The notes below the pieces were generated by a model. It saw nothing but the letters and a program-made list of their open reading frames with translations. It did no database searches and had not been told where the DNA came from. This document shows, one piece after another, positions 1 through 64,000 of a stretch of 64,000 bases of DNA (the stretch's first letter is position 1; the number at the start of each line of letters is the position of its first letter). The position numbers and the translations under genes were made by a program. This DNA comes from Rhynchopus sp. YZ270_cl-10 (Eukaryota > Euglenozoa > Diplonemea > Diplonemida > Diplonemidae), in contig OZ037903.1 of the NCBI GenBank assembly GCA_964035575.1, positions 893,001 to 957,000 of the forward strand, in the 5' to 3' direction.

Positions 1-74
1 TCACTGCTCTTCACATGTCATTTTACATGTAAAAGCACATGTCATGTCATTTACTTCACCGTCGTGCGGACCAA

Positions 75-113
75 GGTACACTGTCACGGGCCTTTCTTGT
101 ATTTCAACTTTAT
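75..113 (+). repeat. Dispersed hairpin module B, copy 1
   Basis: This copy of the GGTACACTGTCACG...TTGTATTTCAACTTT module lies just upstream of the ankyrin gene. The loop is altered here (ACGGGCC rather than ACGAGAG). The outer arms GGTACA and TTGTAT can still pair using G-T wobbles. A pyrimidine tract and a candidate trans-splice AG at 147-148 follow. Confidence 0.6.
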
Positions 114-169
114 TTTCATTATTTTCCCCTCCTCACAAAACACAACAGAAGCAAAGAGAGGGGGATGTG

Positions 170-3091
170 ATGCCGTCGAAATGGGGTGCAGTGAAGAACA
201 CCGTTTTTGCCCCATCTTCTTCTTCTGTCTCCGCTCCTTCAAAGGTTGAATGGAAGAAAGTATTGAAGATAATCACACCCAACCCCGCGACCGTGAACGA
301 CGTGCTCGACGAGGATGGGTGGACCGCTTTGCACTATTCCTGCAAGGGGGGGAACGCTCATTTGGTGTACCTTCTTTTGTCTGTCGGCGCGGCGGTGGAT
401 GCGTTGACCAGAACAGAGCGGACTCCACTGATGATTGCAGTGTTTTATGGGCATCTAGAAATTACGCATATTTTGTTGAAACACCGTGCTGACCTTTATG
501 TACAAAGCCCGCCCGATCCTGACAGAGATCTTCCAGCGCAATCCTGCCTGGAAATTGCAGAAACAGCACGGCAACGTAACGAAACGCTGATAGCAGTGCT
601 GCAGCATCAGCTCGGCATAGCCCCTGTAGGTGGTACCGTAGCAACCGAGGTAGCCCTGCGGAATACACTGCAGAGCTTGGAGTTGATGTACGACCTGCAC
701 AGAAACGCTGCAGCTGCAAAGGATCTCGGTGCCGCAGCGCATCTGCAGTTGATGGAAGAGAGTCTTCAGTTGGAGCAGACGTTACAAAAGGACAATGAAA
801 TGGATATTGCGATTTCTGGTGGGGAAGGTGTCGCGCGACGCCGTGCTTCCGTCCTGAAACGAGCCAGGCAAGGGACCGATCAATGCGCCAGCACTGTCGT
901 CAAAACATGTGAACAGCGTGTTGCGGAGCACACCCGGCTGAGCGGCGAGCTTTTCCTCCAGGACAGCATCTTTATTGAAGAGGAAAAACTCCGTGGGGCA
1001 GGCCGTGAGGACCGCGCCAGTTGGTGGAAAGGCAACCCCACATCGATCTGCGCATTGGAACGCACTGCACGACAGCACCTTCTCCACGACGCCCACACCG
1101 AACACATACCCCTTGCAGAAGAGCAGGCGAGAAACGCATTGCACACTGCAAGCGACAACACGCTGTATCACATCTTCTACACCATTTCCTCCGTAGCCCT
1201 ATCCATGGAGGAAGCAAGACAACGAACTGACGTTACCACCACGGAACAACACGAGCGCGATGCATTTGACTTAACAGAATGGAAGGCAATCTGCCGATAC
1301 AAAATTTGCATCAAATCCGCATATCAACACATCGAACGTTCGGACCAAGAAGACCTCGAAGCACAAACCCGCAAGGATCTTTTCTTCCAAGAAACCATCA
1401 CACGAGATGACCTCACCGACCTCCACAACACCTCTATAGAACGATACCACGCACGCCATGCTGTTCTCTCCACAGTACAATGCCACCACTTATCCCTTGA
1501 AGAAGAGTACTCTAGAGACACATTGTACCACCATATGCACATGGCATGGGGACGGTCACATGCTGCTTTAAGCGAATCAATGCGTGATGTATTAGAAGAG
1601 AATGCACACCTTAGTGTATTAGATATAACCTATGCGGCAGAGTGTGCGTGGTTAGAGCTTTGTGCGTTGTCCGCAGAGTCCTTTATATTTGAAGAAGTTC
1701 GGAGTGAGTGGGGGAAAATGAAAAGGAGTGAAATAAAGTCAAAACGTTCTGTCACCCTGCTTTTCCGCCGGCAGTTCCGTCAAGCGGAGGAACTGATTGC
1801 ACAGCATGAAATGTTTTTAGAAGATGTACTACAGCATTCAATTCGTTTTGTAGCACAATGGGATTGCCTTTGTTTTACCGCTTCGAAGGATCGATCCGCA
1901 TTTTTTGAGACAATAAATGGACCAAAATTTGCGATAATTCGAAGCATCAAGGCACGACTGAGTCTCATGGAAAGGGAGGACAGAGAGAGGGAGGGGTTTG
2001 GTGGGGAGGAGAAGGGTGTGTGGAAGGCGATGCTGGCACGACACAGCTTTGTTCGGAGGGAGGCGACAGATCGGCGGTTTTTGCAGGAGCAGGCAGGGGC
2101 GGTGGTGGGGGCGCTTTTGCACAGAGCGCATCCTCCGCCACGAATGCCGTCGCAGATACGGTATCTCATTGTGCGGACAGTGGGGATGGTCTTATATCGT
2201 CATGCATTCACCTTATGGCATGAATTTTTGGTGAGACGACGATACTTCGCTCGCCGTCTTGCTTGTCTAACAGTAGACTCCGTTTGGGCAATCCTCCGAG
2301 CAAACTATCTCTACTGGATCGGCTTTCTCCACAAACGCCGCAAACAAAAACGCCAAGCGACCTCCTTCCAAACCCGCCTCTCCTCCACGCAATCCTTACA
2401 AGCGCTTTACCTCGAAAAGCTCTTTTCATTCACTATACTCCGCCGTTTAAAGAACTCCCACTCTCTTATCATCAACTCATCTCCTGCCATATTCCGGGCC
2501 CTATGCAATAAGGTATACCATATGGTCAGAGGAAAGAGACGGCAAACGTATGAGGTTAGCTATTCAGATGAGGGTCGAAAACAGAAGGTGGCGAAGTCAG
2601 TGCAGAGGGGGCTGATGTTCGCAGAGCCTGCAGGGTATGCGGGGGTGGTGATGTTGGTGATGTCCGAGACGGATTTGAAGGGGGGGCGGTGCCTTAAGGT
2701 GGAACCCCTGGTTATCCCTTCAGAGGAGATGAAGCAGAAGGTTCATGTAGTGAGGAGGAGGGCGGTGGTGGCTGCACCGCCGACACCGCCGCCGCAGAGA
2801 TTGTATGTGTCGGTGGTGCCGACGGCGAGGATGTGTGCGGAACAGTATGCCAGTCGTGCGCACACTTTAGCTCCGATAGAGCGTAGTGCGGCAAAGAAAC
2901 GTAAAGCTGCGTCGCGTGTACAACATGAGAAAACGCGGCGGTCCAGCAGCGTGATAGTCCGCAAACACCTCCAGCTCACCCCACTCAGCGATCGTAGTGA
3001 TATGTCAACAGCGGATTTAGCACTGCGGGCTCTAGGAGCGATTCACAATACAGGGAGGGGGCATGTGGCGTTGTGTCCTATTACCATGTGA
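170..3091 (+). CDS. Ankyrin-repeat protein with long charged helical region
   Basis: This is a single open frame of 973 residues. The start at 170 is the first in-frame ATG after a pyrimidine tract and a candidate SL acceptor AG at 147-148; the frame is open further upstream, but that part lies before the acceptor. Residues about 47-113 hold two to three ankyrin repeats (DEDGWTALHYSCKGGNAHLV, then RTPLMIAVFYGHLEI), a protein-binding fold. The rest is mostly charged, His- and Glu-rich predicted helix of no recognised family. A very basic region with a possible IQ-like segment (WAILRANYLYWIGFLHKRR) precedes a Pro-rich, basic C-terminus. I infer a scaffold or cytoskeletal protein; ankyrin plus long coil is common among flagellate cytoskeletal proteins, but no specific function can be given. 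An ATG overlapping the start (165-167) opens a one-codon upstream frame, ATGTGATG. Confidence 0.85.
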   Translation: MPSKWGAVKNTVFAPSSSSVSAPSKVEWKKVLKIITPNPATVNDVLDEDGWTALHYSCKGGNAHLVYLLLSVGAAVDALTRTERTPLMIAVFYGHLEITHILLKHRADLYVQSPPDPDRDLPAQSCLEIAETARQRNETLIAVLQHQLGIAPVGGTVATEVALRNTLQSLELMYDLHRNAAAAKDLGAAAHLQLMEESLQLEQTLQKDNEMDIAISGGEGVARRRASVLKRARQGTDQCASTVVKTCEQRVAEHTRLSGELFLQDSIFIEEEKLRGAGREDRASWWKGNPTSICALERTARQHLLHDAHTEHIPLAEEQARNALHTASDNTLYHIFYTISSVALSMEEARQRTDVTTTEQHERDAFDLTEWKAICRYKICIKSAYQHIERSDQEDLEAQTRKDLFFQETITRDDLTDLHNTSIERYHARHAVLSTVQCHHLSLEEEYSRDTLYHHMHMAWGRSHAALSESMRDVLEENAHLSVLDITYAAECAWLELCALSAESFIFEEVRSEWGKMKRSEIKSKRSVTLLFRRQFRQAEELIAQHEMFLEDVLQHSIRFVAQWDCLCFTASKDRSAFFETINGPKFAIIRSIKARLSLMEREDREREGFGGEEKGVWKAMLARHSFVRREATDRRFLQEQAGAVVGALLHRAHPPPRMPSQIRYLIVRTVGMVLYRHAFTLWHEFLVRRRYFARRLACLTVDSVWAILRANYLYWIGFLHKRRKQKRQATSFQTRLSSTQSLQALYLEKLFSFTILRRLKNSHSLIINSSPAIFRALCNKVYHMVRGKRRQTYEVSYSDEGRKQKVAKSVQRGLMFAEPAGYAGVVMLVMSETDLKGGRCLKVEPLVIPSEEMKQKVHVVRRRAVVAAPPTPPPQRLYVSVVPTARMCAEQYASRAHTLAPIERSAAKKRKAASRVQHEKTRRSSSVIVRKHLQLTPLSDRSDMSTADLALRALGAIHNTGRGHVALCPITM

Positions 3092-3288
3092 TGATGCCTC
3101 TTTTTCCAAAAAAAGGTGAGAGCAAGATTGATTATCTTACCAAGATTTTTTTTTTTTGTTCTCAAAAAAAATATTTGCAGATTCTAAAAAAGCTTCCGCT
3201 TTTTTATTGCCTTTTTTTCTTGCCAAAAAAGACCCCCTTTTTTATTCCATTTTCTCTGTAACTTATTCGTTCTATTCAGCAGAATAGA

Positions 3289-3901
3289 TGGTGTGGCTGA
3301 ACCCAAAAAAAAGGGTATTATTTAGCAGTTTGTTAGCACTTTGTTAGCATGCATTTTTGGGGGGGTGGTGTATAAAAAATTTTTCCCCCACGGGTGTTGG
3401 AAAAAAAAATTTTTTTTTTCGTTGGTGAGCTTTTTAACGCCGGCATTTGCATTTCCGGAATCCGTCCGGCCAGTGGTGGGGTCAATTCGCCGAAATGGAC
3501 AAGTTCTCGTTTTTGGTCAATTTCCGCAGTATACACAGTATACACAGTATACACAGTATACACAGTATACACAGTATACACAGTATACACAGTATACACA
3601 GTATACACAGTATACAGCGTACTCAGGGGGAAAACTCACTTTGTGGGCGCCGCAGGCGCACGGTACGCGTTTTTTTGTGATTTTTTCCAGCCCCGTTCTG
3701 TGCGTTCTTTTGACTCAGCGAGTCGATTGCGTTCAACGGTGGGGTCACACATGGGTATGCAAGAGTGGAGGCGCGCCAACAGGGGGAGTGGAAAAACCAA
3801 GGTAAAAAAATGTTTTTATACACCACCCCTAAAAAAAGGGTATTATTTAGCAGTTTGTTAGCAGTTCTTTAGCAGTGAAATTTTCTGGTTTCAGCCACAC
3901 C
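3289..3901. mobile_element. Inverted-repeat (foldback/MITE-like) element E3 with 6-bp TSD
   Basis: This non-coding element of 613 bp starts TGGTGTGGCTGAA and ends TTCAGCCACACC. It is flanked by the direct repeat AATAGA (3283-3288 and 3902-3907). Removing it and one AATAGA restores a sequence that closely matches the uninterrupted module F copies at 10933-10972 and 51091-51130. Subterminal blocks beginning GGGTATTATTTAGCAG lie at both ends (about 3314 and 3838) in direct orientation. A second, inner inverted pair (GGTGGTGTATAAAAA near 3364 and its complement near 3813) suggests a nested or composite structure. It also holds a TATACACAG array and a module shared with elements near 34.9 and 57.8 kb. 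No transposase is visible, so it is presumably non-autonomous. Confidence 0.8.
3528..3615. repeat. Tandem array of 9-bp unit TATACACAG
   Basis: There are about ten near-perfect copies inside element E3. All frames are open across it, so the open reading frames seen here are artefacts of the repeat. Confidence 0.9.
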
Positions 3902-4112
3902 AATAGAAAGTATTTGAAATCATTTTTCTCTGGAACCCTCCTATTCTTAACCCACCCCCCACCACACAGCGAACGCATTTTTCTCAACACAAAAAAAAAA
4001 ACAATGCGAAAAACTGAATGAAAGGCGTTTCTTTTGAGGTGTCTGCAGTGGACCAACATTACAAACCTTTCTTACTTTGCATCCACCACCACCCACCCAT
4101 TTCCACCTTTTT

Positions 4113-4145
4113 GACTGTCACGAGAGGGCTTCATATTTCATTCCT
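4113..4145 (+). repeat. Dispersed hairpin module B, copy 2
   Basis: The sequence GACTGTCACGAGAGGGCTTC followed by ATATTTCATTCC lies 22 nt upstream of the start codon at 4167. The ACGAGAG loop is intact. Its position in the likely 5' UTR or acceptor region resembles copy 1. Confidence 0.6.
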
Positions 4146-4166
4146 TTCTCAACACACGCCCCTACA

Positions 4167-5303
4167 ATGAGCGACACTGAAGTCGACTTCACGAAGACCC
4201 TCTTTGAGGCAGGGCAGGGTGTGTGTTTGATGGCAGACGATGGAGGGGTGCTTCTTGGCAGCTATGTCCCCTCTGCAGCGGGCAACCGGGTACGCTGGTA
4301 CGAACCGGCAAAACGCCGCACGCAGTCCGACGCGGAGCACCTCTACACTCTGGGGAAGGAGGACCACCTCGACCGACGGTGCATTCTCGACGCCTCTGTG
4401 AAGATCTTCCCTTTCTGCATGCACAATGACGTACAATGTTATGCTATAGAACCTGCGGAACATAGAAGGGTTCTTGCTATTCGAGCAGAATATGCTTCAG
4501 GAGATTCATCTCAAAGAGACAGACGAAAGCGGAAGGCAGCGAAAAGGAAGAACAAAGAAGAGAAAAAACGGAAGAGCGAAAATGACGGACCCAGTCAGAG
4601 GAAGAGACAACGTACGGCAGCGGTATTCACTGCTGCAGAGGAGAAGATGTTGGCGCAGATGGAGGAAAACGATGATTCGTACTCAGAAGAGGACGGCTCC
4701 GAGGATGACGATGTCTTCGATGATGATGTAGTGAACACCACAGTGTCTCCATCCGCCTCCCCTTCCTCCGCAGCACAAGATGCCTTAGCTGATCTGCCAC
4801 ACACCACCCAGGCAGCACCACCAACACCACCCACCCAACCCACCCGGGTCCGCCCCATTTCCATCAACCAACAACGAATTAACGCGATTATCGCAACCCC
4901 AGGGCTCTCAGAGCAGAAGCTCAAATTGCATACCACTCGAGAAGCCAGCAGAAACACCACTGCACCGGTTGCGCTGTTTGTGGCCAGCCAGGCACGCATT
5001 GCAGCAACACAGGCGATAGCACCTATCCCAGAGCTGGTCTACCTCTCCACTGGGGTCGCGCAGTTGAGTATGTTGAATAACACCAGCACCACAGGGCCTG
5101 CAGCAGGGAGGCAGGTGGGGAAGGGTGGTGCTGCTGGTGCCCCAGCAGCTGTCGGTGCGCTTACCAGACGTCGTACCTCATGCCGTGCGGCGGTCACCTC
5201 TGCGGTGCTGGCAGCGGTGGTGGCAATGGAGGTAGGCAAGGATGAGGGAAGTGACGGCGATGTGCAACACATCGAAGCAATCCTGGCAGAATTAGTCGAG
5301 TAA
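4167..5303 (+). CDS. Hypothetical nuclear-type protein with basic and acidic tracts
   Basis: This protein of 378 residues matches no family I recognise. The start at 4167 gives MSDTEVDFTK and follows a pyrimidine-rich stretch; the frame is open 30 codons further up, but that part overlaps hairpin module B. Residues about 1-105 look globular (LFEAGQGVCLMADDGGVLLG, then a Trp/Tyr-rich strand). Residues about 138-165 are strongly basic (RDRRKRKAAKRKNKEEKKRK), a likely nuclear localisation signal. An acidic tract (SEEDGSEDDDVFDDD) follows, then a Ser/Pro/Thr linker. The C-terminal third is Ala-rich and moderately hydrophobic. The basic-acidic layout suggests a chromatin or ribosome-biogenesis role, but that is inference. 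Confidence 0.75.
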   Translation: MSDTEVDFTKTLFEAGQGVCLMADDGGVLLGSYVPSAAGNRVRWYEPAKRRTQSDAEHLYTLGKEDHLDRRCILDASVKIFPFCMHNDVQCYAIEPAEHRRVLAIRAEYASGDSSQRDRRKRKAAKRKNKEEKKRKSENDGPSQRKRQRTAAVFTAAEEKMLAQMEENDDSYSEEDGSEDDDVFDDDVVNTTVSPSASPSSAAQDALADLPHTTQAAPPTPPTQPTRVRPISINQQRINAIIATPGLSEQKLKLHTTREASRNTTAPVALFVASQARIAATQAIAPIPELVYLSTGVAQLSMLNNTSTTGPAAGRQVGKGGAAGAPAAVGALTRRRTSCRAAVTSAVLAAVVAMEVGKDEGSDGDVQHIEAILAELVE

Positions 5304-5706
5304 GTCAGGGAGGGGTAGATGGGGGGAATCAGTATTTTTTACCCAATTTTTGGAACAAAAAAAGTGAGAAATAAAAAGTGTGCCGTCTGCTACGGCATAA
5401 CTAATCTATAACAACGAACCCTCCCTTTTCCCTCTTCATACCTCCCTCATTCTTCCTTGGGTCAGACCAATGAAGCGTTGGGCCGCTGTGGGCCTTGCCA
5501 CACAGCGGTTTGTACCGCCCCTTCACTACAGTATAGGCATCCTTGCCCACACCTTTCTGATATCCACAAATACTTTGCTTCCGGTGGCTGGCCCCATCCC
5601 CATCGCACCTCTCATTTGGAGGTGTCTGCATCGATAACCATCAACCTTCTCATCCACCCCTCCTCAGGGTATGATTGTTGGATAACATACACGAAATAAC
5701 GGTAGT
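5304..5706 (+). other. Intergenic stretch with hairpin module D copy
   Basis: Most of this interval is spacer. At about 5582-5640 lies a divergent module D copy (GGTGGCTGGC...GGAGGTGTCTGCATCGATAACC). A pyrimidine-rich run ending in CAG at about 5667 could be the trans-splice acceptor for the next gene. Confidence 0.5.
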
Positions 5707-6589
5707 ATGGATCACTTAGAGGTGGGCATGCGGATGCTGAACACACAAGGAGACCAACCGCAGATGGAGGAGCTGGGGCAGCAGATGTCGTGTCTGCGTA
5801 TACGGTCGCGGCAGTCGTCGTTGGCTAGACCGCACGGTGCGGGGTCGACGAAGAAGCGGAGGAATACAGAACCCTCGCTTGCGGAGAAAACCATCTCAGG
5901 GCGCCTTCAACGCTACCAAGAGGAGCAGCAGACACGCCGCCACGACCCCACCACCCTCAACGGCCCGCTCTGCCCCTTCGAGGTCGACACCTCCCTCCCA
6001 CACCAGTTCAACAGCCTCCGTCTCCTCCTCGACACCTTCAGACGCCCTCCAGTACTCTTTCTGGACCCCCATCCGCCACCAATTAGGGTATGTAAGATTT
6101 CGGGGTGGAAATGGTTGATTTAAGAGGTAGAGAAGGATTTTGTACAGACTTTTTTTTCGAACTCCGGGGAAATGAAACCATCCTGAACAAATTTGTGGAA
6201 ACCTATGATGAACTGCAATGGTGATCAAAGGTGGCTGAGCATGAGAGGCTTAGGGTCATATTATAAAACTTTTCTTTTATTTTGTCTATTTGTGCTTTCA
6301 TCCGGAATGGCTGGCATCGTACAGTGGGTCAGTCGGAGGTGCCTGCATTAATAACTACAGTTTGTTTTTCAAGCTCTTTTATGTGCACATTGACAACTTC
6401 TCTTCCCTGCAGACAAACCTCGACTCGCTTGCGCAGTTGATTGACTACAAACCTCCCGCACGTTTGAAGCTCAAGCGGAAAGACAACTCTCCTGCCAGCA
6501 ACAACCTCCTAGAATGGGAGAAATCGCGTGAATTGCCCTTAGAGGTTCCCTGCAACAGTCCATTGGACGACCGCAGTTTGTTCGGCTGA
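5707..6589 (+). CDS. Hypothetical protein, two exons (5707-6087, 6413-6589)
   Basis: Exon 1 (5707-6087) reads MDHLEVGMRMLNTQ and ends at a GT donor (GTATGTAAG at 6088). Exon 2 (6413-6589) follows a CTGCAG acceptor and reads TNLDSLAQLIDYKPPARLKL to a stop. Both exons are in phase 0, so the splice keeps one frame and gives 185 residues; the competing frame in exon 1 does not match the phase of exon 2. The protein is basic and helical (EKTISGRLQRYQEEQQTRR) with no recognised domain. The 325-bp intron holds one copy each of hairpin modules A and D. The short frame ATGATTGTTGGATAA lies just upstream. Confidence 0.65.
6230..6280 (+). repeat. Hairpin module A, intronic copy
   Basis: CTGAGC-ATGAGAG-GCTTAG forms the inner stem with one G-T wobble. 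The outer arms are GGTGG and TCATA, followed by the pyrimidine tract ACTTTTCTTTT. It lies inside the intron 6088-6412, in the same orientation as the gene. Confidence 0.75.
6299..6350 (+). repeat. Hairpin module D, intronic copy
   Basis: ATGGCTGGCATCGTAC...GGAGGTGCCTGCATT closely matches copies at 45721-45765 and 51008-51050. Inner arms GGCA and TGCC pair, and outer ATG and CAT pair with a 2-nt 3' bulge. Confidence 0.75.
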
Positions 6590-7098
6590 AAAGGCGTCTT
6601 TTATGTACTCTTTTTTACTCATTTGACGTTGTGCCAAAAAAGCGAGGATAGAGGACAGACGTGGTCTGACGTCTGACGCAATGCTCCCTATATTGTTCAA
6701 TAGAGGTGTTGTGCACGCCCCGTGAGGGGTCCGTTCACGAGATCTTTTTTTGAAAACTGAAGTCCATAGGGTAGGGGGCAGAAAGCTAATTATTGTACCT
6801 ATCTTTTTCCATGCTTTCTGTTAATTAGAAAGTGTTTTTTTGTGAGGTGGATTCTGTTTCTTTTGTTATGGTTTGTTTTTTTTTTTTGTCTGACAGAGGT
6901 CAGGTTGCTCTGTCCACCGAAGTGCAACCGCTCTTAAAACCTTATATTTACCCCCCCCGAAAAAAAAAACAAAAATACCCTGCGTCCTGCATCAAATGGC
7001 ATTTTCCGAGATGGTGATGGGGGTGCATGGGGTTGTTCTTTTTTAGGTGACTAAACAACGGGAGGCTTGAGTGCAGCCCTTATATTTTATGATAAAGT
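6590..7098. other. Gene-free spacer
   Basis: No gene or recognised module is visible here. The interval is rich in T-runs and has short hairpins only. Confidence 0.5.
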
Positions 7099-8451
7099 TA
7101 TACATAGCGCTCTAATTAGACTCCAACTAGATAATTAGAGTCGGCAGTTAGAGTATAATTAGAGTCTTTAAAACTCTAACTGAACTCTAATACTCTAACT
7201 GGACTCTAATTAGACTCTAATTAGAGTCTTATAATAGGGTCAATAAGAGGGGCACATCAACCAATGCTATAGCCATAAACCCAGGGAGCATAGCCAGTGC
7301 AAGAAATTCGATTTTGTAATCCAGAACGTCTGTTTTCTGCTTGCAGAGGACTAGATACAAGAAAATATTGTTTGTTCCCCCAGAAAACCAGTGCACAATT
7401 CACACTGGTCTTGTTGCCTTTTTAGCACAGGAATTTTGGCCCAGGGCATGATCACTTGAAGCATGGCACTTTAGTGTGCATGGGGTAGGGTGTTGTTTGT
7501 TATGAATTCTCTTTGTTATAACATCTAAGTCAATCGCGGGTGGTGGTTTAGCGCGAGGCTTGGATCTCTCCTGGGTTCATAAGTAGTTATTTCTGCGGAT
7601 GAAATGAACGTATACTCATAGATTTCCCGTCGACACAACCTTTGATACTGGGATTATCCCCTTCGACCCCTTAGTGGTAGTTAAACTCGATTGACATTTA
7701 CATTCCTAGAGATGAAAGAACAAGACAACACTTCTGTACCCGCGCATCAAAATTGTGGAAAACTTTGCACCCCAAACACCCTCAACAACGCCCGCCAAAA
7801 GGCGCCCCTTGTTACTGGGAGTTGGTTCTCATGTTTGTTACCTGCACAGCAGGAATTCCTCTGAGTCCAACGCTGTTTGGCCTGTCTGCGGCATTGCACC
7901 CGAAGGTGCACGAAGAGTTTTTGCGGTGTCGCATTCCCTCATGTGTGGGTCACTCACACTTGAGGGCATGTGCCACTGCGGGTCCGGGTACCCATAGCTG
8001 AGAATAAGCCGGGTCCCGAGTCCCGGGTACTAGGTACAGTAGGACTTGGACTAGGCCCCCACCCTCCCGCGACCGGGTCCCCGACCCGCTTTCAGGCGGA
8101 CCCACAGCGCCTTCACATAGTTGTGTCCCAGTCCGGCTGAGAATAACCGGGTCCCGGGTCCCCAAGTCTTATTCTCAGCTATGTGGGCACCTGGACACCT
8201 GGGTCCTACAGAGGAACCTTAGGGGAACCGGTTCCTTAAGGCGTTTGCACCTACAAGAAGCCTGTTGTTTTACTCTAATTAGACTATAATTAGAGTGTAG
8301 TTAGAGTCTAATTATGCTCTAACTGCGCTCTAATTATAGTCTAATTGAAGAAAAGCGACTCTAATTATACTCTAACTGGACTCTAACTGACTTGACCCAA
8401 AATCCCAGACTCTAATTATACCCTAACACTCTAATTGGAGCGCTATGTATA
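7099..8451. mobile_element. Inverted-repeat element E5 with TSD TAAAGT
   Basis: This 1353-bp element has termini TATACATAGCGCTC(T/C)AATT in inverted orientation, flanked by TAAAGT at 7093-7098 and 8452-8457. Subterminal regions (7106-7235 and 8270-8440) are packed with degenerate, mutually complementary TCTAATTAGAGT units, so each arm could fold on itself and the two could pair. The middle (about 7250-7990) shows no protein gene. Element E6a (7996-8180) lies inside. There is no transposase, so it is probably a non-autonomous foldback element. Confidence 0.8.
7996..8180. repeat. Short inverted-repeat element E6a (AGCTGAGAATAAG termini)
   Basis: It begins AGCTGAGAATAAGCCGGGTC and ends CTTATTCTCAGCT. 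Internal blocks (CCAGTCCGGCTGAGAATAACC, broken here at 8128-8148) recur in E6b at 49629-49737, where the spacer is shorter. The GGGTCCC-rich centre is itself palindromic. Confidence 0.7.
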
Positions 8452-8465
8452 TAAAGTGGTGTAAA

Positions 8466-8500
8466 GATGGTGTGGTGCACGAGAGAGAGGCACATTCATC
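8466..8500 (+). repeat. Hairpin module G, copy 1
   Basis: GATGGTGTG-GTGC-ACGAGAGAGAG-GCAC-ATT-CATC: inner stem GTGC/GCAC, outer GATG/CATC, and a loop that extends ACGAGAG. It lies 8 bp beyond the right TSD of element E5. Confidence 0.65.
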
Positions 8501-8786
8501 ATTACATATTTGTTTTGCTCCCCGCTATGTGTGTGTGATTATTTCACTTTATGTGGCTGAACACAAAGAGGGGGGGACCCTCTGCTGATGAAGCTCAAAA
8601 AAAGGGTGCATTTCAAGTCAGACAGAGGTGGTTTTTCAGTCAAAGGGATGGGGATGGGGAGGGGGAAGGGAATCAAAAACCAGGTGTCTCAAGACTTCTG
8701 TGGTTTTGGGTATCCTTTTGCGGAATAGTCAGTGCCCTGCGTCCCAGAGGCATTTGCACTATCAACTTCACGTTCTACGTGATCAA

Positions 8787-8831
8787 GGTCGACGAAGCAC
8801 GAGAGGCTTCGGGTCATCTCATGAACTTCTC
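8787..8831 (+). repeat. Hairpin module A with compensated inner stem
   Basis: The inner stem is CGAAGC-ACGAGAG-GCTTCG instead of the usual CTAAGC/GCTTAG. One base pair changed on both sides, so pairing is kept. GGTCATC and a pyrimidine tract follow as in the other copies. Confidence 0.8.
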
Positions 8832-8956
8832 TTTTTTTGATAACGAAAGGGTGAGGGGTTAAGTCCAACCTTTCTCTTTTGATGTGATTTTTTGGCGGGG
8901 GGTGCTGATCATCAAGGCAAAGCAGACCTGGTTCAGAATCAGTACTTTAAAGATAA

Positions 8957-9008
8957 GGTGACTAAGCACGAGAGGCTTAGGATTATCTTATAAACCTTTC
9001 TTTTTTTG
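8957..9008 (+). repeat. Hairpin module A copy
   Basis: GGTGA-CTAAGC-ACGAGAG-GCTTAG-GATTATC, then TTATAAACCTTTCTTTTTTT. The inner stem is perfect. Confidence 0.85.
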
Positions 9009-9246
9009 GGATAGTATTTAACTTAGCCAGAGATAGGTTGATTTGACAAGCGAGTTGTTACACACTCATTATCAGATGCCGAATTTCCATGGCCGCCGTC
9101 CTGTCTAGATAGGGGAAAAAATGGGGGAAAAGGAAAACACAACAGCAGAACATCGATATTCTGCCATTGTGTTTACTGTGTTTACCTCCTCTCCTCTTTT
9201 TTGTTGTGTACGTGGTGCGCATTCATCTTCGTTTGTTCGTGGGCAA

Positions 9247-9285
9247 GGTGGCTAAGCAGGAGAGGCTAATGGGTCATCTTTTTGT
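9247..9285 (+). repeat. Hairpin module A copy, divergent
   Basis: GGTGGCTAAGCAGGAGAGGC followed by TAATGGGTCATC. The inner stem is partly retained. Confidence 0.65.
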
Positions 9286-9715
9286 CTGCCCTTTGGTAGT
9301 TTAAAAATCTGTTCATGTGTTATTTTGTTATCCGTCTCTGTGTCAGTCAGGCGCAGCTGGGTAGGTGGGTGGTGGGTGGGGTGGGTCAAAACATCACCAT
9401 GGCCCTCAGTACAGTCATGGTTTTGTGTCATGCGTTCTTTCCAAGGTTTGGTTTTACAAATGTTATTTTTTTTCTCTTTTTTATGCGGTTTTTGTCAATG
9501 CCTAATTTTTCAATTAACCGTTGTGGTTTTTGTGTTTCTTTGTGCAGTGTTTTTCGTAAATGAATGAAAAAAAAACACGGTTTTTTTTTTTAAAATCCCC
9601 TTTAACTCCCCATTCCCTGCGTCCGCAAAGGACGGTTCAGACTCCTTTTAAAAAGCTTTCAAAAAAATAGTGATAATTGCTTTGTCTTGACAGAACATTT
9701 ATCTCTTTTTTTTAA

Positions 9716-9771
9716 GGTGGCTAAGCACGAGAGGCTTAGGGTCATCTTATAAACTTTTCTTTTTTTTTTTC
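9716..9771 (+). repeat. Hairpin module A copy, consensus-like
   Basis: GGTGG-CTAAGC-ACGAGAG-GCTTAG-GG-TCATC, then TTATAAACTTTTCT and a long T-run. Confidence 0.85.
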
Positions 9772-10029
9772 TTTATTGCAAAGATCCCTCTCAGACTTCA
9801 TCTGTTGTATTTGTTCAAAGTATTCTTGTAGCTTTTCATTCATCTGATTGAGAGGAAGCGGCACATTGGCTTGTCGCATCTCGGTGCTTCGTTGTAAGGA
9901 TTGCCGAAAGGGAAAGCGTGAACATTCCGCTACCTGAATGCAGAGAATGAGTGGCAACACATTGGCTATCCTGTTGACCATTTCCACTGGCCCCGGATGA
10001 CGTAGTCGTCTCTTTTTGAAAGGCGCGCT

Positions 10030-10125
10030 GACCCTTGAAAATGGAGGTAAAAACCGCATGGTTGGATGTCCACCCAACGGTGCGCCCGGTTGGTATACTG
10101 TTCACGAGATGGCTTTTTTTACTGC
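10030..10125 (+). repeat. Composite hairpin modules C and B
   Basis: Module C (GCATGGTTGGATGTCCACCC..., containing the complementary pair GGaTG/CACCC) is followed by module B (GGTATACTGTTCACGAGATGG) and a T-run. The same C-then-B order occurs at 10811-10920 and 44278-44382. Confidence 0.65.
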
Positions 10126-10385
10126 ATCTATTGAGTAGAAATGCACCCTACTACAAAAAAGGCAATGAATAACCTATTGTGCCCCCATTCGTAGTAGTTT
10201 TTTTGTGTGCTTTTTGCAAAAAAAAAAAAAGATGACTATTTTTATCTGATGTCGTTTTTTTGACTGAGACATAATTTGCAAAAAAAACTTCTCCTCAAAC
10301 ACTAATTCCGTTTTAACGCCCAATTCTTGGGTCTGTGTCTCTTGACACAAGAGAACACCATCCCCCTACGAGAGCACCCTTTTTA

Positions 10386-10433
10386 GGTGACTACGCACGA
10401 GAGGCTTAGGGTCATCGTACAAACTTTTTTTTT
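10386..10433 (+). repeat. Hairpin module A copy
   Basis: GGTGA-CTACGC-ACGAGAG-GCTTAG-GG-TCATC with one stem mismatch, followed by a pyrimidine tract. Confidence 0.8.
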
Positions 10434-10810
10434 GTCTTGCCTTTTTTTTTCCAACGATGCGTCCCCCTCGTGAGGCCGATTCATCTATCTATTGTACTAT
10501 CTGTTTAAGACGTGTCTACCTGAAAACCACAAACACGAGGTTGGTATTGTCACCTTGCTTGTCATTGCGGTACTCTCTTAGGGCGTCATCTTTTCCCCCA
10601 ACTTTCAAGTTTTTTTTTTTGTGGTTTCATCCGGGGCTGGGTCAGTCGGAGATCAACAACTACCATTTTATTATTCCTACGAAGCTTGCTTTAAAAAGGA
10701 GAAATAGTATTTACCGGGATACGGTCGGCCAAATCATCCCTCAAGGAGGATTTTGTGCAATCAACGAAAACAACTTTACCCTACCGATCCTACGATTTTA
10801 TTTTTTTTTC

Positions 10811-10920
10811 GAAATGGATTGTAGGATTTGCATGGTTGGGGTGTCCACCCTCCGGTACACCCGGTCATACCAAGGTACACTGTTCACGAGAGGGGCTTTT
10901 GTATTCCAACTCTACTTTTA
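10811..10920 (+). repeat. Composite hairpin modules C and B
   Basis: Module C (GCATGGTTGGGGTGTCCACC, then CTCCGG...CATACCAA) is joined to module B (GGTACACTGTTCACGAGAGG, then GGCTTTTGTATTCC) and a pyrimidine tract. Module F follows. Confidence 0.75.
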
Positions 10921-10932
10921 TTTTTCTGTGTA

Positions 10933-10972
10933 TCATACCTTCTATTCAGTAGAATAGTGAGTATATGAAACA
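10933..10972 (+). repeat. Module F, uninterrupted copy
   Basis: CTATTC-AGTA-GAATAG hairpin followed by TGAGTATATGAAA. It matches the site into which element E3 inserted at 3288 and so serves as a related empty site. Confidence 0.75.
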
Positions 10973-11404
10973 ATTTTTTTTTGTGGTCGTCCTTCGACAA
11001 TCCCCTCCCGCTGCTCCCCTCCCCTTATGGGAGAGGGTGTGTGATTTTTTTTTTGTGTTAAAGACATAGGTTTCGAACGCGCGTTCGCGTTTTTAGGGCG
11101 TTTTCGAGTGCGCGTTTGAAAAACGAAAAAAAAAAACGCGCGTTCGGAAAAAACGAGAAAAAAAACGCGCGTTTGAAAAAAACGGGAAAAAAACGCGCGT
11201 TTGAAAAACGAAAAAAAACGCGCGTTCGAAAAAAACGAGAAAAAAAACGCGCGTTTGAAAAACGAAAAAAAAAAAACGCACGTTCGAAAAAGTGGAAGCC
11301 TCATGTTTACGTGGGGAGGTTTTTCGAACGCGCGTCGAAAAAGTGGTTTTTTCGAACGCGCGTCCAGTTTTTCAAACGCGCGTTCGAAAAAAAAAAAAAA
11401 AAAA

Positions 11405-11441
11405 CAACGATTTCTAAAGCTACAGTTTCTGTACTTCATTG
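11405..11441 (+). other. Spliced-leader exon sequence fused to LINE 5' UTR
   Basis: The 37 nt begin CAACGATTT, contain AAAGCTACAGTTTCTGTAC and end TTCATTG. From memory this matches the diplonemid SL exon, and the ACAGTTTCTGTACT...ATTG core is shared with kinetoplastid SLs. What follows is ATTTCACAG, not a GT donor, so this is not an SL RNA gene. It is an SL already joined to a message, copied back into DNA with it. Confidence 0.85.
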
Positions 11442-11496
11442 ATTTCACAGATTTCACAAATTTTACACAAATTTTACACAACCTTAACGGATAAAC

Positions 11497-12717
11497 ATGT
11501 CATCACAGGGTGAACAACTCGTGATCAGCGCATACGGTATGAGGAATGTCCTTGGATCGTACTTGTCCATCTGTGGTCAACTAGACCACATGGGCAGGGT
11601 CCTCGAGCTGCTGGCCCCCTATGGGGACACCAACGGTGCGACCAGTGCTGCGGGGTTCTACCGCGGCAACGGCATCAAGTTGATGAGGATTGATGCCCGT
11701 GCCAATGTGGAGGAGATGATCTCCCTGTGCGAAGAGATTGGGTTTTCTGCCTATATCGCTGCGTGGTCCTTGCCCACAGATGGGGGAATGATCCTCGAGG
11801 CGTTTCTCAGAAGCGACAGCAGGAACGACTCCACCGCCAAACCCTTCAGAGACATCCGCAAAGCCTTACGCAACTTGGAACTGCTGGAGGGGTCGAAAGT
11901 GATCAGGGCGACTGCCAGTGGCTACGACATCCACTCCCCCATCCTCAACGACGCCACCCTGGAGCGGCTAGCGGGGCTTTTGGATCAGGCTAACATCGCT
12001 TTGAAATACCAAGGCCGTTTCGTGTCTACTAAAGAAAAGAAGGAGGAGAGGCGGAAGAAGTTCCTTGCGGACTCGAGGTCCAAATGGGGAGGTTACGGTT
12101 TCCACCGTAGCTTCTCGGAATTCGAGTTCGCAGCTATGCTGGAACAACTGGACATCTCCTCTGAGGGGACCCGCATCTACCCAGCTCATGGGCTGGTGCG
12201 CGGCGCCCCAATCTTTATCATTGAGGGTTTGTCGGAGCTAGACATGGCACAAATCGAGAAGACGAACATCGTCAGCCCTTACGGGGTCACTTTGGTGATG
12301 GGTCCAGTGGAAGGGCTTATCCACCAGAGGGAGGCCCAGGCGTGGGGCGGTGCAATGCATTTCCAAAGCACAAAAGTGAACGAGCCGCCCCCGGCTGAAA
12401 CCAACACGGAAGACGTCGACACCACCACAAATGTGCCAGCCAGGGCTGCCGACACCACCAACATGTTTGACGACGAGCGTTCTGACAGCGGAAGCATCCT
12501 CGAAACGTCCGCAGAGGAAGAAGAGGAAGAAGCGGACGAAGAGGAAGAAGAGGGAGCCGGTGAGCAGAGACAGAAGAAGAGACGCAGGCAGAGCAAGGGC
12601 AACGCCGGCGGGAAGAAGAAGAAGTCCAAAACTACTGTCGACTTATCGGTTTCGGAAGCGGTCGACACAGCGCAGGAAGAGACGTCACCCCGTCCTGATC
12701 CTGCGCCAAGGAAATAA
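11497..12717 (+). CDS. LINE ORF1 protein
   Basis: This protein of 406 residues is encoded upstream of ORF2 in the same retrotransposon. By position it should be the nucleic-acid-binding ORF1 protein that coats LINE RNA. I do not recognise a standard RRM, zinc knuckle or esterase domain. Residues about 1-310 look globular (MRNVLGSYLSICGQ; a tail of this part reads GAPIFIIEGLSELDMAQIEK). Residues about 340-365 are almost all Glu/Asp (SAEEEEEEADEEEEEGAGE), followed by a basic stretch (RQKKRRRQSKG, GGKKKKSK) likely to bind RNA or act as a nuclear signal. The stop at 12715-12717 is five bases before the ORF2 ATG (TAACCGTTATG), which suggests termination-reinitiation or a separate message for ORF2. 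Confidence 0.8.
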   Translation: MSSQGEQLVISAYGMRNVLGSYLSICGQLDHMGRVLELLAPYGDTNGATSAAGFYRGNGIKLMRIDARANVEEMISLCEEIGFSAYIAAWSLPTDGGMILEAFLRSDSRNDSTAKPFRDIRKALRNLELLEGSKVIRATASGYDIHSPILNDATLERLAGLLDQANIALKYQGRFVSTKEKKEERRKKFLADSRSKWGGYGFHRSFSEFEFAAMLEQLDISSEGTRIYPAHGLVRGAPIFIIEGLSELDMAQIEKTNIVSPYGVTLVMGPVEGLIHQREAQAWGGAMHFQSTKVNEPPPAETNTEDVDTTTNVPARAADTTNMFDDERSDSGSILETSAEEEEEEADEEEEEGAGEQRQKKRRRQSKGNAGGKKKKSKTTVDLSVSEAVDTAQEETSPRPDPAPRK

Positions 12718-12722
12718 CCGTT

Positions 12723-15700
12723 ATGACCACAACCACACCAGCAAAGAACAGAACCGTGAGTGAACCTCCCCTATCCCCCCTACCCCCGAATCACAGTTAC
12801 ACAACAGTCAATCCCCCATACGTCAATGCTTCCCAAACCCGCCCGCCAACGGACATCAAACTCGTGGGTTGCAACTCGTGTTGCAAAATTTATTTGTCAA
12901 AATACTTCCGCCTCCTGCCAAAGAGTGAACTGCTGGCAACTTACGAAATCGGGCAACCGGTGGAAAAGTTTCGTGAAGCCGCCACACGTCATCAGTGGGT
13001 TCCAGTGGTAGTAGCCTCCATCAGCGAAAACAACTGCGATGTGGCTAGAAGTGCGATTTTGCTACGCGCCAATACGCCATGCTACACAACAAAGACAGGT
13101 ACGTACCACACCGCATGTTACGCAGACATCAAACTCCCGACCTCCTCCATCCGAATTATCAGCGTCTACGTCCAGTGCAACAGAAGCGGCGAGCAGATGA
13201 CAAACCTAGGCTCATGGATCAGGAAAACCGAACGTGAGAGTCCTCATGATACAATTATTATAGGGGATTTTAACGTGCGCACTACACCAACCGTGGAGGC
13301 AGTAGTCCGTGGTGGTAATTACCGCGAACTGGTGAGGGGACGAACCACTTTCGCCAGATCCAAGACCCAGAGGAGTTCCCTGGACAGAGTGTTTGTGCAA
13401 AGGGGCTGCAAGCTAAACCTGGAACAAATAAGTTTCACCGGTGCGAGTGACCACGCTGCCCTGACGGTGAACATCCGACAAACATTAGCAAATCCCATAC
13501 CGTCCATGCAACAACCACCGGCAGGTTTCAAACTAGGACTCAAAGAGCTCGACTGCATCATCCAGGGAAAACCAGAATGGATTAACGTGAGACCGGCCCC
13601 CAAACCAAAGTGCCCAAGACTATGGCGACTATCCAAAGCTTTGCAGTGCCGCTTAGTTCTGAGAAGCCAACATGCGGCACGGAAGGAGTGGGATGCAACT
13701 GCCAACCTCAACCGACAGATAAAGGACATCCGGGACAAGATGGACTTCCTAATCCAGGGAACGGCGTCGAACGACATGCAGACGAGAAGACTACCCTACC
13801 AGCCCCCAAAAGTTGAAAACCCGGGGGTCTTCGTGGAACACTTTCGAAAACGTTTCGCAGCGAGCGAACAACGAGCCAGCGGAATGACAGGCAGTGCGAT
13901 AAGCCTTGAATGTGATGACGTCTCGAGAGCTATAGCTTCAATGCGGACCAGCTCACGAACCACTGATTACTCACTTCGTTTCTTCAACAATGTGAAAGAC
14001 GATATCTTACAGAAGCTAACAATACGATTTAACGAGTGGCTAAGATGTGGCATTCCCCCAAAGGAATCTACTTCATGGATTTTTCTTGCGTGGAAGCTAG
14101 GTTCCCGTAAACGTCAACACCCCAAATCTTTTCGCCCGGTCGCCATCATGCCCCTTCTCCTAAAGATCCTCCACACCGCCCTCTACGTGCGCCTAAAAGA
14201 AGACATCTACCGAGAAGTGCGAGAGAAGAATTTCCAGTATGGCAGCGTCAGAAAAACAGGGATGGTCGAAATCATATACAATGCCCAGAAATGGTTGGAC
14301 GAGAATTACGCTAATGACCTCGATGACGAACATGTGGTGCTCATCACGGACCTCCTGGCGGCCTATGACTCGGTGCCCCACGACGGAGTAGTGCACACCT
14401 TACAGAACATCATGGGCAGCAGGTGGGCAGCTACAGCCCAACGTGTGCTCGAAGCGCAGACGGTCTCGTTAACGTTTTACGACGGCTTCTCAACCCCTTT
14501 CCGCCTGGGTAAGGGGCTTTTGCAGGGGTCTCCACTGAGCGTTCTCCTCTACCTCCTCTACACCGCCTATCCACCTCCAGGCCTCCAAACAAGCAAAGCG
14601 TTCGTGGACGACATCACCACCTTGACAACCAAAGGTCGCGTGGAACACGACCTGCAACTGATCGAATCGTGGGCCTCAGATCTCCAACTTGAGCTGGCGT
14701 GGAGTAAAACCACGGTAATATCGAAGACAATTTTCAACTTCACAGACAACTCAGGCAACAGCAAAGTCTCTACTGCTAGTGCTAGGCTGCTAGGGGCCTG
14801 TGTACACGGGAACAAAAAGATAGCTAATTGCGAGCAAAATGCGTCAAAGACGGAGAGGCTCTGCAGGGTGATAGACCACATCACGTCCTCCCGCTACACA
14901 CCGACGAAGCGGAAGGTGGAACAATATAAATGCTACGCCCTACCCGTCCTGTCGCTCCATTCGCTGTCCAAGTGCTTCGACCCAGCAGAGCAGAAGATCG
15001 CAGCTGCCTGTGGACGGCTCATTCCCTCTCACCCCCGAGGTTGTGGCATTAAGCACTTCGCAACAAGCAAGCACGGTTTTGGACGGACTCCTGTGGTGGA
15101 CTACACGGAGGCGGTGCGCACCCATGCTCACTTGGTCTCCACAAACTACCGCTCCGAGGAGGCACTCCCGGCGGAAGGTTTCAGAAGGCGTGCTCCACGT
15201 GACGGCGACACACCAACGGTCATTCAGGACATCCAGCAACAGCTCGATACCTTCTCGGGAAATAGGGATCTAGTGGTGGCCTCTGACGGTGGTTACTTCG
15301 AAGACGACAACACGGGCACTATTGGGATCAGCATCAACGGGGTAAAACATGGGGCTAAAATAAGAGGTAAGGTCCTTTCTAGCACTCACGCTGAACTTGC
15401 AGCGGCGATTACTCTGGCAACTGCTCTGAAGGGCTCCACCCACCGCTTCAGGGTGGTGTGGTGGTGTGACAGCAGGAACGCGATCGCTCGCCAGACTGCT
15501 AAGGACCCCATGGACCCGGCTTCGTGTGTGCTGGGAGCTCCTGGGATGCCCCTCATGTCGTGGGCCAAAGGTCATAGCAAAAACGTTCACATCAACGCCG
15601 CCGATGAGGCTGCCACACAAGCCCGCGTTCTGCCCTCCACCCTGGACGTCGAAGTGTGCCTTGCGCGACACAACATCCCTTTCATCTGCTTTTCGGAAAA

Positions 15701-16208
15701 AGTCGTCGTCACCCAGTTGTCCAGTCCGATGCATTTCATCAGGCAGGTAAAAGCGATGAATCGCGAGGCAGGGATTGCTACGAGGATACGGGAACAATGC
15801 CCACAGGAGTGCACAAAGCGACAGAACTTGCGCCGTCTGATGTACATCCCAGGGTGTTGTGACATCATGCAGGCCATCGCGAGGCGTGCGGTACTGCAGC
15901 GTAGTACCAAGGCCAAGTGTGCGATTCCCCAGTGCGACGGTCTTGCCACAGCCGAGCACGTTTTGTTGTGCAATTCGCCAGCACACCGACGTGCCCTATC
16001 ACGTTTCGCAGACATAGAGAAGGTCTACCCCTCTCCCCCGACAGTACACACAGTGTTGCGAGATTTTGCTATGCGGCGCCCCCCCACGCTTATGATGGTG
16101 TGCGAGCGGATGAAAGTGCAGGAGGCCGACGATGTGAGGATGTCTGAGTGGTGTGACGGTCTCCACAAATGGCTCATGCTACGAGTGGAGTTCCGGGAAC
16201 GAATATGA
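12723..16208 (+). CDS. LINE ORF2: endonuclease, reverse transcriptase, RNase H
   Basis: This multifunctional polyprotein of 1161 residues nicks target DNA and copies LINE RNA into it. The N-terminal part is an AP-like endonuclease, with GDFN at 181-184 and the catalytic SDHA at 242-245. Reverse transcriptase follows: PKSFRPVAIMPLLLK, motif A with Asp543 and Asp549 (DLLAAYDSVPHD), LLQGSPLS, and the catalytic FVDD at 627-630. An RNase H domain begins at ASDGGYF (Asp855), with HAELAA and WCDSRNA supplying the other acidic residues. A C-terminal Cys/His motif begins at about residue 1066 (CAIPQCDGLATAEHVLLC). All key residues are present and there is no internal stop, so it could be active. The domain order fits the I/ingi group of euglenozoan LINEs. 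Confidence 0.93.
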   Translation: MTTTTPAKNRTVSEPPLSPLPPNHSYTTVNPPYVNASQTRPPTDIKLVGCNSCCKIYLSKYFRLLPKSELLATYEIGQPVEKFREAATRHQWVPVVVASISENNCDVARSAILLRANTPCYTTKTGTYHTACYADIKLPTSSIRIISVYVQCNRSGEQMTNLGSWIRKTERESPHDTIIIGDFNVRTTPTVEAVVRGGNYRELVRGRTTFARSKTQRSSLDRVFVQRGCKLNLEQISFTGASDHAALTVNIRQTLANPIPSMQQPPAGFKLGLKELDCIIQGKPEWINVRPAPKPKCPRLWRLSKALQCRLVLRSQHAARKEWDATANLNRQIKDIRDKMDFLIQGTASNDMQTRRLPYQPPKVENPGVFVEHFRKRFAASEQRASGMTGSAISLECDDVSRAIASMRTSSRTTDYSLRFFNNVKDDILQKLTIRFNEWLRCGIPPKESTSWIFLAWKLGSRKRQHPKSFRPVAIMPLLLKILHTALYVRLKEDIYREVREKNFQYGSVRKTGMVEIIYNAQKWLDENYANDLDDEHVVLITDLLAAYDSVPHDGVVHTLQNIMGSRWAATAQRVLEAQTVSLTFYDGFSTPFRLGKGLLQGSPLSVLLYLLYTAYPPPGLQTSKAFVDDITTLTTKGRVEHDLQLIESWASDLQLELAWSKTTVISKTIFNFTDNSGNSKVSTASARLLGACVHGNKKIANCEQNASKTERLCRVIDHITSSRYTPTKRKVEQYKCYALPVLSLHSLSKCFDPAEQKIAAACGRLIPSHPRGCGIKHFATSKHGFGRTPVVDYTEAVRTHAHLVSTNYRSEEALPAEGFRRRAPRDGDTPTVIQDIQQQLDTFSGNRDLVVASDGGYFEDDNTGTIGISINGVKHGAKIRGKVLSSTHAELAAAITLATALKGSTHRFRVVWWCDSRNAIARQTAKDPMDPASCVLGAPGMPLMSWAKGHSKNVHINAADEAATQARVLPSTLDVEVCLARHNIPFICFSEKVVVTQLSSPMHFIRQVKAMNREAGIATRIREQCPQECTKRQNLRRLMYIPGCCDIMQAIARRAVLQRSTKAKCAIPQCDGLATAEHVLLCNSPAHRRALSRFADIEKVYPSPPTVHTVLRDFAMRRPPTLMMVCERMKVQEADDVRMSEWCDGLHKWLMLRVEFRERI

Positions 16209-16927
16209 GGTCTTTGTGGGTTTTTGTATAGCTGTGTGACTTAGTGATTCAACCCTTCCCCCCTCCGTTACACGCCCCTGCCCACCCCCCTACTTAATAG
16301 CTCTCTTCTAAGTCCCTCCCCCCCTTGGCTTCTTTACAACCAGGGTGGTACTCATGTACCATAACCTACCAACACCCTTCACGCACGCACTCCTGGGAAA
16401 ATAGTGAAATTCTGTGAAGAAATAAAAGTTGCTCTTTAGGGTTCAGGACGGCTGACGTCTATACCTTCTGCAGTACATAGGCTTCGGCCAACTTTGAGTA
16501 CAGAACTTTGTTCCGTTTTTGGAGCGAAGTGATTGTCGACACAACAAAAAACGCCCTTTTTTTTTTACGCGCGTCCGGCTTTTCGAACGCGCGTTTTTTT
16601 TTTTTTTTTTGCGCGTTTTTTTTTTTTTTCATGTGCGCGTTTTCCGATTTTGGATTTGCGCGTTTTCGATTTTCGAACGCGCGTTCGAAACCTATGTAAA
16701 GAACCCGCAAAAGAAACCAAGAGAACAGAAAAGAAGCCACCCCACCCCCACCCCCCATTTTTTTCCAGACGTAACCCACGAAATAGATCACCATGGGTTT
16801 TTTCGGGTCCACTCCCTCTGATGTTTCTATATTTTCGTTTACGGCTGAAATTTCATTTCCACAACCCTACCTATCTAATCCTCTCACAGCAACCTATTTT
16901 TTTTTTTGTTTTTTCCGAACCTGAAAG
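16209..16927. other. LINE 3' UTR, right arm of E1, and AK7 leader
   Basis: This interval holds the LINE 3' UTR with AATAAA at 16421, the right GCGCGTT-rich arm of element E1 up to 16696, and then a 230-bp leader. That leader contains the likely SL acceptor for the next gene (pyrimidine tract ending CTCTCACAG at 16889). Confidence 0.6.
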
Positions 16928-19763
16928 ATGGTTGGGAAAAAGGCGTTTGTGAGTCATGTTGATAGTCACTTAGGGAAGGTGCTGTGCAAACGTTTACACC
17001 AAGCGGAGTATGAGGTGAACGGCACTTCCTCGGATGTTTCCGCAAAGACTGCAAAGTGGGCGAACGTTGTGCAGTCGAACAACGTAGAACAGCTACGCAA
17101 GCACCTTATGGAAAGCGACGTGGTGGTGTACCAGCTGGAGGACTCTGTGAGCGAGGCCACCTCTGCACTGAAGGTGCTGATGAACGGACACTACGACGAG
17201 GAGAAGACCTTTATCCTGATCTCTTCCACCATGACGTGGTCTGAAACGGAGGCAGCTGCGCTTGCAGAAAAGGCAGAAGCAGCTGAAGCAGGCGACGACG
17301 AATCCAACCCCGAAGAGCAAGAAGAAAAGGAACAGCCCTCCTACACCGAGGAGGAGTACACAAAGCGTGTACCTCACGTTAAATACCAGCTGTGGAAGGA
17401 GCTGGAAAAGCTCTGCAAAAAGGCCAATTCAGAAACTCTGCACACTTACTGCATCTTCTCGGGTTTGCAGTATGGGATGGGGGAAGACAAACTGCACCCA
17501 ATCTTCAAGCAGGCGTGGCATCTTAGTGACGAAGGGCTTCCTATCTTCGACAAAGGGGCGAACATTGTTCCCATGGTTCACGTGCAAGACCTGGCGAGTC
17601 TTGCCTTCAGATTGGGTACCATTGATGCGCCGATCGAAGGTCAACGCTATTTCTTTGCGGTAGACGAAGGGAACGCTTCCTGGAAGGATATCATCGGGGC
17701 GATTAACACCAATCTCGGAAACGGAAAGGCGTTTAGCGTTCCGAAGCATGATCTGATTTTGTACGAAAATGTCGAGCATTTTATCATCAATTTGAAGGTC
17801 GAGATTGGGAAGATGGGTGAAGTCCTTGAGGAGGATGAGTGGGTGTCCAAAACCGGGTTTATCGAAAACATTGGCAAGGTTGTGGATGAGTTCAAGAAGG
17901 AACGTAAGATCCAACCCCTCCGCGCAGCCGTTCTTGGACCACCTATGTCAGGAAAAAGCTTCTTCGGACGCGAGCTTGCCGCGCACTACAGAGTTCCATG
18001 CTTTTCCATTTACGACATCATTAAGGATTACGAAGGCCAAATTGACCAGCTAAACGACGAGCTTATGAGACTCAAATTTACTCAAAAAGAGGCGAGAACG
18101 AGGGAGAAACTCTTAGAACTACGTCAAAAGCGCGCTGAGGCTGCCGCTGCTGCCGAAGGGGAAGACGCCGAAGGCAAAGACGAAGATGCACAGGAGGACA
18201 AACTGAAGGACGACGAATCCGACGACGAGATCTTTGACGACGATCTGCTTCAAGAGCTCGAACGCGTTGGGAAGGAAGAGGGAGCACCTGAGGAAGAGGA
18301 GCCTGAGGAGACCGAGGAGATGGCCGCTGTGAAAGAACAGATTGGCGTTGTGTCCCGCATTCTTGCTCTACGCGAAAAGGAAGCAAAAGACGAAGAACCC
18401 GAGGCCGCCAACCCCAAAGACAAAAAGAAAGACAAAGGCAAGGCAGCACCACCACCTGCAGCAGAAGAAGACAAAAAGGCTAAGGCACCCCCACGCTACT
18501 CTGACCGCTGCCTTGCCTTCATGGTCCGTTGGAAGCTCTGCCAACCACAAAGCAGAAACCAAGGCTACATCCTAGATGGCTACCCAAAGACCGTGAAGCA
18601 GGCACGCTTCCTCTTCGAAGATGGCCAGCCAGGGGACAACCCTGCAGAAGGCGCAGAAGACGAAGAGGAGCCCGCCCTCGAGGACGAGAAGAAGCCCATG
18701 GACGAAACCTTCTTCCCCGACTACCTCGTGAACCTGAAGGCCTCCGACACCTTCCTCACAGAGAGGCTTCTCAAGGTGGTCAACCAGCACCCACACAACA
18801 ACTCTGCAGACTTCCAGCAGAGGCTGGAGTTCTATAAAACGCACAACCCCGTGAGGTATATTTTTGTGATTGTAAAAAAAAAATACCACCAAAATTAATA
18901 CAACAGAGACCGCCTTGAGCCCACAAAGGACGCTTCCAAAGGGTTGATCGCATTCCTCGAATCCTCCCTGACTACCACAGAGCGGGCGCTGTTTTACAGA
19001 CAGGTTTGCACCCCCCTTCCTCTTCCTCTTCCTCCTCCTCCTCCCCCCCGGGGTCCGACCATTTCCCAGTCATCCCCCCGGTATTAATTCCCCCAAAATA
19101 GGGTTTCAGAGCATGGGCATGAGTTCACAATCTGGAAAAGTATGGTGAATTTTTGGCAAAATGGTCTATAATGTGCACTACAGTTTTTTTTTTAAATTCC
19201 CCGACAATTTCTTTTCACATTGTACTCCCCACTTCTCTCTACCGCTCCACCTCATCTCCAATTTTCCACCATCCACACAACAGTTTGACGTAGAATGCAC
19301 ACCTTTGGTGCCGCCACCTCCCCCGGAGAGTGCATATGAGAAACGCCAGCCAGACAAGGTGTTGACGTGCATGACAGACTTTGTTGGTGCTGCCAACAAT
19401 TATGGCCCGACACCTCAGGCTTTGGCAGAGGAGCAGTCTCTGCAGAGGTCGCTTGAAGAAGAGCAGAGGACAAAGAGAGACCGCCTGGAGCAAACAAGGC
19501 GAGAGAAGGATCAGAGGCAGAAGGAGGATCTGGAGATGCTTGAGCGTGCCGAGGCAACGCGGGTTGCGGAGCTGAAGGCGCAGGAACGTGAAATGCTTGA
19601 AACCCGCAAGGAACCCCTCAAGCAGTACCTCATGGCGAACATCATCCCCGTCCTCACCAAAGGCATTGTCGAAGTATGTGAACAACGTCCTGACGATCCA
19701 ATTGACTATCTCGCGGATTGGCTGTTCAGACATAACCCAATGGACGATGACACCGGAGTGTAG
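16928..19763 (+). CDS. AK7: Adenylate kinase 7 (flagellar), three exons
   Basis: Exons 16928-18855, 18907-19003 and 19284-19763 join in frame to give 834 residues. AK7 converts ATP + AMP to 2 ADP and is known from motile cilia. Residues 1 to about 330 form a Rossmann NAD-epimerase-like domain (VGKKAFVSHVDSHLGKVLC). The kinase P-loop GPPMSGKS is at 337-344 and GYILDGYPKT begins at 546. A long acidic and Lys-rich insert (about 380-525) separates them, making this longer than the human protein (723). After a coiled stretch (SLEEEQRTKRDRLEQTRREK), a Dpy-30 docking motif lies at about 786-826 (LMANIIPVLTKGIVEVC, DPIDYLADWLF), as AK7 family members have. Intron 1 is only 51 nt; intron 2 is 280 nt. 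Both are GT-AG. Confidence 0.92.
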
Positions 19764-21862
<2,099 letters not shown>

Positions 21863-23477
21863 ACATAGAAAAAAAAATTGGGATTGTTCTGGGGTACCTT
21901 ACTGGGTTCGTTTTGGGGGGTGGGGGTGGTGGAGAAGTATTTTGCTTGATTCTCAATCTGCACCTTCTCATTGCAAAAAAAAAAAAATCTCTGAAGAACG
22001 CTATCTTGAGAGCAGTTTGCGAATTTTGTCTAAGGTGAAGGTGACCTTTTTGTATTTTTTTTTTGTTTTGTTTTTGAACTTTGACTGCACCGAGTTTTAT
22101 GTTTTTTTTTCTAACCCTCAACCTGGTGTTTTGTCAACGAACGGTTACAATGGCAAATCCCCTTTTTGTTATGCACCAACCGCACCTTTTATAGTCTGGG
22201 GGGAAGGATGGGGGGGGATGGAGGGAAACGGTGATTTGATTTTTGTATTTTCGGTAGCAGCTACACTGTTCCAAAAAAAAATTACTCCCCTCATCCCCCC
22301 TTCCAGACTTCCTCTCCCCTTCCCAGCCATTGCTTGCAAGAATGGGCTATTACATGTTATTGATGGAAAAAAACAGCAACAAAAAAGCAAAAAAATAGCA
22401 AAGCAAAATCTACAGTATATTTTTGAAAACGAAAAAAAAATGTACCTCTACTTTATGATGCATTTCATCTCTTTCAAATCCCTTTTTTTCTGACCACAAT
22501 TTTTTGTTTTGTGCTTTTTTAAAAGGTGGCGTAGTTTCGCATTGCTTGATCATCTTAACCACCTTTCTTTTAAAGGTGACTAAGCACGAGAGGCTTAGGG
22601 TCATCTTATAAACTTTTCTTTACATTTGTGTCGATCCCTCACCGTCTACTATCAATTTATTGATTGCATATGATGAAAATACTTTAAAAATATGTGAACG
22701 AGACATTTTTTTTTGAAGGTGAACAATGTGTATGCGCACAGGGATACACACTCATTCTTTCAACTTTTTTGGTTTTTTTTTTGGTGCTCTTTTCTGAACA
22801 CGCAAAAACCCCATCCCCCCCAAACCCTCGGCACTCTATGAACGTTTGCTTCGGAAGCGATAGTAAAAGGGTGTAAATAAAGAATGAAACCAAAAAAAAA
22901 CAAAGTATAGTGGAGCACACTCTAGGGTGGCTACAGTAATACAACCAAGTTTTCAAAAAACAAAACAAAACAAAAAAAAACCCCACTGAAAGAGCCGCCA
23001 TAAAGGGGTTCAGAGTATTCCCTTATCGTCTCAACTTGACGCACTCCTTATAAGGATGTGGTTATGCCATCTGCAGCCCCTTCCAAGCCTTTCAGTGCAT
23101 ATTTCTTTTAGATTGATTAAGCAGTGTCGTGAGGCTTTTACTCATCTAACAAACCTTTCTCTTTTTTCCCCCCCTTTTTGTGCACAAAAGCCCTTCGTCG
23201 TTTTGACATAGTGATGTTGTGGGTGATTTTTTTTTGTAGACTCTGCAAAAAAAAGGCAAAAAAAAAGAACAGGAGTTGTAGTGATAGGAGTGGGAACGCA
23301 AAAAAAAAGGATATTTTTATTGCAATGATAAAATACCGCTCTCATTTTTATCAAAAAAAAAATTGTCAAAAAGTGTTGTGAAACACATATTACAGACTTA
23401 CACTGACCTACCCTAATTCCACTTACACATCTTCTTTTTTTTTAATTGCTGAAAAGGTCCTGAAAAACGCCTGAATA
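21863..23477 (+). other. Gene-free spacer with hairpin module A copies
   Basis: There is a consensus-like module A copy at 22575-22625 (GGTGA-CTAAGC-ACGAGAG-GCTTAG-GG-TCATC, then TTATAAACTTTTC) and a divergent one at 23111-23167. Otherwise the interval is homopolymer-rich with no supportable gene. Confidence 0.6.
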
Positions 23478-24278
23478 ATGTCAAGAGGGACTGCACAAGA
23501 TGCGAACATGAACGCAGACATGCGCAAAGAGTTGATCGAAGATGCAAAGGACTTCGCACACGAGGTATGTGGGCCGTAATTCCTCTACCCCCCTTCGGAT
23601 ATTTCTGCCATTTTTTCCGGCAAAAAAAAAACATAAATCCAGAGCCCACAGAGACAGAGAAAAACAACCATTTCTCTTTTTTTACCACCTACCTTTCTCA
23701 CCCCTTCCCCCTGGACATTTCGCCGTGATTCACACTACAAACCCACTCCAAAACTCCCCTTCCACAATACTCACTCTGTCCACAGGCATTTGAAAACTGT
23801 CAAAAAGAGAAAGACGTTGCAACACAGATAAAACATCAGGTATTGCCATTGTATTTTTTTTGTTTGCACTTTCAACTTCTCTTTATTTTGGTTGGGGTCT
23901 ACCCACGATGCACCGTTTATTACACACTATCACGAGAGGGCTTCGCATTCCAAGTCAAAAAAATTATACCGTTCATCCTCCATTTTCATTCACTTAGACC
24001 ACCAAAAGCAAACACAGTAAGACAACAAGGATTTCAAAACTCTAACGAGGGTTTTTACCCCACCGATGTTGTTGTCTTACTGTAACAAAAAAGCTTTCAT
24101 TTAAATATCACCCATTTTTCCTTCACAGATGGAAAAAAAGCACCAAGGGGTCTGGCACTGCGTTGTAGGGAGGAACTTCGGGTCCTTTGTGACACACGAG
24201 ACAAAATCCTACCTATACTTCTATCACCACCAATGGGCCATCCTGCTCTGGAAGAGCATATCGACGTACGCAGACTAA
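23478..24278 (+). CDS. Dynein light chain LC8 (DYNLL-type), three exons
   Basis: Exons 23478-23564, 23786-23839 and 24129-24278 are each in phase 0 and bounded by GT-AG. They give 96 residues beginning MSRGTAQDANM. The C-terminal exon reads WHCVVGRNFGSFVTHETKSY and then LYFYHHQWAILLWKS, which is the signature LC8 fold. Human DYNLL1 (89 residues) has [20 protein letters not shown] at the same place. LC8 is a dimeric hub that binds dynein intermediate chains and many partners in the cytoplasm and axoneme. Intron 2 contains hairpin module B and a small inverted-repeat element. Confidence 0.95.
23919..23955 (+). repeat. Hairpin module B in LC8 intron 2
   Basis: TTACACACTATCACGAGAGG then GCTTCGCATTCCAAGTC. 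The ACGAGAG loop is retained, and the copy is in the same orientation as the host gene. Confidence 0.7.
24014..24083. repeat. Short inverted-repeat element E8a in LC8 intron 2
   Basis: Perfect 14-bp inverted termini (ACAGTAAGACAACA) enclose about 42 bp containing GGATTTCAAAACTCT, which recurs in E8b at 44753-44857. Confidence 0.7.
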
Positions 24279-24844
24279 GGCCCTCCGAATGTAGTCACCC
24301 CCTTGAGACAAACCCATTTTTTTTTTTTTTTGTGAATCTTTTGAAAAAAAGAGATGAAAACAAAACAAAAAGTTGGTTGGTTGATGGTGTTCTAAACCCT
24401 TTCCCCCCAAAAAAAAATTTCTCTTTTGTGTTAAACAGCAACAATTTACACTGTTTTTTTTCCCCCCTCCCTCCTCCCTACTCCATATACCCCAAATAAG
24501 ATTTTTGAGAAAAGAAAAAAATGTGAACCTCTTTTTGAAATCATAATCCTCTTCCACCTTACCACCCCATCCCCTGCGCTTCGCTGTGCTTTTATTTGCA
24601 CCCGGGTGTACCCGATTGTGTACTAAGATTCACTCAACAACAGAGGAAGTTTTATTTTTTGTCCCCCCCTCCTGCCACCGACCCCCCTTACACATTTCTT
24701 GCTGACTTTCTTCCCAAAACTTTCTCGAAGAAATCTCCCCACTCTTCTCGCACTCTCGCTGCATTCCTCCCGCTTATTACTTCACACAATCCTCTGAACT
24801 GCTAGACCTCTCTTGTTGGTTTATCAAAAAATTTCAATACAACC
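24279..24844. other. Spacer between LC8 and the 904-residue gene
   Basis: LC8 3' region and leader of the next gene. T- and C-rich, with no module or gene recognised. Confidence 0.5.
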
Positions 24845-27559
24845 ATGGCAATTGGGGTGTGGAAATGCAGCTTTTGTGGTACCCAAAATCGTTTATTTCC
24901 GGAACTAAATAGCTCTGAGACTCTATTGGTCTGCCAAACCTGCCCTGATACGTGCCCATGCCGGTATCACAGACGCTGTGGGGAGACGACATGCGGGAAG
25001 TGCAGGGTGTCTCCGCTCGCTGCATCATCAGCTAAACCCCCTGCTTCGTCTGATGGTTCTGTCTTGGAGAAGTTGCATCCGTTGCTTAGAGAGACCATTG
25101 AAGGGACGGTGCTCGGTCCACGTTGTCTCCAAACCCGCTATTTTGAAGTATCACACAAAGACAATAAAACAGCCTGGCGCCGTGTAGTTTCCCAATGCGA
25201 CGTTCCAGCATTAACCCTCCTCGCCAAGGAGGTGAAAGTCTTCAAAGAAATGCCAATACACATCCGGGAACGCTGCTTCCTCAATACCCTCCCGCTTATC
25301 TATGTTCCCCGCAAAGAGCTGTTTATACGAGACCTTCTGCAGCCTGACACTCCAAGTGTCTTTTTGGTAAACCATGATTACCTTAAGAATTCGAGAAGTC
25401 CGCGGTTGTCAGAACTGAAAGAATTTACGGTTCAAATGGTGGGTTGCTTCGAAGCGCTTGGGATATGGTCTGAGAGTCACCGTGTTGCGCATCTTGGGGT
25501 GAAAGTGGAGAGTATTGTTGTAGTGTTTGCATCGAACGATGCAAAGGTTGACACCCTTCACAATTTTATCATCAAAGTTGCCGATGTAGACAACCTAGAG
25601 ACAGACTATACAGGATCCGACAACACCAAACCAGCTATGATCGTTCTTGGCAATGCTCTGCTTCTCTTAACACGGCACTGTCCACCTGAAGAGGTACCTC
25701 TGGAACTCCACTTTGCAGCACGCAACCTAATTGACAAAAAATGGACACTTGACGCATTTACCAGGTCACCTTGGTATACACTGTGCACCCAACCACACGA
25801 AGGGGTTCTTCGAGAAGAAACCAAGGCACGCATCGCTGTAGAGAAGGAAGCGGCTGCGTCGGGGGCTGCGATTTTGCGGATCTACTTCCTCCGGTCGGAT
25901 ATGAGAAGGGGGAGTATAGATGAAGATGCAAATGACCTGGCTCGGTGGGAATCTGACGAGGAGGAGGAGGAGGGGGAAGGGCAAGGGGATGATGCAGAGT
26001 TCTGTTCTCAGCTTGATGGCTTCCTGCGTGGGGGAAGAGAGGGTGGTGATGTGACCGTTGCGGTGGCCATCGCTGAAGCGCGTCTACCCTTCCAAGATCA
26101 CGGCCGGCGTGTCGTTTTCAACATGAAAGATAAAACAGTTCTTCAGATCTTCCCAAAAGGCGTCGCACTTTATAAAGTCTTTTTAAAGAAGATGCAGACC
26201 ACAGCGTCTCTCTGCAGTGTGCCGTTATCCTTCAAAGATGAGGCGATCGTAGTAGGTGCAGTGCACATTGAAGGTACAGAGAGGGTTCTGGTGTGCGACA
26301 GTAGTAATCTCTTTCATTTGGTCGGTTTTGGGGGTGTTTTGAAGAGTTTTGCCATCTTTGAAGGTGAGGTTCTGCTTCATATTGAATCGCGCGATAGAAC
26401 GGTACTGGTGGTCACAACCTCAGCAGTGTTTACAATCCATTTTGACGGAGAGACGCACAGTGTGCACAAACAGTACACGGCTGAGGCGGCGCAGTGCATT
26501 GCTTCTGCAAGCTACTGTGTGAGGCATAGTATCTCCGAAGGGGTTGTCACCACAACGATGGTTCTCGTCTTTGCATTGTCGGTAGGGAAGGTGATAGCGA
26601 AGGTGGTGACGGTGTGTGATGGGGTGGTATCGTCTCCGTTGAAGCGGGTTGGTGTTGGTGGTGCTGCCGTTGTGAACGTTGTGAAGGTGCTGCTTAGTGC
26701 AGATGGCGCGATGCTTGCAGTAGCAGTCAGTGAGGCTGACGGCACCAAATTTGTTCTGATTGAGACCGCAGCTCTGAAACGCAGGCCCGCTGTGGAGCGG
26801 TGCCTCACAACAGCACACCCTGCAGTGAGCATGGCCCTTTCGGGTACGCATTTTGGTGCGGTCAGCCGATCCTTAGGGTCACTCTATCTGGAACAGGTTT
26901 TGCTTTCAAACAAAACTGCTGTGCCTAACCACATCGAATACACTATGAACGCGCTGTTCTCCGTTGTGCCCTCAGAGGCAGAAGAAGAACACTGTCTGCT
27001 CTTGGCAGTGCCGTGCCACAGAGAGGGGGCGTTGTGTCTGCTGTACCTCCACTCCTCCTATTGCACCTCGTGTGTCGGGACGGTGGTCTCGTTTGGTGTG
27101 GGGGTCTCGTTTGCTGGGGCAGAACGTATTGTGCGAAAGGGCATTGCAGGCGACCCAGTGTTGTATCTGACAGGGACTACCAGTGTGGTGCGTAAGGGGG
27201 ATGCTGTGTTTGAGGTGCTCTTCCCGTTGGTAGGTGGTGGGGGTGGTGTAGTGCGTCTCCCAGCGCGTCTGCAGAGCGGTGGTGGTGGAAGTCTGGTTGC
27301 AGATGTCGCTGCGCTCTCCAAGATGACCCTCCCCTTGCGTGGTCTTTCTATCAACAGTTTAAAGGTGAATGAGGATCGGGTGTGGAAGGTCACGCTTTCG
27401 CAGGAGGGTGGTGGTAGTGAAGTGACCATGTGGTGCCGCAACCACGCTGCCCTGCAAAGTCTGAAGCAAGTCGTCCTCATGGAACCAGATACAACCCCAG
27501 AGTCCCCACCTATCCAGGACGCTGTTGCCCCAAGTGAGAAGGGGTGGGGGTGGTGGTAA
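24845..27559 (+). CDS. Hypothetical protein with N-terminal Cys-rich zinc-finger-like region
   Basis: This single exon encodes 904 residues of no recognised family. The start context is AACCATGG. The N-terminus carries a CxxC pair (WKCSFCGTQNRL, C8 and C11) and then a dense Cys/His cluster at about 29-54 (LVCQTCPDTCPCRYHRRCGE, CGKC), so it probably binds zinc. Residues about 60-330 look alpha/beta. An acidic insert lies at about 362-380 (ESDEEEEEGEG). The second half is made of alternating hydrophobic strands (SVGKVIAKVVTVCDG, VLVVTTSAVFTIHFDG), suggestive of a beta-propeller. The C-terminus is rich in Gly. A role in ubiquitin ligation or vesicle trafficking would fit zinc finger plus propeller, but that is speculation. 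Confidence 0.8.
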   Translation: MAIGVWKCSFCGTQNRLFPELNSSETLLVCQTCPDTCPCRYHRRCGETTCGKCRVSPLAASSAKPPASSDGSVLEKLHPLLRETIEGTVLGPRCLQTRYFEVSHKDNKTAWRRVVSQCDVPALTLLAKEVKVFKEMPIHIRERCFLNTLPLIYVPRKELFIRDLLQPDTPSVFLVNHDYLKNSRSPRLSELKEFTVQMVGCFEALGIWSESHRVAHLGVKVESIVVVFASNDAKVDTLHNFIIKVADVDNLETDYTGSDNTKPAMIVLGNALLLLTRHCPPEEVPLELHFAARNLIDKKWTLDAFTRSPWYTLCTQPHEGVLREETKARIAVEKEAAASGAAILRIYFLRSDMRRGSIDEDANDLARWESDEEEEEGEGQGDDAEFCSQLDGFLRGGREGGDVTVAVAIAEARLPFQDHGRRVVFNMKDKTVLQIFPKGVALYKVFLKKMQTTASLCSVPLSFKDEAIVVGAVHIEGTERVLVCDSSNLFHLVGFGGVLKSFAIFEGEVLLHIESRDRTVLVVTTSAVFTIHFDGETHSVHKQYTAEAAQCIASASYCVRHSISEGVVTTTMVLVFALSVGKVIAKVVTVCDGVVSSPLKRVGVGGAAVVNVVKVLLSADGAMLAVAVSEADGTKFVLIETAALKRRPAVERCLTTAHPAVSMALSGTHFGAVSRSLGSLYLEQVLLSNKTAVPNHIEYTMNALFSVVPSEAEEEHCLLLAVPCHREGALCLLYLHSSYCTSCVGTVVSFGVGVSFAGAERIVRKGIAGDPVLYLTGTTSVVRKGDAVFEVLFPLVGGGGGVVRLPARLQSGGGGSLVADVAALSKMTLPLRGLSINSLKVNEDRVWKVTLSQEGGGSEVTMWCRNHAALQSLKQVVLMEPDTTPESPPIQDAVAPSEKGWGWW

Positions 27560-27771
27560 AAAGATGTTTTGTTGCGTTTACGCGTTCTTCTTTTTTTCTT
27601 TTCTAGCTTCGGAGAAAAAAATGCATCCAAAAAAAAAAAAAAAAAAAAAAAACAGAAGGGTTCGATTTTTTCAATTTTGAGTAAGTCATTTGGGGTGTCT
27701 TTGTTGCATGGTCTTGTTAGCGTGCATGCCACAACCAATGCCCTCCACAGGATACTCGTATATCTTACACA

Positions 27772-29565
27772 ATGTTGCACGTTGCGTTTGCGACAGCCGT
27801 TCTGGCAGTCGGTGTGCCTGAGGATGGGCTGCCGAAGCTGCCCGGTGCACCCATGGAGGGGGCGGCGAACAGGACACGTTCCGACAGAGCCTTTGGCAAG
27901 AAGTCGCACAACGGGACGCACTGGATGAACCTTGCCAATGCAACGATACCCCACTGGCGCAAGCTCAACGGAACAAACACAACCGACTGGCACGGCCTCG
28001 TCAACAGGACACGCGCGCATCACGAAGAGCACAAGAAGGGCGACCATGAGCACAAGGGTGACCATGAGCACAAGAAGGGCGACCATGAGCACAAGAAGGG
28101 TGACCATGAGCACAAGGGTGACCACGAGCACGAGCACAAGCACAGGGGACAGCACTGGCTGCACGGAGCCAACTCGACACTTGCCCTCTTGGGCAAGCTG
28201 AACCACTCTGCTAACGGTACCATGCCCACTTGGATGGCTCGTTGGAACGGAACCAAGCCAGGGCACCACGAGCACAAGGACCGTGACCACGAGCACGAGC
28301 ACAAGAAGGGTGACCACGAGCATAAAAAGGGCGACCACGAGCACAAGGGTGACCATGAGCACAAGAAGGGTGACCACGAGCACAAGAAGGGCGACCATGA
28401 GCACAAGGGTGACCACGAGCACGAGCACAAGCACAGGGGACAGCACTGGCTGCACGGAGCCAACTCGACACTTGCCCTCTTGGGCAAGCTGAACCACTCT
28501 GCTAACGGTACCATGCCCACTTGGATGGCTCGTTGGAACGGAACCAAGCCAGGGCACCACGAGCACAAGAAGGGTGACCACGAGCACAAGAAGGGCGACC
28601 ACGAGCACAAGGGTGACCATGAGCACAAGAAGGGTGACCACGAGCACAAGAAGGGTGACCACGAGCACAAGAAGGGCGACCACGAGCACAAGGGTGACCA
28701 TGAGCACAAGAAGGGTGACCACGAGCACAAGAAGGGCGACCACGAGCACAAGGGTGACCATGAGCACAAGAAGGGCGACCACGAGCACAAGGGTGACCAT
28801 GAGCACAAGAAGGGTGACCACGAGCACAAGAAGGGTGACCACGAGCACAAGAAGGGTGACCACGAGCACAAGAAGGGTGACCACGAGCACAAGAAGGGCG
28901 ACCACGAGCACAAGGGTGACCATGAGCACAAGAAGGGTGACCACGAGCACAAGAAGGGTGACCACGAGCACAAGAAGGGCGACCACGAGCACAAGGGTGA
29001 CCATGAGCACAAGAAGGGTGACCACGAGCACAAGAAGGGTGACCACGAGCACAAGAAGGGCGACCACGAGCACAAGGGCGACCATGAGCACAAGGGACAT
29101 CACTGGATGCACGGAGTTAACTCTACCCTTCCCTGGCCCAAGCTGAACCACTCTGCTAACGGTACCATGCCCGACTGGATGGCTCGTTGGAACGGAACCA
29201 AGGCGGACTGGCGTGCACTGTTCAACGGGTCGATGCCGCACAAACGCCACCACCATGCGAACGCGACACTCAACGCCACGAGGCCCGACGTGAAGCCTGC
29301 CACGGACGAGACGGAAGACATTGCGGTGGTCAACTCTCTGAAGGGCAACTCTGCTGACGCTGCTGCCGCCGGCACTGTGTCCAAGGGAGAGGCAACTGAG
29401 GAGGAGCAGGTGTCCTCTTCCAAGATCGGCACGTGGGCACTTGCCCTTGCTAGCATCCTGGGTGCCCTCTGCATGGGCAGTGCCTTCGCGTTCCTCGTGA
29501 AGGAGCGTCTCCGCACCCCCACCGAAGACTCGGACGCACACGTGGCCGAGCAGGAGCTCCTCTAA
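27772..29565 (+). CDS. His-rich repeat type I membrane glycoprotein
   Basis: This protein of 597 residues starts after a likely SL acceptor (CCCTCCACAG at 27750). Residues 1-16 (MLHVAFATAVLAVGVP) look like a short signal peptide. About residues 85-442 are tandem DHEHKKG and DHEHKG heptad/hexad units, interrupted twice by an almost identical block (HWLHGANSTLALLGKLNHS, then GTMPTWMARWNGTK). A third, divergent block follows the repeats. N-glycosylation sequons (NST, NHS, NGT) are numerous. A transmembrane helix lies at about 552-576 (TWALALASILGALCMGSAFA) with a short cytosolic tail. The repeats alternate acidic, His and Lys residues and could bind Zn or Cu ions; I infer a surface protein. The family is unknown to me, and the repeats make its length prone to change. 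Confidence 0.8.
   Translation: MLHVAFATAVLAVGVPEDGLPKLPGAPMEGAANRTRSDRAFGKKSHNGTHWMNLANATIPHWRKLNGTNTTDWHGLVNRTRAHHEEHKKGDHEHKGDHEHKKGDHEHKKGDHEHKGDHEHEHKHRGQHWLHGANSTLALLGKLNHSANGTMPTWMARWNGTKPGHHEHKDRDHEHEHKKGDHEHKKGDHEHKGDHEHKKGDHEHKKGDHEHKGDHEHEHKHRGQHWLHGANSTLALLGKLNHSANGTMPTWMARWNGTKPGHHEHKKGDHEHKKGDHEHKGDHEHKKGDHEHKKGDHEHKKGDHEHKGDHEHKKGDHEHKKGDHEHKGDHEHKKGDHEHKGDHEHKKGDHEHKKGDHEHKKGDHEHKKGDHEHKKGDHEHKGDHEHKKGDHEHKKGDHEHKKGDHEHKGDHEHKKGDHEHKKGDHEHKKGDHEHKGDHEHKGHHWMHGVNSTLPWPKLNHSANGTMPDWMARWNGTKADWRALFNGSMPHKRHHHANATLNATRPDVKPATDETEDIAVVNSLKGNSADAAAAGTVSKGEATEEEQVSSSKIGTWALALASILGALCMGSAFAFLVKERLRTPTEDSDAHVAEQELL
28027..29098 (+). repeat. Coding tandem repeat (DHEHKKG units) with duplicated long block
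   Basis: The unit is GACCACGAGCACAAGAAGGG (20 of 21 bases) or an 18-base version lacking one Lys codon. The blocks at 28138-28270 and 28435-28567 are nearly identical over about 130 bp, a sign of recent segmental duplication. All six frames are open across parts of it. Confidence 0.9.
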
Positions 29566-31935
29566 GATTAGAGCGGAAACAGATCTACAGCACTCCTCGG
29601 GGTGTGGGGTGCGTTTATCGATCCTAAATTGCAAGTTAAAAAACTACCAAAAAACGAGATTTTTCTTTTGTTAAAAAACATGGAGTAAAGCGATTATACC
29701 TACGAAACGTCGGTTGCACTTCAGTGTGGACCCAACCGCCATATTGTTTTTTTTTTACCCGGATGTGGGCGTGTTCCCTAATGTTTTTTTTTTGTTTCTC
29801 TTTTGCGATTTTTTTTTTCTTGTCTTTTTTGCAATGCCTTGTCCTATCTCTTTTTTGTGTAGGTTTTCACTATTTTTTTTCTCTCTTTTTCGCGAGCTAT
29901 CTTGCCTATTGAAAGTGTGAACCAAGCAGGAGAGGGTGAGGATTATCTTAACTTTTCTCTTTTTTATGTTTCTTTCGGGAAACTTTTTGGGTATTGACAA
30001 TTTAGCATGGATTCTTTTTTTGGTGCATCCAAAATGGACACCAATCTCTTGCAAAAAAAGGTGAGCGAAGTCCATTAGGCTTCAGTCATCTTTTACTCAA
30101 CCGTTCTCTTTTTTTTTTGTGGGTTTACAACGTGTCTTCCTTTACCGAGGCTGTACGTTACTTCAAATTCACTTTTTTTCACTTTGTTTGTTTCCCCCCA
30201 AGAATTAGAAAGCTTTTGGTGACCTGACTGGTCACAAGAACATCGTTCACAGTGTTTTTTTCTCTAATGGCCCTGTATCATCCGAAGCCTTATAGGAGCG
30301 ATTGAAGAAAGACACTGCAGAACAATAAGGAAATTTCCCACGATTTAACATAGTATTGTGAGCAAAACCTGAGCGCGATGCGGAGGTTCATCTTACAACA
30401 ACAAAAAAACAACAACAAGAATTTTTCTCTCTCCGTTTTCCCCCCTTTGTCTCTCTGCGACTCTTGGGTGTGAGATGCCGTTATTTTTCTCTGTAAGCGT
30501 TCTCACCACTTTAGGGGCACTGTGGCAGTGGATTGTGTTTCATTTATTGCAAAAAAAAAGAAGAAGGAAAAAAAAAATTCATTCTATTCATTGGGCAGTG
30601 AAGACGACTATCTGATAGCTGTACTATTCCAGTGAATTATAATATAAAAAAAGCACATCGCTCACCTGTCTCAGCTTGTGCACACCATTTGCCATACCCT
30701 TTTCCCTTTTATGTCCCCCTTTTTTGAGAGTTTATTGCCAGACTTAATAGACGGTTGTGAGTGGTGATTGAATAAAACAAATTGAATAAAACAAAACCCA
30801 CCACCATCAACAATGAATTTTAAAATATTCGCACAAAAACCTGGTCTTTCCCTGCCCAATCCAGATCTTTCCCAAAAAAACAATTGAGTGTCTTATGTGT
30901 AGTGAAGACTGTCTGAATGGCAGCTGCACTAAACTAATAGATCGAAAGAAAATTATAGCCAAGAAACACGAGGTTTAAAAAGAAGCGAAATAATGACAAC
31001 ATTTGATTGGAAGAATTAAAACTTTCATAAAAGAAGCCTGTTTTTTTGCTGAAATTTATTTTTGTGTTTTCTTGCTCTTTTAACAACTGGATTGGGTTAT
31101 TTTTTGTTTCTATTTCATAAGGGGGGGTTTTTTCTCGAACCAGCACACCCCGCATTTTTTTTTTTTTTAAACTGCAACTATTCTTTGGTGACTGAGCTCA
31201 GAGAACAGCTTAGGTTCGTAATCGCCAAAACACCCCCCCGTTTTTTGCGAATGGTGCTGCGAAAAGGGTTATGGGGCTACACCTTTCATGTTTTTTTGAA
31301 AACTTGGTTTGTATTTATGTACTCTAGTACAATGCGTCTCTAAGTGTTGGATACTACCAACTTTCGTTCTTTGGTCCCCTTATCCCATTATTTGCGAAAA
31401 ACAAAGTGGAGATTGCACAACTGTAGCAACTACACTGTAATGAAACAAAAAAAGCAAACAAACAAACAAACAGAAAGCAACGCTGGCTACAAGAAACAGC
31501 ACCACGAATCGTTATATTTTTTTGTTTTGTTTGTTGTTACAAAACAAAAAAAACGCTCTAAACAGAAGTTGAGTTTGCATGACAACAAATATATGGGAAA
31601 TTTGCACAAGCTTCTCAAAAAAATGTTTTCAGGAAAAAAGAAAAAAGGACATTTTCCCCCGAACTAACAGATTGTATCTACACACTTCAACACTTTTTTT
31701 CCTTCAACCGCATCTTACCAAGAGGAAGCGGGAGTAGAGCATTTCAGACGTTAACCTCATAATGAATGAAAGGAGTCCACCCAAGCTACCCCTGTCATTG
31801 TACCAAAAAAGGTACACAGTCGCGAGAGGGTTTTGTATTACAAGGCAACCTTTTTTTTTCCCTTTCACCGATCACTATACTCCTTCCAGACGAAAAAAAA
31901 GGGGTATTTTTTACCCAAAAACACAAAAAAAAAAA
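29566..31935 (+). other. Gene-free spacer with degenerate hairpin modules
   Basis: No gene is supported. Module A-like copies lie at 29913-29963, 30060-30117 and 31185-31228 (all degenerate). A module B copy at 31811-31860 (GGTACACAGTCGCGAGAGGG then TTTTGTATTACAAGG) lies 75 bp upstream of the BBIP1 start. Runs of T and A are dense. Confidence 0.55.
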
Positions 31936-32160
31936 ATGCCGGACGCGAAGGTTCCTGTGCTTAATGAGGTGCTCCCGAAGGCGGGTTTGGTGTATTCCGA
32001 GAAAAGTACGTTGAGTGAAATTCTTTCGAAACCCAAAATCATGCCCATTAAGTCGCTCACACTAGAAAAGCTTGAGGAGATGGAGAAGGAGCTGCGAAAA
32101 TCGTCTCTTGCCAAGCCTACTACAGCTTCGGGGGAACGTCCCACGACGAATACACACTAG
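31936..32160 (+). CDS. BBIP1: BBSome-interacting protein 1 (BBIP1/BBS18)
   Basis: This protein of 74 residues begins MPDAKVPVLNEVLPKAG. The core EVLPKAG...KPKIMPIKSLTLEKLEEM matches the human BBIP1 core (EVLPKQG...KPKLLPLKSLTLEKLEKM) almost position by position. BBIP1 is the smallest subunit of the BBSome, the coat complex that moves membrane proteins in and out of cilia, and it bridges BBS4 and BBS8. The family is 70-95 residues long, so the gene is complete. The ATG follows an A-run, and the frame upstream crosses hairpin module B, so the start at 31936 is preferred. Its presence implies a working BBSome in this flagellate. Confidence 0.93.
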   Translation: MPDAKVPVLNEVLPKAGLVYSEKSTLSEILSKPKIMPIKSLTLEKLEEMEKELRKSSLAKPTTASGERPTTNTH

Positions 32161-32268
32161 CACCTCCCCAAAAAAAAAAATACAAAAAAATAACCTAACA
32201 TCTTTCCTGTTTAAAACATAACCCCCATCTCTCTCTTACAACAAAAGACCCTCTTATCCCCCCTTTTT

Positions 32269-32466
32269 TCCGATAACTCCCCAACCGGATAAGTCAAGTT
32301 TTGTTAAGCCACTGCCTTGGAGTAACGAGTTCCCTATCACCGTCACACCAGTGAACCCCGACACGTCAAGGCTTGTCAACGATGTGCAGTTAGAGAAACA
32401 GTCACTCTCAATTATCGTAACGCCACACAATCCCGACAAGTCAACGGTTTCCAGTTGGAGAGGAAG
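32269..32466 (-). pseudogene. Fragment of BspA-type leucine-rich-repeat protein
   Basis: On the - strand a stretch of about 66 codons reads LETVDLSGLCGVTIIE, SNCTSLTSLDVSGFTGVTVI and SGLTKLDLSGW. These are typical LRR_5/BspA-like repeat units of about 23 residues. There is no start codon of its own, no signal peptide and no continuation on either side, and the fragment opposes the direction of every gene here. I read it as a truncated, dispersed copy of a repeat gene located elsewhere. A MITE-like right end lies next to it at about 32538-32566. Confidence 0.75.
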
Positions 32467-32701
32467 CCGTGTCCGAAAAGGGGTGCGATAAAGTTCTATT
32501 TTTGGTCTAGATTTTTTTAACCGCAAAGTGCAATAAAGTGCTATTTTTGGGGTAGTCAGCCACCATAATGCCAAACCCCCCTTTTTTTTCCAAATCAAAC
32601 CCCTTACTACACAGGAAACACCCCTTTTGTATTTTTTCTTTTTTTCGTGCGATTCTCTTTTTTATTTTGTAGACCAATAGAAAAAATTTTTCTAAACCGC
32701 G

Positions 32702-34125
32702 ATGGGCTCCACCCTGATATGGGTGGGGTGTTTTCTTGCCGTTGTTGTGCTCGATTTCGTGCTTTTTGGGTGGGGCGTTATTGTATACCGCCGGGTCCGA
32801 AAGGTGCAGAGACAACGTGCCGCGGCGTACCCACATCATGCAACAGAGACAGCAAAAACTACCACAGCACCCCCCGCACCTACACCACCTACTCGAACCC
32901 CTCCAAAAAGCTTTCCACAAATCCCGGCTACTCCACCAAGTATAAAGAACAATACGACCCATGCTATCGAAATGAGTCAAATTCTTGAATCCACACCACT
33001 TCGAGCACCACAAGACATCTCTGAGGGAGAGGAGGAGGACACATACAACAACACTACCCACCAAAACGAGGTCTTCTCCCTTCATGCTGCACTACAGCAA
33101 TTCCATGATTCCGAAGCGCCGGGAGAGCTTTCAAAAAAGACCCTTCCCATTCCCCGCCCTGCCTCCCCTTCCTCTCCAGATCTGCAAACAGACATAACAG
33201 TCGGGTCCTCTGAGAACTCTCCTATCAAATCGATTCGTGGAAACCCTTTGGCAGCTTTGGGTCCACAGCATGCACCTCTGCAGGGGGTTACTGTGAAGGG
33301 GCCTCCTCCACTGTCTCCGGAGACTCCTAGAAGAAAGGATCGATTGGGGCGTCGTGTTTGCGTTGTTTCTCCTCGGGCTTGCGATATGGTATCACCCTCT
33401 CCAGGAGCGAGATCATCCGAAACGCCACCAAGCCTTCGTCAACCCATTCACAATATCAGCCCAGACTCAAACTCAGAAACGCCAGAGAGGATGCGGTTAG
33501 ATATGACCATCGGGGAGATCGAGACACCGCCTTCGGCGTCCCCGGCGGAGGGTGGGGGAGGGGAGGAGGAGGAGTGGTGGCATACTCCACGGGAGGTGGA
33601 GAATGTGGGGGTGCGGCTGTTTGATGAGGAGAAGAGGAGGAAGGCGCAGGAGCAGGAGCAGGAGGGGGTTGCCGCAGCACCGCCTATGCGTCCGCATATG
33701 TCAAGGTTGAAGCCGGTGCGAGAGGTGGGGGGGCAGACGTGGCAGCAGGCGTTGCAGTTGCCGCAGGGGTCGTTGCCTCCACAGGTGGGAGGAGGTGGAG
33801 GAGGAGGTAGTGGTGGTGGTGGTGGTCGTGGGGCAAGTGCTGTCACACAGCAGCACCCTCCTTCGACACATCCCCCTTCACGCTCGTTCTCCTCCCTCAC
33901 AGCAACCATGAGCTCCTTCGCAGCGCACGCCTCACCCATGCCGCACAGCTCTATGACCAACCCACACCCAACCGTGCTCCCACCGCGTCCCTCTGTGATC
34001 CGAACTTCTCCGTCTCCAGCGAGGGGGTCATCAGGTATGATTGATGCGGAAATATGTTCAAAAAAAAAAAATCAAATAAATCCACAGCTGGGAGTACATT
34101 CCGTCTTGTTCCGGTGATGCCTTGA
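32702..34125 (+). CDS. N-terminally anchored, disordered membrane protein; two exons
   Basis: Exon 1 is 32702-34034 and exon 2 is 34088-34125, separated by a 53-nt GT-AG intron (GTATGATTG...TCCACAG) that resembles the 51-nt AK7 intron. Splicing gives 461 residues ending STFRLVPVMP; reading through would give a slightly longer, odd tail. Residues 6-28 (IWVGCFLAVVVLDFVLFGWG) form one transmembrane helix followed by basic residues (YRRVRKVQRQR), so the bulk is cytosolic. The rest is low-complexity Pro/Ser/Glu sequence with a Gly run and no domain. Architecture is similar to the gene at 47564. A likely SL acceptor is TTTTATTTTGTAG at 32672. Function unknown. Confidence 0.7.
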
Positions 34126-34812
34126 GTAAATGAAGGTGCAGAGAGAGAGGGGGTGGATGGGTAAATAATATAAAATTTGAACCCCGTTTCAAATTTTCTA
34201 TGGGGGAGGGGTTTTTCAGAGGGGGGGTGGGGGGGGGGAGGGAAATAGATTTTTAATTTGGGGGTTCAGTGTTTTGGCACCTAGAGGTTTGCTTGCCATG
34301 TACCCTGCATTGGGGGGTTTTTTTTTTTTGATTTGACGTTTTTTGGTTTCACTTGATAGGGGAGAAGCGTCAATGTCTCTCCTCCGATTCCTATCAACTT
34401 CACGTCTGTGCTTCGTTTTCCAGACGCCTTTTAGAATGTGTAGATCTTTTTCTCCCCCATCCCTTTCCCCCCCCTGCTCGTGACTATTTGTTGGATCCAC
34501 GTCAAAATTAGTGTGCACTGCCATTCATTGGTCACGCATATCTTAAATGACTTCACAAAAAAGATACCATTTTTTCTCAAGATTTCCTTGGTCCCAAATG
34601 GGTGTGTTTTTTTTTGAGTTTTTTTTTTTTTTTTCAATGCCCTCGTCTCCAGGGGACATTGGTAGTTTGAGATTTTGAAAAAAAAGCCGGTGTGAGCCAA
34701 AAAAGCCGGTGTGAGGCAATTTTTTTTTCCCCACGCATTTTTGGCAGAGACCTCCACAACTCTTTCCCCTCCGCGCCCTTGTCTAACCATATGACATCAA
34801 AACTTTTCTGGC

Positions 34813-34855
34813 GAAATGTTGCGTACCGTGGCGAAGCCACGGTACGCAACATTTC
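34813..34855. repeat. Palindrome, 20-bp stem and 3-nt loop
   Basis: GAAATGTTGCGTACCGTGGC pairs with its exact complement across the loop GAA. Half of it (ATGTTGCGTACCGTGGC) recurs at about 57859-57877. Confidence 0.9.
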
Positions 34856-35523
34856 AAAAATTGTGACATAAAATCGCACGCTTTTATAGCCAAACTATGG
34901 TAAAGGTAGCTGTGACTATGGCATAGGGTAGAGCTGTGGGCTACCGCTCGTCGCAGCTGCGCCGCAGGCGCACGGTACGCTACTTTTTTATGAGAGTTGC
35001 GAACATCTATTTCTTTTGATTGAACGGACCGATTGGTCTTTGTGGTGGGGTCACATGCACATAAGAAACCGCTACAGATGTGGTTGTAGCCTTGTATGAG
35101 GAGATAAAATTCAGAAAAAAATTCAAAAATCCGCCTTTTTCTTTTTTTTTTTTTTTCTTCTCAAAATCCCACACCAGGGCGCGCGCTAAATCCACACCCT
35201 CACACCCGGTTTTTTCGAGGTTTTTTCGCGGTACAAAAATTTTTTGATTACACGATTTCCTTAAGAAAATCAGAGAATCCCATATTGTACAGTAAGGGCA
35301 CTTCAGATAGTTTTTGGACACACATGTGACCCCACCGTGGAGAGCAATCGGCTCGCACAATCAAAAGAAAGCAGAGAAAAGGGGAAAGAAAAAAGAAAAA
35401 AGTTGGGTACCGTGCGCCTGCGGCGCTACCTGTTCCCTACCCCCCCATGATGTACTTATGTATATTCCACCTGATTTTGACCATGTTTGCCGGTGTTTTC
35501 CGGTGTTGGCCGGTGAAGTCACG

Positions 35524-35940
35524 GTACTGTGTACTGTGTACTGTGTACTGTGTACTGTGTACTGTGTACTGTGTACTGTGTACTGTGTACTGTGTACTGT
35601 GTACTGTGTACTGTGTACTGTGTACTGTGTACTGTGTACTGTGTACTGTGTACTGTGTACTGTGTACTGTGTACTGTGTACTGTGTACTGTGTACTGTGT
35701 ACTGTGTACTGTGTACTGTGTACTGTGTACTGTGTACTGTGTACTGTGTACTGTGTACTGTGTACTGTGTACTGTGTACTGTGTACTGTGTACTGTGTAC
35801 TGTGTACTGTGTACTGTGTACTGTGTACTGTGTACTGTGTACTGTGTACTGTGTACTGTGTACTGTGTACTGTGTACTGTGTACTGTGTACTGTGTACTG
35901 TGTACTGTGTACTGTGTACTGTGTACTGTGTACTGTGTAC
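35524..35940. repeat. Tandem array of 7-bp unit GTACTGT (about 60 copies)
   Basis: Essentially perfect copies. The same unit forms arrays at 58696-58896 and 59494-59756. Open frames in all phases here are repeat artefacts. Confidence 0.95.
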
Positions 35941-36801
35941 TGGCTGTCCGAAAGACCTGAAAATGACCCTTGTTTACGAGTATGGGTTCATATTTTGTGA
36001 AAATTTAAGTCACCAAAATTTTGTCCATTTTTCCGTATATCCCCCACCACAGCCCGGGATTTTCTCGGAAATGTAACATGACCCTGATTTTTCTGCCCCC
36101 TTCACATACTTCCTGTAGGTACATTTTTTTGGACCCGATATCCATTTTTTCGGGAAATTTCCGAAAAGTTAGCGCGCGCCCTGTCCCACACCGGCACACC
36201 GGCATACTAATGTCCCCTGCTCGTCTCGTGAGACGTTAGGGAGGGTTAGCACTTCCGACTCCACATTTCTTTGTCTTTCCCATGTTTTGAGTGATGGTGT
36301 TTCATCACTTTGACACAAAGTCATAACATCACAAAACGATTTTATCACCCCTACCCACACTTACGTAGAGGGCTTATAGCTGGCCTTCTGTATGGATTTT
36401 GCTCTGGTTGGGGTCTCAACAATGGGCCCCAATAGGCAGTTATCACTGAGTTGGTGTCTTAAGTCTTTCAAGTTCTTTCGTAGAGTATAGAGATGGTTTC
36501 ACCCCGTTGCGTACCTTCTTTTGTAATACGTTATTATAACCCAAATTTTGCGAGAAAAAAAAAGTGTTTTATTTCGTGTGGCGATCGTGTTGGGAACCTA
36601 ATACAAGGGTATGAAGGGTTCCCCCTACCCCTCCAAATTGCTCCCCATTCCCCCCTTTTTTTTTAGTAAAGTTTAGACAAACGAAGGTTTAGAGTAGAAA
36701 AAAAGAGCCATTTTCCCCCCAATTGAAGCACCTTTCCCCGCTCTCTCCTTTTCTTCCATTCGTTTCAATACAGAAAAACTACTTCCAAAAAAAACCTCAA
36801 A

Positions 36802-37773
36802 ATGAAGACCGCTCTGTCTGTCCTCGCCATGGCGGCAGCCTCGACTGCCCTCCCTGCGTCGTATGTTGAGATGAACGAGGGCCTCCTGTGGGCCAACTTC
36901 AAGGAGACCTACGGCAAGCAGTACAGCGGTGCCGACGAGTGGGCCCGCCGTGCCATCTTCAAGAAGAACATGCTCAAGGCTGCTGAGCACGAGGCATCCT
37001 CCAAGACTGGAGTCCGCCACGGAATGAACAAGTTCACCGACCTCACCGAGGAGGAGTTCAAGGCATACCACTCCCTGAACGTGCCCGCCAAGACCTCCCC
37101 CGCAGCACGCTTCTCCGAGAGCGAGGTGCTGAAGGTGAAGGCCGACAGCGTTGACTGGAGGACGAAGGGTGTTGTCACCCACGTCAAGAACCAGGGTGCG
37201 TGCGGATCGTGCTGGTCGTTCAGCGCGACTGGAGGAATTGAGGGACAGTGGGCCCACGCCGGCAAGACCCTGACCGCCGTCTCCGAGCAGGAGCTTGTTG
37301 CATGCGACAAGGTCGACGCCGGATGTGAGGGAGGTCTGATGGACAACGCCTTCCAGTGGCTGATGGACAACCACAACGGAGACATCGTGACCGAGGAGGC
37401 CTACCCGTACACCTCTGGAATCGGATTCCGTGGATTCTGCAAGAACGTGACCGGCATGCCCGTCGGTGCCACCATCACCGGATTCGCTGACCTTGCCCAC
37501 AGCGAGGACCAGATGGCGACCTGGATGATGACCAACGGACCCATCTCCATCGCTGTTGACGCCACCTCGTGGCAGACGTACCAGGGAGGAGTGATGGACA
37601 ACTGCGTCTCCAAGGCGCTTGACCACGGAGTCCTCGCCGTCGGAGTCACCCCCGACTACTGGATCATCAAGAACTCCTGGGGACCCACCTGGGGAGAGTC
37701 TGGATACATCCGTGTCCAGCGTGGAACCAACCAGTGCCTCCTCAACAACGCCCCGTCCCACCCGAAGGTTTAA
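36802..37773 (+). CDS. Papain-family (cathepsin L-like) cysteine protease
   Basis: This pre-pro-protease of 323 residues is encoded by a single exon with strong GC-rich codon bias, suggesting high expression. Residues 1-17 (MKTALSVLAMAAASTAL) are a signal peptide. An I29 inhibitory propeptide follows (ANFKETYGKQYS, RHGMNKFTDLTEEEFKAYHS). The mature domain starts near VDWRTKGVVTHVKNQG. Catalytic Cys137 lies in CGSCWSFSATGG, His275 in DHGVLAVG and Asn291 in IIKNSWGPTWGESGYIRV. It should be secreted or delivered to lysosomes and digest protein. The mature part is slightly short but complete; no C-terminal extension or granulin domain is present. Confidence 0.96.
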   Translation: MKTALSVLAMAAASTALPASYVEMNEGLLWANFKETYGKQYSGADEWARRAIFKKNMLKAAEHEASSKTGVRHGMNKFTDLTEEEFKAYHSLNVPAKTSPAARFSESEVLKVKADSVDWRTKGVVTHVKNQGACGSCWSFSATGGIEGQWAHAGKTLTAVSEQELVACDKVDAGCEGGLMDNAFQWLMDNHNGDIVTEEAYPYTSGIGFRGFCKNVTGMPVGATITGFADLAHSEDQMATWMMTNGPISIAVDATSWQTYQGGVMDNCVSKALDHGVLAVGVTPDYWIIKNSWGPTWGESGYIRVQRGTNQCLLNNAPSHPKV

Positions 37774-38351
37774 GAGTGAGGAACTCTAGTTCTGTCCCGA
37801 AGGATTGACCAAAAAAACAGCATGTAACATATCTGCCAATCCTTCAACAAAAAAACACAAAAAATACCCTGCTCCCACACCGTTTGTTTTGAGCCTGTCC
37901 TCGTTTATTGGGTGACCAATGAACTGCAAGAGCTTCCGGCTATTTTCCACCGACTTTATTTTTACAACTTCCCTTTTTTTTTTTTTGCCTTTTCAACGTG
38001 AAAAGTATGTGATTCCTTTTCTTTTTTCGAGTGCCTACTTTAGGAAATTCTATTGAAAAAACCAGACACCCCCTCCTCCTCCTCTCCCGAACCCAGCTCT
38101 ATTGTTTTATCTCATAATAACCTGTGTCACCTTCATGACATCCCAGCTCCCTCTGGGTTCGATAACCAAGCCAGAGAAGCACCATAGCGTCCACCAGCGC
38201 CCAGAGGTGGATGTCGCAATACTTTTCACTTTGTGTTGGGGTGCATGTGATTTGCCAGAGCACTTCGCTTTGGACTCCTTCTCACATTGTCCACGATTCT
38301 CAACTCACCACTCCACAGAATACTGTTATATTCATTACACCACCTTTCACT
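37774..38351. other. Spacer between protease and beta-helix genes
   Basis: T-rich 3' region, then a stretch (38100-38340) with a GGTTCGATAACC hairpin near 38156. No gene is supported. Confidence 0.5.
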
Positions 38352-39659
38352 ATGCGTGCGCCCATGCTGCTTGCCTGTGTCGCTGCCTTGGCAGGGACTA
38401 CCTCCGGAGCGAGTGTTCTCACAGACGAACAGATTGCCTCCTGCGGCTGCACCTTTGTCGTGAACCCTGCGTACTCGAAGATTGCGGGCGGCGCCCCGTT
38501 TCCGTATTACTACAAGTTTGGGACGGCGTTGATCCAGCCTGGGGATGTGCTGTGCTTTGAACCTGGTGCCCGCAGCAGCATCATGGTCGAGGGTGTGAAG
38601 GGCACTGAGGAGAAGGTTGTGACGTTGCGTGCCTGTGGCGGTGTGGTCTCGCTCGCCAGCGCTTACACACAGGAACGCACGAACGCTGACGGCAGCACTG
38701 TGACCCTCAACACAGGGGGAGCCATCAGCGTGCTTGACTCCCAGCACTTCCGCGTGACGGGTGGGGGTGTCACGTTTGCAAAGCACGCCATTGTTGCAAA
38801 CGGCGCAGTGACGATCCGTGCGTTGAGCTCCGATGTGGAGGTGGACCACCTGCACATCCAGCACGCCATGGAGCACGGCATCAAGACGAAGACGGACCCG
38901 ACGTGCAGTGGGGAGATGCTGCGGACGAAGTTTGTGATGCGCAACCTGCTGATCCACGACAACCTGATTGAGCACATTGTGGACGGGGAGGGGATGTACA
39001 TCGGCCACTACGCGGTGAACGGCATTGAGCACTACGCCTGCCCTGGCGAGCTGCTCTTCCCACACCTGCTTGAGAACGTGCAGATCTACAACAACGTCCT
39101 CTACGACACAGGTGCCGACGGCATCCAGCTTGCGGGGGTCATTTCGGGCAGTGTGCACAACAACGTGGTTGAGCACTTTGGCTACCACCCGGGCCCGGCC
39201 CTCGTGAACTCCGCTGGTGTGACAGACCACGACAACGGCATCCAGGTGGGCCACGGGCGTGTGCACGTCGCAAACAACGTTGTGCACGACGGCCCCGGCA
39301 ACGGCATCATCATGCACCAGACACCGCTCTACAGCGCTGCCCGCACCCCTACAGGGCCGATTGACGCACTTCCTGTTGCCCCAGAGTCGTCGTACGCACA
39401 GGTGGTGTCGCACAACACAGTCTCGCATGTGGGGGAGCACGCCATCTACGTCCGCACAGGGGACACGAAGACGCCACTCCGCCTCGAGGACAACGACCTC
39501 AAGTACGTGAAGGGGTTCGGCGTGACTGGCTGGGTGTTCGATGCGACCAGCCCTGCTGTGCAAGTGTGGAACAACAAGTTCAGCAACGTGGACCTGGGTT
39601 TCGCCCATACGTTTTCCCAGGGAATGGTGGAACAGGCGAATGTGGAGTACTTTGCGTGA
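38352..39659 (+). CDS. Secreted right-handed beta-helix protein
   Basis: This protein of 435 residues starts at MRAPMLLACVAALAGTTSGA, a clear signal peptide; the frame is open upstream but lacks such a signal. From about residue 125 on there are regular PbH1-type coils of about 22-25 residues (VEVDHLHIQHAMEHGIK, NVQIYNNVLYDTGADGIQL, VHVANNVVHDGPGNGIIM, NTVSHVGEHAIYV), the fold of polysaccharide lyases and related enzymes. Asn/His/Gly at turn positions fit. Catalytic residues cannot be assigned, so a lyase, epimerase or adhesin are all possible. Its GC-rich codon use resembles the neighbouring secreted protease and SGNH genes, and I infer co-use in digesting extracellular polymers. Confidence 0.85.
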   Translation: MRAPMLLACVAALAGTTSGASVLTDEQIASCGCTFVVNPAYSKIAGGAPFPYYYKFGTALIQPGDVLCFEPGARSSIMVEGVKGTEEKVVTLRACGGVVSLASAYTQERTNADGSTVTLNTGGAISVLDSQHFRVTGGGVTFAKHAIVANGAVTIRALSSDVEVDHLHIQHAMEHGIKTKTDPTCSGEMLRTKFVMRNLLIHDNLIEHIVDGEGMYIGHYAVNGIEHYACPGELLFPHLLENVQIYNNVLYDTGADGIQLAGVISGSVHNNVVEHFGYHPGPALVNSAGVTDHDNGIQVGHGRVHVANNVVHDGPGNGIIMHQTPLYSAARTPTGPIDALPVAPESSYAQVVSHNTVSHVGEHAIYVRTGDTKTPLRLEDNDLKYVKGFGVTGWVFDATSPAVQVWNNKFSNVDLGFAHTFSQGMVEQANVEYFA

Positions 39660-40706
39660 GCACAGAGCACTGTGTATGCTGTGTTAGTATGCGAGTGATG
39701 TCCACACAAACTCATTTACTTGAGTACTGAATCTCATGTTTGCATGTCAACAAACAACATGAGGAAAAAAATACATGCAACGCCCGCGAGGGCAGCATCA
39801 CCTTCTCTTTTCAATAACTTACAACAACTTTCCTTCTGTGTTCACAGACTTTTCTTCTTGTCTTTATTTCAAAGATGTGTGTACGTCAGTAAGGTACACT
39901 CATCGCTCAACCCTTCTTTGTGTGGTCTTTTCAAATGGTAACTCGTCCACGGTGGCGAACCAGTCACCTGCGACAGTGGTACTGTTTCACGTGCACACAC
40001 ACTCCGCTTTACTTTGCCCCCGATGCCTGTGTCTGCAGGGATGTTTGTCTTGCTCATATCCACCTTTTATGTGTTTCCAATCTTTTGCACAACCCAGTCC
40101 CGTGTATGCTGGATTGATTTGCTGCAAAGGATGCAATAGGCGTGGATACCGACCGGTATGGTCGTCTCTTCCGCAACAAGACACCTCTTCTTGTCGAAGA
40201 ACAAACAAAAACGAACACCACCACTCCCCCACTCCACCCACCTACCTACCACTCTTCTGTGCCTCTTCACTGTTGCTTCATAGCAAAGCATTATTATTAA
40301 CCAGCCTGTTTTGCGGCTTCGTCCGTTCTGTGCTGGTACGCATTAGTGCGAGAAGGCAGCATAGCGTGGTTTGCCAGCACCTCATGCACGGCACTCAGCA
40401 CTCCGCATGCTGCTCTGTTTCTTTACCCTCCATGCGTGCAGGCAGCCGTACTCTAGAACACGCTCTTCGCTTTGAACTCGTTCTCACATTCCGAGCAAAT
40501 TTGAGAGACACAGGGCACAAGATTCACCACACCTGTCCTACGAAACACCCATGCCCCCCACCCTTTGCATGAGCTCGACTGAGATGCGTTTTAGCACAAC
40601 TACTCTTTTCTTCTCTTGTCCCCACTCTCCACAACGTCACTGCCACCTACGCCACCTACACCACCACCAGAATTAAGACCACCCACCCACCTCCCCCACC
40701 ACCCCA
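39660..40706 (+). other. Gene-free spacer with an informative hairpin
   Basis: No gene is supported. At 39874-39904 lies GATG-T-GTGTAC-GTCAGTAAG-GTACAC-T-CATC, a member of the module A/G architecture with a different inner stem, followed by a pyrimidine tract (CAACCCTTCTTTG). The rest is C-rich spacer and a leader for the SGNH gene. Confidence 0.6.
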
Positions 40707-41456
40707 ATGCGTTTCTTCATAGCGACATGCCTGGCTGTGGTCGTCCACGCCACCACCCCTACCCCCACCCCCGCCCCCGCCTGCAACTGCGCCGTCTGCA
40801 ACGACGAAAACCCGCTCCCAGCCCCCGACGGGAGGATCATTGTTGCCGCTGTCGGCGACTCCATCACACGCGGCCACCCTCTTAAAGGGGACGACCTGAA
40901 GTACAACTACCCATGCCAGCTCGAGGAAAAGCTGGGCGCTGATAAATACCAGGTTTTCAACTTTGGAGCCGGCGGGCACACCATGCTGAAGGACACCCCC
41001 GAGCCTTACTGGAACAGCACGCAATGGACGAAGGCGAGGGCAAGCAATCCACACCACGTTCTCATCATGCTGGGCACCAACGACGCAACAGAAGCGTACT
41101 GGAACACCAGCAGCGCGGAGTACCCTGTTGATTACACAGAGATGATTAAGATCTTCCAGGGGCTGAGCTCCAAGCCAGTTGTGCAGACAATGACGTGCAC
41201 GCCGATGTACAACGACAACTTTGCGGGGATCAACCACACCGTGACCAACGTGGTGCTCCCGAAGCTTGTCCCACAGATCTCTGAGGCTGCAGGAGCAGGT
41301 GTCCCTATCGATGTCTTCAACGGGATGGGTGGTGTCAACCTGACCCACCACGACTGGTTCTGGGGGAACGGATCCTACGGTTGCCACCCAAACATCCAGG
41401 GCTACGCAGGTCTTAGCGAAATCGTCTTCAAGGGTATTTCGAGGCCAGTGATGTAA
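40707..41456 (+). CDS. Secreted SGNH/GDSL-family hydrolase
   Basis: This protein of 249 residues starts with a signal peptide (MRFFIATCLAVVVHA) and a short Thr/Pro linker with two close Cys pairs. Block I GDSIT has the nucleophile Ser52. Block II is FNFGAGGHTM with the oxyanion Gly, block III LGTNDA has the Asn, and block V is GCHPNIQGYA with catalytic His227. The residue three before His, usually Asp in the DxxH motif, is Tyr224 here (YGCHP), so the enzyme may use a Ser-His dyad or another acid. Family members are esterases or acetyl-xylan/lipid deacylases. Sequons (NST, NHT, NLT, NGS) fit secretion. Confidence 0.9.
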   Translation: MRFFIATCLAVVVHATTPTPTPAPACNCAVCNDENPLPAPDGRIIVAAVGDSITRGHPLKGDDLKYNYPCQLEEKLGADKYQVFNFGAGGHTMLKDTPEPYWNSTQWTKARASNPHHVLIMLGTNDATEAYWNTSSAEYPVDYTEMIKIFQGLSSKPVVQTMTCTPMYNDNFAGINHTVTNVVLPKLVPQISEAAGAGVPIDVFNGMGGVNLTHHDWFWGNGSYGCHPNIQGYAGLSEIVFKGISRPVM

Positions 41457-42616
41457 GTGTTTTTGGGGGATGTTACCCATCGATGCCCATTTTTATAGAG
41501 AGATTTTTTCTCTTATTTGCTCTAAATTGGGTGTAGATGGCATGTTGCCTTTATGCTTGCCCTTTAGAGGGTAAGTATTTCGCTTTCCGATTCTGTTTTT
41601 TTTTTTGTTTGTTTGGTTTCTTTTGAAGGTGAAGGCAGGCTTAGGTTCATCTTTACACTTTTTTGCTTTTATTTTTCGGTAAGATATGAGTGTCTGAGAG
41701 CGGCACTTGCATCTTACAAAATGTTTTATTTCGTGATGTGGCAACTCGTTGTGTGTGTGTAACCCAAGCGAATAGCGTGGGGGTGGTGAGCACACCTCAC
41801 ACCCCCCCACGGTACTCTCTCTACGAGGATACCGTCGTTTTTCTCGCTTTGTGGTGTAACAAATTAAAAGGGGAAAGTGCACGATGTGGCGGCACGATAG
41901 GCAACTACACTACTCCAACTTTTTAAAGGTGGCCGAGCATGACTTTATCTGCAGACCTTTTCATTGTCATTACGTCCCACTGCGAACCGTTATCGCAGTC
42001 AAGGAGGATGTCTAGACAAACTTCATGGGGAGGAGGGGTGGGTGTTCCCGCCCCCTCTGCGCTCTTTCCAAAAAGCAGAAAAAAAGGTCTTTCCTGCATG
42101 GTAGTTGCGCAGCATTATATAAGCACTACCTTTCAGATGTAAACCATGAAAATGGATGTAGGACTGTATGGTTAGGGTCCATTCACGGTGCACCCAGTCA
42201 TTCCCGTTTTGAAAACGTTGCAATATCCCCCCCTTTTGTTTAGATGACTAAGCGAGGCTTAGTCGCGAGGCTTATACTCATCTTATAAACTTTTCTCTTT
42301 TTATTCTTTGTTCTTATATCTTCGCAAATAGCGTTTAAACTTCAAAACCCCTCCAACCTCTCTTTTTGCACTCTTTCCCCCCTACTGGAGATTTGACATC
42401 ATTCCCGACAATGCATTATGCAATTCCAGACACAGTCAGATGCTGTAATATCAATTATGGTCAAGATGACTAAGGATGAGAGGCTTAGGTGCATCTCATA
42501 ATTTTCTCTGTTCTTTTCAAAGATGTGTGTATACGAGATTTCATTTTTTTGAAGTTTTCATTTTCCCAACAGATAAACCCATACCCCATCACAGTACACA
42601 CCCCCCTTTCTCACAA
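41457..42616 (+). other. Spacer with hairpin modules A, C and G
   Basis: Module A-like copies lie at 41628-41677, 42242-42304 (with the inner arm duplicated: CTAAGC-GAGGCTTAGTCGCGAG-GCTTA) and 42465-42519 (GATGACTAAGGATGAGAGGC). A module G-like hairpin lies at 41683-41715 (AGTG/CACT inner pair, TG bulge, CATC). Module C without B lies at 42135-42205 (GATGTAAACCATGAAAATGG, then TGTATGGTTAGGG). A likely SL acceptor is TTTTCCCAACAG at 42572. Confidence 0.65.
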
Positions 42617-44224
42617 ATGAACCCCCCACAACCCCCTTTGGTCTGGAACAACGATGCGTTGGAACGGTGCATCTGTTATAACGCAACGCTAGGAGAGTGG
42701 TGCGGTGATTGCGATGAGATGGTGAGGGCGTGTGTATCGGGGGTGTCTGGGGTGACAGCGCTTGTTGAAGGGCTGGTCTTTCTTCTGTTGTTAGCGCTAT
42801 GCGCATTGTTCATCCGCACACGCCCCGGCATGCAACGACGACAGCACACCGAGCTAGGCCCACACAGCCGCCTCGCAGTACGCTCTGGAGTAGCCATCCT
42901 CTCAATTCTCTCGCTCCTCAGCGCGCTCTGCACTGTCGTCTTTGCCTCAAAACTCCACACCACCCTTACCCCTCCGAACAACACCGTCACGCTCTCCATC
43001 CAATCCATGACCACCCTCTTTTCTACCCTCCAAAACACTGTCTCCATCCCTCTCCACAACGAAGCCATCCAACACGCACTATCCTCTCTAAAGGACGACC
43101 AAGATGCGGTCTTCTTTTGGCTGACCTTTGCGCAATTTGCCGGGGCAGGAGGCGTGGTAGCTATGGTAGGGGTCCTGGCAGTGGTGGCTATAGTGTTGAC
43201 AGGAGGGGAAGGCGCACAGCCGCACACTATGACGCCCTACGGCGGAGAGAGACGTCCGTTGCTGGGTTCGCCGGTGTTGTCGAACCTGCAGGGGGCTGGG
43301 CACACCTCGCATGGGCTGGTGTGCTCTTCTGAGTCCGTCTCTTCGGAGGAAGCGGCACCTACGTCGAGTATAGTGTCCCTGCGGACGATCCAATCGTGCG
43401 CTGGAGAGGAGGAGAAGCCACGAAAAAAAAGTGTCACATTTCAGATCGATTCCCCGAGGGGTTCGTTTCGGTCTGAAGGGGGTGGCCGGGGGAGGTGTGG
43501 GCCGTGTTGTCTCTCGGTTGTGGGTGTTGCGGCGTTTGTGACGGTGTTGGTGGCGCAAATGGTGGTGGGTGGAGGATATATCTTTGCCTCTCACGTTTGT
43601 ACAGATTACGGAAGTGTAGAGACCGTTGTTTCGCAGTACATTTCAGTCGGATCTGCCGCAAATTTCTCGCAATATCCGTCCGGAAACTCATATCGTGATG
43701 CAATAGAAACCGCAATTCTGCTTCCTTCCACCCTCCAAACAGCGTATCTCGAAAAGGAGGTCTACGAGCTTGGGGATAATGGAGAAATTTGCCCGACCGG
43801 GAATTCATCGTTATGTGCTGCATGCAAGCTTTATTTTGATTGTGAGACTGCGAAATTTGCGTCCTTCGAAGGGGTCTATGTGGTCATTACTGAAGGGTCA
43901 TCCCTCCGATCGGATCCGGGTGTGACGATGCAGGGGTGCAACGATACTGCAGTGGCGGGGTGTGCTGAAGCGCAGAAGGTGGTTGCAGGGTATTCCTTTA
44001 CCGCAGACGAGCAGATTCCTCAGGTACAACGCCTTACCCAGCCTTTGAGTACTGGAGGCCCCTTTGATGGGCTGTTGGCAAGTATCGAGCGAGACGTATG
44101 CGAAAAGAAGAACAGCGCACAACAGCGGGTTTCCGCACTAAACGCAGCCCTCGCGACATCCTCATTGTTTCTCTTAGGAGCGATCGGGATGCTTTCTGCA
44201 GTCACCGTACATCTGAGTCGATAG
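42617..44224 (+). CDS. Multi-pass membrane protein with Cys-containing ectodomain
   Basis: This protein of 535 residues is of no recognised family. Hydrophobic segments lie at about 42-62 (VEGLVFLLLLALCALFI), 89-112 (VAILSILSLLSALCTVVFA), 167-197 (AGGVVAMVGVLAVVAIVL), 298-325 (VVGVAAFVTVLVAQMVVGGG) and the C-terminus (SSLFLLGAIGMLSAVTV). Between the third and fourth lies a Ser/Glu-rich probably cytosolic loop (about 200-295). After the fourth comes a region of about 180 residues with many Cys (ICPTGNSSLCAACKLYFDCE), likely outside the cell or in a lumen. I infer a surface or vacuolar membrane protein. The start MNPPQPPLVW follows a likely SL acceptor at 42572. Confidence 0.75.
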   Translation: MNPPQPPLVWNNDALERCICYNATLGEWCGDCDEMVRACVSGVSGVTALVEGLVFLLLLALCALFIRTRPGMQRRQHTELGPHSRLAVRSGVAILSILSLLSALCTVVFASKLHTTLTPPNNTVTLSIQSMTTLFSTLQNTVSIPLHNEAIQHALSSLKDDQDAVFFWLTFAQFAGAGGVVAMVGVLAVVAIVLTGGEGAQPHTMTPYGGERRPLLGSPVLSNLQGAGHTSHGLVCSSESVSSEEAAPTSSIVSLRTIQSCAGEEEKPRKKSVTFQIDSPRGSFRSEGGGRGRCGPCCLSVVGVAAFVTVLVAQMVVGGGYIFASHVCTDYGSVETVVSQYISVGSAANFSQYPSGNSYRDAIETAILLPSTLQTAYLEKEVYELGDNGEICPTGNSSLCAACKLYFDCETAKFASFEGVYVVITEGSSLRSDPGVTMQGCNDTAVAGCAEAQKVVAGYSFTADEQIPQVQRLTQPLSTGGPFDGLLASIERDVCEKKNSAQQRVSALNAALATSSLFLLGAIGMLSAVTVHLSR

Positions 44225-44277
44225 AGATGGGTTTTTTTTGGTACACTGTTCACGAGAGGTATTTCAAACTTTCTTTT

Positions 44278-44382
44278 TGATGTAAACCATAGAACTGCAT
44301 GGTTGGGTGTCCACCCTCCGGTGCAGTCATACCAAGGTACACTGTTCACGAGAGGGTTGTTGTATTTCAACTCTACTTTTTA
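44278..44382 (+). repeat. Composite hairpin modules C and B
   Basis: GATGTAAACCATAGAACTGC, then ATGGTTGGGTGTCCACCC (stem GGGTG/CACCC), then GGTACACTGTTCACGAGAGG, GTTGTTGTATTTCAACTC and a pyrimidine tract. Confidence 0.75.
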
Positions 44383-44752
44383 TATCATCCGCCGATGAAC
44401 GGTAAGGTGTTTGTGCACGGTACACTTTTCTTTAGATGAGAAGAGCCCATTCCACTATTTGTCGAGGTTGTAAAATAGGATTGCAGGTTTTTGAATGGGA
44501 AGGGGTGGGGGTGGGGGATGCGATGGTACTTTAAATACAACATTCTGTGGTGGTAATGGTGAACCCTCAGGATGTAATTTTTGAGGGAGGGAGGGTTTTG
44601 TTAGAAAATATTGGTCGTAAGGTGGGGGGGGTGAATAAACATTTTTTTTTGTAAGTTTGTGGTGTTCATTTCGTGGTGAGAGAGAGAGAGAGAGATGCAT
44701 ATTTCTTCTCCATTTGCTTTGTTGTGCCTATTTTGATTCGTGTTGATGTTAT

Positions 44753-44857
44753 TACAGCAACACAACAAACACCGGAAGGGGTAAAGCCTATTTGGGATTT
44801 CAAAAACTCTGAAAAAGGCTTTTTTTTTAAATACCCCCGATGTTTGTTGTTACTGTA
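44753..44857. repeat. Short inverted-repeat element E8b
   Basis: Inverted termini (TACAGCAACACAACAAACA and its near-complement ending TTGTTGTTACTGTA) enclose a second hairpin (AAAGCCT/AAGGCTTT) and the block GGGATTTCAAAAACTCT shared with E8a. Confidence 0.7.
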
Positions 44858-45720
44858 GTTCCTATTCTGTATTATCACTCCTCTTTTTTTCTTTTCTGAC
44901 AAACCTTCTCCGGGACATTTGTGGTAAGATAGTTGTATGTACGGACAGACATTTATCTTTTTTTTTTCCCCTTTTATTGGAAAGATGACGCCAACTATTC
45001 CTCCATCTTTTCAAAAAAAGAAAAATCTAAAACATGGTTCGCGATTTTACCCCCAAAAGCCCGAAGGTGCTATGAAATATCGCGGGGTCAGCAATACCAG
45101 AATAAAATCACTTTTTCCCCTCCGTTTTGCACGTCAGGTTTCTCCTTTGGCCCAAAGAGGCACTTCGTGAAGGCTCACGATGCAGTCTCTTGGGGGTTAG
45201 GACTGCGGCTCGATAACCCCCCCAGTGTAGGGTGCTGTTCAGCCTCCGTTCACAATGTGCACCTTTTTTCAATCATTTTCAGCTCATTATTTGTTTTCAA
45301 CCCAATGAAACGTTGTTTTCCTTTGTTTCTGTTTCCGTCAATTTTTCAAAACTCCCGCTACGCCAATAGACGTTGCTGCGGGGGGGATGGGAGGGGGGTT
45401 GGTTGCTCATGTCTATCGTATACAGTAACCATGTGCCCCCGGTAACATGATAAATGATATTTGCATGTTACGTTATGTGATAGCTGCATGTGTTTACCTG
45501 CATTTCGTGCAAAAAAGCATGTCAGTATTACCATGTTGTCAAGAAAAATAGCATATGACACCGTGTGCGTGCGTAAGACAGTGTGGGTACCGTTGGGGAA
45601 ATTTGCCTTTTGAGGTGTGGGTTCAGATGAACATCCCCTTTTTGAGGGTGGACCTGAGCAACGGGACGCTTTCATCTCGCAAGCCTTTTTTTCTCTTGGT
45701 TTGGTTGTGCGTTCATCCCA

Positions 45721-45765
45721 GATGGCTGGCATCGTACAGCGAGGTCAGTCGGAGGTGCCTGCATC
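45721..45765 (+). repeat. Hairpin module D copy
   Basis: GATGGCTGGCATCGTACAGC...GGAGGTGCCTGCATC. The outer stem is GATG/CATC, the inner GGCA/TGCC, with a TG bulge on the 3' side. Closely matches 6299-6350 and 51008-51050. Confidence 0.75.
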
Positions 45766-45788
45766 AATAACCACCGTTTGTTTTTAAA

Positions 45789-45815
45789 GATGTGTGCACC
45801 AGAGGCACATTCATC
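45789..45815 (+). repeat. Hairpin module G, clear copy
   Basis: GATG-TGTGC-ACCAGAG-GCACA-TT-CATC, followed by AATACAACTTTCTTTTTTT. Same layout as module A with a wholly different inner stem. Confidence 0.8.
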
Positions 45816-46079
45816 AATACAACTTTCTTTTTTTGCTTTCGCTGCGCTAGGAAGTAAAAGTTTTCTCCCCAAACCAAAAGTACGAGCTTAGAACCTCGTC
45901 TCATTTGTGTCTTGCGTCTGCAGACAGGTGTTTGCATTTTCAAAAAGAATTTTTTTTTATGTGAAGAACGGGCGCATACGCTGCAATGTTTTCTGTTCTC
46001 CTGAATTGAAAGTATATGAATGTTCCAATTGATGCAACAAGAGAGACACTTCATCTTTCCGTGTTTTTTTTTTAGGTGA

Positions 46080-46199
46080 CTACACGGTGGACTGGTCCAG
46101 TACTTTGACCAGTCAGTTTTTGATCGGTCAACCTGAGAAAATGTACTGGTCATAGACCAGTACTTACCAAGGCTTTGCCTCGACCAGTCCATCGTGTAG
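46080..46199. repeat. Short inverted-repeat element E7
   Basis: Arms CTACACGGTGGACTGGTC and GACCAGTCCATCGTGTAG (one mismatch) enclose further GACCAGT/ACTGGTC pairs, giving a 120-bp foldback. It interrupts what looks like a module A copy (GGTGACTA...) just at its start. No convincing target duplication. Confidence 0.65.
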
Positions 46200-46306
46200 A
46201 CAAGGGGGTCTGTTGTGTTCTTCTCAGAACTTTTGGGTTTCCTGTTTTTTGAGGTCACTAAGGGGCTGCTAACCCGATGGTCTAAAAATCAAACAATTCA
46301 TTCAAA

Positions 46307-46415
46307 GTCGCTAAGCACGACAGGCTTGAGGTCATCTTGCAATTCTTCTTTGTGGTTTTCTGGTACACTGTCACGAGAGGGCTTTGTATTTCAAGTCAAC
46401 CCCCCCTTTTTTTTT
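46307..46415 (+). repeat. Adjacent hairpin modules A and B
   Basis: Module A (CTAAGC-ACGACAG-GCTTGAG, with a wobble pair) at 46307-46352 is followed by module B (GGTACACTGTCACGAGAGGG, then CTTTGTATTTCAAGTCAAC) at 46362-46415, about 260 bp upstream of the next gene. Confidence 0.75.
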
Positions 46416-46674
46416 CCCTTCGTAAGAAGTTGGTGACCCCCCACCCTTGCCGCCTTTTGTGTTCTATTGTGGAAAGTGTACCTTTGTTCCCCTCCTCTCC
46501 TCACATCCTTTGGATTCATTCATCTTCAAAAAAAATTCTTTTTGAACGTCAAAAAAAAAAAAGGATCTCTTTTAAACCATCACGCTATTCAGTAATCACA
46601 CCCTGCAGGGGAGATTTTTTTTATTTCTTTTTTGTTTTTCCCAAACTTATTCAACCTTTTTTAAAAAAAAAAGG

Positions 46675-47232
46675 ATGTCGGGTTTAACCCGGGAGGTAGT
46701 GTGCAGGGCTGTTACGCTGTATGGGGAGGCGTGGAAGAACCAGGATGAGGGTGCTATTGCGGCGCTGTTTACAGAGGATGGGAGGTACATAGAACGTAAT
46801 GGAACCGATGGGGGGACCTTCTGTGGGCGTGAGGCGATCAAGGCGTATTGGGCGAAGCAGATTATTGCAAAACAGAGTGACATTGCCTTTGAGCATGTCG
46901 TGGATGATATGATTCTTGACTCCCTCAGAGGGGTTGCCACCGTGAAGTGGGTGGCATCGTTTATGAGTGAGGGCAGGCGGGTGGAGTTTACACAGATTGC
47001 GTTGTTGTCGTTTGTTCGTGATGGGGAGGAGGAGGAGGAGGAGGTTGGCAGCTTCCTCATTGCCGAGCTAGAGGAATACTGGCATTCGTGGATGACAGAC
47101 AAACGGAAGAAAGGTGAGATCATCGTTCACAGTAGACGTCCCAATAAATCAAAGGATCTTCAAGCCGCCCTATCACGGATTCGTCAAAAAGGGACTACAG
47201 TACCATGTCTAGCTGACTATATTATGCCATAA
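46675..47232 (+). CDS. NTF2-like / SnoaL-like fold protein
   Basis: This protein of 185 residues begins MSGLTREVVCRAVTLYGEAW. The first 130 residues have the NTF2-like pattern: an N-terminal helix with W, DEGAIAALFTEDGRYIE, GREAIKAYWAKQI, then alternating strands (GVATVKWVASFMSEGRRVEF, TQIALLSF, AELEEYW). This cone-shaped fold is used by SnoaL-type enzymes, ketosteroid isomerase relatives and protein-binding domains, so no reaction can be assigned. An acidic Glu run (about 120-127) replaces a loop. The last 50 residues are basic and may be unstructured. The start ATG follows an A-run. Confidence 0.8.
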   Translation: MSGLTREVVCRAVTLYGEAWKNQDEGAIAALFTEDGRYIERNGTDGGTFCGREAIKAYWAKQIIAKQSDIAFEHVVDDMILDSLRGVATVKWVASFMSEGRRVEFTQIALLSFVRDGEEEEEEVGSFLIAELEEYWHSWMTDKRKKGEIIVHSRRPNKSKDLQAALSRIRQKGTTVPCLADYIMP

Positions 47233-47563
47233 CAGAAAGAAGGATTTTTTGAAATTGATTTGTTTAAGAACAGAGCGGCTTTTAGGTAGCGCATCCTTTT
47301 ATCGATTTTCCCCACCCCATTTCGAGTTTCTGCATTAAAAAAAAACAGAAATTATTTGGGTTCATTTGTTAGGTTTGGACCTTCCCAATTTGATATTTTT
47401 ATTCCTACGAAGCTTGCTTTAAAGGAGAAATAGTACGGTCACCAATCATCCCTCTGGAGGATTGTGCAATCAACGAAAACAACCTTACTTACCCTACCAA
47501 TCCTACGATTTTTACCCCATTTTTTTCCCGCAGTGGCAACACCCCACTCCCTTTACACAAAAG
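47233..47563. other. Short spacer
   Basis: T-rich 3' region. The block at 47401-47512 (ATTCCTACGAAGCTTGCTTT...CCTACGATTTT) is a close copy of 10674-10800, another dispersed repeat. A likely SL acceptor (TTTTTTCCCGCAG) ends at 47533. Confidence 0.6.
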
Positions 47564-48786
47564 ATGCCCACCGAAGGGAGTTCCCTAAACAGTTGGCCCT
47601 CCCTTTGTGCAGCGGGGGCAAGCATTAGTGTTGCGTGCATGGTGGCGTTTCGTGGGTATCACCATGATGTGAAGACTGTGCAGGGCTCTTTGGAAGATTG
47701 CAGAGAGAGCGCGCCTCGGACACCTTCACCTCACACACCAGCCCAACCACCGCATCGTGAGGTGCAGCAGCCACCACCGCTGCTTCATCTCAGCGACTCT
47801 ATCTCCACCTCCGCCTCCACCGACTGCGATACTTCCTCTCAGCACACCCCCGAATCCAGCAGTCTCGGTGAGCCCAGCGAACTGCACAGCCCCCGGCACA
47901 TCCACCACCGTCGGCACAGTGAGGAGACCTGCGTTTCGTCTGAACCGTCGCTCCCGTCGTCGCCAACGGAAAGGGAAGGAGACGGCGGTGAGTGCTTCGG
48001 CGACACGTGTAGTGTGTTTAGTGACATTCCGCCAGAGCCCCCAGTGAATTCGCCGTCGCCGGAGTGTCAGAGGTTTGTTTTGTCGTCGTTTGAGGGGTTG
48101 TTGAGCAGCCCGCCAGTGGCGTTAGTTGCGAGGGGTGGTGGTGGTGGTGGTGGTGGTGGTGGAGGTGGGGGTGGTGAGGCCGGTCGTCTCCACCACCGTG
48201 GCTCGCATCTGCACCGCAATGTGTCTGTCGCAGTGGAAGGCAAGCAGCTCCGTGATACCCCAGGCTACATGCCCCCCGCCTCGCCAGAGAGCAGAGAGAG
48301 GGACGACCGAGACACACAGCAGGCATTCATCAAGGCGATCATCGAGGCACAGCGGGAGAAGATTGCTGGGTTGGAGGAGGTGGTTGAGGTGTGGCTTTTC
48401 CCCCCCTCCCCTTCAATCTTGCCCCCAGACTTTCAATCATTTTCAACTCTTAACAGAACTACAAAAAGGTGCAGACCGATGGACTTGGTGGTGCGGTGGA
48501 CGTGATCGTGCAGCAGGGCCGCATGATCGACTCTCAACGCATGGAGATCCTGAAGCTCAAGGCACAACACTGCGAGGGCCACGAACGTGCAAGCATGCAG
48601 CGCCGTGCGTCCATGCCCAGTCTCTCCTCCCTAGCCACACAGGACACTTTCCCCAACGATGACAAGACACCCCTCAGCAAAACCCTAGGCCGAACCCGCA
48701 CCGACCGTGCCTCAGCCCGATACAGGTCAAAAAGCCCGCTCCCTCATTTGCTCACAAGAGGGGCTGTCGATCTCAATACCGTGTAA
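47564..48786 (+). CDS. Disordered protein with N-terminal hydrophobic segment and coiled coil; two exons
   Basis: Exon 1 is 47564-48388 and exon 2 is 48457-48786, giving 384 residues; the 68-nt intron starts GTGTGG (a weak donor, with an alternative at 48380) and ends TTAACAG. Residues about 10-30 (WPSLCAAGASISVACMVAF) may be a membrane anchor. The middle is Ser/Pro/Thr-rich with a Gly run (14 Gly) encoded by GGT repeats. From about 245 a helix runs across the splice (FIKAIIEAQREKIAGLEEVV, then NYKKVQTDGLGG...SQRMEILKLKAQ), a probable coiled coil. The C-terminus is basic and Ser-rich. Similar in layout to the gene at 32702. Function unknown. Confidence 0.65.
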
Positions 48787-48859
48787 GGAACTGGTCTCGT
48801 ATGTCCTATTCTTAGGGGACGTTTTCAGATTTTTTTTCTTCCAGTGCCCTGCGTCTGCC

Positions 48860-48883
48860 GATGAACGGTGAGGCGTTTGCATC
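48860..48883 (+). repeat. Hairpin module H
   Basis: GATG-AACG-GTGAGG-CGTT-TG-CATC: the same outer stem and 3' two-base bulge as modules A and G, with a different inner stem and loop. TTCAAACTGCTCTTTG follows. Confidence 0.75.
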
Positions 48884-49628
48884 TTCAAACTGCTCTTTGT
48901 TTTAGCGAAATGGTGTGGAGAATTTTTGGGGGGGGGTTTTTTTTTGCTCATCTTCACCAGAGTTTCGAAGGAAAACAAATCTTTGTGCAGAAACTCTGGT
49001 CTTCACACCATTTTCTTTTTAGGGACTGCACGGTTCGGATCCATCATATGTCGTGGTCTCGTACTGAGGCACGTTGTCTCGAGAGGTCTTTGCATTTTGA
49101 GTCAATTTTTTTTCTGGCTATTTTTCAAGTCTGTTTTGGGAAACGAATCTAGAATTGACACTTGAAAGGAAATGAAGGAACTTACAATAGTTTTTTTTTA
49201 GTTCAAAAGAAAGAAAAGAAATGTGGACCACATCCTTGGGTGTCTCCACGAATCCAAACCAAGTTTTCAACGAAGCGTGCTGACATCAGCAACCCTCCCA
49301 AATCATCATTTTCGGCAAACATAAAACCAGAGAAAAAACAGAGAGAACCAACTATTTTTTTCCCCTTCCAAATTCTAGATATAGTGTGCACGAGACGGCA
49401 CCTGCATCTTTTGTTTCTTCTTCTCTCTGTTTTTCAAAAAAAAAAAAAAACATAAAAACGTTACTGGGGGGTCAGATGCAAGACCCCCCCTAATTAGTAG
49501 ACCCCCTGAGAATTTTTTGACCCCCTATTTTGGGGTAAAAAAAAAGCGAAAATAAGGAACAGCCCTGGTCCGTTCGCTGAATACTGGACCCGGGTCTAGT
49601 ATTCTTGTCGCCCTCCCCCTCCTCCCCC

Positions 49629-49737
49629 CACAGCTGAGAATAAGCCGGGTCCCCGGTCCAGGTCCCAGTCTGGCTGAGAATAACCGGGTCCCCGGTCCCG
49701 GGTCTCCGAGTCTTATTCTCAGCTGTGCCTCCCCCCC
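49629..49737. repeat. Short inverted-repeat element E6b
   Basis: Termini CACAGCTGAGAATAAG in inverted orientation are flanked by CCTCCCCC on both sides (49621-49628 and 49738-49745), a possible but low-complexity target duplication. The internal GGGTCCCCGGTCC blocks match E6a. Confidence 0.65.
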
Positions 49738-50760
49738 AAGTAACCAAATACCACTTCATCTTCTCTTGTATCCAACCCGCTCTTTCTCCCTTCCTTCCCC
49801 TGTTTTTTTTGCAGGGATTCGCTCAAAAAAGAAAACAGACCTTTCTTTTCACAAAGAAATGGGTACGGTGAAAAGGGGCTTTGTTATTTTACGAAACCTC
49901 TGCTTTTTATTTGGTTCCTTATGGGCTATGCGTGCCTACATCCAGTTGAGGGTTTTTGTACTGCCAAAGCACGTATGCGTCACAATATGTGGGATGTACC
50001 AATGTTGAGAACTGCTAAAAAAAACTTTATTTTTTGGTCCAGATTTTCCCAACTACTATGTCCTGACGTATTTACAGCACTTGAAGTTTGAAGGATTCAA
50101 AGGGCGGGGGAGGGGGGTAATTAAGAAGTGCTGTTGACACCAATGTAGGGCAATAAGCTCACTATCATACGGTATAGCTGGGTTGAGGCAAACCCCCAAC
50201 CAAGGCAAGCCCAATAGGGCCAGCTATGTTAGCACTGTTTTTCCCAAGAAGGGAGAAAAATTTAAGTTTTGGTTCTGTTTCTTTTCTTCGTTGTCTTTCT
50301 CGAGTATTATTCTGTTTTTTTGACGTATTACTCGTGTGCACAATAGCGCATTTTGGGTTTTTCTCTCTTTTCTCTCTTTTCGTCTTTTTTGTTTATCCAA
50401 GCGAGAAGCCGTCCTCATCATTCTCCATAGCGTCTTTTACAGAGTTGCGGAGTGGTGTGTGCGTATCTTCGTCTCTTACGGAATGCACGTTAGTCGCTCA
50501 GTGTTCTGTCTCCAAGGGATGTGTTCATTTTTCTGGCTTTTTTTTGGTAATTGAGCAATCAGCGAAAAAAAAAACCCCCCTTCCTTTGAGCAACGGGGTT
50601 CGATAACCCGCGGAGTATCAGTGTCTGCGTCCCTGCGTTTGCACTAATCAACTTCACTTTTTTTTATGTTCCTTTTATTATTTCTTCTTTTTCTTTTGCC
50701 ATTGCCATTTAGCCTTTTGGGGGGGAGGGAATTTGTTTTTTTAAACAGAGCATTTGTTAA

Positions 50761-50811
50761 GGTGACTAAGCACGAGAGGCGTAGGGTCATCTAAAAAAGC
50801 TGTTCTCTTTG
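50761..50811 (+). repeat. Hairpin module A copy
   Basis: GGTGA-CTAAGC-ACGAGAG-GCGTAG-GG-TCATC with one stem mismatch, then a pyrimidine tract. Confidence 0.8.
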
Positions 50812-51090
50812 TTTTGTACATTCAATCTGGTTTAACATTCCAATTCTTTTCTGGAATACAACTCAGTTTCTTTCCTTAAAATGCGCGAGTCTCCTTTTGG
50901 GGCCTCATTCGTCTATTTTCCAACTTTAATCATCTTTTTCTTCTTTCCACTAAGTACTAAAGTCCGATCTGTAACAGAGTCACATTTTTTTTTTTGCTTT
51001 CATCCAGATGGCTGGCATCGTACGTGGGTCAGTCGGAGGTGGTTGCATCAACCATTTTTTTTTAAAGGTGGGGTACATTTAGTGTACCTT

Positions 51091-51130
51091 ATACCTTCTA
51101 TTCAGTAGAATAGATAGTATATGAAATGAT
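51091..51130 (+). repeat. Module F, uninterrupted copy
   Basis: CTTCTATTCAGTAGAATAGA then TAGTATATGAAATGATT. This is the best match to the E3 insertion site and shows that site without the insert. Confidence 0.75.
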
Positions 51131-51557
51131 TAAAGGTGGCTGAACCCTCTTAAAAGTTCAGAGTTATTTCACCAAACGGTTGAACGGTGAATCGTTTGCA
51201 CTTTCAACTTCTCTTTTTTTTATTCCCTTTTTATACGAACCTATCAGGAAGGTTTCATGAGGTAACAAACTTCTTTTTTTGTTTACATTGAAAGGCCATT
51301 TGTTTCCCCTCTGGACATTCTTAACCTCCTGATTTTTTTCTTTTCTTCCTCTGTTTTATATTTTGACGGACAAAAAAACCCTTCTTTTCCCACGAACGGC
51401 TCTTGTGAAATAAACCTCCTTCCCCTTCCCCCTCCTTTTTTTTTTTTCCTTTTTGGAAATTCCTCAAAACTCTCATTCCTTCTCCTTCTCTTCCTCTTCC
51501 TTTTTTTCCACCCCCTTTTCCATTTCCTTTTTTAGCGGTTGGGTTTTACACGAAAAA

Positions 51558-52416
51558 ATGTTTCTCAGAAATGTTGTGAGGTTGTCGCAGGATGTGAAGA
51601 TGGCGGTTGATGTGACTGGGATTGGTCAGGCGAAGTGGAGGTCACTACGTGGGGAGACGAGCAAATGTGATATCAAAGCGTGGGTGGATGGGGTCACGAT
51701 TGACAGCGACAGTTTGAGACAGATCCGTGCGTGCGCTGAGCTTCCTATTATACATTCGCACATCGCGGTCATGCCTGACGTTCACTATGGTAAAGCAGCT
51801 ACGGTGGGCACCATCATTCCCACAGTAGGGGCAATCATTCCTGCCGCTGTCGGAGTTGATATCGGGTGTGGTATGGTGGCTGTGGAGACGTCTCTTACTG
51901 CGGATGACCTGCCCGACTCTCTTCGCGATCTGCGTATTAACATTGAAATGCTTGTTCCCCATGGCAGAACGCATAATGGGCAAAAGGGTCTTGACGCAGG
52001 GTCCTGGCGTGGCAACCCAACCGACAGAGTCAAACAGATCTGGAAAAACGAATTGAAGTCCGGGTTTGACAGACTCACCTCCCGCTACCCACGGCTGTCC
52101 TTCACGAATAATGACAACCACCTCGGCACCTTGGGGACCGGAAACCACTTCCTCGAAGTGCATCTCGACGAGCATGATAGGGTCTGGTTGATGATCCACT
52201 CTGGGTCGCGTGGGGTGGGGAATGCGATTGGGTTTTCGTTTATTGAGCACGCAAAGCGCGATATGGGGAAGGTGTGTACAAAAAACAACAACTTCACTAA
52301 TTTTTTCCCTTATCATAAGTATTGCCAAAATGTCAACATACCAAAAAAAGTTTTTGGTTTCGTCTTCACTTCTCTTTCGATGACTCAGAGTCAGGCTTAA
52401 GGTGCATCTTTTCCCC

Positions 52417-52451
<35 letters not shown>

Positions 52452-53476
52452 TTAAAGTCACTAGTGAAGTAGCTTTGCAACGTCTAGGGAGATCTAGGGA
52501 TCTATCAGAATCTTGAAAGAGCTTGAAACCGAGGTTATTTTATTACTTTTTGCCACTTACTCAAGTAGGGTTGGAAGGGGAATTGAGAACACAAACACAA
52601 CACCAAGCAGAATTTCCACATTTTTTGGTTTTTGCGTTTCCCCGATCTCACTCCCCCCCGTACCAAAAACCCCCAACTCACAGCACCTGAGCAATCTCCC
52701 TGACGCAGACCTTGCCTACATCAGAGAGGGCAGCGACTTCTTCGACGACTACGTGGAGGCAGTCGGCTGGGCACAGAACTACGCACGTCTTAACAGACAG
52801 GTCATGATGGAGTCCATGTTAGACGCCTTCAGACGAACCGCGGGGATCCCGCCGTTCAAGGTACGTCACCTCACCTCCACCCATTTTTTTTTTCTCGTTT
52901 TACCATACCAAGATAACCGCCCTAACTTTTCTTGAGGCGGGGGATACTCTCATACACTGTGCGTCCGATGTATGAGGCGTTGTTGTGCTTTTTCAACTTC
53001 TCTTCGCTGTGTGTGTGACCCATATTCCACCCCCTCTTCCCCTTTCTACCTACCTACTACAGGCCGTCGGGCGTGCCATCAACTGCCACCACAACTACGT
53101 CGAGAAGGAGCGTCACTTTGGGAAAGACATTTGGGTGACCCGCAAGGGGGCCGTGCGGGCACAGGAGGGCGAGCTGGGGATCATCCCTGGGTCGATGGGG
53201 ACGGACTGCTACATTGTGAAGGGGAAGGGGAACCCTTTGAGCTTTTCGTCATGTTCACATGGTGCAGGACGAGAGATGTCACGTGTGCAAGCACGCAGAA
53301 CGTTCTCGATCCAGGAACACATGGCCGCAACAGAAGGCATTGAATGCAGAAAAGACAAAGACGTCCTTGACGAAACGCCTATGGCCTACAAACCCATTGC
53401 AAAGGTCATGGACGCACAGTCTGATCTGATTGAAATCGTAGCTCGCCTTAAACAGGTCGTCTGCGTGAAGGGGTGA
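51558..53476 (+). CDS. rtcB: RtcB-type RNA ligase, three exons
   Basis: Exons 51558-52271, 52684-52860 and 53063-53476 join in phase 0 to give 434 residues. RtcB joins RNA 2',3'-cyclic phosphate (or 3'-phosphate) ends to 5'-OH ends using GTP and Mn; in eukaryotes and archaea it seals tRNA exons. Metal-binding VDIGCGM has Cys104, and HNGQKGLD and NHFLEVH follow. The guanylated His is His363 in SCSHGAGREMSR. The C-terminus ends KPIAKVMDAQSDLIEIVARL, typical of the family. Length is near that of bacterial enzymes and no intein is present. The frame is open 35 codons upstream, but that part is low-complexity Ser/Phe encoded by the pyrimidine tract. Intron 1 (412 nt) has a CT microsatellite (about 52424-52449). 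Confidence 0.95.
52371..52411 (+). repeat. Hairpin-like module in RtcB intron 1
   Basis: GATGACTCAGAGTCAGGCTT then AAGGTGCATC and a pyrimidine run. It has a module A-like border (GATGA...CATC) with internal TGACTCAGAGTCA, a perfect palindrome around one base. Intron 2 has a similar remnant near 52969-53010. Confidence 0.5.
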
Positions 53477-54064
53477 ACACCCCTCCCTCTTTTCCCCTAC
53501 TATTGCTTTTGATTCATGACTCAAATAACCGACCTGAGATGTCTGGGAACTGAGAAAGATAGAGGCAAACAGAAATAGCACAGGAAAGAAATAAAACAAT
53601 CCGATATGGGCTGATGCTTTAGTCGGGGAGGGGAGAGGGGGTGTGGTGGTGACGGAGTGTATGCATGGCGGGGTGTTGCGTGTGGCGGTACTCTCCATTT
53701 GTCCCTTCTCTTCTCTGGTGGTACTGTGTTGCTATTTTATTTTTGTCCACGTTGTGCACGTTGTCTGCATCCAAGGAGGTGTCTGCGTGTTCTCAACTGT
53801 TATTTGTGTAAAAATAACCCTGCGGCTTAAAACGGGCGTTTTTTTTTGTGCAATCACACAGCATGTATAGTAGAAAGAAGCGAAGAAGAAGAAGAAAAAC
53901 AGCAACGAAGTTTTTTTTTTTCTCCTCCCGTATAGTCTCAACATTTTCTGCTTTTTTTACGGACCACTCACGTCTCACAGCAGCCCACTGTGAGCATCTA
54001 GACTATGACCAAACCCCAACCACACATCCCATTGCAGACATCTCGTTCACTTTACACTTATACA
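53477..54064. other. Spacer between RtcB and Cys-rich secreted gene
   Basis: G- and T-rich spacer. No gene or clear module. Possible SL acceptor near 53980 (TCTCACAG). Confidence 0.5.
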
Positions 54065-54835
54065 ATGCCGCTTCTGCAGAAGGGACTCGTGTTGGCGTCG
54101 CTTGTGGCCCTCACCCAGGGGGCGGGTGCTGAGGTGACCCTGAGAGAGGGAGGTGTTCGTTCGCTTGGAGTCTCTGCGTCCCTCCCGATCCACCTCGAGT
54201 TCCTGTCCTCAGCAGGCAACCCTGCCTGGCCAGACATCAGCGCACCGACAGTCGTGCCCGGTGCACGTCTGCAGGACCCACCAGCACACCTGCGCCTGCT
54301 CCCAACAACGCTGTCGAACTGGGACCTTGCTGCAGGGACGGAGGTGACGTACTCGTGCCCGAACGAGCCTTCCCTGATTGATGTGTGCGACGCATGGGTG
54401 TTCTTCTACGCATGCCCGCAGAGTTGTGTGCGCACGTACCAGGGCGGCCTCCCAGGACTGCTCGCAGTGACCCCAGGATGGGAGAGGACGCAGTGCGCAC
54501 CACGCTTCACAACTGGCGCACCCGGCACCTCGTTCGTGCACCCGATGGGGAGCTTCAGGAAGCAGCTTGCACCAGGAACATCGACGACGTTCACACTCCC
54601 TGCCAACGCAGAGTTTGTTGCCTTTGGTATTGACAAGGATGGTGTGGACTGCACGCAGCACCTCACTGTTGGTGCGTGCCCTGTAGCGGGAGGACGCTGC
54701 ACCTGGGACGGATCCTCTTGCAAGAACAACAACTGCCAGGGCAGGTACGGCCCACCACCGCCGTGCACCGAGTGCCCATGGGAGGGCCTTGTGTCGCGCC
54801 CTCCGTCCGACGGTCCCTTCACCGGCTCGCCCTAA
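54065..54835 (+). CDS. Secreted Cys-rich protein
   Basis: This protein of 256 residues begins MPLLQKGLVLASLVALTQGAGA, a signal peptide; the frame is open 20 codons up but the signal peptide sets the start. The body has paired Cys (TYSCPNEPSLIDVCDAWVFF, YACPQSCVRTY, then CTQHLTVGACPVAGGRCTWD and CPW near the end), suggesting disulfides. The motif CDAWVFFYACPQSC followed by WERTQCAPRF is distinctive but not one I can place. High GC codon use resembles the other secreted genes here. There is no membrane segment besides the signal. I infer an extracellular binding or structural protein. Confidence 0.75.
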   Translation: MPLLQKGLVLASLVALTQGAGAEVTLREGGVRSLGVSASLPIHLEFLSSAGNPAWPDISAPTVVPGARLQDPPAHLRLLPTTLSNWDLAAGTEVTYSCPNEPSLIDVCDAWVFFYACPQSCVRTYQGGLPGLLAVTPGWERTQCAPRFTTGAPGTSFVHPMGSFRKQLAPGTSTTFTLPANAEFVAFGIDKDGVDCTQHLTVGACPVAGGRCTWDGSSCKNNNCQGRYGPPPPCTECPWEGLVSRPPSDGPFTGSP

Positions 54836-55477
54836 ACGTCCTCTTGACAAAGAGGAGAACAGTGCAGCACAGGCACCTTGCAACCTATATGCACAGCAAC
54901 CAACACAAACCACAAGTTAATGCACAACACCTTCCTTTCTCTATGACACGACATCCCTATTTACGATCTCTGCCTATGGACACATAGAGTAGAGATCTCT
55001 GGGACACACTTTTCTTTTCACCCATAGCTGCAGCAACAGCACATTCCTTTCATCGATATTTGATGACTTCAGCTTTCTCTTTTCCTTTTTTTTTTTGCTT
55101 TGTCTTTTACCCCACTGATGTGTTCTCTCTTCGTGCGTTTACCGCACATGGTAGGAACCGAACACAACACGGGTTTGCTGCTTGTATTTATTTTCGCTTG
55201 GGTATTCGTACCTTAGTGTCAAATGACTCGTTGCAAAACAAAAAAAACATGGGTTCTTCATTTTCAGGTTTCAACCCAACCCCTCCATCCCAACCCAAAC
55301 CCATATCACCTTTCCTTTGTATAGCCTTGAAGGGACACATCGTCAGAACCGCCTAAAATTAGCAGCTTTCAGCGACACATGCTTTGCGAACAGCACACCT
55401 TCCTGCTCCCATACCACCACCACCACCGCCGCCGCCTTTTATCTCCCCCTCCCCCTCTTCAGGTCTTTTCCTACACA
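54836..55477. other. Spacer
   Basis: 3' region of the secreted gene and leader of the BTB gene. The leader is a long pyrimidine tract ending in CAG at 55462, the likely SL acceptor. No gene is visible. Confidence 0.5.
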
Positions 55478-56992
55478 ATGGATGCAGCTCCTAAGAGAAG
55501 GGGTGTCCTGCACGGAAGCATAGTACAGATTCAGTCCTCGTGTGACAATTTGTTGCAGAGTATCGACGTCGACGAACGGGAGATGAAACGGATGAAGCGG
55601 GAGGACTTTGAACATCAGAAACGGGAACGCGAAAAGCTGGAGGAGAAGGAGGCACAACTTTCCGCGCTGAACCGCCGACTGACCCTTTTTATGTCCAACC
55701 CTGCGGACACCATCAACCTCAACGTAGGTGGCCAGGTCTTCACGACCACAAGACAGACGTTGCTAGCCATCCCGGACACTGTCTTCTCTATCCTCTTATC
55801 AGGCGACTTCAGCATCGAGACCTGCAACGGTGCAATAAGGTTGGACCGCGACCCGACCTATTTTCAGTACATCCTTAACTATCTCCGCTCCGTGCGCGAG
55901 CAGAACGAACGCAACGAAGACGAGAAAGGTGGCGAACAGCACAGCTTCTCGCTCAAGGGCGTGCCCCTCTCCTCTGCTGTGCGGATTGCGAATGAGGCGG
56001 AGTTTTACGGCCTCGAAGAGCTCAAGAAGATGGCGAAGAACTGCACCTCGCTGATCGTCAGCAAGGAAGTCGACGCTGAGTTTTCAAGCGTCTCTGAAGC
56101 ATTGGAGAAGGTGCACAATGGTGACAGAATTGTTGTCTTTCCTGGTATGTCTATTATCTGTTTTTTGAAAAAACTCTGCTTCCAACGTTTCGTTTTTCTA
56201 TTTCTATTTCTTGCAGGAACGTACTACGAATCAATCACGATTGACAAAGACGTTGAAATTGTTGGCGAAGGTCCGCGTGAAAAGATTGTTATCGTGACCA
56301 CTGACGGGACCCCTACTGCGACGTTTGAGGGGGCTGGGTGTGGGAAGTTGCAGAACATTTCTTTACGTGAGATGAGCCGATTTGGGACTTGCACCCTCAA
56401 CGTGAAGGGCCGCAGCCAAGCGTTTCTCGAGCACTGTGACCTCTCCACACGACAAGAAGCAAGCACCGTCACCGTAGAAGAAACCGGCTCCCTCACCATG
56501 ACACGCTGCAGAATCCACGGTGCCAAAGGCAATGCAATTCAACTCCGCGATCGTGCCCATGCTGTCATCCGAGAAAACGACTTCGTCAACATCGGGGGTG
56601 TCGGCCTCTTAGCAAGAATGCACTCCACCTTTGTGCTCACCGGGAACGTCATTTCGCAGGCACAGTTCGGTGGCGTCGACGTCGACGAAAGCTCCGAAGG
56701 GGCCATCGCGAACAACTCCATTGCGCGGTCCTGGCGGGGCGGCGTTATCCTCCGTGGGAAGGCGCGTGTTGAGATCACCGGCAACGTTATCTACCGCTGT
56801 GAGGCAGGTGTCAATGCCTTCGAAGGAAGCTCCATCACCAAGTTCGAACAGAACCGTGTCTACGACAACGTGACCGACCAGGTGGGTGTGGACCAAGCAG
56901 TCTCATGTGGCTACGTGCCGGATATCAAAACAGACAGCAAAGCCACTGACGTAGTCCCACCCACAGACCCCCAAGACCTCCCTTCCCCTTAA
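55478..56992 (+). CDS. BTB (T1/KCTD-type) plus beta-helix protein; two exons
   Basis: Exons 55478-56144 and 56217-56992 give 480 residues. A coiled coil at about 30-66 (KRMKREDFEHQKREREKLEE) precedes a T1-type BTB domain (about 75-140: DTINLNVGGQVFTTTRQTLL, LDRDPTYFQYILNYLRS). BTB domains of this type assemble and recruit cullin-3 or form oligomers. From about 195 a right-handed beta-helix follows, of the CASH/FBXO11-like kind (GDRIVVFPGTYYESITI, then NAIQLRDRAHAVIRENDFVN, GGVILRGKARVEITGNVIY). The 72-nt intron (GTATGTCT...TTGCAG) is a multiple of three without a stop, so unspliced RNA would also be open; the hydrophobic insert it would encode splits the motif FPGTYYES, so splicing is preferred. 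I infer a ubiquitin-ligase adaptor. Confidence 0.88.
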   Translation: MDAAPKRRGVLHGSIVQIQSSCDNLLQSIDVDEREMKRMKREDFEHQKREREKLEEKEAQLSALNRRLTLFMSNPADTINLNVGGQVFTTTRQTLLAIPDTVFSILLSGDFSIETCNGAIRLDRDPTYFQYILNYLRSVREQNERNEDEKGGEQHSFSLKGVPLSSAVRIANEAEFYGLEELKKMAKNCTSLIVSKEVDAEFSSVSEALEKVHNGDRIVVFPGMSIICFLKKLCFQRFVFLFLFLAGTYYESITIDKDVEIVGEGPREKIVIVTTDGTPTATFEGAGCGKLQNISLREMSRFGTCTLNVKGRSQAFLEHCDLSTRQEASTVTVEETGSLTMTRCRIHGAKGNAIQLRDRAHAVIRENDFVNIGGVGLLARMHSTFVLTGNVISQAQFGGVDVDESSEGAIANNSIARSWRGGVILRGKARVEITGNVIYRCEAGVNAFEGSSITKFEQNRVYDNVTDQVGVDQAVSCGYVPDIKTDSKATDVVPPTDPQDLPSP

Positions 56993-57347
56993 TTTATTTA
57001 CGAACGAAAATAAGAAAACACAGTTTGCTAACGTTTATAAGGGGGTTTTATTAGGTGGGAACTGCTGGCGACAGGCGGTGGTGGACCGCCCCCCCGTTCA
57101 CATCACGGTCGGGGTTTTCCAGGTTTCTACATCTTTTGGTGTGCGGTCGCAAGGCGTTTTAATGCCTGCATCTGTTGAGGTGTATCGTTTCCTCCGAGAT
57201 GTGTGCATGGGAGGCGTATCCACCTCATCGCGGGCTAGTCACCCTGACTAATCCGCCATGAGGAACCCCCCAGGAGAGGGAGAGAGATTGTTTCGTAACA
57301 AGTTGTGGTACATACGAACGAGAATAAAACGAAAAAAAATCAATTCA
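56993..57347. other. Spacer before element E2
   Basis: T- and G-rich 3' region, with a module G-like remnant near 57197-57232. No gene. The E2 target duplication AATTCA ends it. Confidence 0.5.
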
Positions 57348-57383
57348 TGGTGTGTTCCGGGGTATCGGAAAATACAAATTTTC

Positions 57384-57595
57384 ACCAATCTTCACCAATC
57401 TTCACAAGTTTTCACAAGTTTTCACAACATAATTTTTGGCCATTTTTTTGTGAAGAATTGTGAAGAGTTGTGAATAGTTGTGAATAGTTGTGAAGAGTTG
57501 TGAATTGAAATGAAAATTTGGATGAAAAAAACACAGATGTTGTGAAGATTTGTGAAGAGTTGTGAACAGTTGTGAAGAGTTGTGAATTGGAGGGA
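57384..57595. repeat. Subterminal TTCACAA/TTGTGAA inverted array of E2 (left)
   Basis: TTCACCAATC and TTCACAAGTT units run to about 57430, then the complementary TTGTGAAGAG and TTGTGAATAG units to 57595, so this end alone can form a long hairpin. Confidence 0.8.
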
Positions 57596-58170
57596 AAAAA
57601 AGGGGGGTGTTTTTTTCCAGGGTTTTTGCAGGACTGGTCAGGTAAAGTGTGCTGTGCAGAGGGCTAGCTAGCGTGGGTCTGTGAGTCAAGCTGGCCGTAC
57701 CACCCCACCCCCTGTGCGGAGGAGGACGACGGAAGTCCGCGGCGTGTTCGTTTGTTGCCTTTTTTTTTTTCAACATGTTCACAACTCTCAAGAAAGTAGC
57801 GTACCGTGCGCCTGCGACGCAGCTAAAAATTACTAGCGGTAGCCCACAGCTCTACCCAAAATGTTGCGTACCGTGGCTTCGCTAGAAAAGTTTTGTACCA
57901 GTGGCACTACCACTTGTTTCCCTGTTTTTTGTACCGTTTTACTCAAAACACAGCTGGGCGCAACTAGCACCATACTCACCTGAACTGTGCCTATATTAGG
58001 CACAATTTCAGCACACTTTCAGCACAAGTACACACACGTACACGTCGGGGCCATATTCTGAGCAAGAATTACCCCCACTAGTTATCAAACACACGTACAC
58101 ACAATTAACCACAATTACACCTAAGTTGCTCTGGGGGAAAAAATGGTACACCACCCGACAGGACTACTGC

Positions 58171-58695
58171 ACTGTACTGTACTGTACTGTACTGTACTGT
58201 ACTGTACTGTACTGTACTGTACTGTACTGTACTGTACTGTACTGTACTGTACTGTACTGTACTGTACTGTACTGTACTGTACTGTACTGTACTGTACTGT
58301 ACTGTACTGTACTGTACTGTACTGTACTGTACTGTACTGTACTGTACTGTACTGTACTGTACTGTACTGTACTGTACTGTACTGTACTGTACTGTACTGT
58401 ACTGTACTGTACTGTACTGTACTGTACTGTACTGTACTGTACTGTACTGTACTGTACTGTACTGTACTGTACTGTACTGTACTGTACTGTACTGTACTGT
58501 ACTGTACTGTACTGTACTGTACTGTACTGTACTGTACTGTACTGTACTGTACTGTACTGTACTGTACTGTACTGTACTGTACTGTACTGTACTGTACTGT
58601 ACTGTACTGTACTGTACTGTACTGTACTGTACTGTACTGTACTGTACTGTACTGTACTGTACTGTACTGTACTGTACTGTACTGTACTGTACTGT
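58171..58695. repeat. Tandem array of 5-bp unit ACTGT (about 105 copies)
   Basis: Perfect 5-mers. The array switches at about 58695, without a break, to the 7-bp unit GTACTGT. Confidence 0.95.
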
Positions 58696-58896
58696 GTACT
58701 GTGTACTGTGTACTGTGTACTGTGTACTGTGTACTGTGTACTGTGTACTGTGTACTGTGTACTGTGTACTGTGTACTGTGTACTGTGTACTGTGTACTGT
58801 GTACTGTGTACTGTGTACTGTGTACTGTGTACTGTGTACTGTGTACTGTGTACTGTGTACTGTGTACTGTGTACTGTGTACTGTGTACTGTGTACT
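58696..58896. repeat. Tandem array of 7-bp unit GTACTGT (about 29 copies)
   Basis: Continues directly from the ACTGT array. The 7-mer is the 5-mer plus GT. Confidence 0.95.
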
Positions 58897-59493
58897 CAGC
58901 CAAACGTTTTTAAAAATAGGATGGAACACCCCGTTCCGAAGAGGAATGCAGCCACCCCGAAAAAGTGGGGGTGTGTCGCCAGTCTGCGGTGAGAAACTCC
59001 TCCCTGAGTCAAAACTGCCGCTGGTTAGCGCTGGCTAAGGTTCCCTTTTCACCCGGTCACAATCGAGTCTCGCTCCGTCGGCGTTGACTGCACTGCAAAG
59101 CCCCACCGTCGTAAAAAGACACCACAAAAAGCGTAGGTAGGTGGGGGACCGGCAGGTTACAGACAGAGGCAGTACGGAGCTAAGGTGTCGGCGGTCGCGG
59201 GTTTCCGTGGAGGCCTGCCCCCCGTGGAGGTCTTGGGATCTGGGAGTTGTGGAAGTGATCGGCTCAGAGTACCCTGCATTCCATGCACGACTCGAGCTCC
59301 TTGTGGTAGGATATTGGGGTCCCGGGAAGCACCCTTCGCCCCGAGGTCCCACCACCCCAGACAGTTTGTAGGTCTCAAAGCACAACGTACTTGTCCAGGA
59401 CCTGGCCGCTCTTGGGTTCTCTCAAAAAAAGATACTAATCCCGTACGCCCGTGCACCGCAAAAATGTGCTATGGGGGGCGGTCCGCCGTCGGG

Positions 59494-59756
59494 TGTACTG
59501 TGTACTGTGTACTGTGTACTGTGTACTGTGTACTGTGTACTGTGTACTGTGTACTGTGTACTGTGTACTGTGTACTGTGTACTGTGTACTGTGTACTGTG
59601 TACTGTGTACTGTGTACTGTGTACTGTGTACTGTGTACTGTGTACTGTGTACTGTGTACTGTGTACTGTGTACTGTGTACTGTGTACTGTGTACTGTGTA
59701 CTGTGTACTGTGTACTGTGTACTGTGTACTGTGTACTGTGTACTGTGTACTGTGTA
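59494..59756. repeat. Tandem array of 7-bp unit GTACTGT (about 37 copies)
   Basis: Second array of the unit in E2, followed by the palindrome CCATAGGGGGGACCCTATGG at 59761-59780. Confidence 0.95.
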
Positions 59757-60198
59757 AAAACCATAGGGGGGACCCTATGGATTTCCGATGTCCGAGTTTG
59801 AGGCCCAAAAATTCCATTAAAGCAAGAATTTTTAACTTTGGAGTATCTGTGGTACTCTCATATTTTTTCCTAACTCGCACAAAATTTCTAAAAACGGTGT
59901 TAATAATCCCCACCAAAAAGGCGGATAAGACGAAAGGAGACGAAGTAACCGCCAAGGACTCACCAGTGCGTCGATCCATAATGTGTGAGAGATGCAAAAC
60001 AACCACCGCCATAATGGAATTAACCTGTAGGTTAACCTCACACAGGACAGTCTCGTCGCCCACAAAGGTCAATAATACACTCCGGATTTTGGGGACAATT
60101 TTTGACCGAAATGGGCCGCCTATTAGTGACCGGGCTCATATTTTCCGAAATTTAAGAGGTCATAAAATTGTCCAATTTTCAACGTCGGCCCCACCACT

Positions 60199-60885
60199 CA
60201 TACTTGGACCGCCCGAAATATATTTCGGGCATTTCGGGCGGATTAGGGGCGGATTTCGGGCGATTTTGTGCGCCCGAATTTGCCCGAAAACGCCCGAAAT
60301 GCAGATTTCGGGCGGATTCGGGCGCTTTTTCCTTAGTGAAAACCGACTAGGCAGGTTTCTATTCATTTTTGCAAAAAACTTTTTATATTTGGAAATATTT
60401 GATGTCAAATCTGTCAAAATAAGCAAGAATCGAAAACTTTTGTACACCTGAGTGCACTTTGGGAATCACCACCAAACACGGGTTTTCTGACTATCATGTG
60501 CTTATTCCCACCCAAAACACACTATGAACCGGGGTTTCACCATTTTTTCGTATTTCAAGGTGAATTTTTGTGAATTGTCGGGTCACAGGGTGGTTCTGAC
60601 CCATTCTCGGGGTGTTTCGGACTTTTTGCTCAATTTTTTTTTCTTTGAACAAATTTTGTGCCAATCTTTCAAATAAAGCGTAAAATTTTTACACTGGTGG
60701 CATGCTTCCCAGCACACATAAGATACTCCAGTGCACCGATTGTGCGCCCGAATTCGCCCGAATTACGTATAAATTCCCTTTAAAACGCCCGAAATATATT
60801 TCGGGCACATTTCGGGCGCTCGGGACCCGCGCCCGAAAAATCCGCCCGAATTCGCCCGAAATTTTTTTCGGGCGGTCCAAGTATG
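60199..60885. mobile_element. Nested inverted-repeat element E4 with TSD ACCACT
   Basis: This 687-bp element lies inside E2. Termini of about 47 bp (CATACTTGGACCGCCCGAAA...) are inverted with few mismatches and are built of CGCCCGAA/TTCGGGCG units. It is flanked by ACCACT at 60193-60198 and 60886-60891. The restored site (CCCCACCACT then GCACGGGG) aligns with uninterrupted relatives at about 36040-36058 and, reversed, at 3466-3484. Non-coding. Confidence 0.85.
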
Positions 60886-61118
60886 ACCACTGCACGGGGA
60901 TCCCAAAAATGCAATCCAAGTCAAAAAGTTGAAAAAAAAACACACCTAAAAACACGTGGCCCAAGAATGGCCCAAAAGGGTCCAAATCGTCCCGTCAGCC
61001 GCACCATTTTAGGCACTTTTTGCACATAGAACCTCCTGTGTTGCCAACCAACGTCCTCCAAAAGGTGTCCTGTACCTACCTGGGTACCTGGGTGCCCAGG
61101 CACCACCCAGACTTCGCC

Positions 61119-61304
61119 AACTTCACAACTCTTCACAACTCTTCACAACTCTTCACAACTCTTCACAACTCTTCACAACTCTTCACAACTCTTCACAACT
61201 TTTCACAACTCTTCACAACTCTTCACATACACGTTTTTGTGAAAATTTGTGAAGAGTTGTGAATAGTTGTGAATAGTTGTGAAGAGTTGTGAAGAGTTGT
61301 GAAT
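61119..61304. repeat. Subterminal TTCACAACTC array and its inverse, E2 (right)
   Basis: About eleven 10-bp units (61119-61228) are followed by inverted GTTGTGAAGA units (61240-61304), mirroring the left end. Confidence 0.85.
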
Positions 61305-61346
61305 TGAAATGAAAATTTGTATTTTTCGATACCCCGGAACACACCA

Positions 61347-62044
61347 AATTCAAAAAAACAAAACACAAAAGTTGTCAAACGAAAAAAGAAAATAATAAAA
61401 AAAATCTCAAAGAAAGAGATCCGACCGAACCCAAACCCATCAGTCTTATCTTGCCTTTTTTTTGTGCAGTACGGTGACCTAAGCACAGCGAGGCTGAGGT
61501 TTTATCTTTTTGTGTGTATGCCCTGTGAGAGAGGCATGCACAATTTTTCCCAGTTTTCTTTTGTGATCGTACGCCGTATATTTCGTCTTTCCAAGCTTTC
61601 TTCTTTTCTTTCCTCCCCTTGAACGTTGGCACCAGCGTAGACCTTTTTTTGTGCACATTAACAAAACAAAACCCCAAGACCCATTCAGAGTCTTTAACAC
61701 ACATTATGCGTGTTACGCATGATACTTACCACTTACCCCAAACACTTCTCCACTTCTCTTGACCCTTGATCTGTCACTTTTGAAGACCTTTCAAAAAAAA
61801 AAAAAAGATTTCATTTTCGATTTCCCCTAAGGTTTGCATCACGACTAACCCCCCCACACCCCCCCCCACAGCAAAGTTTAAAGCAGTCTTGTCTCCACCC
61901 TTTTCTATTAAACACCCCCCACAGAAACAAAACCAACCATACACCATTTCCCCCCCCCTCCCCACCAAATGGGCATCGAATAAACTTAACCAATTTTTCT
62001 TATCTCCCCCCATTTCCCCCCCTCTTTCCCACTAAACCCACAAG
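61347..62044 (+). other. Spacer with degenerate hairpins
   Basis: A module A-like copy lies at 61473-61506 (GGTGACCTAAGCACAGCGAG, then GCTGAGG). Next to it is TATGCC-CTGTGAGAGA-GGCATG at about 61518-61539, an A/G-type hairpin with another inner stem. No gene. A C-rich leader precedes the last gene. Confidence 0.55.
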
Positions 62045-63304
62045 ATGGACCCACACCCCCCTGCTAAGGGACCCCCTGTTGGTGCAGCACCACCGCCCCT
62101 AGGTGGTTATGACGAGGGGGTAACTGTGAAGGGGGCTGGTGGGGTGCCACCCCCTGCACGAAGCTTTGGTATGAAACAGCCGCCTACACGGACCGCCACG
62201 AACTTCCCTGTAAAGTACTACGATGGAACCTACAAGCCTGTTGTGGTGGCTCCAGTTGCTTCTGTTACACAGACACATACTCCGATTATTCCTACCACTT
62301 CTCCTACCACGGGACCAGCTATTGTCAATGTGAAGGTACCTGCTGGATCAAAAAGAGTAATGGAAAGCGAAAAACGGGTTATCGAAAAGGCGTATATGCC
62401 GACCCCGGTTAATATAGAAGAAGATGATTTTCCTCCTAGAGGGGGGGCTTCTATTCCTCCGTCGGGGTCGCAGGCGACGTCACCTCGGTTTCTTTCTAAT
62501 CGTACTACGGTGCCTCCAAGGTCTCCTCAACAGGGGTCAACTCGAACGGAGGAGTTATTAGATTTGAATACATTTGGTGCTTCGCAAAGTCCATCCCATT
62601 CTGCATCTCGCCGCTCCGCAGTAAACACTGTAGGGACCTATCAAGAAAGAGAAGATGAATTTCTCCGAAGCGGATCCCTCTACCGCGACCCTTCTGGACG
62701 ACGTTCCCAAACCAGACAGTCCACTTCACAGTCACCGAGGATGAGTGGAGGCGGGAGGTTCGATTCTTATGACAGAGCACCGGAAGATCGAATTCCTGAA
62801 GAACGTTATGGTTACGGGGACGATTTGATACACCCATTTGGGAGAGGGGACTGCGTGGTGAGGGGGTCCTTTGTCATAGAAGGATGCAATTTTGCGAGGT
62901 TTGAAGCAAGCTCGAAACGGCCCGATGAGAGGAGAATGTTTACAACAGCTATCCGTGATGATATGGTGGCATGTGTAGGGCAAGGGGTACGGAGACATGA
63001 CATAATGTTGCGTGCAGCGCCCGGTCCGATTCGTGGTGTCGTGTTAGAGTACGATGGTAGGCGAGAAATGAGTCCCTCTCTAGTAGACGCCGACTGGGGT
63101 ATAGAATTCGAATATGCCATCAGAGTCCGAAGTGAAGCAACGCAAAAGAATGTAGGTCTCTCCCTCTACACTGCCCTAACAGACGCGAATGGGCTGGATC
63201 TTCAAGAAAGCCGCCACGCGTGGGTCCGCTTTATCGACCAAAGGGCAAATCCTGCGGATATCTACACATTGACGACACATGATGCACGGAGTCAGGCTCA
63301 ATAA
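62045..63304 (+). CDS. Hypothetical protein, Pro-rich N-terminus and compact C-terminal domain
   Basis: This single exon encodes 419 residues. The first 270 are low complexity (Pro, Ser, Arg; MDPHPPAKGPPVGAAPPPLG), probably disordered. Residues about 275-350 form a compact alpha/beta unit (CVVRGSFVIEGCNFARFEAS, FTTAIRDDMVACVGQGVRRH, DIMLRAAPGPIRGVVLEY). Its strand-helix-strand pattern with an acidic-hydrophobic helix resembles SEA-like or related ferredoxin-like repeats seen in many protist surface and flagellar proteins, but this is a resemblance by eye. A second strand-rich segment follows (WGIEFEYAIRVRSEAT). Function unknown. Confidence 0.7.
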   Translation: MDPHPPAKGPPVGAAPPPLGGYDEGVTVKGAGGVPPPARSFGMKQPPTRTATNFPVKYYDGTYKPVVVAPVASVTQTHTPIIPTTSPTTGPAIVNVKVPAGSKRVMESEKRVIEKAYMPTPVNIEEDDFPPRGGASIPPSGSQATSPRFLSNRTTVPPRSPQQGSTRTEELLDLNTFGASQSPSHSASRRSAVNTVGTYQEREDEFLRSGSLYRDPSGRRSQTRQSTSQSPRMSGGGRFDSYDRAPEDRIPEERYGYGDDLIHPFGRGDCVVRGSFVIEGCNFARFEASSKRPDERRMFTTAIRDDMVACVGQGVRRHDIMLRAAPGPIRGVVLEYDGRREMSPSLVDADWGIEFEYAIRVRSEATQKNVGLSLYTALTDANGLDLQESRHAWVRFIDQRANPADIYTLTTHDARSQAQ

Positions 63305-64000
63305 AAAAGGGTCAGTGACTTTTTGTTGTACAAATTGTGCAACAATAATATCAAAAGAATTGTTTTTTTGGGTTGAGGGAGATTAATCAAGGCGTTTTAT
63401 AAAAGGTACACTGTCACGAGAGGGCTTTGTATTTCAAGTCAACTTTTTTTTTTGATCATCCGCCGTGTGGAAAAGGTGTCAAGGTATTTTTTTGAAAGGG
63501 CCGGGGTGAGTTAGAAGTGTTCACTAACGGGTGACTACGGTTCGTGTTGCCCCTCTCTCTCAAGGTGGCTAAGCACAAAAGGCCTCGGTTCATCTTAATA
63601 AACTTTCTCTTATTATAGCAGGTGTGTTTTTTTAGGAGGGGATGTCAGATGTAAACCGCGAAATGGATTTTTGTTTTGTTTTTGTATCTCTTTTGAGAAA
63701 TGATGCGATCGATTCAGAAAAAAAGCTACCACAAAAAAACATATGCAAAACCCCCTCCCAGAAAGTCAGTGGTTATTATTCTTTTCTCCATACCCCGCTA
63801 GACGCTTGGGAGGTGTATTTGCGTTTTCTTCTTCTACTGTTTTTCTTGCTTTTTCGAAGCCAATCAATTTTTGGGTCCCACACATGTTGCCCCATTGTTA
63901 ACGGCGACAAAAAGCACCCAGAGGGGCTTATATTGGGGCCATCTATGAACGGGGTGAGATTTTTTTTGTTTTTTTACCAGTTCTCAGTAGCATTTCACAA
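63305..64000 (+). other. Spacer with modules B, A and C
   Basis: Module B lies at 63405-63453 (GGTACACTGTCACGAGAGGG, then CTTTGTATTTCAAGTCAAC), degenerate module A at 63564-63616 and a truncated module C at about 63647-63672 (GATGTAAACCGCGAAATGGA). No gene is visible. Confidence 0.6.

Follow-up and report, generated by a model that had tools for sequence, protein, structure and literature searches.

Dispersed hairpins in a Rhynchopus genome as probable 3′ ends of a LINE clade with near-exclusive sense orientation

The window analysed here is a stretch of 64,000 nucleotides from Rhynchopus sp. YZ270_cl-10 (contig OZ037903.1, positions 893,001 to 957,000, forward strand). It contains a LINE of its own (11497-16208), a dynein-light-chain-like gene and, dispersed through it, short hairpin modules of families A, B, G, H, P, Y and Q. 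The copies discussed are these, in window positions.

6228..6277, + strand: module A copy; profile match, old, longer on its 5′ side with gaps allowed, intronic by eye
8786..8834, + strand: module A copy; one pair changed on both sides (CGAAGC/GCTTCG), fold not beyond shuffles
8954..9003, + strand: module A copy; profile match
9245..9280, + strand: module A copy, degenerate; profile match
9713..9762, + strand: module A copy; begins at hairpin base
10385..10432, + strand: module A copy; profile match
20386..20431, + strand: module A copy; profile match
22573..22621, + strand: module A copy; begins at hairpin base, intergenic by eye
23114..23161, + strand: module A-like copy, weak; E 0.0015
29921..29960, + strand: module A copy, degenerate; profile match
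41637..41662, + strand: module A 3′ fragment, weak; E 0.0097
42242..42297, + strand: module A-like copy; internal duplication
42463..42507, + strand: module A copy; old, gapped 5′ extension of ~73% identity
46305..46349, + strand: module A copy; module B copy close behind
50758..50806, + strand: module A copy; profile match
63562..63607, + strand: module A copy, degenerate; profile match
8463..8516, + strand: module G copy; profile match
39867..39919, + strand: module G copy; enlarged loop (the 39874 copy of the first-pass annotation)
45780..45833, + strand: module G copy; profile match, likeness to A
8723..8776, + strand: module Y copy; equals the 3′ end of sister LINEs F2-F4
50610..50662, + strand: module Y copy; profile match
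48848..48902, + strand: module H copy; profile match, likeness to Y
51181..51221, + strand: module H copy; profile match
6313..6369, + strand: module P copy (module D of the first-pass annotation); shares an intron with the 6228 copy, by eye
45728..45785, + strand: module P copy; immediately upstream of a G copy
10872..10919, + strand: module B copy; long form back to 10829
23924..23958, + strand: module B copy; in an intron of the dynein-light-chain-like gene, by eye
46362..46401, + strand: module B copy; profile match
63403..63447, + strand: module B copy; profile match
22905..22955, + strand: family Q copy; equals the 3′ end of sister LINE F5, A-rich tail

Searches of the window with nhmmer profiles (E ≤ 0.05) gave 16 A, 11 B, 9 G, 6 H, 5 P and 4 Y matches, all on the + strand, and none with any of the six profiles when the sequence was reversed. 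Removing overlaps left 44 copies (16 A, 11 B, 5 P, 5 G, 5 H and 2 Y), some of them weak matches. The repeated hairpins are thus where the first-pass annotation had placed them, and its estimates of about 20 A and about 10 B copies were near the actual count. In the 152-Mb genome the module A pattern has 3452 + 3444 matches at up to three mismatches, against 6 + 11 for the reversed pattern. Modules A and G have one common architecture, with RTG...TCATC flanks, a loop that is mostly CACGAGAGG, and inner stems that differ; G resembles A, and H is a sister module that resembles Y. Copies of A show decay, having gained insertions and lost arms. Rfam gave no match in the window at the gathering score, and at E ≤ 2 in 8400-11000 gave two miRNA matches at chance level; Rfam and ribozyme-like readings were dropped for want of a credible match. 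Neither hairpins of this kind nor a sense-only LINE clade was found described in diplonemids among the best-ranked results of a search of open-licence papers (main texts).

Module A lies ~10 nt past the stop codon of the 1454-aa ORF2 of a LINE elsewhere in the genome (L049). This frame encodes an APE-type endonuclease and a reverse transcriptase (Exo_endo_phos, E 2e-13; RVT_1, E 5e-24), and the solved structures that match it best are LINE-1 ORF2 proteins, followed by R2. A 481-aa part of it has 89 scored matches, of which 27 cover that part in full with 97-100% identity; 18 of the 27 lie in an open frame of 1462 aa. Among the matches listed, relatives that carry a species name are Diplonema papillatum proteins, ~42-52% identical. 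Module Y directly follows the ORF2 stop in three sister LINEs (L050, L051 and L052); in sister F5 the stop is followed by the Q hairpin and then poly(A), and in sister F6 by a predicted hairpin. Every LINE whose 3′ end was read, one end each, has a terminal stem-loop shortly past the ORF2 stop: F1 (A), F2-F4 (Y), F5 (Q) and F6. The window's own LINE was rejected as the source, being ~20% identical to the L049 ORF2 over ~400 residues; the region 11400-16720 matches none of the six profiles.

We are highly confident that the modules are the 3′-terminal stem-loops of one non-LTR retrotransposon (LINE) clade. The first-pass annotation took them for a free-standing, undescribed element; the A, Y, Q and F6 hairpins are instead a LINE 3′ terminus, with the ORF2 stop just upstream. 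Its own counter-reading, that the copies lie inside longer unrelated repeats, was half right: there are longer repeats, but those found are related. No ORF was found attached to G, H, B or P among the 3′ ends read (F1-F6). The account probably extends to these four as well, G being brought in by its likeness to A and H by its likeness to Y. The scattered hairpins resemble a regulatory element but are retrotransposition debris, and the case shows that dispersed RNA hairpins can originate in this way.

Fold strength was compared with that of shuffled sequences. The A hairpin of L049 folds at −15.7 kcal/mol (z −4.6, 0/200 shuffles as good), and the 39874 copy also folds better than its shuffles (z −3.05, 1/200). 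The other LINE 3′-end hairpins fold weakly (F2, z −1.3) or moderately better (F3, −2.2), with F5 at −2.9 and F6 at −4.1; for F4 (Y) z was −2.1 on a stretch that begins inside the hairpin. Two H copies (z −0.37 and −0.65), one P copy (z +0.87) and one B copy (z −0.68) fold no better than shuffles, and three further G copies gave z −1.29, −1.35 and +0.90. The paired change reported at 8787 is real, one pair being altered on both sides (columns 11/28); the lowest-energy fold of that copy is not the hairpin, and 100/200 shuffles are as good (z +0.10). The GATG-CATC pairing proposed for module H was not borne out, since it is present in one of the nine copies listed, and the remaining eight have GCAC, GTAC or GCGC at that place.

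Between A and G, 95.6% of 114 cells are paired and 14 are double-changed, against 5.4 in shuffles (0/500 reach 14), in a test that counts few independent events because there are only two sequence groups. Among the 42 A copies (39 distinct) covariation does not reach significance, with three double-changed cells, a number reached by 43/500 shuffles, and pairing stands at 89.7% against 89.1% when shuffled. The earlier proposal of a shared fold plan with stems altered yet paired thus holds for A and G, as does its statement that selection or copying lies behind the fold; within A it is not supported, covariation there being not significant. Because the A and G stems stay paired and covariation within A is not significant, the fold is maintained in mobile LINE lineages and not copy by copy. 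The compensatory change between families agrees with the LINE RNA being selected so that its own reverse transcriptase recognises it; stem changes would arise in those LINE lineages that are active, where there is pressure to maintain the fold.

In ungapped extension the A copies coincide at the 3′ end and reach 0 to 1125 nt further on the 5′ side (the longer ones also by BLAST), which is the shared 3′ end and variable 5′ truncation of a LINE; upstream of their hairpin the longer copies carry ORF2 coding sequence. T content peaks at the insertions, reaching 0.50 at −12 to −7 and 0.65 at +1 to +6. By eye, a few of the 10 junctions showed short, uncertain candidates for target-site duplications, which T-rich targets mask. 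Judged from such alignments, the dispersed copies appear to be mostly 5′-truncated LINE insertions, most of which retain little beyond the hairpin.

The ~50-nt copies might instead be an independent nano-SINE, a hairpin plus tail moved in trans by the LINE enzyme, which we consider possible but doubtful. Their 5′ boundary is sharp: by ungapped extension 30 of the 42 A copies reach at most 6 nt beyond GTGAC, 22 of them exactly 3-4 nt; genome-wide, a 10-nt-longer pattern (up to one mismatch) occurs at 325 places, whereas AAGG plus hairpin is matched exactly 1038 times; and 12 of 17 Q copies begin at TATAGTG, the hairpin base, none having recognisable F5 sequence, by eye, in the 15 nt upstream. 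The longer copies, however, form a gradation between 10 and 1125 nt, and of the 30 short ones at least two (6228 and 42463) lengthen once gaps are allowed. Hairpin-only copies exist; neither a separate body nor a source gene was identified for them, and no promoter was noticed, in an unsystematic look. A reverse transcriptase halting at the hairpin base, or RNA trimmed to the hairpin, would leave an identical boundary. Least credible of all is that the copies are introns or introner-like elements. Module A does read AAG-GTGACT...TTATAAAC-TTTTCTTT, with an AAG/GT start, an AAC branch-like site and a pyrimidine tract, and reverse splicing would predict sense-only orientation. The few copies examined by eye, however, lie within longer introns or between genes and not at exon junctions, family G has AAAGATG without GT, and the introns read in the window begin GTATG or GTATT; a GTATG start is reported for three Diplonemidae in the part of PMC12621601 that we cite. 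These gene structures, together with the ORF2 sequence upstream of the longer copies, led us to drop the idea. It is also very improbable that the individual copies serve the host as functional RNA elements, such as processing or stability signals, under selection. Sense-only orientation, a presumably transcribed non-coding location and the conserved loop would suit it, but pairing within A scarcely exceeds that of shuffles, double changes are not clearly in excess, and copies decay, gain insertions and drop arms.

Near-exclusive sense orientation, which the first-pass annotation had not noted, is the strongest anomaly under the LINE account. In 264 kb searched with nhmmer profiles, 161 of 162 copies are sense with respect to the surrounding genes (108/108 at E ≤ 1e-5), and all 34 testable ORF2 bodies of this LINE clade run along the gene direction. 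The nearest match of another family has the same orientation in 133/133 cases within 50 kb, 189/190 within 100 kb and 239/245 within 200 kb; the pairs that disagree appear to straddle strand switches. One Y place (C1:1325963, +) sits within an otherwise minus run, and 2/17 copies of family Q, of the same clade, are antisense. Ordinary LINE insertion normally has no such bias and gives no account of it. Outside the copies, the gene strand has 1.3 to 2.1-fold more pyrimidine than purine tracts and 1.2 to 1.5-fold more T than A runs; because this excess falls far short of 161/162, tract asymmetry was rejected as the cause. Insertion coupled to transcription would explain the orientation. Antisense copies might alternatively insert equally often and be lost for harming polycistronic RNA processing, a reading we judge unlikely. 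The milder sense excess of Leishmania SIDERs, ~4-fold and tied to 3′UTR placement in the part of PMC2689281 cited, speaks for such selection, as does the location of the few clade copies seen by eye in introns and intergenic DNA. Against it, the young A copies (100 exact matches listed for C1-C5) are already grouped in long strand blocks, RT elements of other kinds on those contigs are mixed (28/48 concordant, 20 discordant), and a 50-nt intergenic antisense insertion would have no obvious cost.

A mechanism for the LINE account can be sketched. A U-rich tail follows the hairpin in A and Y, and an A-rich one in F5. The ORF2 protein would recognise the hairpin on its own RNA, and its endonuclease would nick the DNA at short tail-matching tracts, T-rich ones in the case of A. 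Reverse transcription would be primed at the tail; most insertions stop near the 5′ base of the hairpin, giving ~50-nt copies, while a minority reach into ORF2 and a few are full length, and dead copies then decay. Coupling to transcription would make the nicked primer strand the template strand of the gene, through, for example, nascent U-tract RNA paired with a template A-tract, or a stalled polymerase. Our tentative reading is that nicking by the enzyme is confined to the template strand of polycistronic clusters and that copying is mostly limited to the protected 3′ hairpin, leaving nearly all-sense, U-tailed insertions. If true, a transcription-coupled LINE clade would have seeded ten thousand or more sense hairpins, most of ~50 nt, into this protist's non-coding RNA. 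A sense-only clade beside RT elements of mixed orientation makes transcription-coupled target-primed reverse transcription directly testable.

In stringent-type LINEs the 3′ RNA end is recognised by the element's own reverse transcriptase. The elements described here are like those of this type (UnaL2, ZfL2-1 and ZfL2-2) in having a 3′-end stem-loop followed by a short tail. As excerpted from PMC4176376, no ZfL2 LINE can do without its own stem-loop, a stem swap left one of them with about half its activity, and RNA was bound through the loop by the ZfL2-2 protein; such loop binding and stem-swap tolerance would agree with the conserved loop and variable stems found here. Unlike UnaL2 and ZfL2, these elements have U-rich (A, Y) or A-rich (Q) tails, the A copies of the genome mostly break off close to the base of the hairpin, and orientation tracks genes. 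The families form a natural series of 3′ hairpins, with related loops, different stems and U- or A-rich tails, for the study of LINE RNA recognition.

SIDER, ingi and L1Tc, to judge from excerpted accounts, are likewise truncated LINE-related retroposons with a sense excess in the directional gene clusters of a related group (for trypanosomatid SIDERs ~4-fold in PMC2689281, 'most' in PMC2424063), but the signature common to them is a 77-79-nt 5′ element, whereas here it is a 3′ hairpin. Human L1 shows an orientation bias attributed to transcription-coupled repair (PMC5717806, in part); as there, the bias here would arise at insertion and be tied to transcription, but that of L1 is against sense and ours almost wholly for it. 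Introners and MITE-like nonconventional introns of Euglenozoa, as presented in the cited part of PMC12621601, are also short, structured, dispersed and within genes; unlike them, the copies here are not introns where examined, and the longer ones enter LINE coding sequence. Along contigs, the copies can be used as a marker of gene-cluster direction.

The repeated hairpins described in the first-pass annotation are real. Profiles were made from six short dispersed hairpin families (modules A, B, G, H, P and Y, of which P had first been called D) and were run on 264 kb, consisting of the window and 20 fetched stretches of 10 kb (the exact module A core is in 17 of these), with the reversed sequence as the control. 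Matches numbered 63 for A, 29 for B, 24 for H, 15 for P, 22 for Y and 49 for G, with none in reversed sequence; once overlaps were taken out there were 162 copies, 44 of these within the window. Genome-wide pattern counts (126 contigs, 152,426,579 bases, including the window; up to three mismatches, both strands) gave 3452 + 3444 for A, with 6 + 11 for the reversed pattern, and 731 + 706 for Y, 546 + 598 for B and 511 + 489 for G, each with none for the reversed pattern. Some module B copies are longer and have, 5′ of the module, a conserved GCATGGTTGGGGTGTCCACCC...GGTCAT part (window 10829-10923 and 44296-44380; also stretches L047, L044 and L040); a parent element for this form was not found.

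BLAST of the flanks showed that module A copies have a common 3′ end and differ in 5′ extent, and the longest common part led to a LINE in stretch L049 (group F1). Its ORF2 encodes 1454 aa with endonuclease and reverse transcriptase and stops ~10 nt 5′ of the module A hairpin; a 347-aa ORF upstream has no Pfam match. When the genome was searched with a 481-aa part of ORF2, 27 of the 89 scored matches were full-length at 97-100% identity, 18 of the 27 lying within a 1462-aa open frame, and sister groups were found: F2 (50% identity, 18 places), F3 (49%, 11), F4 (49-50%, 8), F5 (44-45%, 8) and F6 (35%, 4). Among the matches listed, ORF2 relatives with a species name are Diplonema papillatum proteins. 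One 3′ end was read per sister group. The ORF2 stop directly adjoins module Y in F2, F3 and F4; in F5 the terminal hairpin carries an A-rich tail, and this family (Q) is itself scattered over the window and the loci (17 matches; reversed control 0); the hairpin that ends F6 matched nothing by BLAST in the window or in L029-L049. In the 3′ ends read for the L049 LINE, F2-F4 and F5 a hairpin thus follows ORF2, which identifies modules A and Y, as well as family Q, as the 3′ ends of LINEs. In sequence H is like Y and G is like A; B and P could not be anchored to a LINE ORF.

Two sister copies have neighbors seen by eye. Just past the F6 LINE 3′ end in stretch L055 comes sequence similar to the repeat-rich genes in L041, which places this F6 copy within or next to a gene of that family. 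After the F4 LINE tail on the minus strand of L052 (~180-390 of the reverse complement) come three short hairpin copies, one G-like and two A-like, head to tail and all sense, with pyrimidine tracts between; the row is apparently a nested insertion into older tails.

Paired stem changes had been proposed from the sequence, and these are supported between families A and G but are not significant within A. When the 12 sequences of A and G are taken together, 95.6% of 114 cells are paired, against 28.9-53.9% in slid controls, and five pairs (14 cells) changed on both sides, a count that 0/500 shuffles reached and that reflects few events, the sequences falling into two groups. Within A (42 sequences, 39 distinct), three cells are double-changed, as many as 43/500 shuffles reach, and pairing is within one point of the shuffled value. 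The hairpin fold is therefore maintained in active LINE lineages while copies decay. Folding better than shuffles was found for A in L049 (z -4.6), the G copy at window 39867..39919 (z -3.05), and the F6 (z -4.1, 0/200) and F5 (z -2.9, 2/200) hairpins; the Y hairpin is moderate in F3 (z -2.22) and weak in F2 (z -1.34), and three further G copies gave z -1.29, -1.35 and +0.90. The A copy at 8786..8834 (z +0.10) and all H, P and B copies tested (two, one and one) fold no better than shuffles. The pairing first drawn for module H requires a CATC that just 1 of 9 listed H copies has.

Most copies are short. Among 42 module A copies (E ≤ 1e-7), ungapped 5′ extension past GTGAC is at most 6 nt in 30 (exactly 3-4 nt in 22) and 10 to 1125 nt in 12; this slightly overcounts the short class, since for at least two of its members (window 6228 and 42463) matches with gaps, at ~73% identity, reach further. 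The outer stem of the L049 fold begins at AUAAGG, so the short-copy boundary falls at the hairpin base. The exact pattern AAGG plus hairpin occurs 1038 times genome-wide, versus 325 for a pattern 10 nt longer at up to one mismatch, which suggests that about two thirds or more of A copies are short. Likewise 12/17 Q copies start at TATAGTG, the Q hairpin base, and by eye none of the 17 has F5 sequence directly upstream. T content is 0.50 at -12 to -7 and 0.65 at +1 to +6 of A insertions (background 0.26) and is down to ~0.3 some 20 nt away; module A thus targets short T-rich tracts. Q copies are mostly within A-rich tracts. The enzyme may be held on the hairpin, the tail, paired with the strand that was nicked, would be where reverse transcription starts, and the enzyme would then either stop past the hairpin or meet a template RNA already trimmed to it.

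Strand is uniform within each of the 21 stretches (161/162 copies; the exception is weak, E 0.035), and at E ≤ 1e-5 all 108 copies are on their stretch's common strand. Of the 20 fetched stretches, 19 have their longest ORF on the copy strand, a comparison that omitted low-complexity ORFs and in which one of the L041 ORFs shown belongs to the LINE itself; in L037, the exception, every ORF is <200 aa. Between families (first 100 listed places each of A, Y, B and G; matches not independent), strand agreed with the nearest other-family match in 133/133 cases within 50 kb, 189/190 within 100 kb and 239/245 within 200 kb, and we read mismatched pairs as opposite sides of strand switches. The Y place at C1:1325963 (+) is inside an otherwise minus run, with no other family within 200 kb. 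ORF2 places of the F1-F6 clade, which includes Q-tailed F5, were testable if a short copy lay 8-200 kb away (34/88); all 34 agree with the short-copy strand, as do 16/16 bracketed on both sides. Other reverse transcriptase places (48/114 testable) agree in 28 cases and disagree in 20 (bracketed, 15 vs 9; Fisher P 3e-6, bracketed 0.006). Among Q short copies 15 are in sense and 2 in antisense; it is thus in the U-tailed families that the bias is strictest.

Tract availability is skewed just 1.2 to 2.1-fold on the gene strand. It is possible, if somewhat doubtful, that insertion is coupled to transcription, the template strand being the one nicked; the main rival to such coupling is that selection accounts for the sense orientation. 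Leishmania SIDERs have a sense excess of ~4-fold (PMC2689281), compared with 161/162 here, and human L1 has a bias of opposite sign (PMC5717806).

By analogy, the LINE hairpins probably work like a stringent-type LINE 3′ tail, with putative binding. Precedents are ZfL2 elements, which need their own stem-loop for retrotransposition, the ZfL2-1 stem being exchangeable at about half activity with the loop kept (PMC4176376, as excerpted). The features that sequence can test were found, except that target-site duplications are uncertain (short candidates by eye in a few of 10 junctions, where T-rich targets hide them) and that, for a partner SINE, hairpin-only copies exist but neither a separate body nor a source gene was identified. 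What sets these LINEs apart is a tail rich in U, a predominance of copies consisting of the hairpin alone, and a sense orientation that is close to absolute.

On 25 of the 31 contigs that have four or more matches (C1-C53, listed places) the element strand runs minus then plus; three are single-strand, and C1, C2 and C4 switch more often. Most contigs look as if they had one internal divergent switch, both arms transcribed outward.

A spliced-leader-like RNA gene occurs in tandem arrays; its leader, which ends CTACAGTTTCTGTACTTCATTG and is followed by GTATGG, we take to be diplonemid-like, and we read a U6-like gene nearby. Spliced-leader-like sequence also lies at window 11404-11441, a short way 5′ of the ORFs that an unrelated LINE carries (RVT_1, 11497-16208), which suggests that a trans-spliced RNA of this LINE was copied back together with its leader. 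Window introns, by eye, have GTATG or GTATT at the start and AG at the end; the GTATG start is reported from three Diplonemidae species (PMC12621601). Leader, ORF2 relatives and introns together point to a diplonemid host. Further window features are:

7080-8430, palindromic repeats of the ACTCTAATTAGAGT type in clusters that flank a GC-rich stretch on both sides (by eye)
24009-24090, MITE-like (by eye) inverted repeat CAGTAAGACAACA ... TGTTGTCTTACTG in an intron of a dynein-light-chain-like gene
from 35389 and 58045, long arrays in which units of 14 nt and 10 nt repeat in tandem
57360-57625 and 61101-61342, 10-nt arrays of TTGTGAAGAG / CTTCACAACT types, ~3.7 kb apart, both orientations present in each
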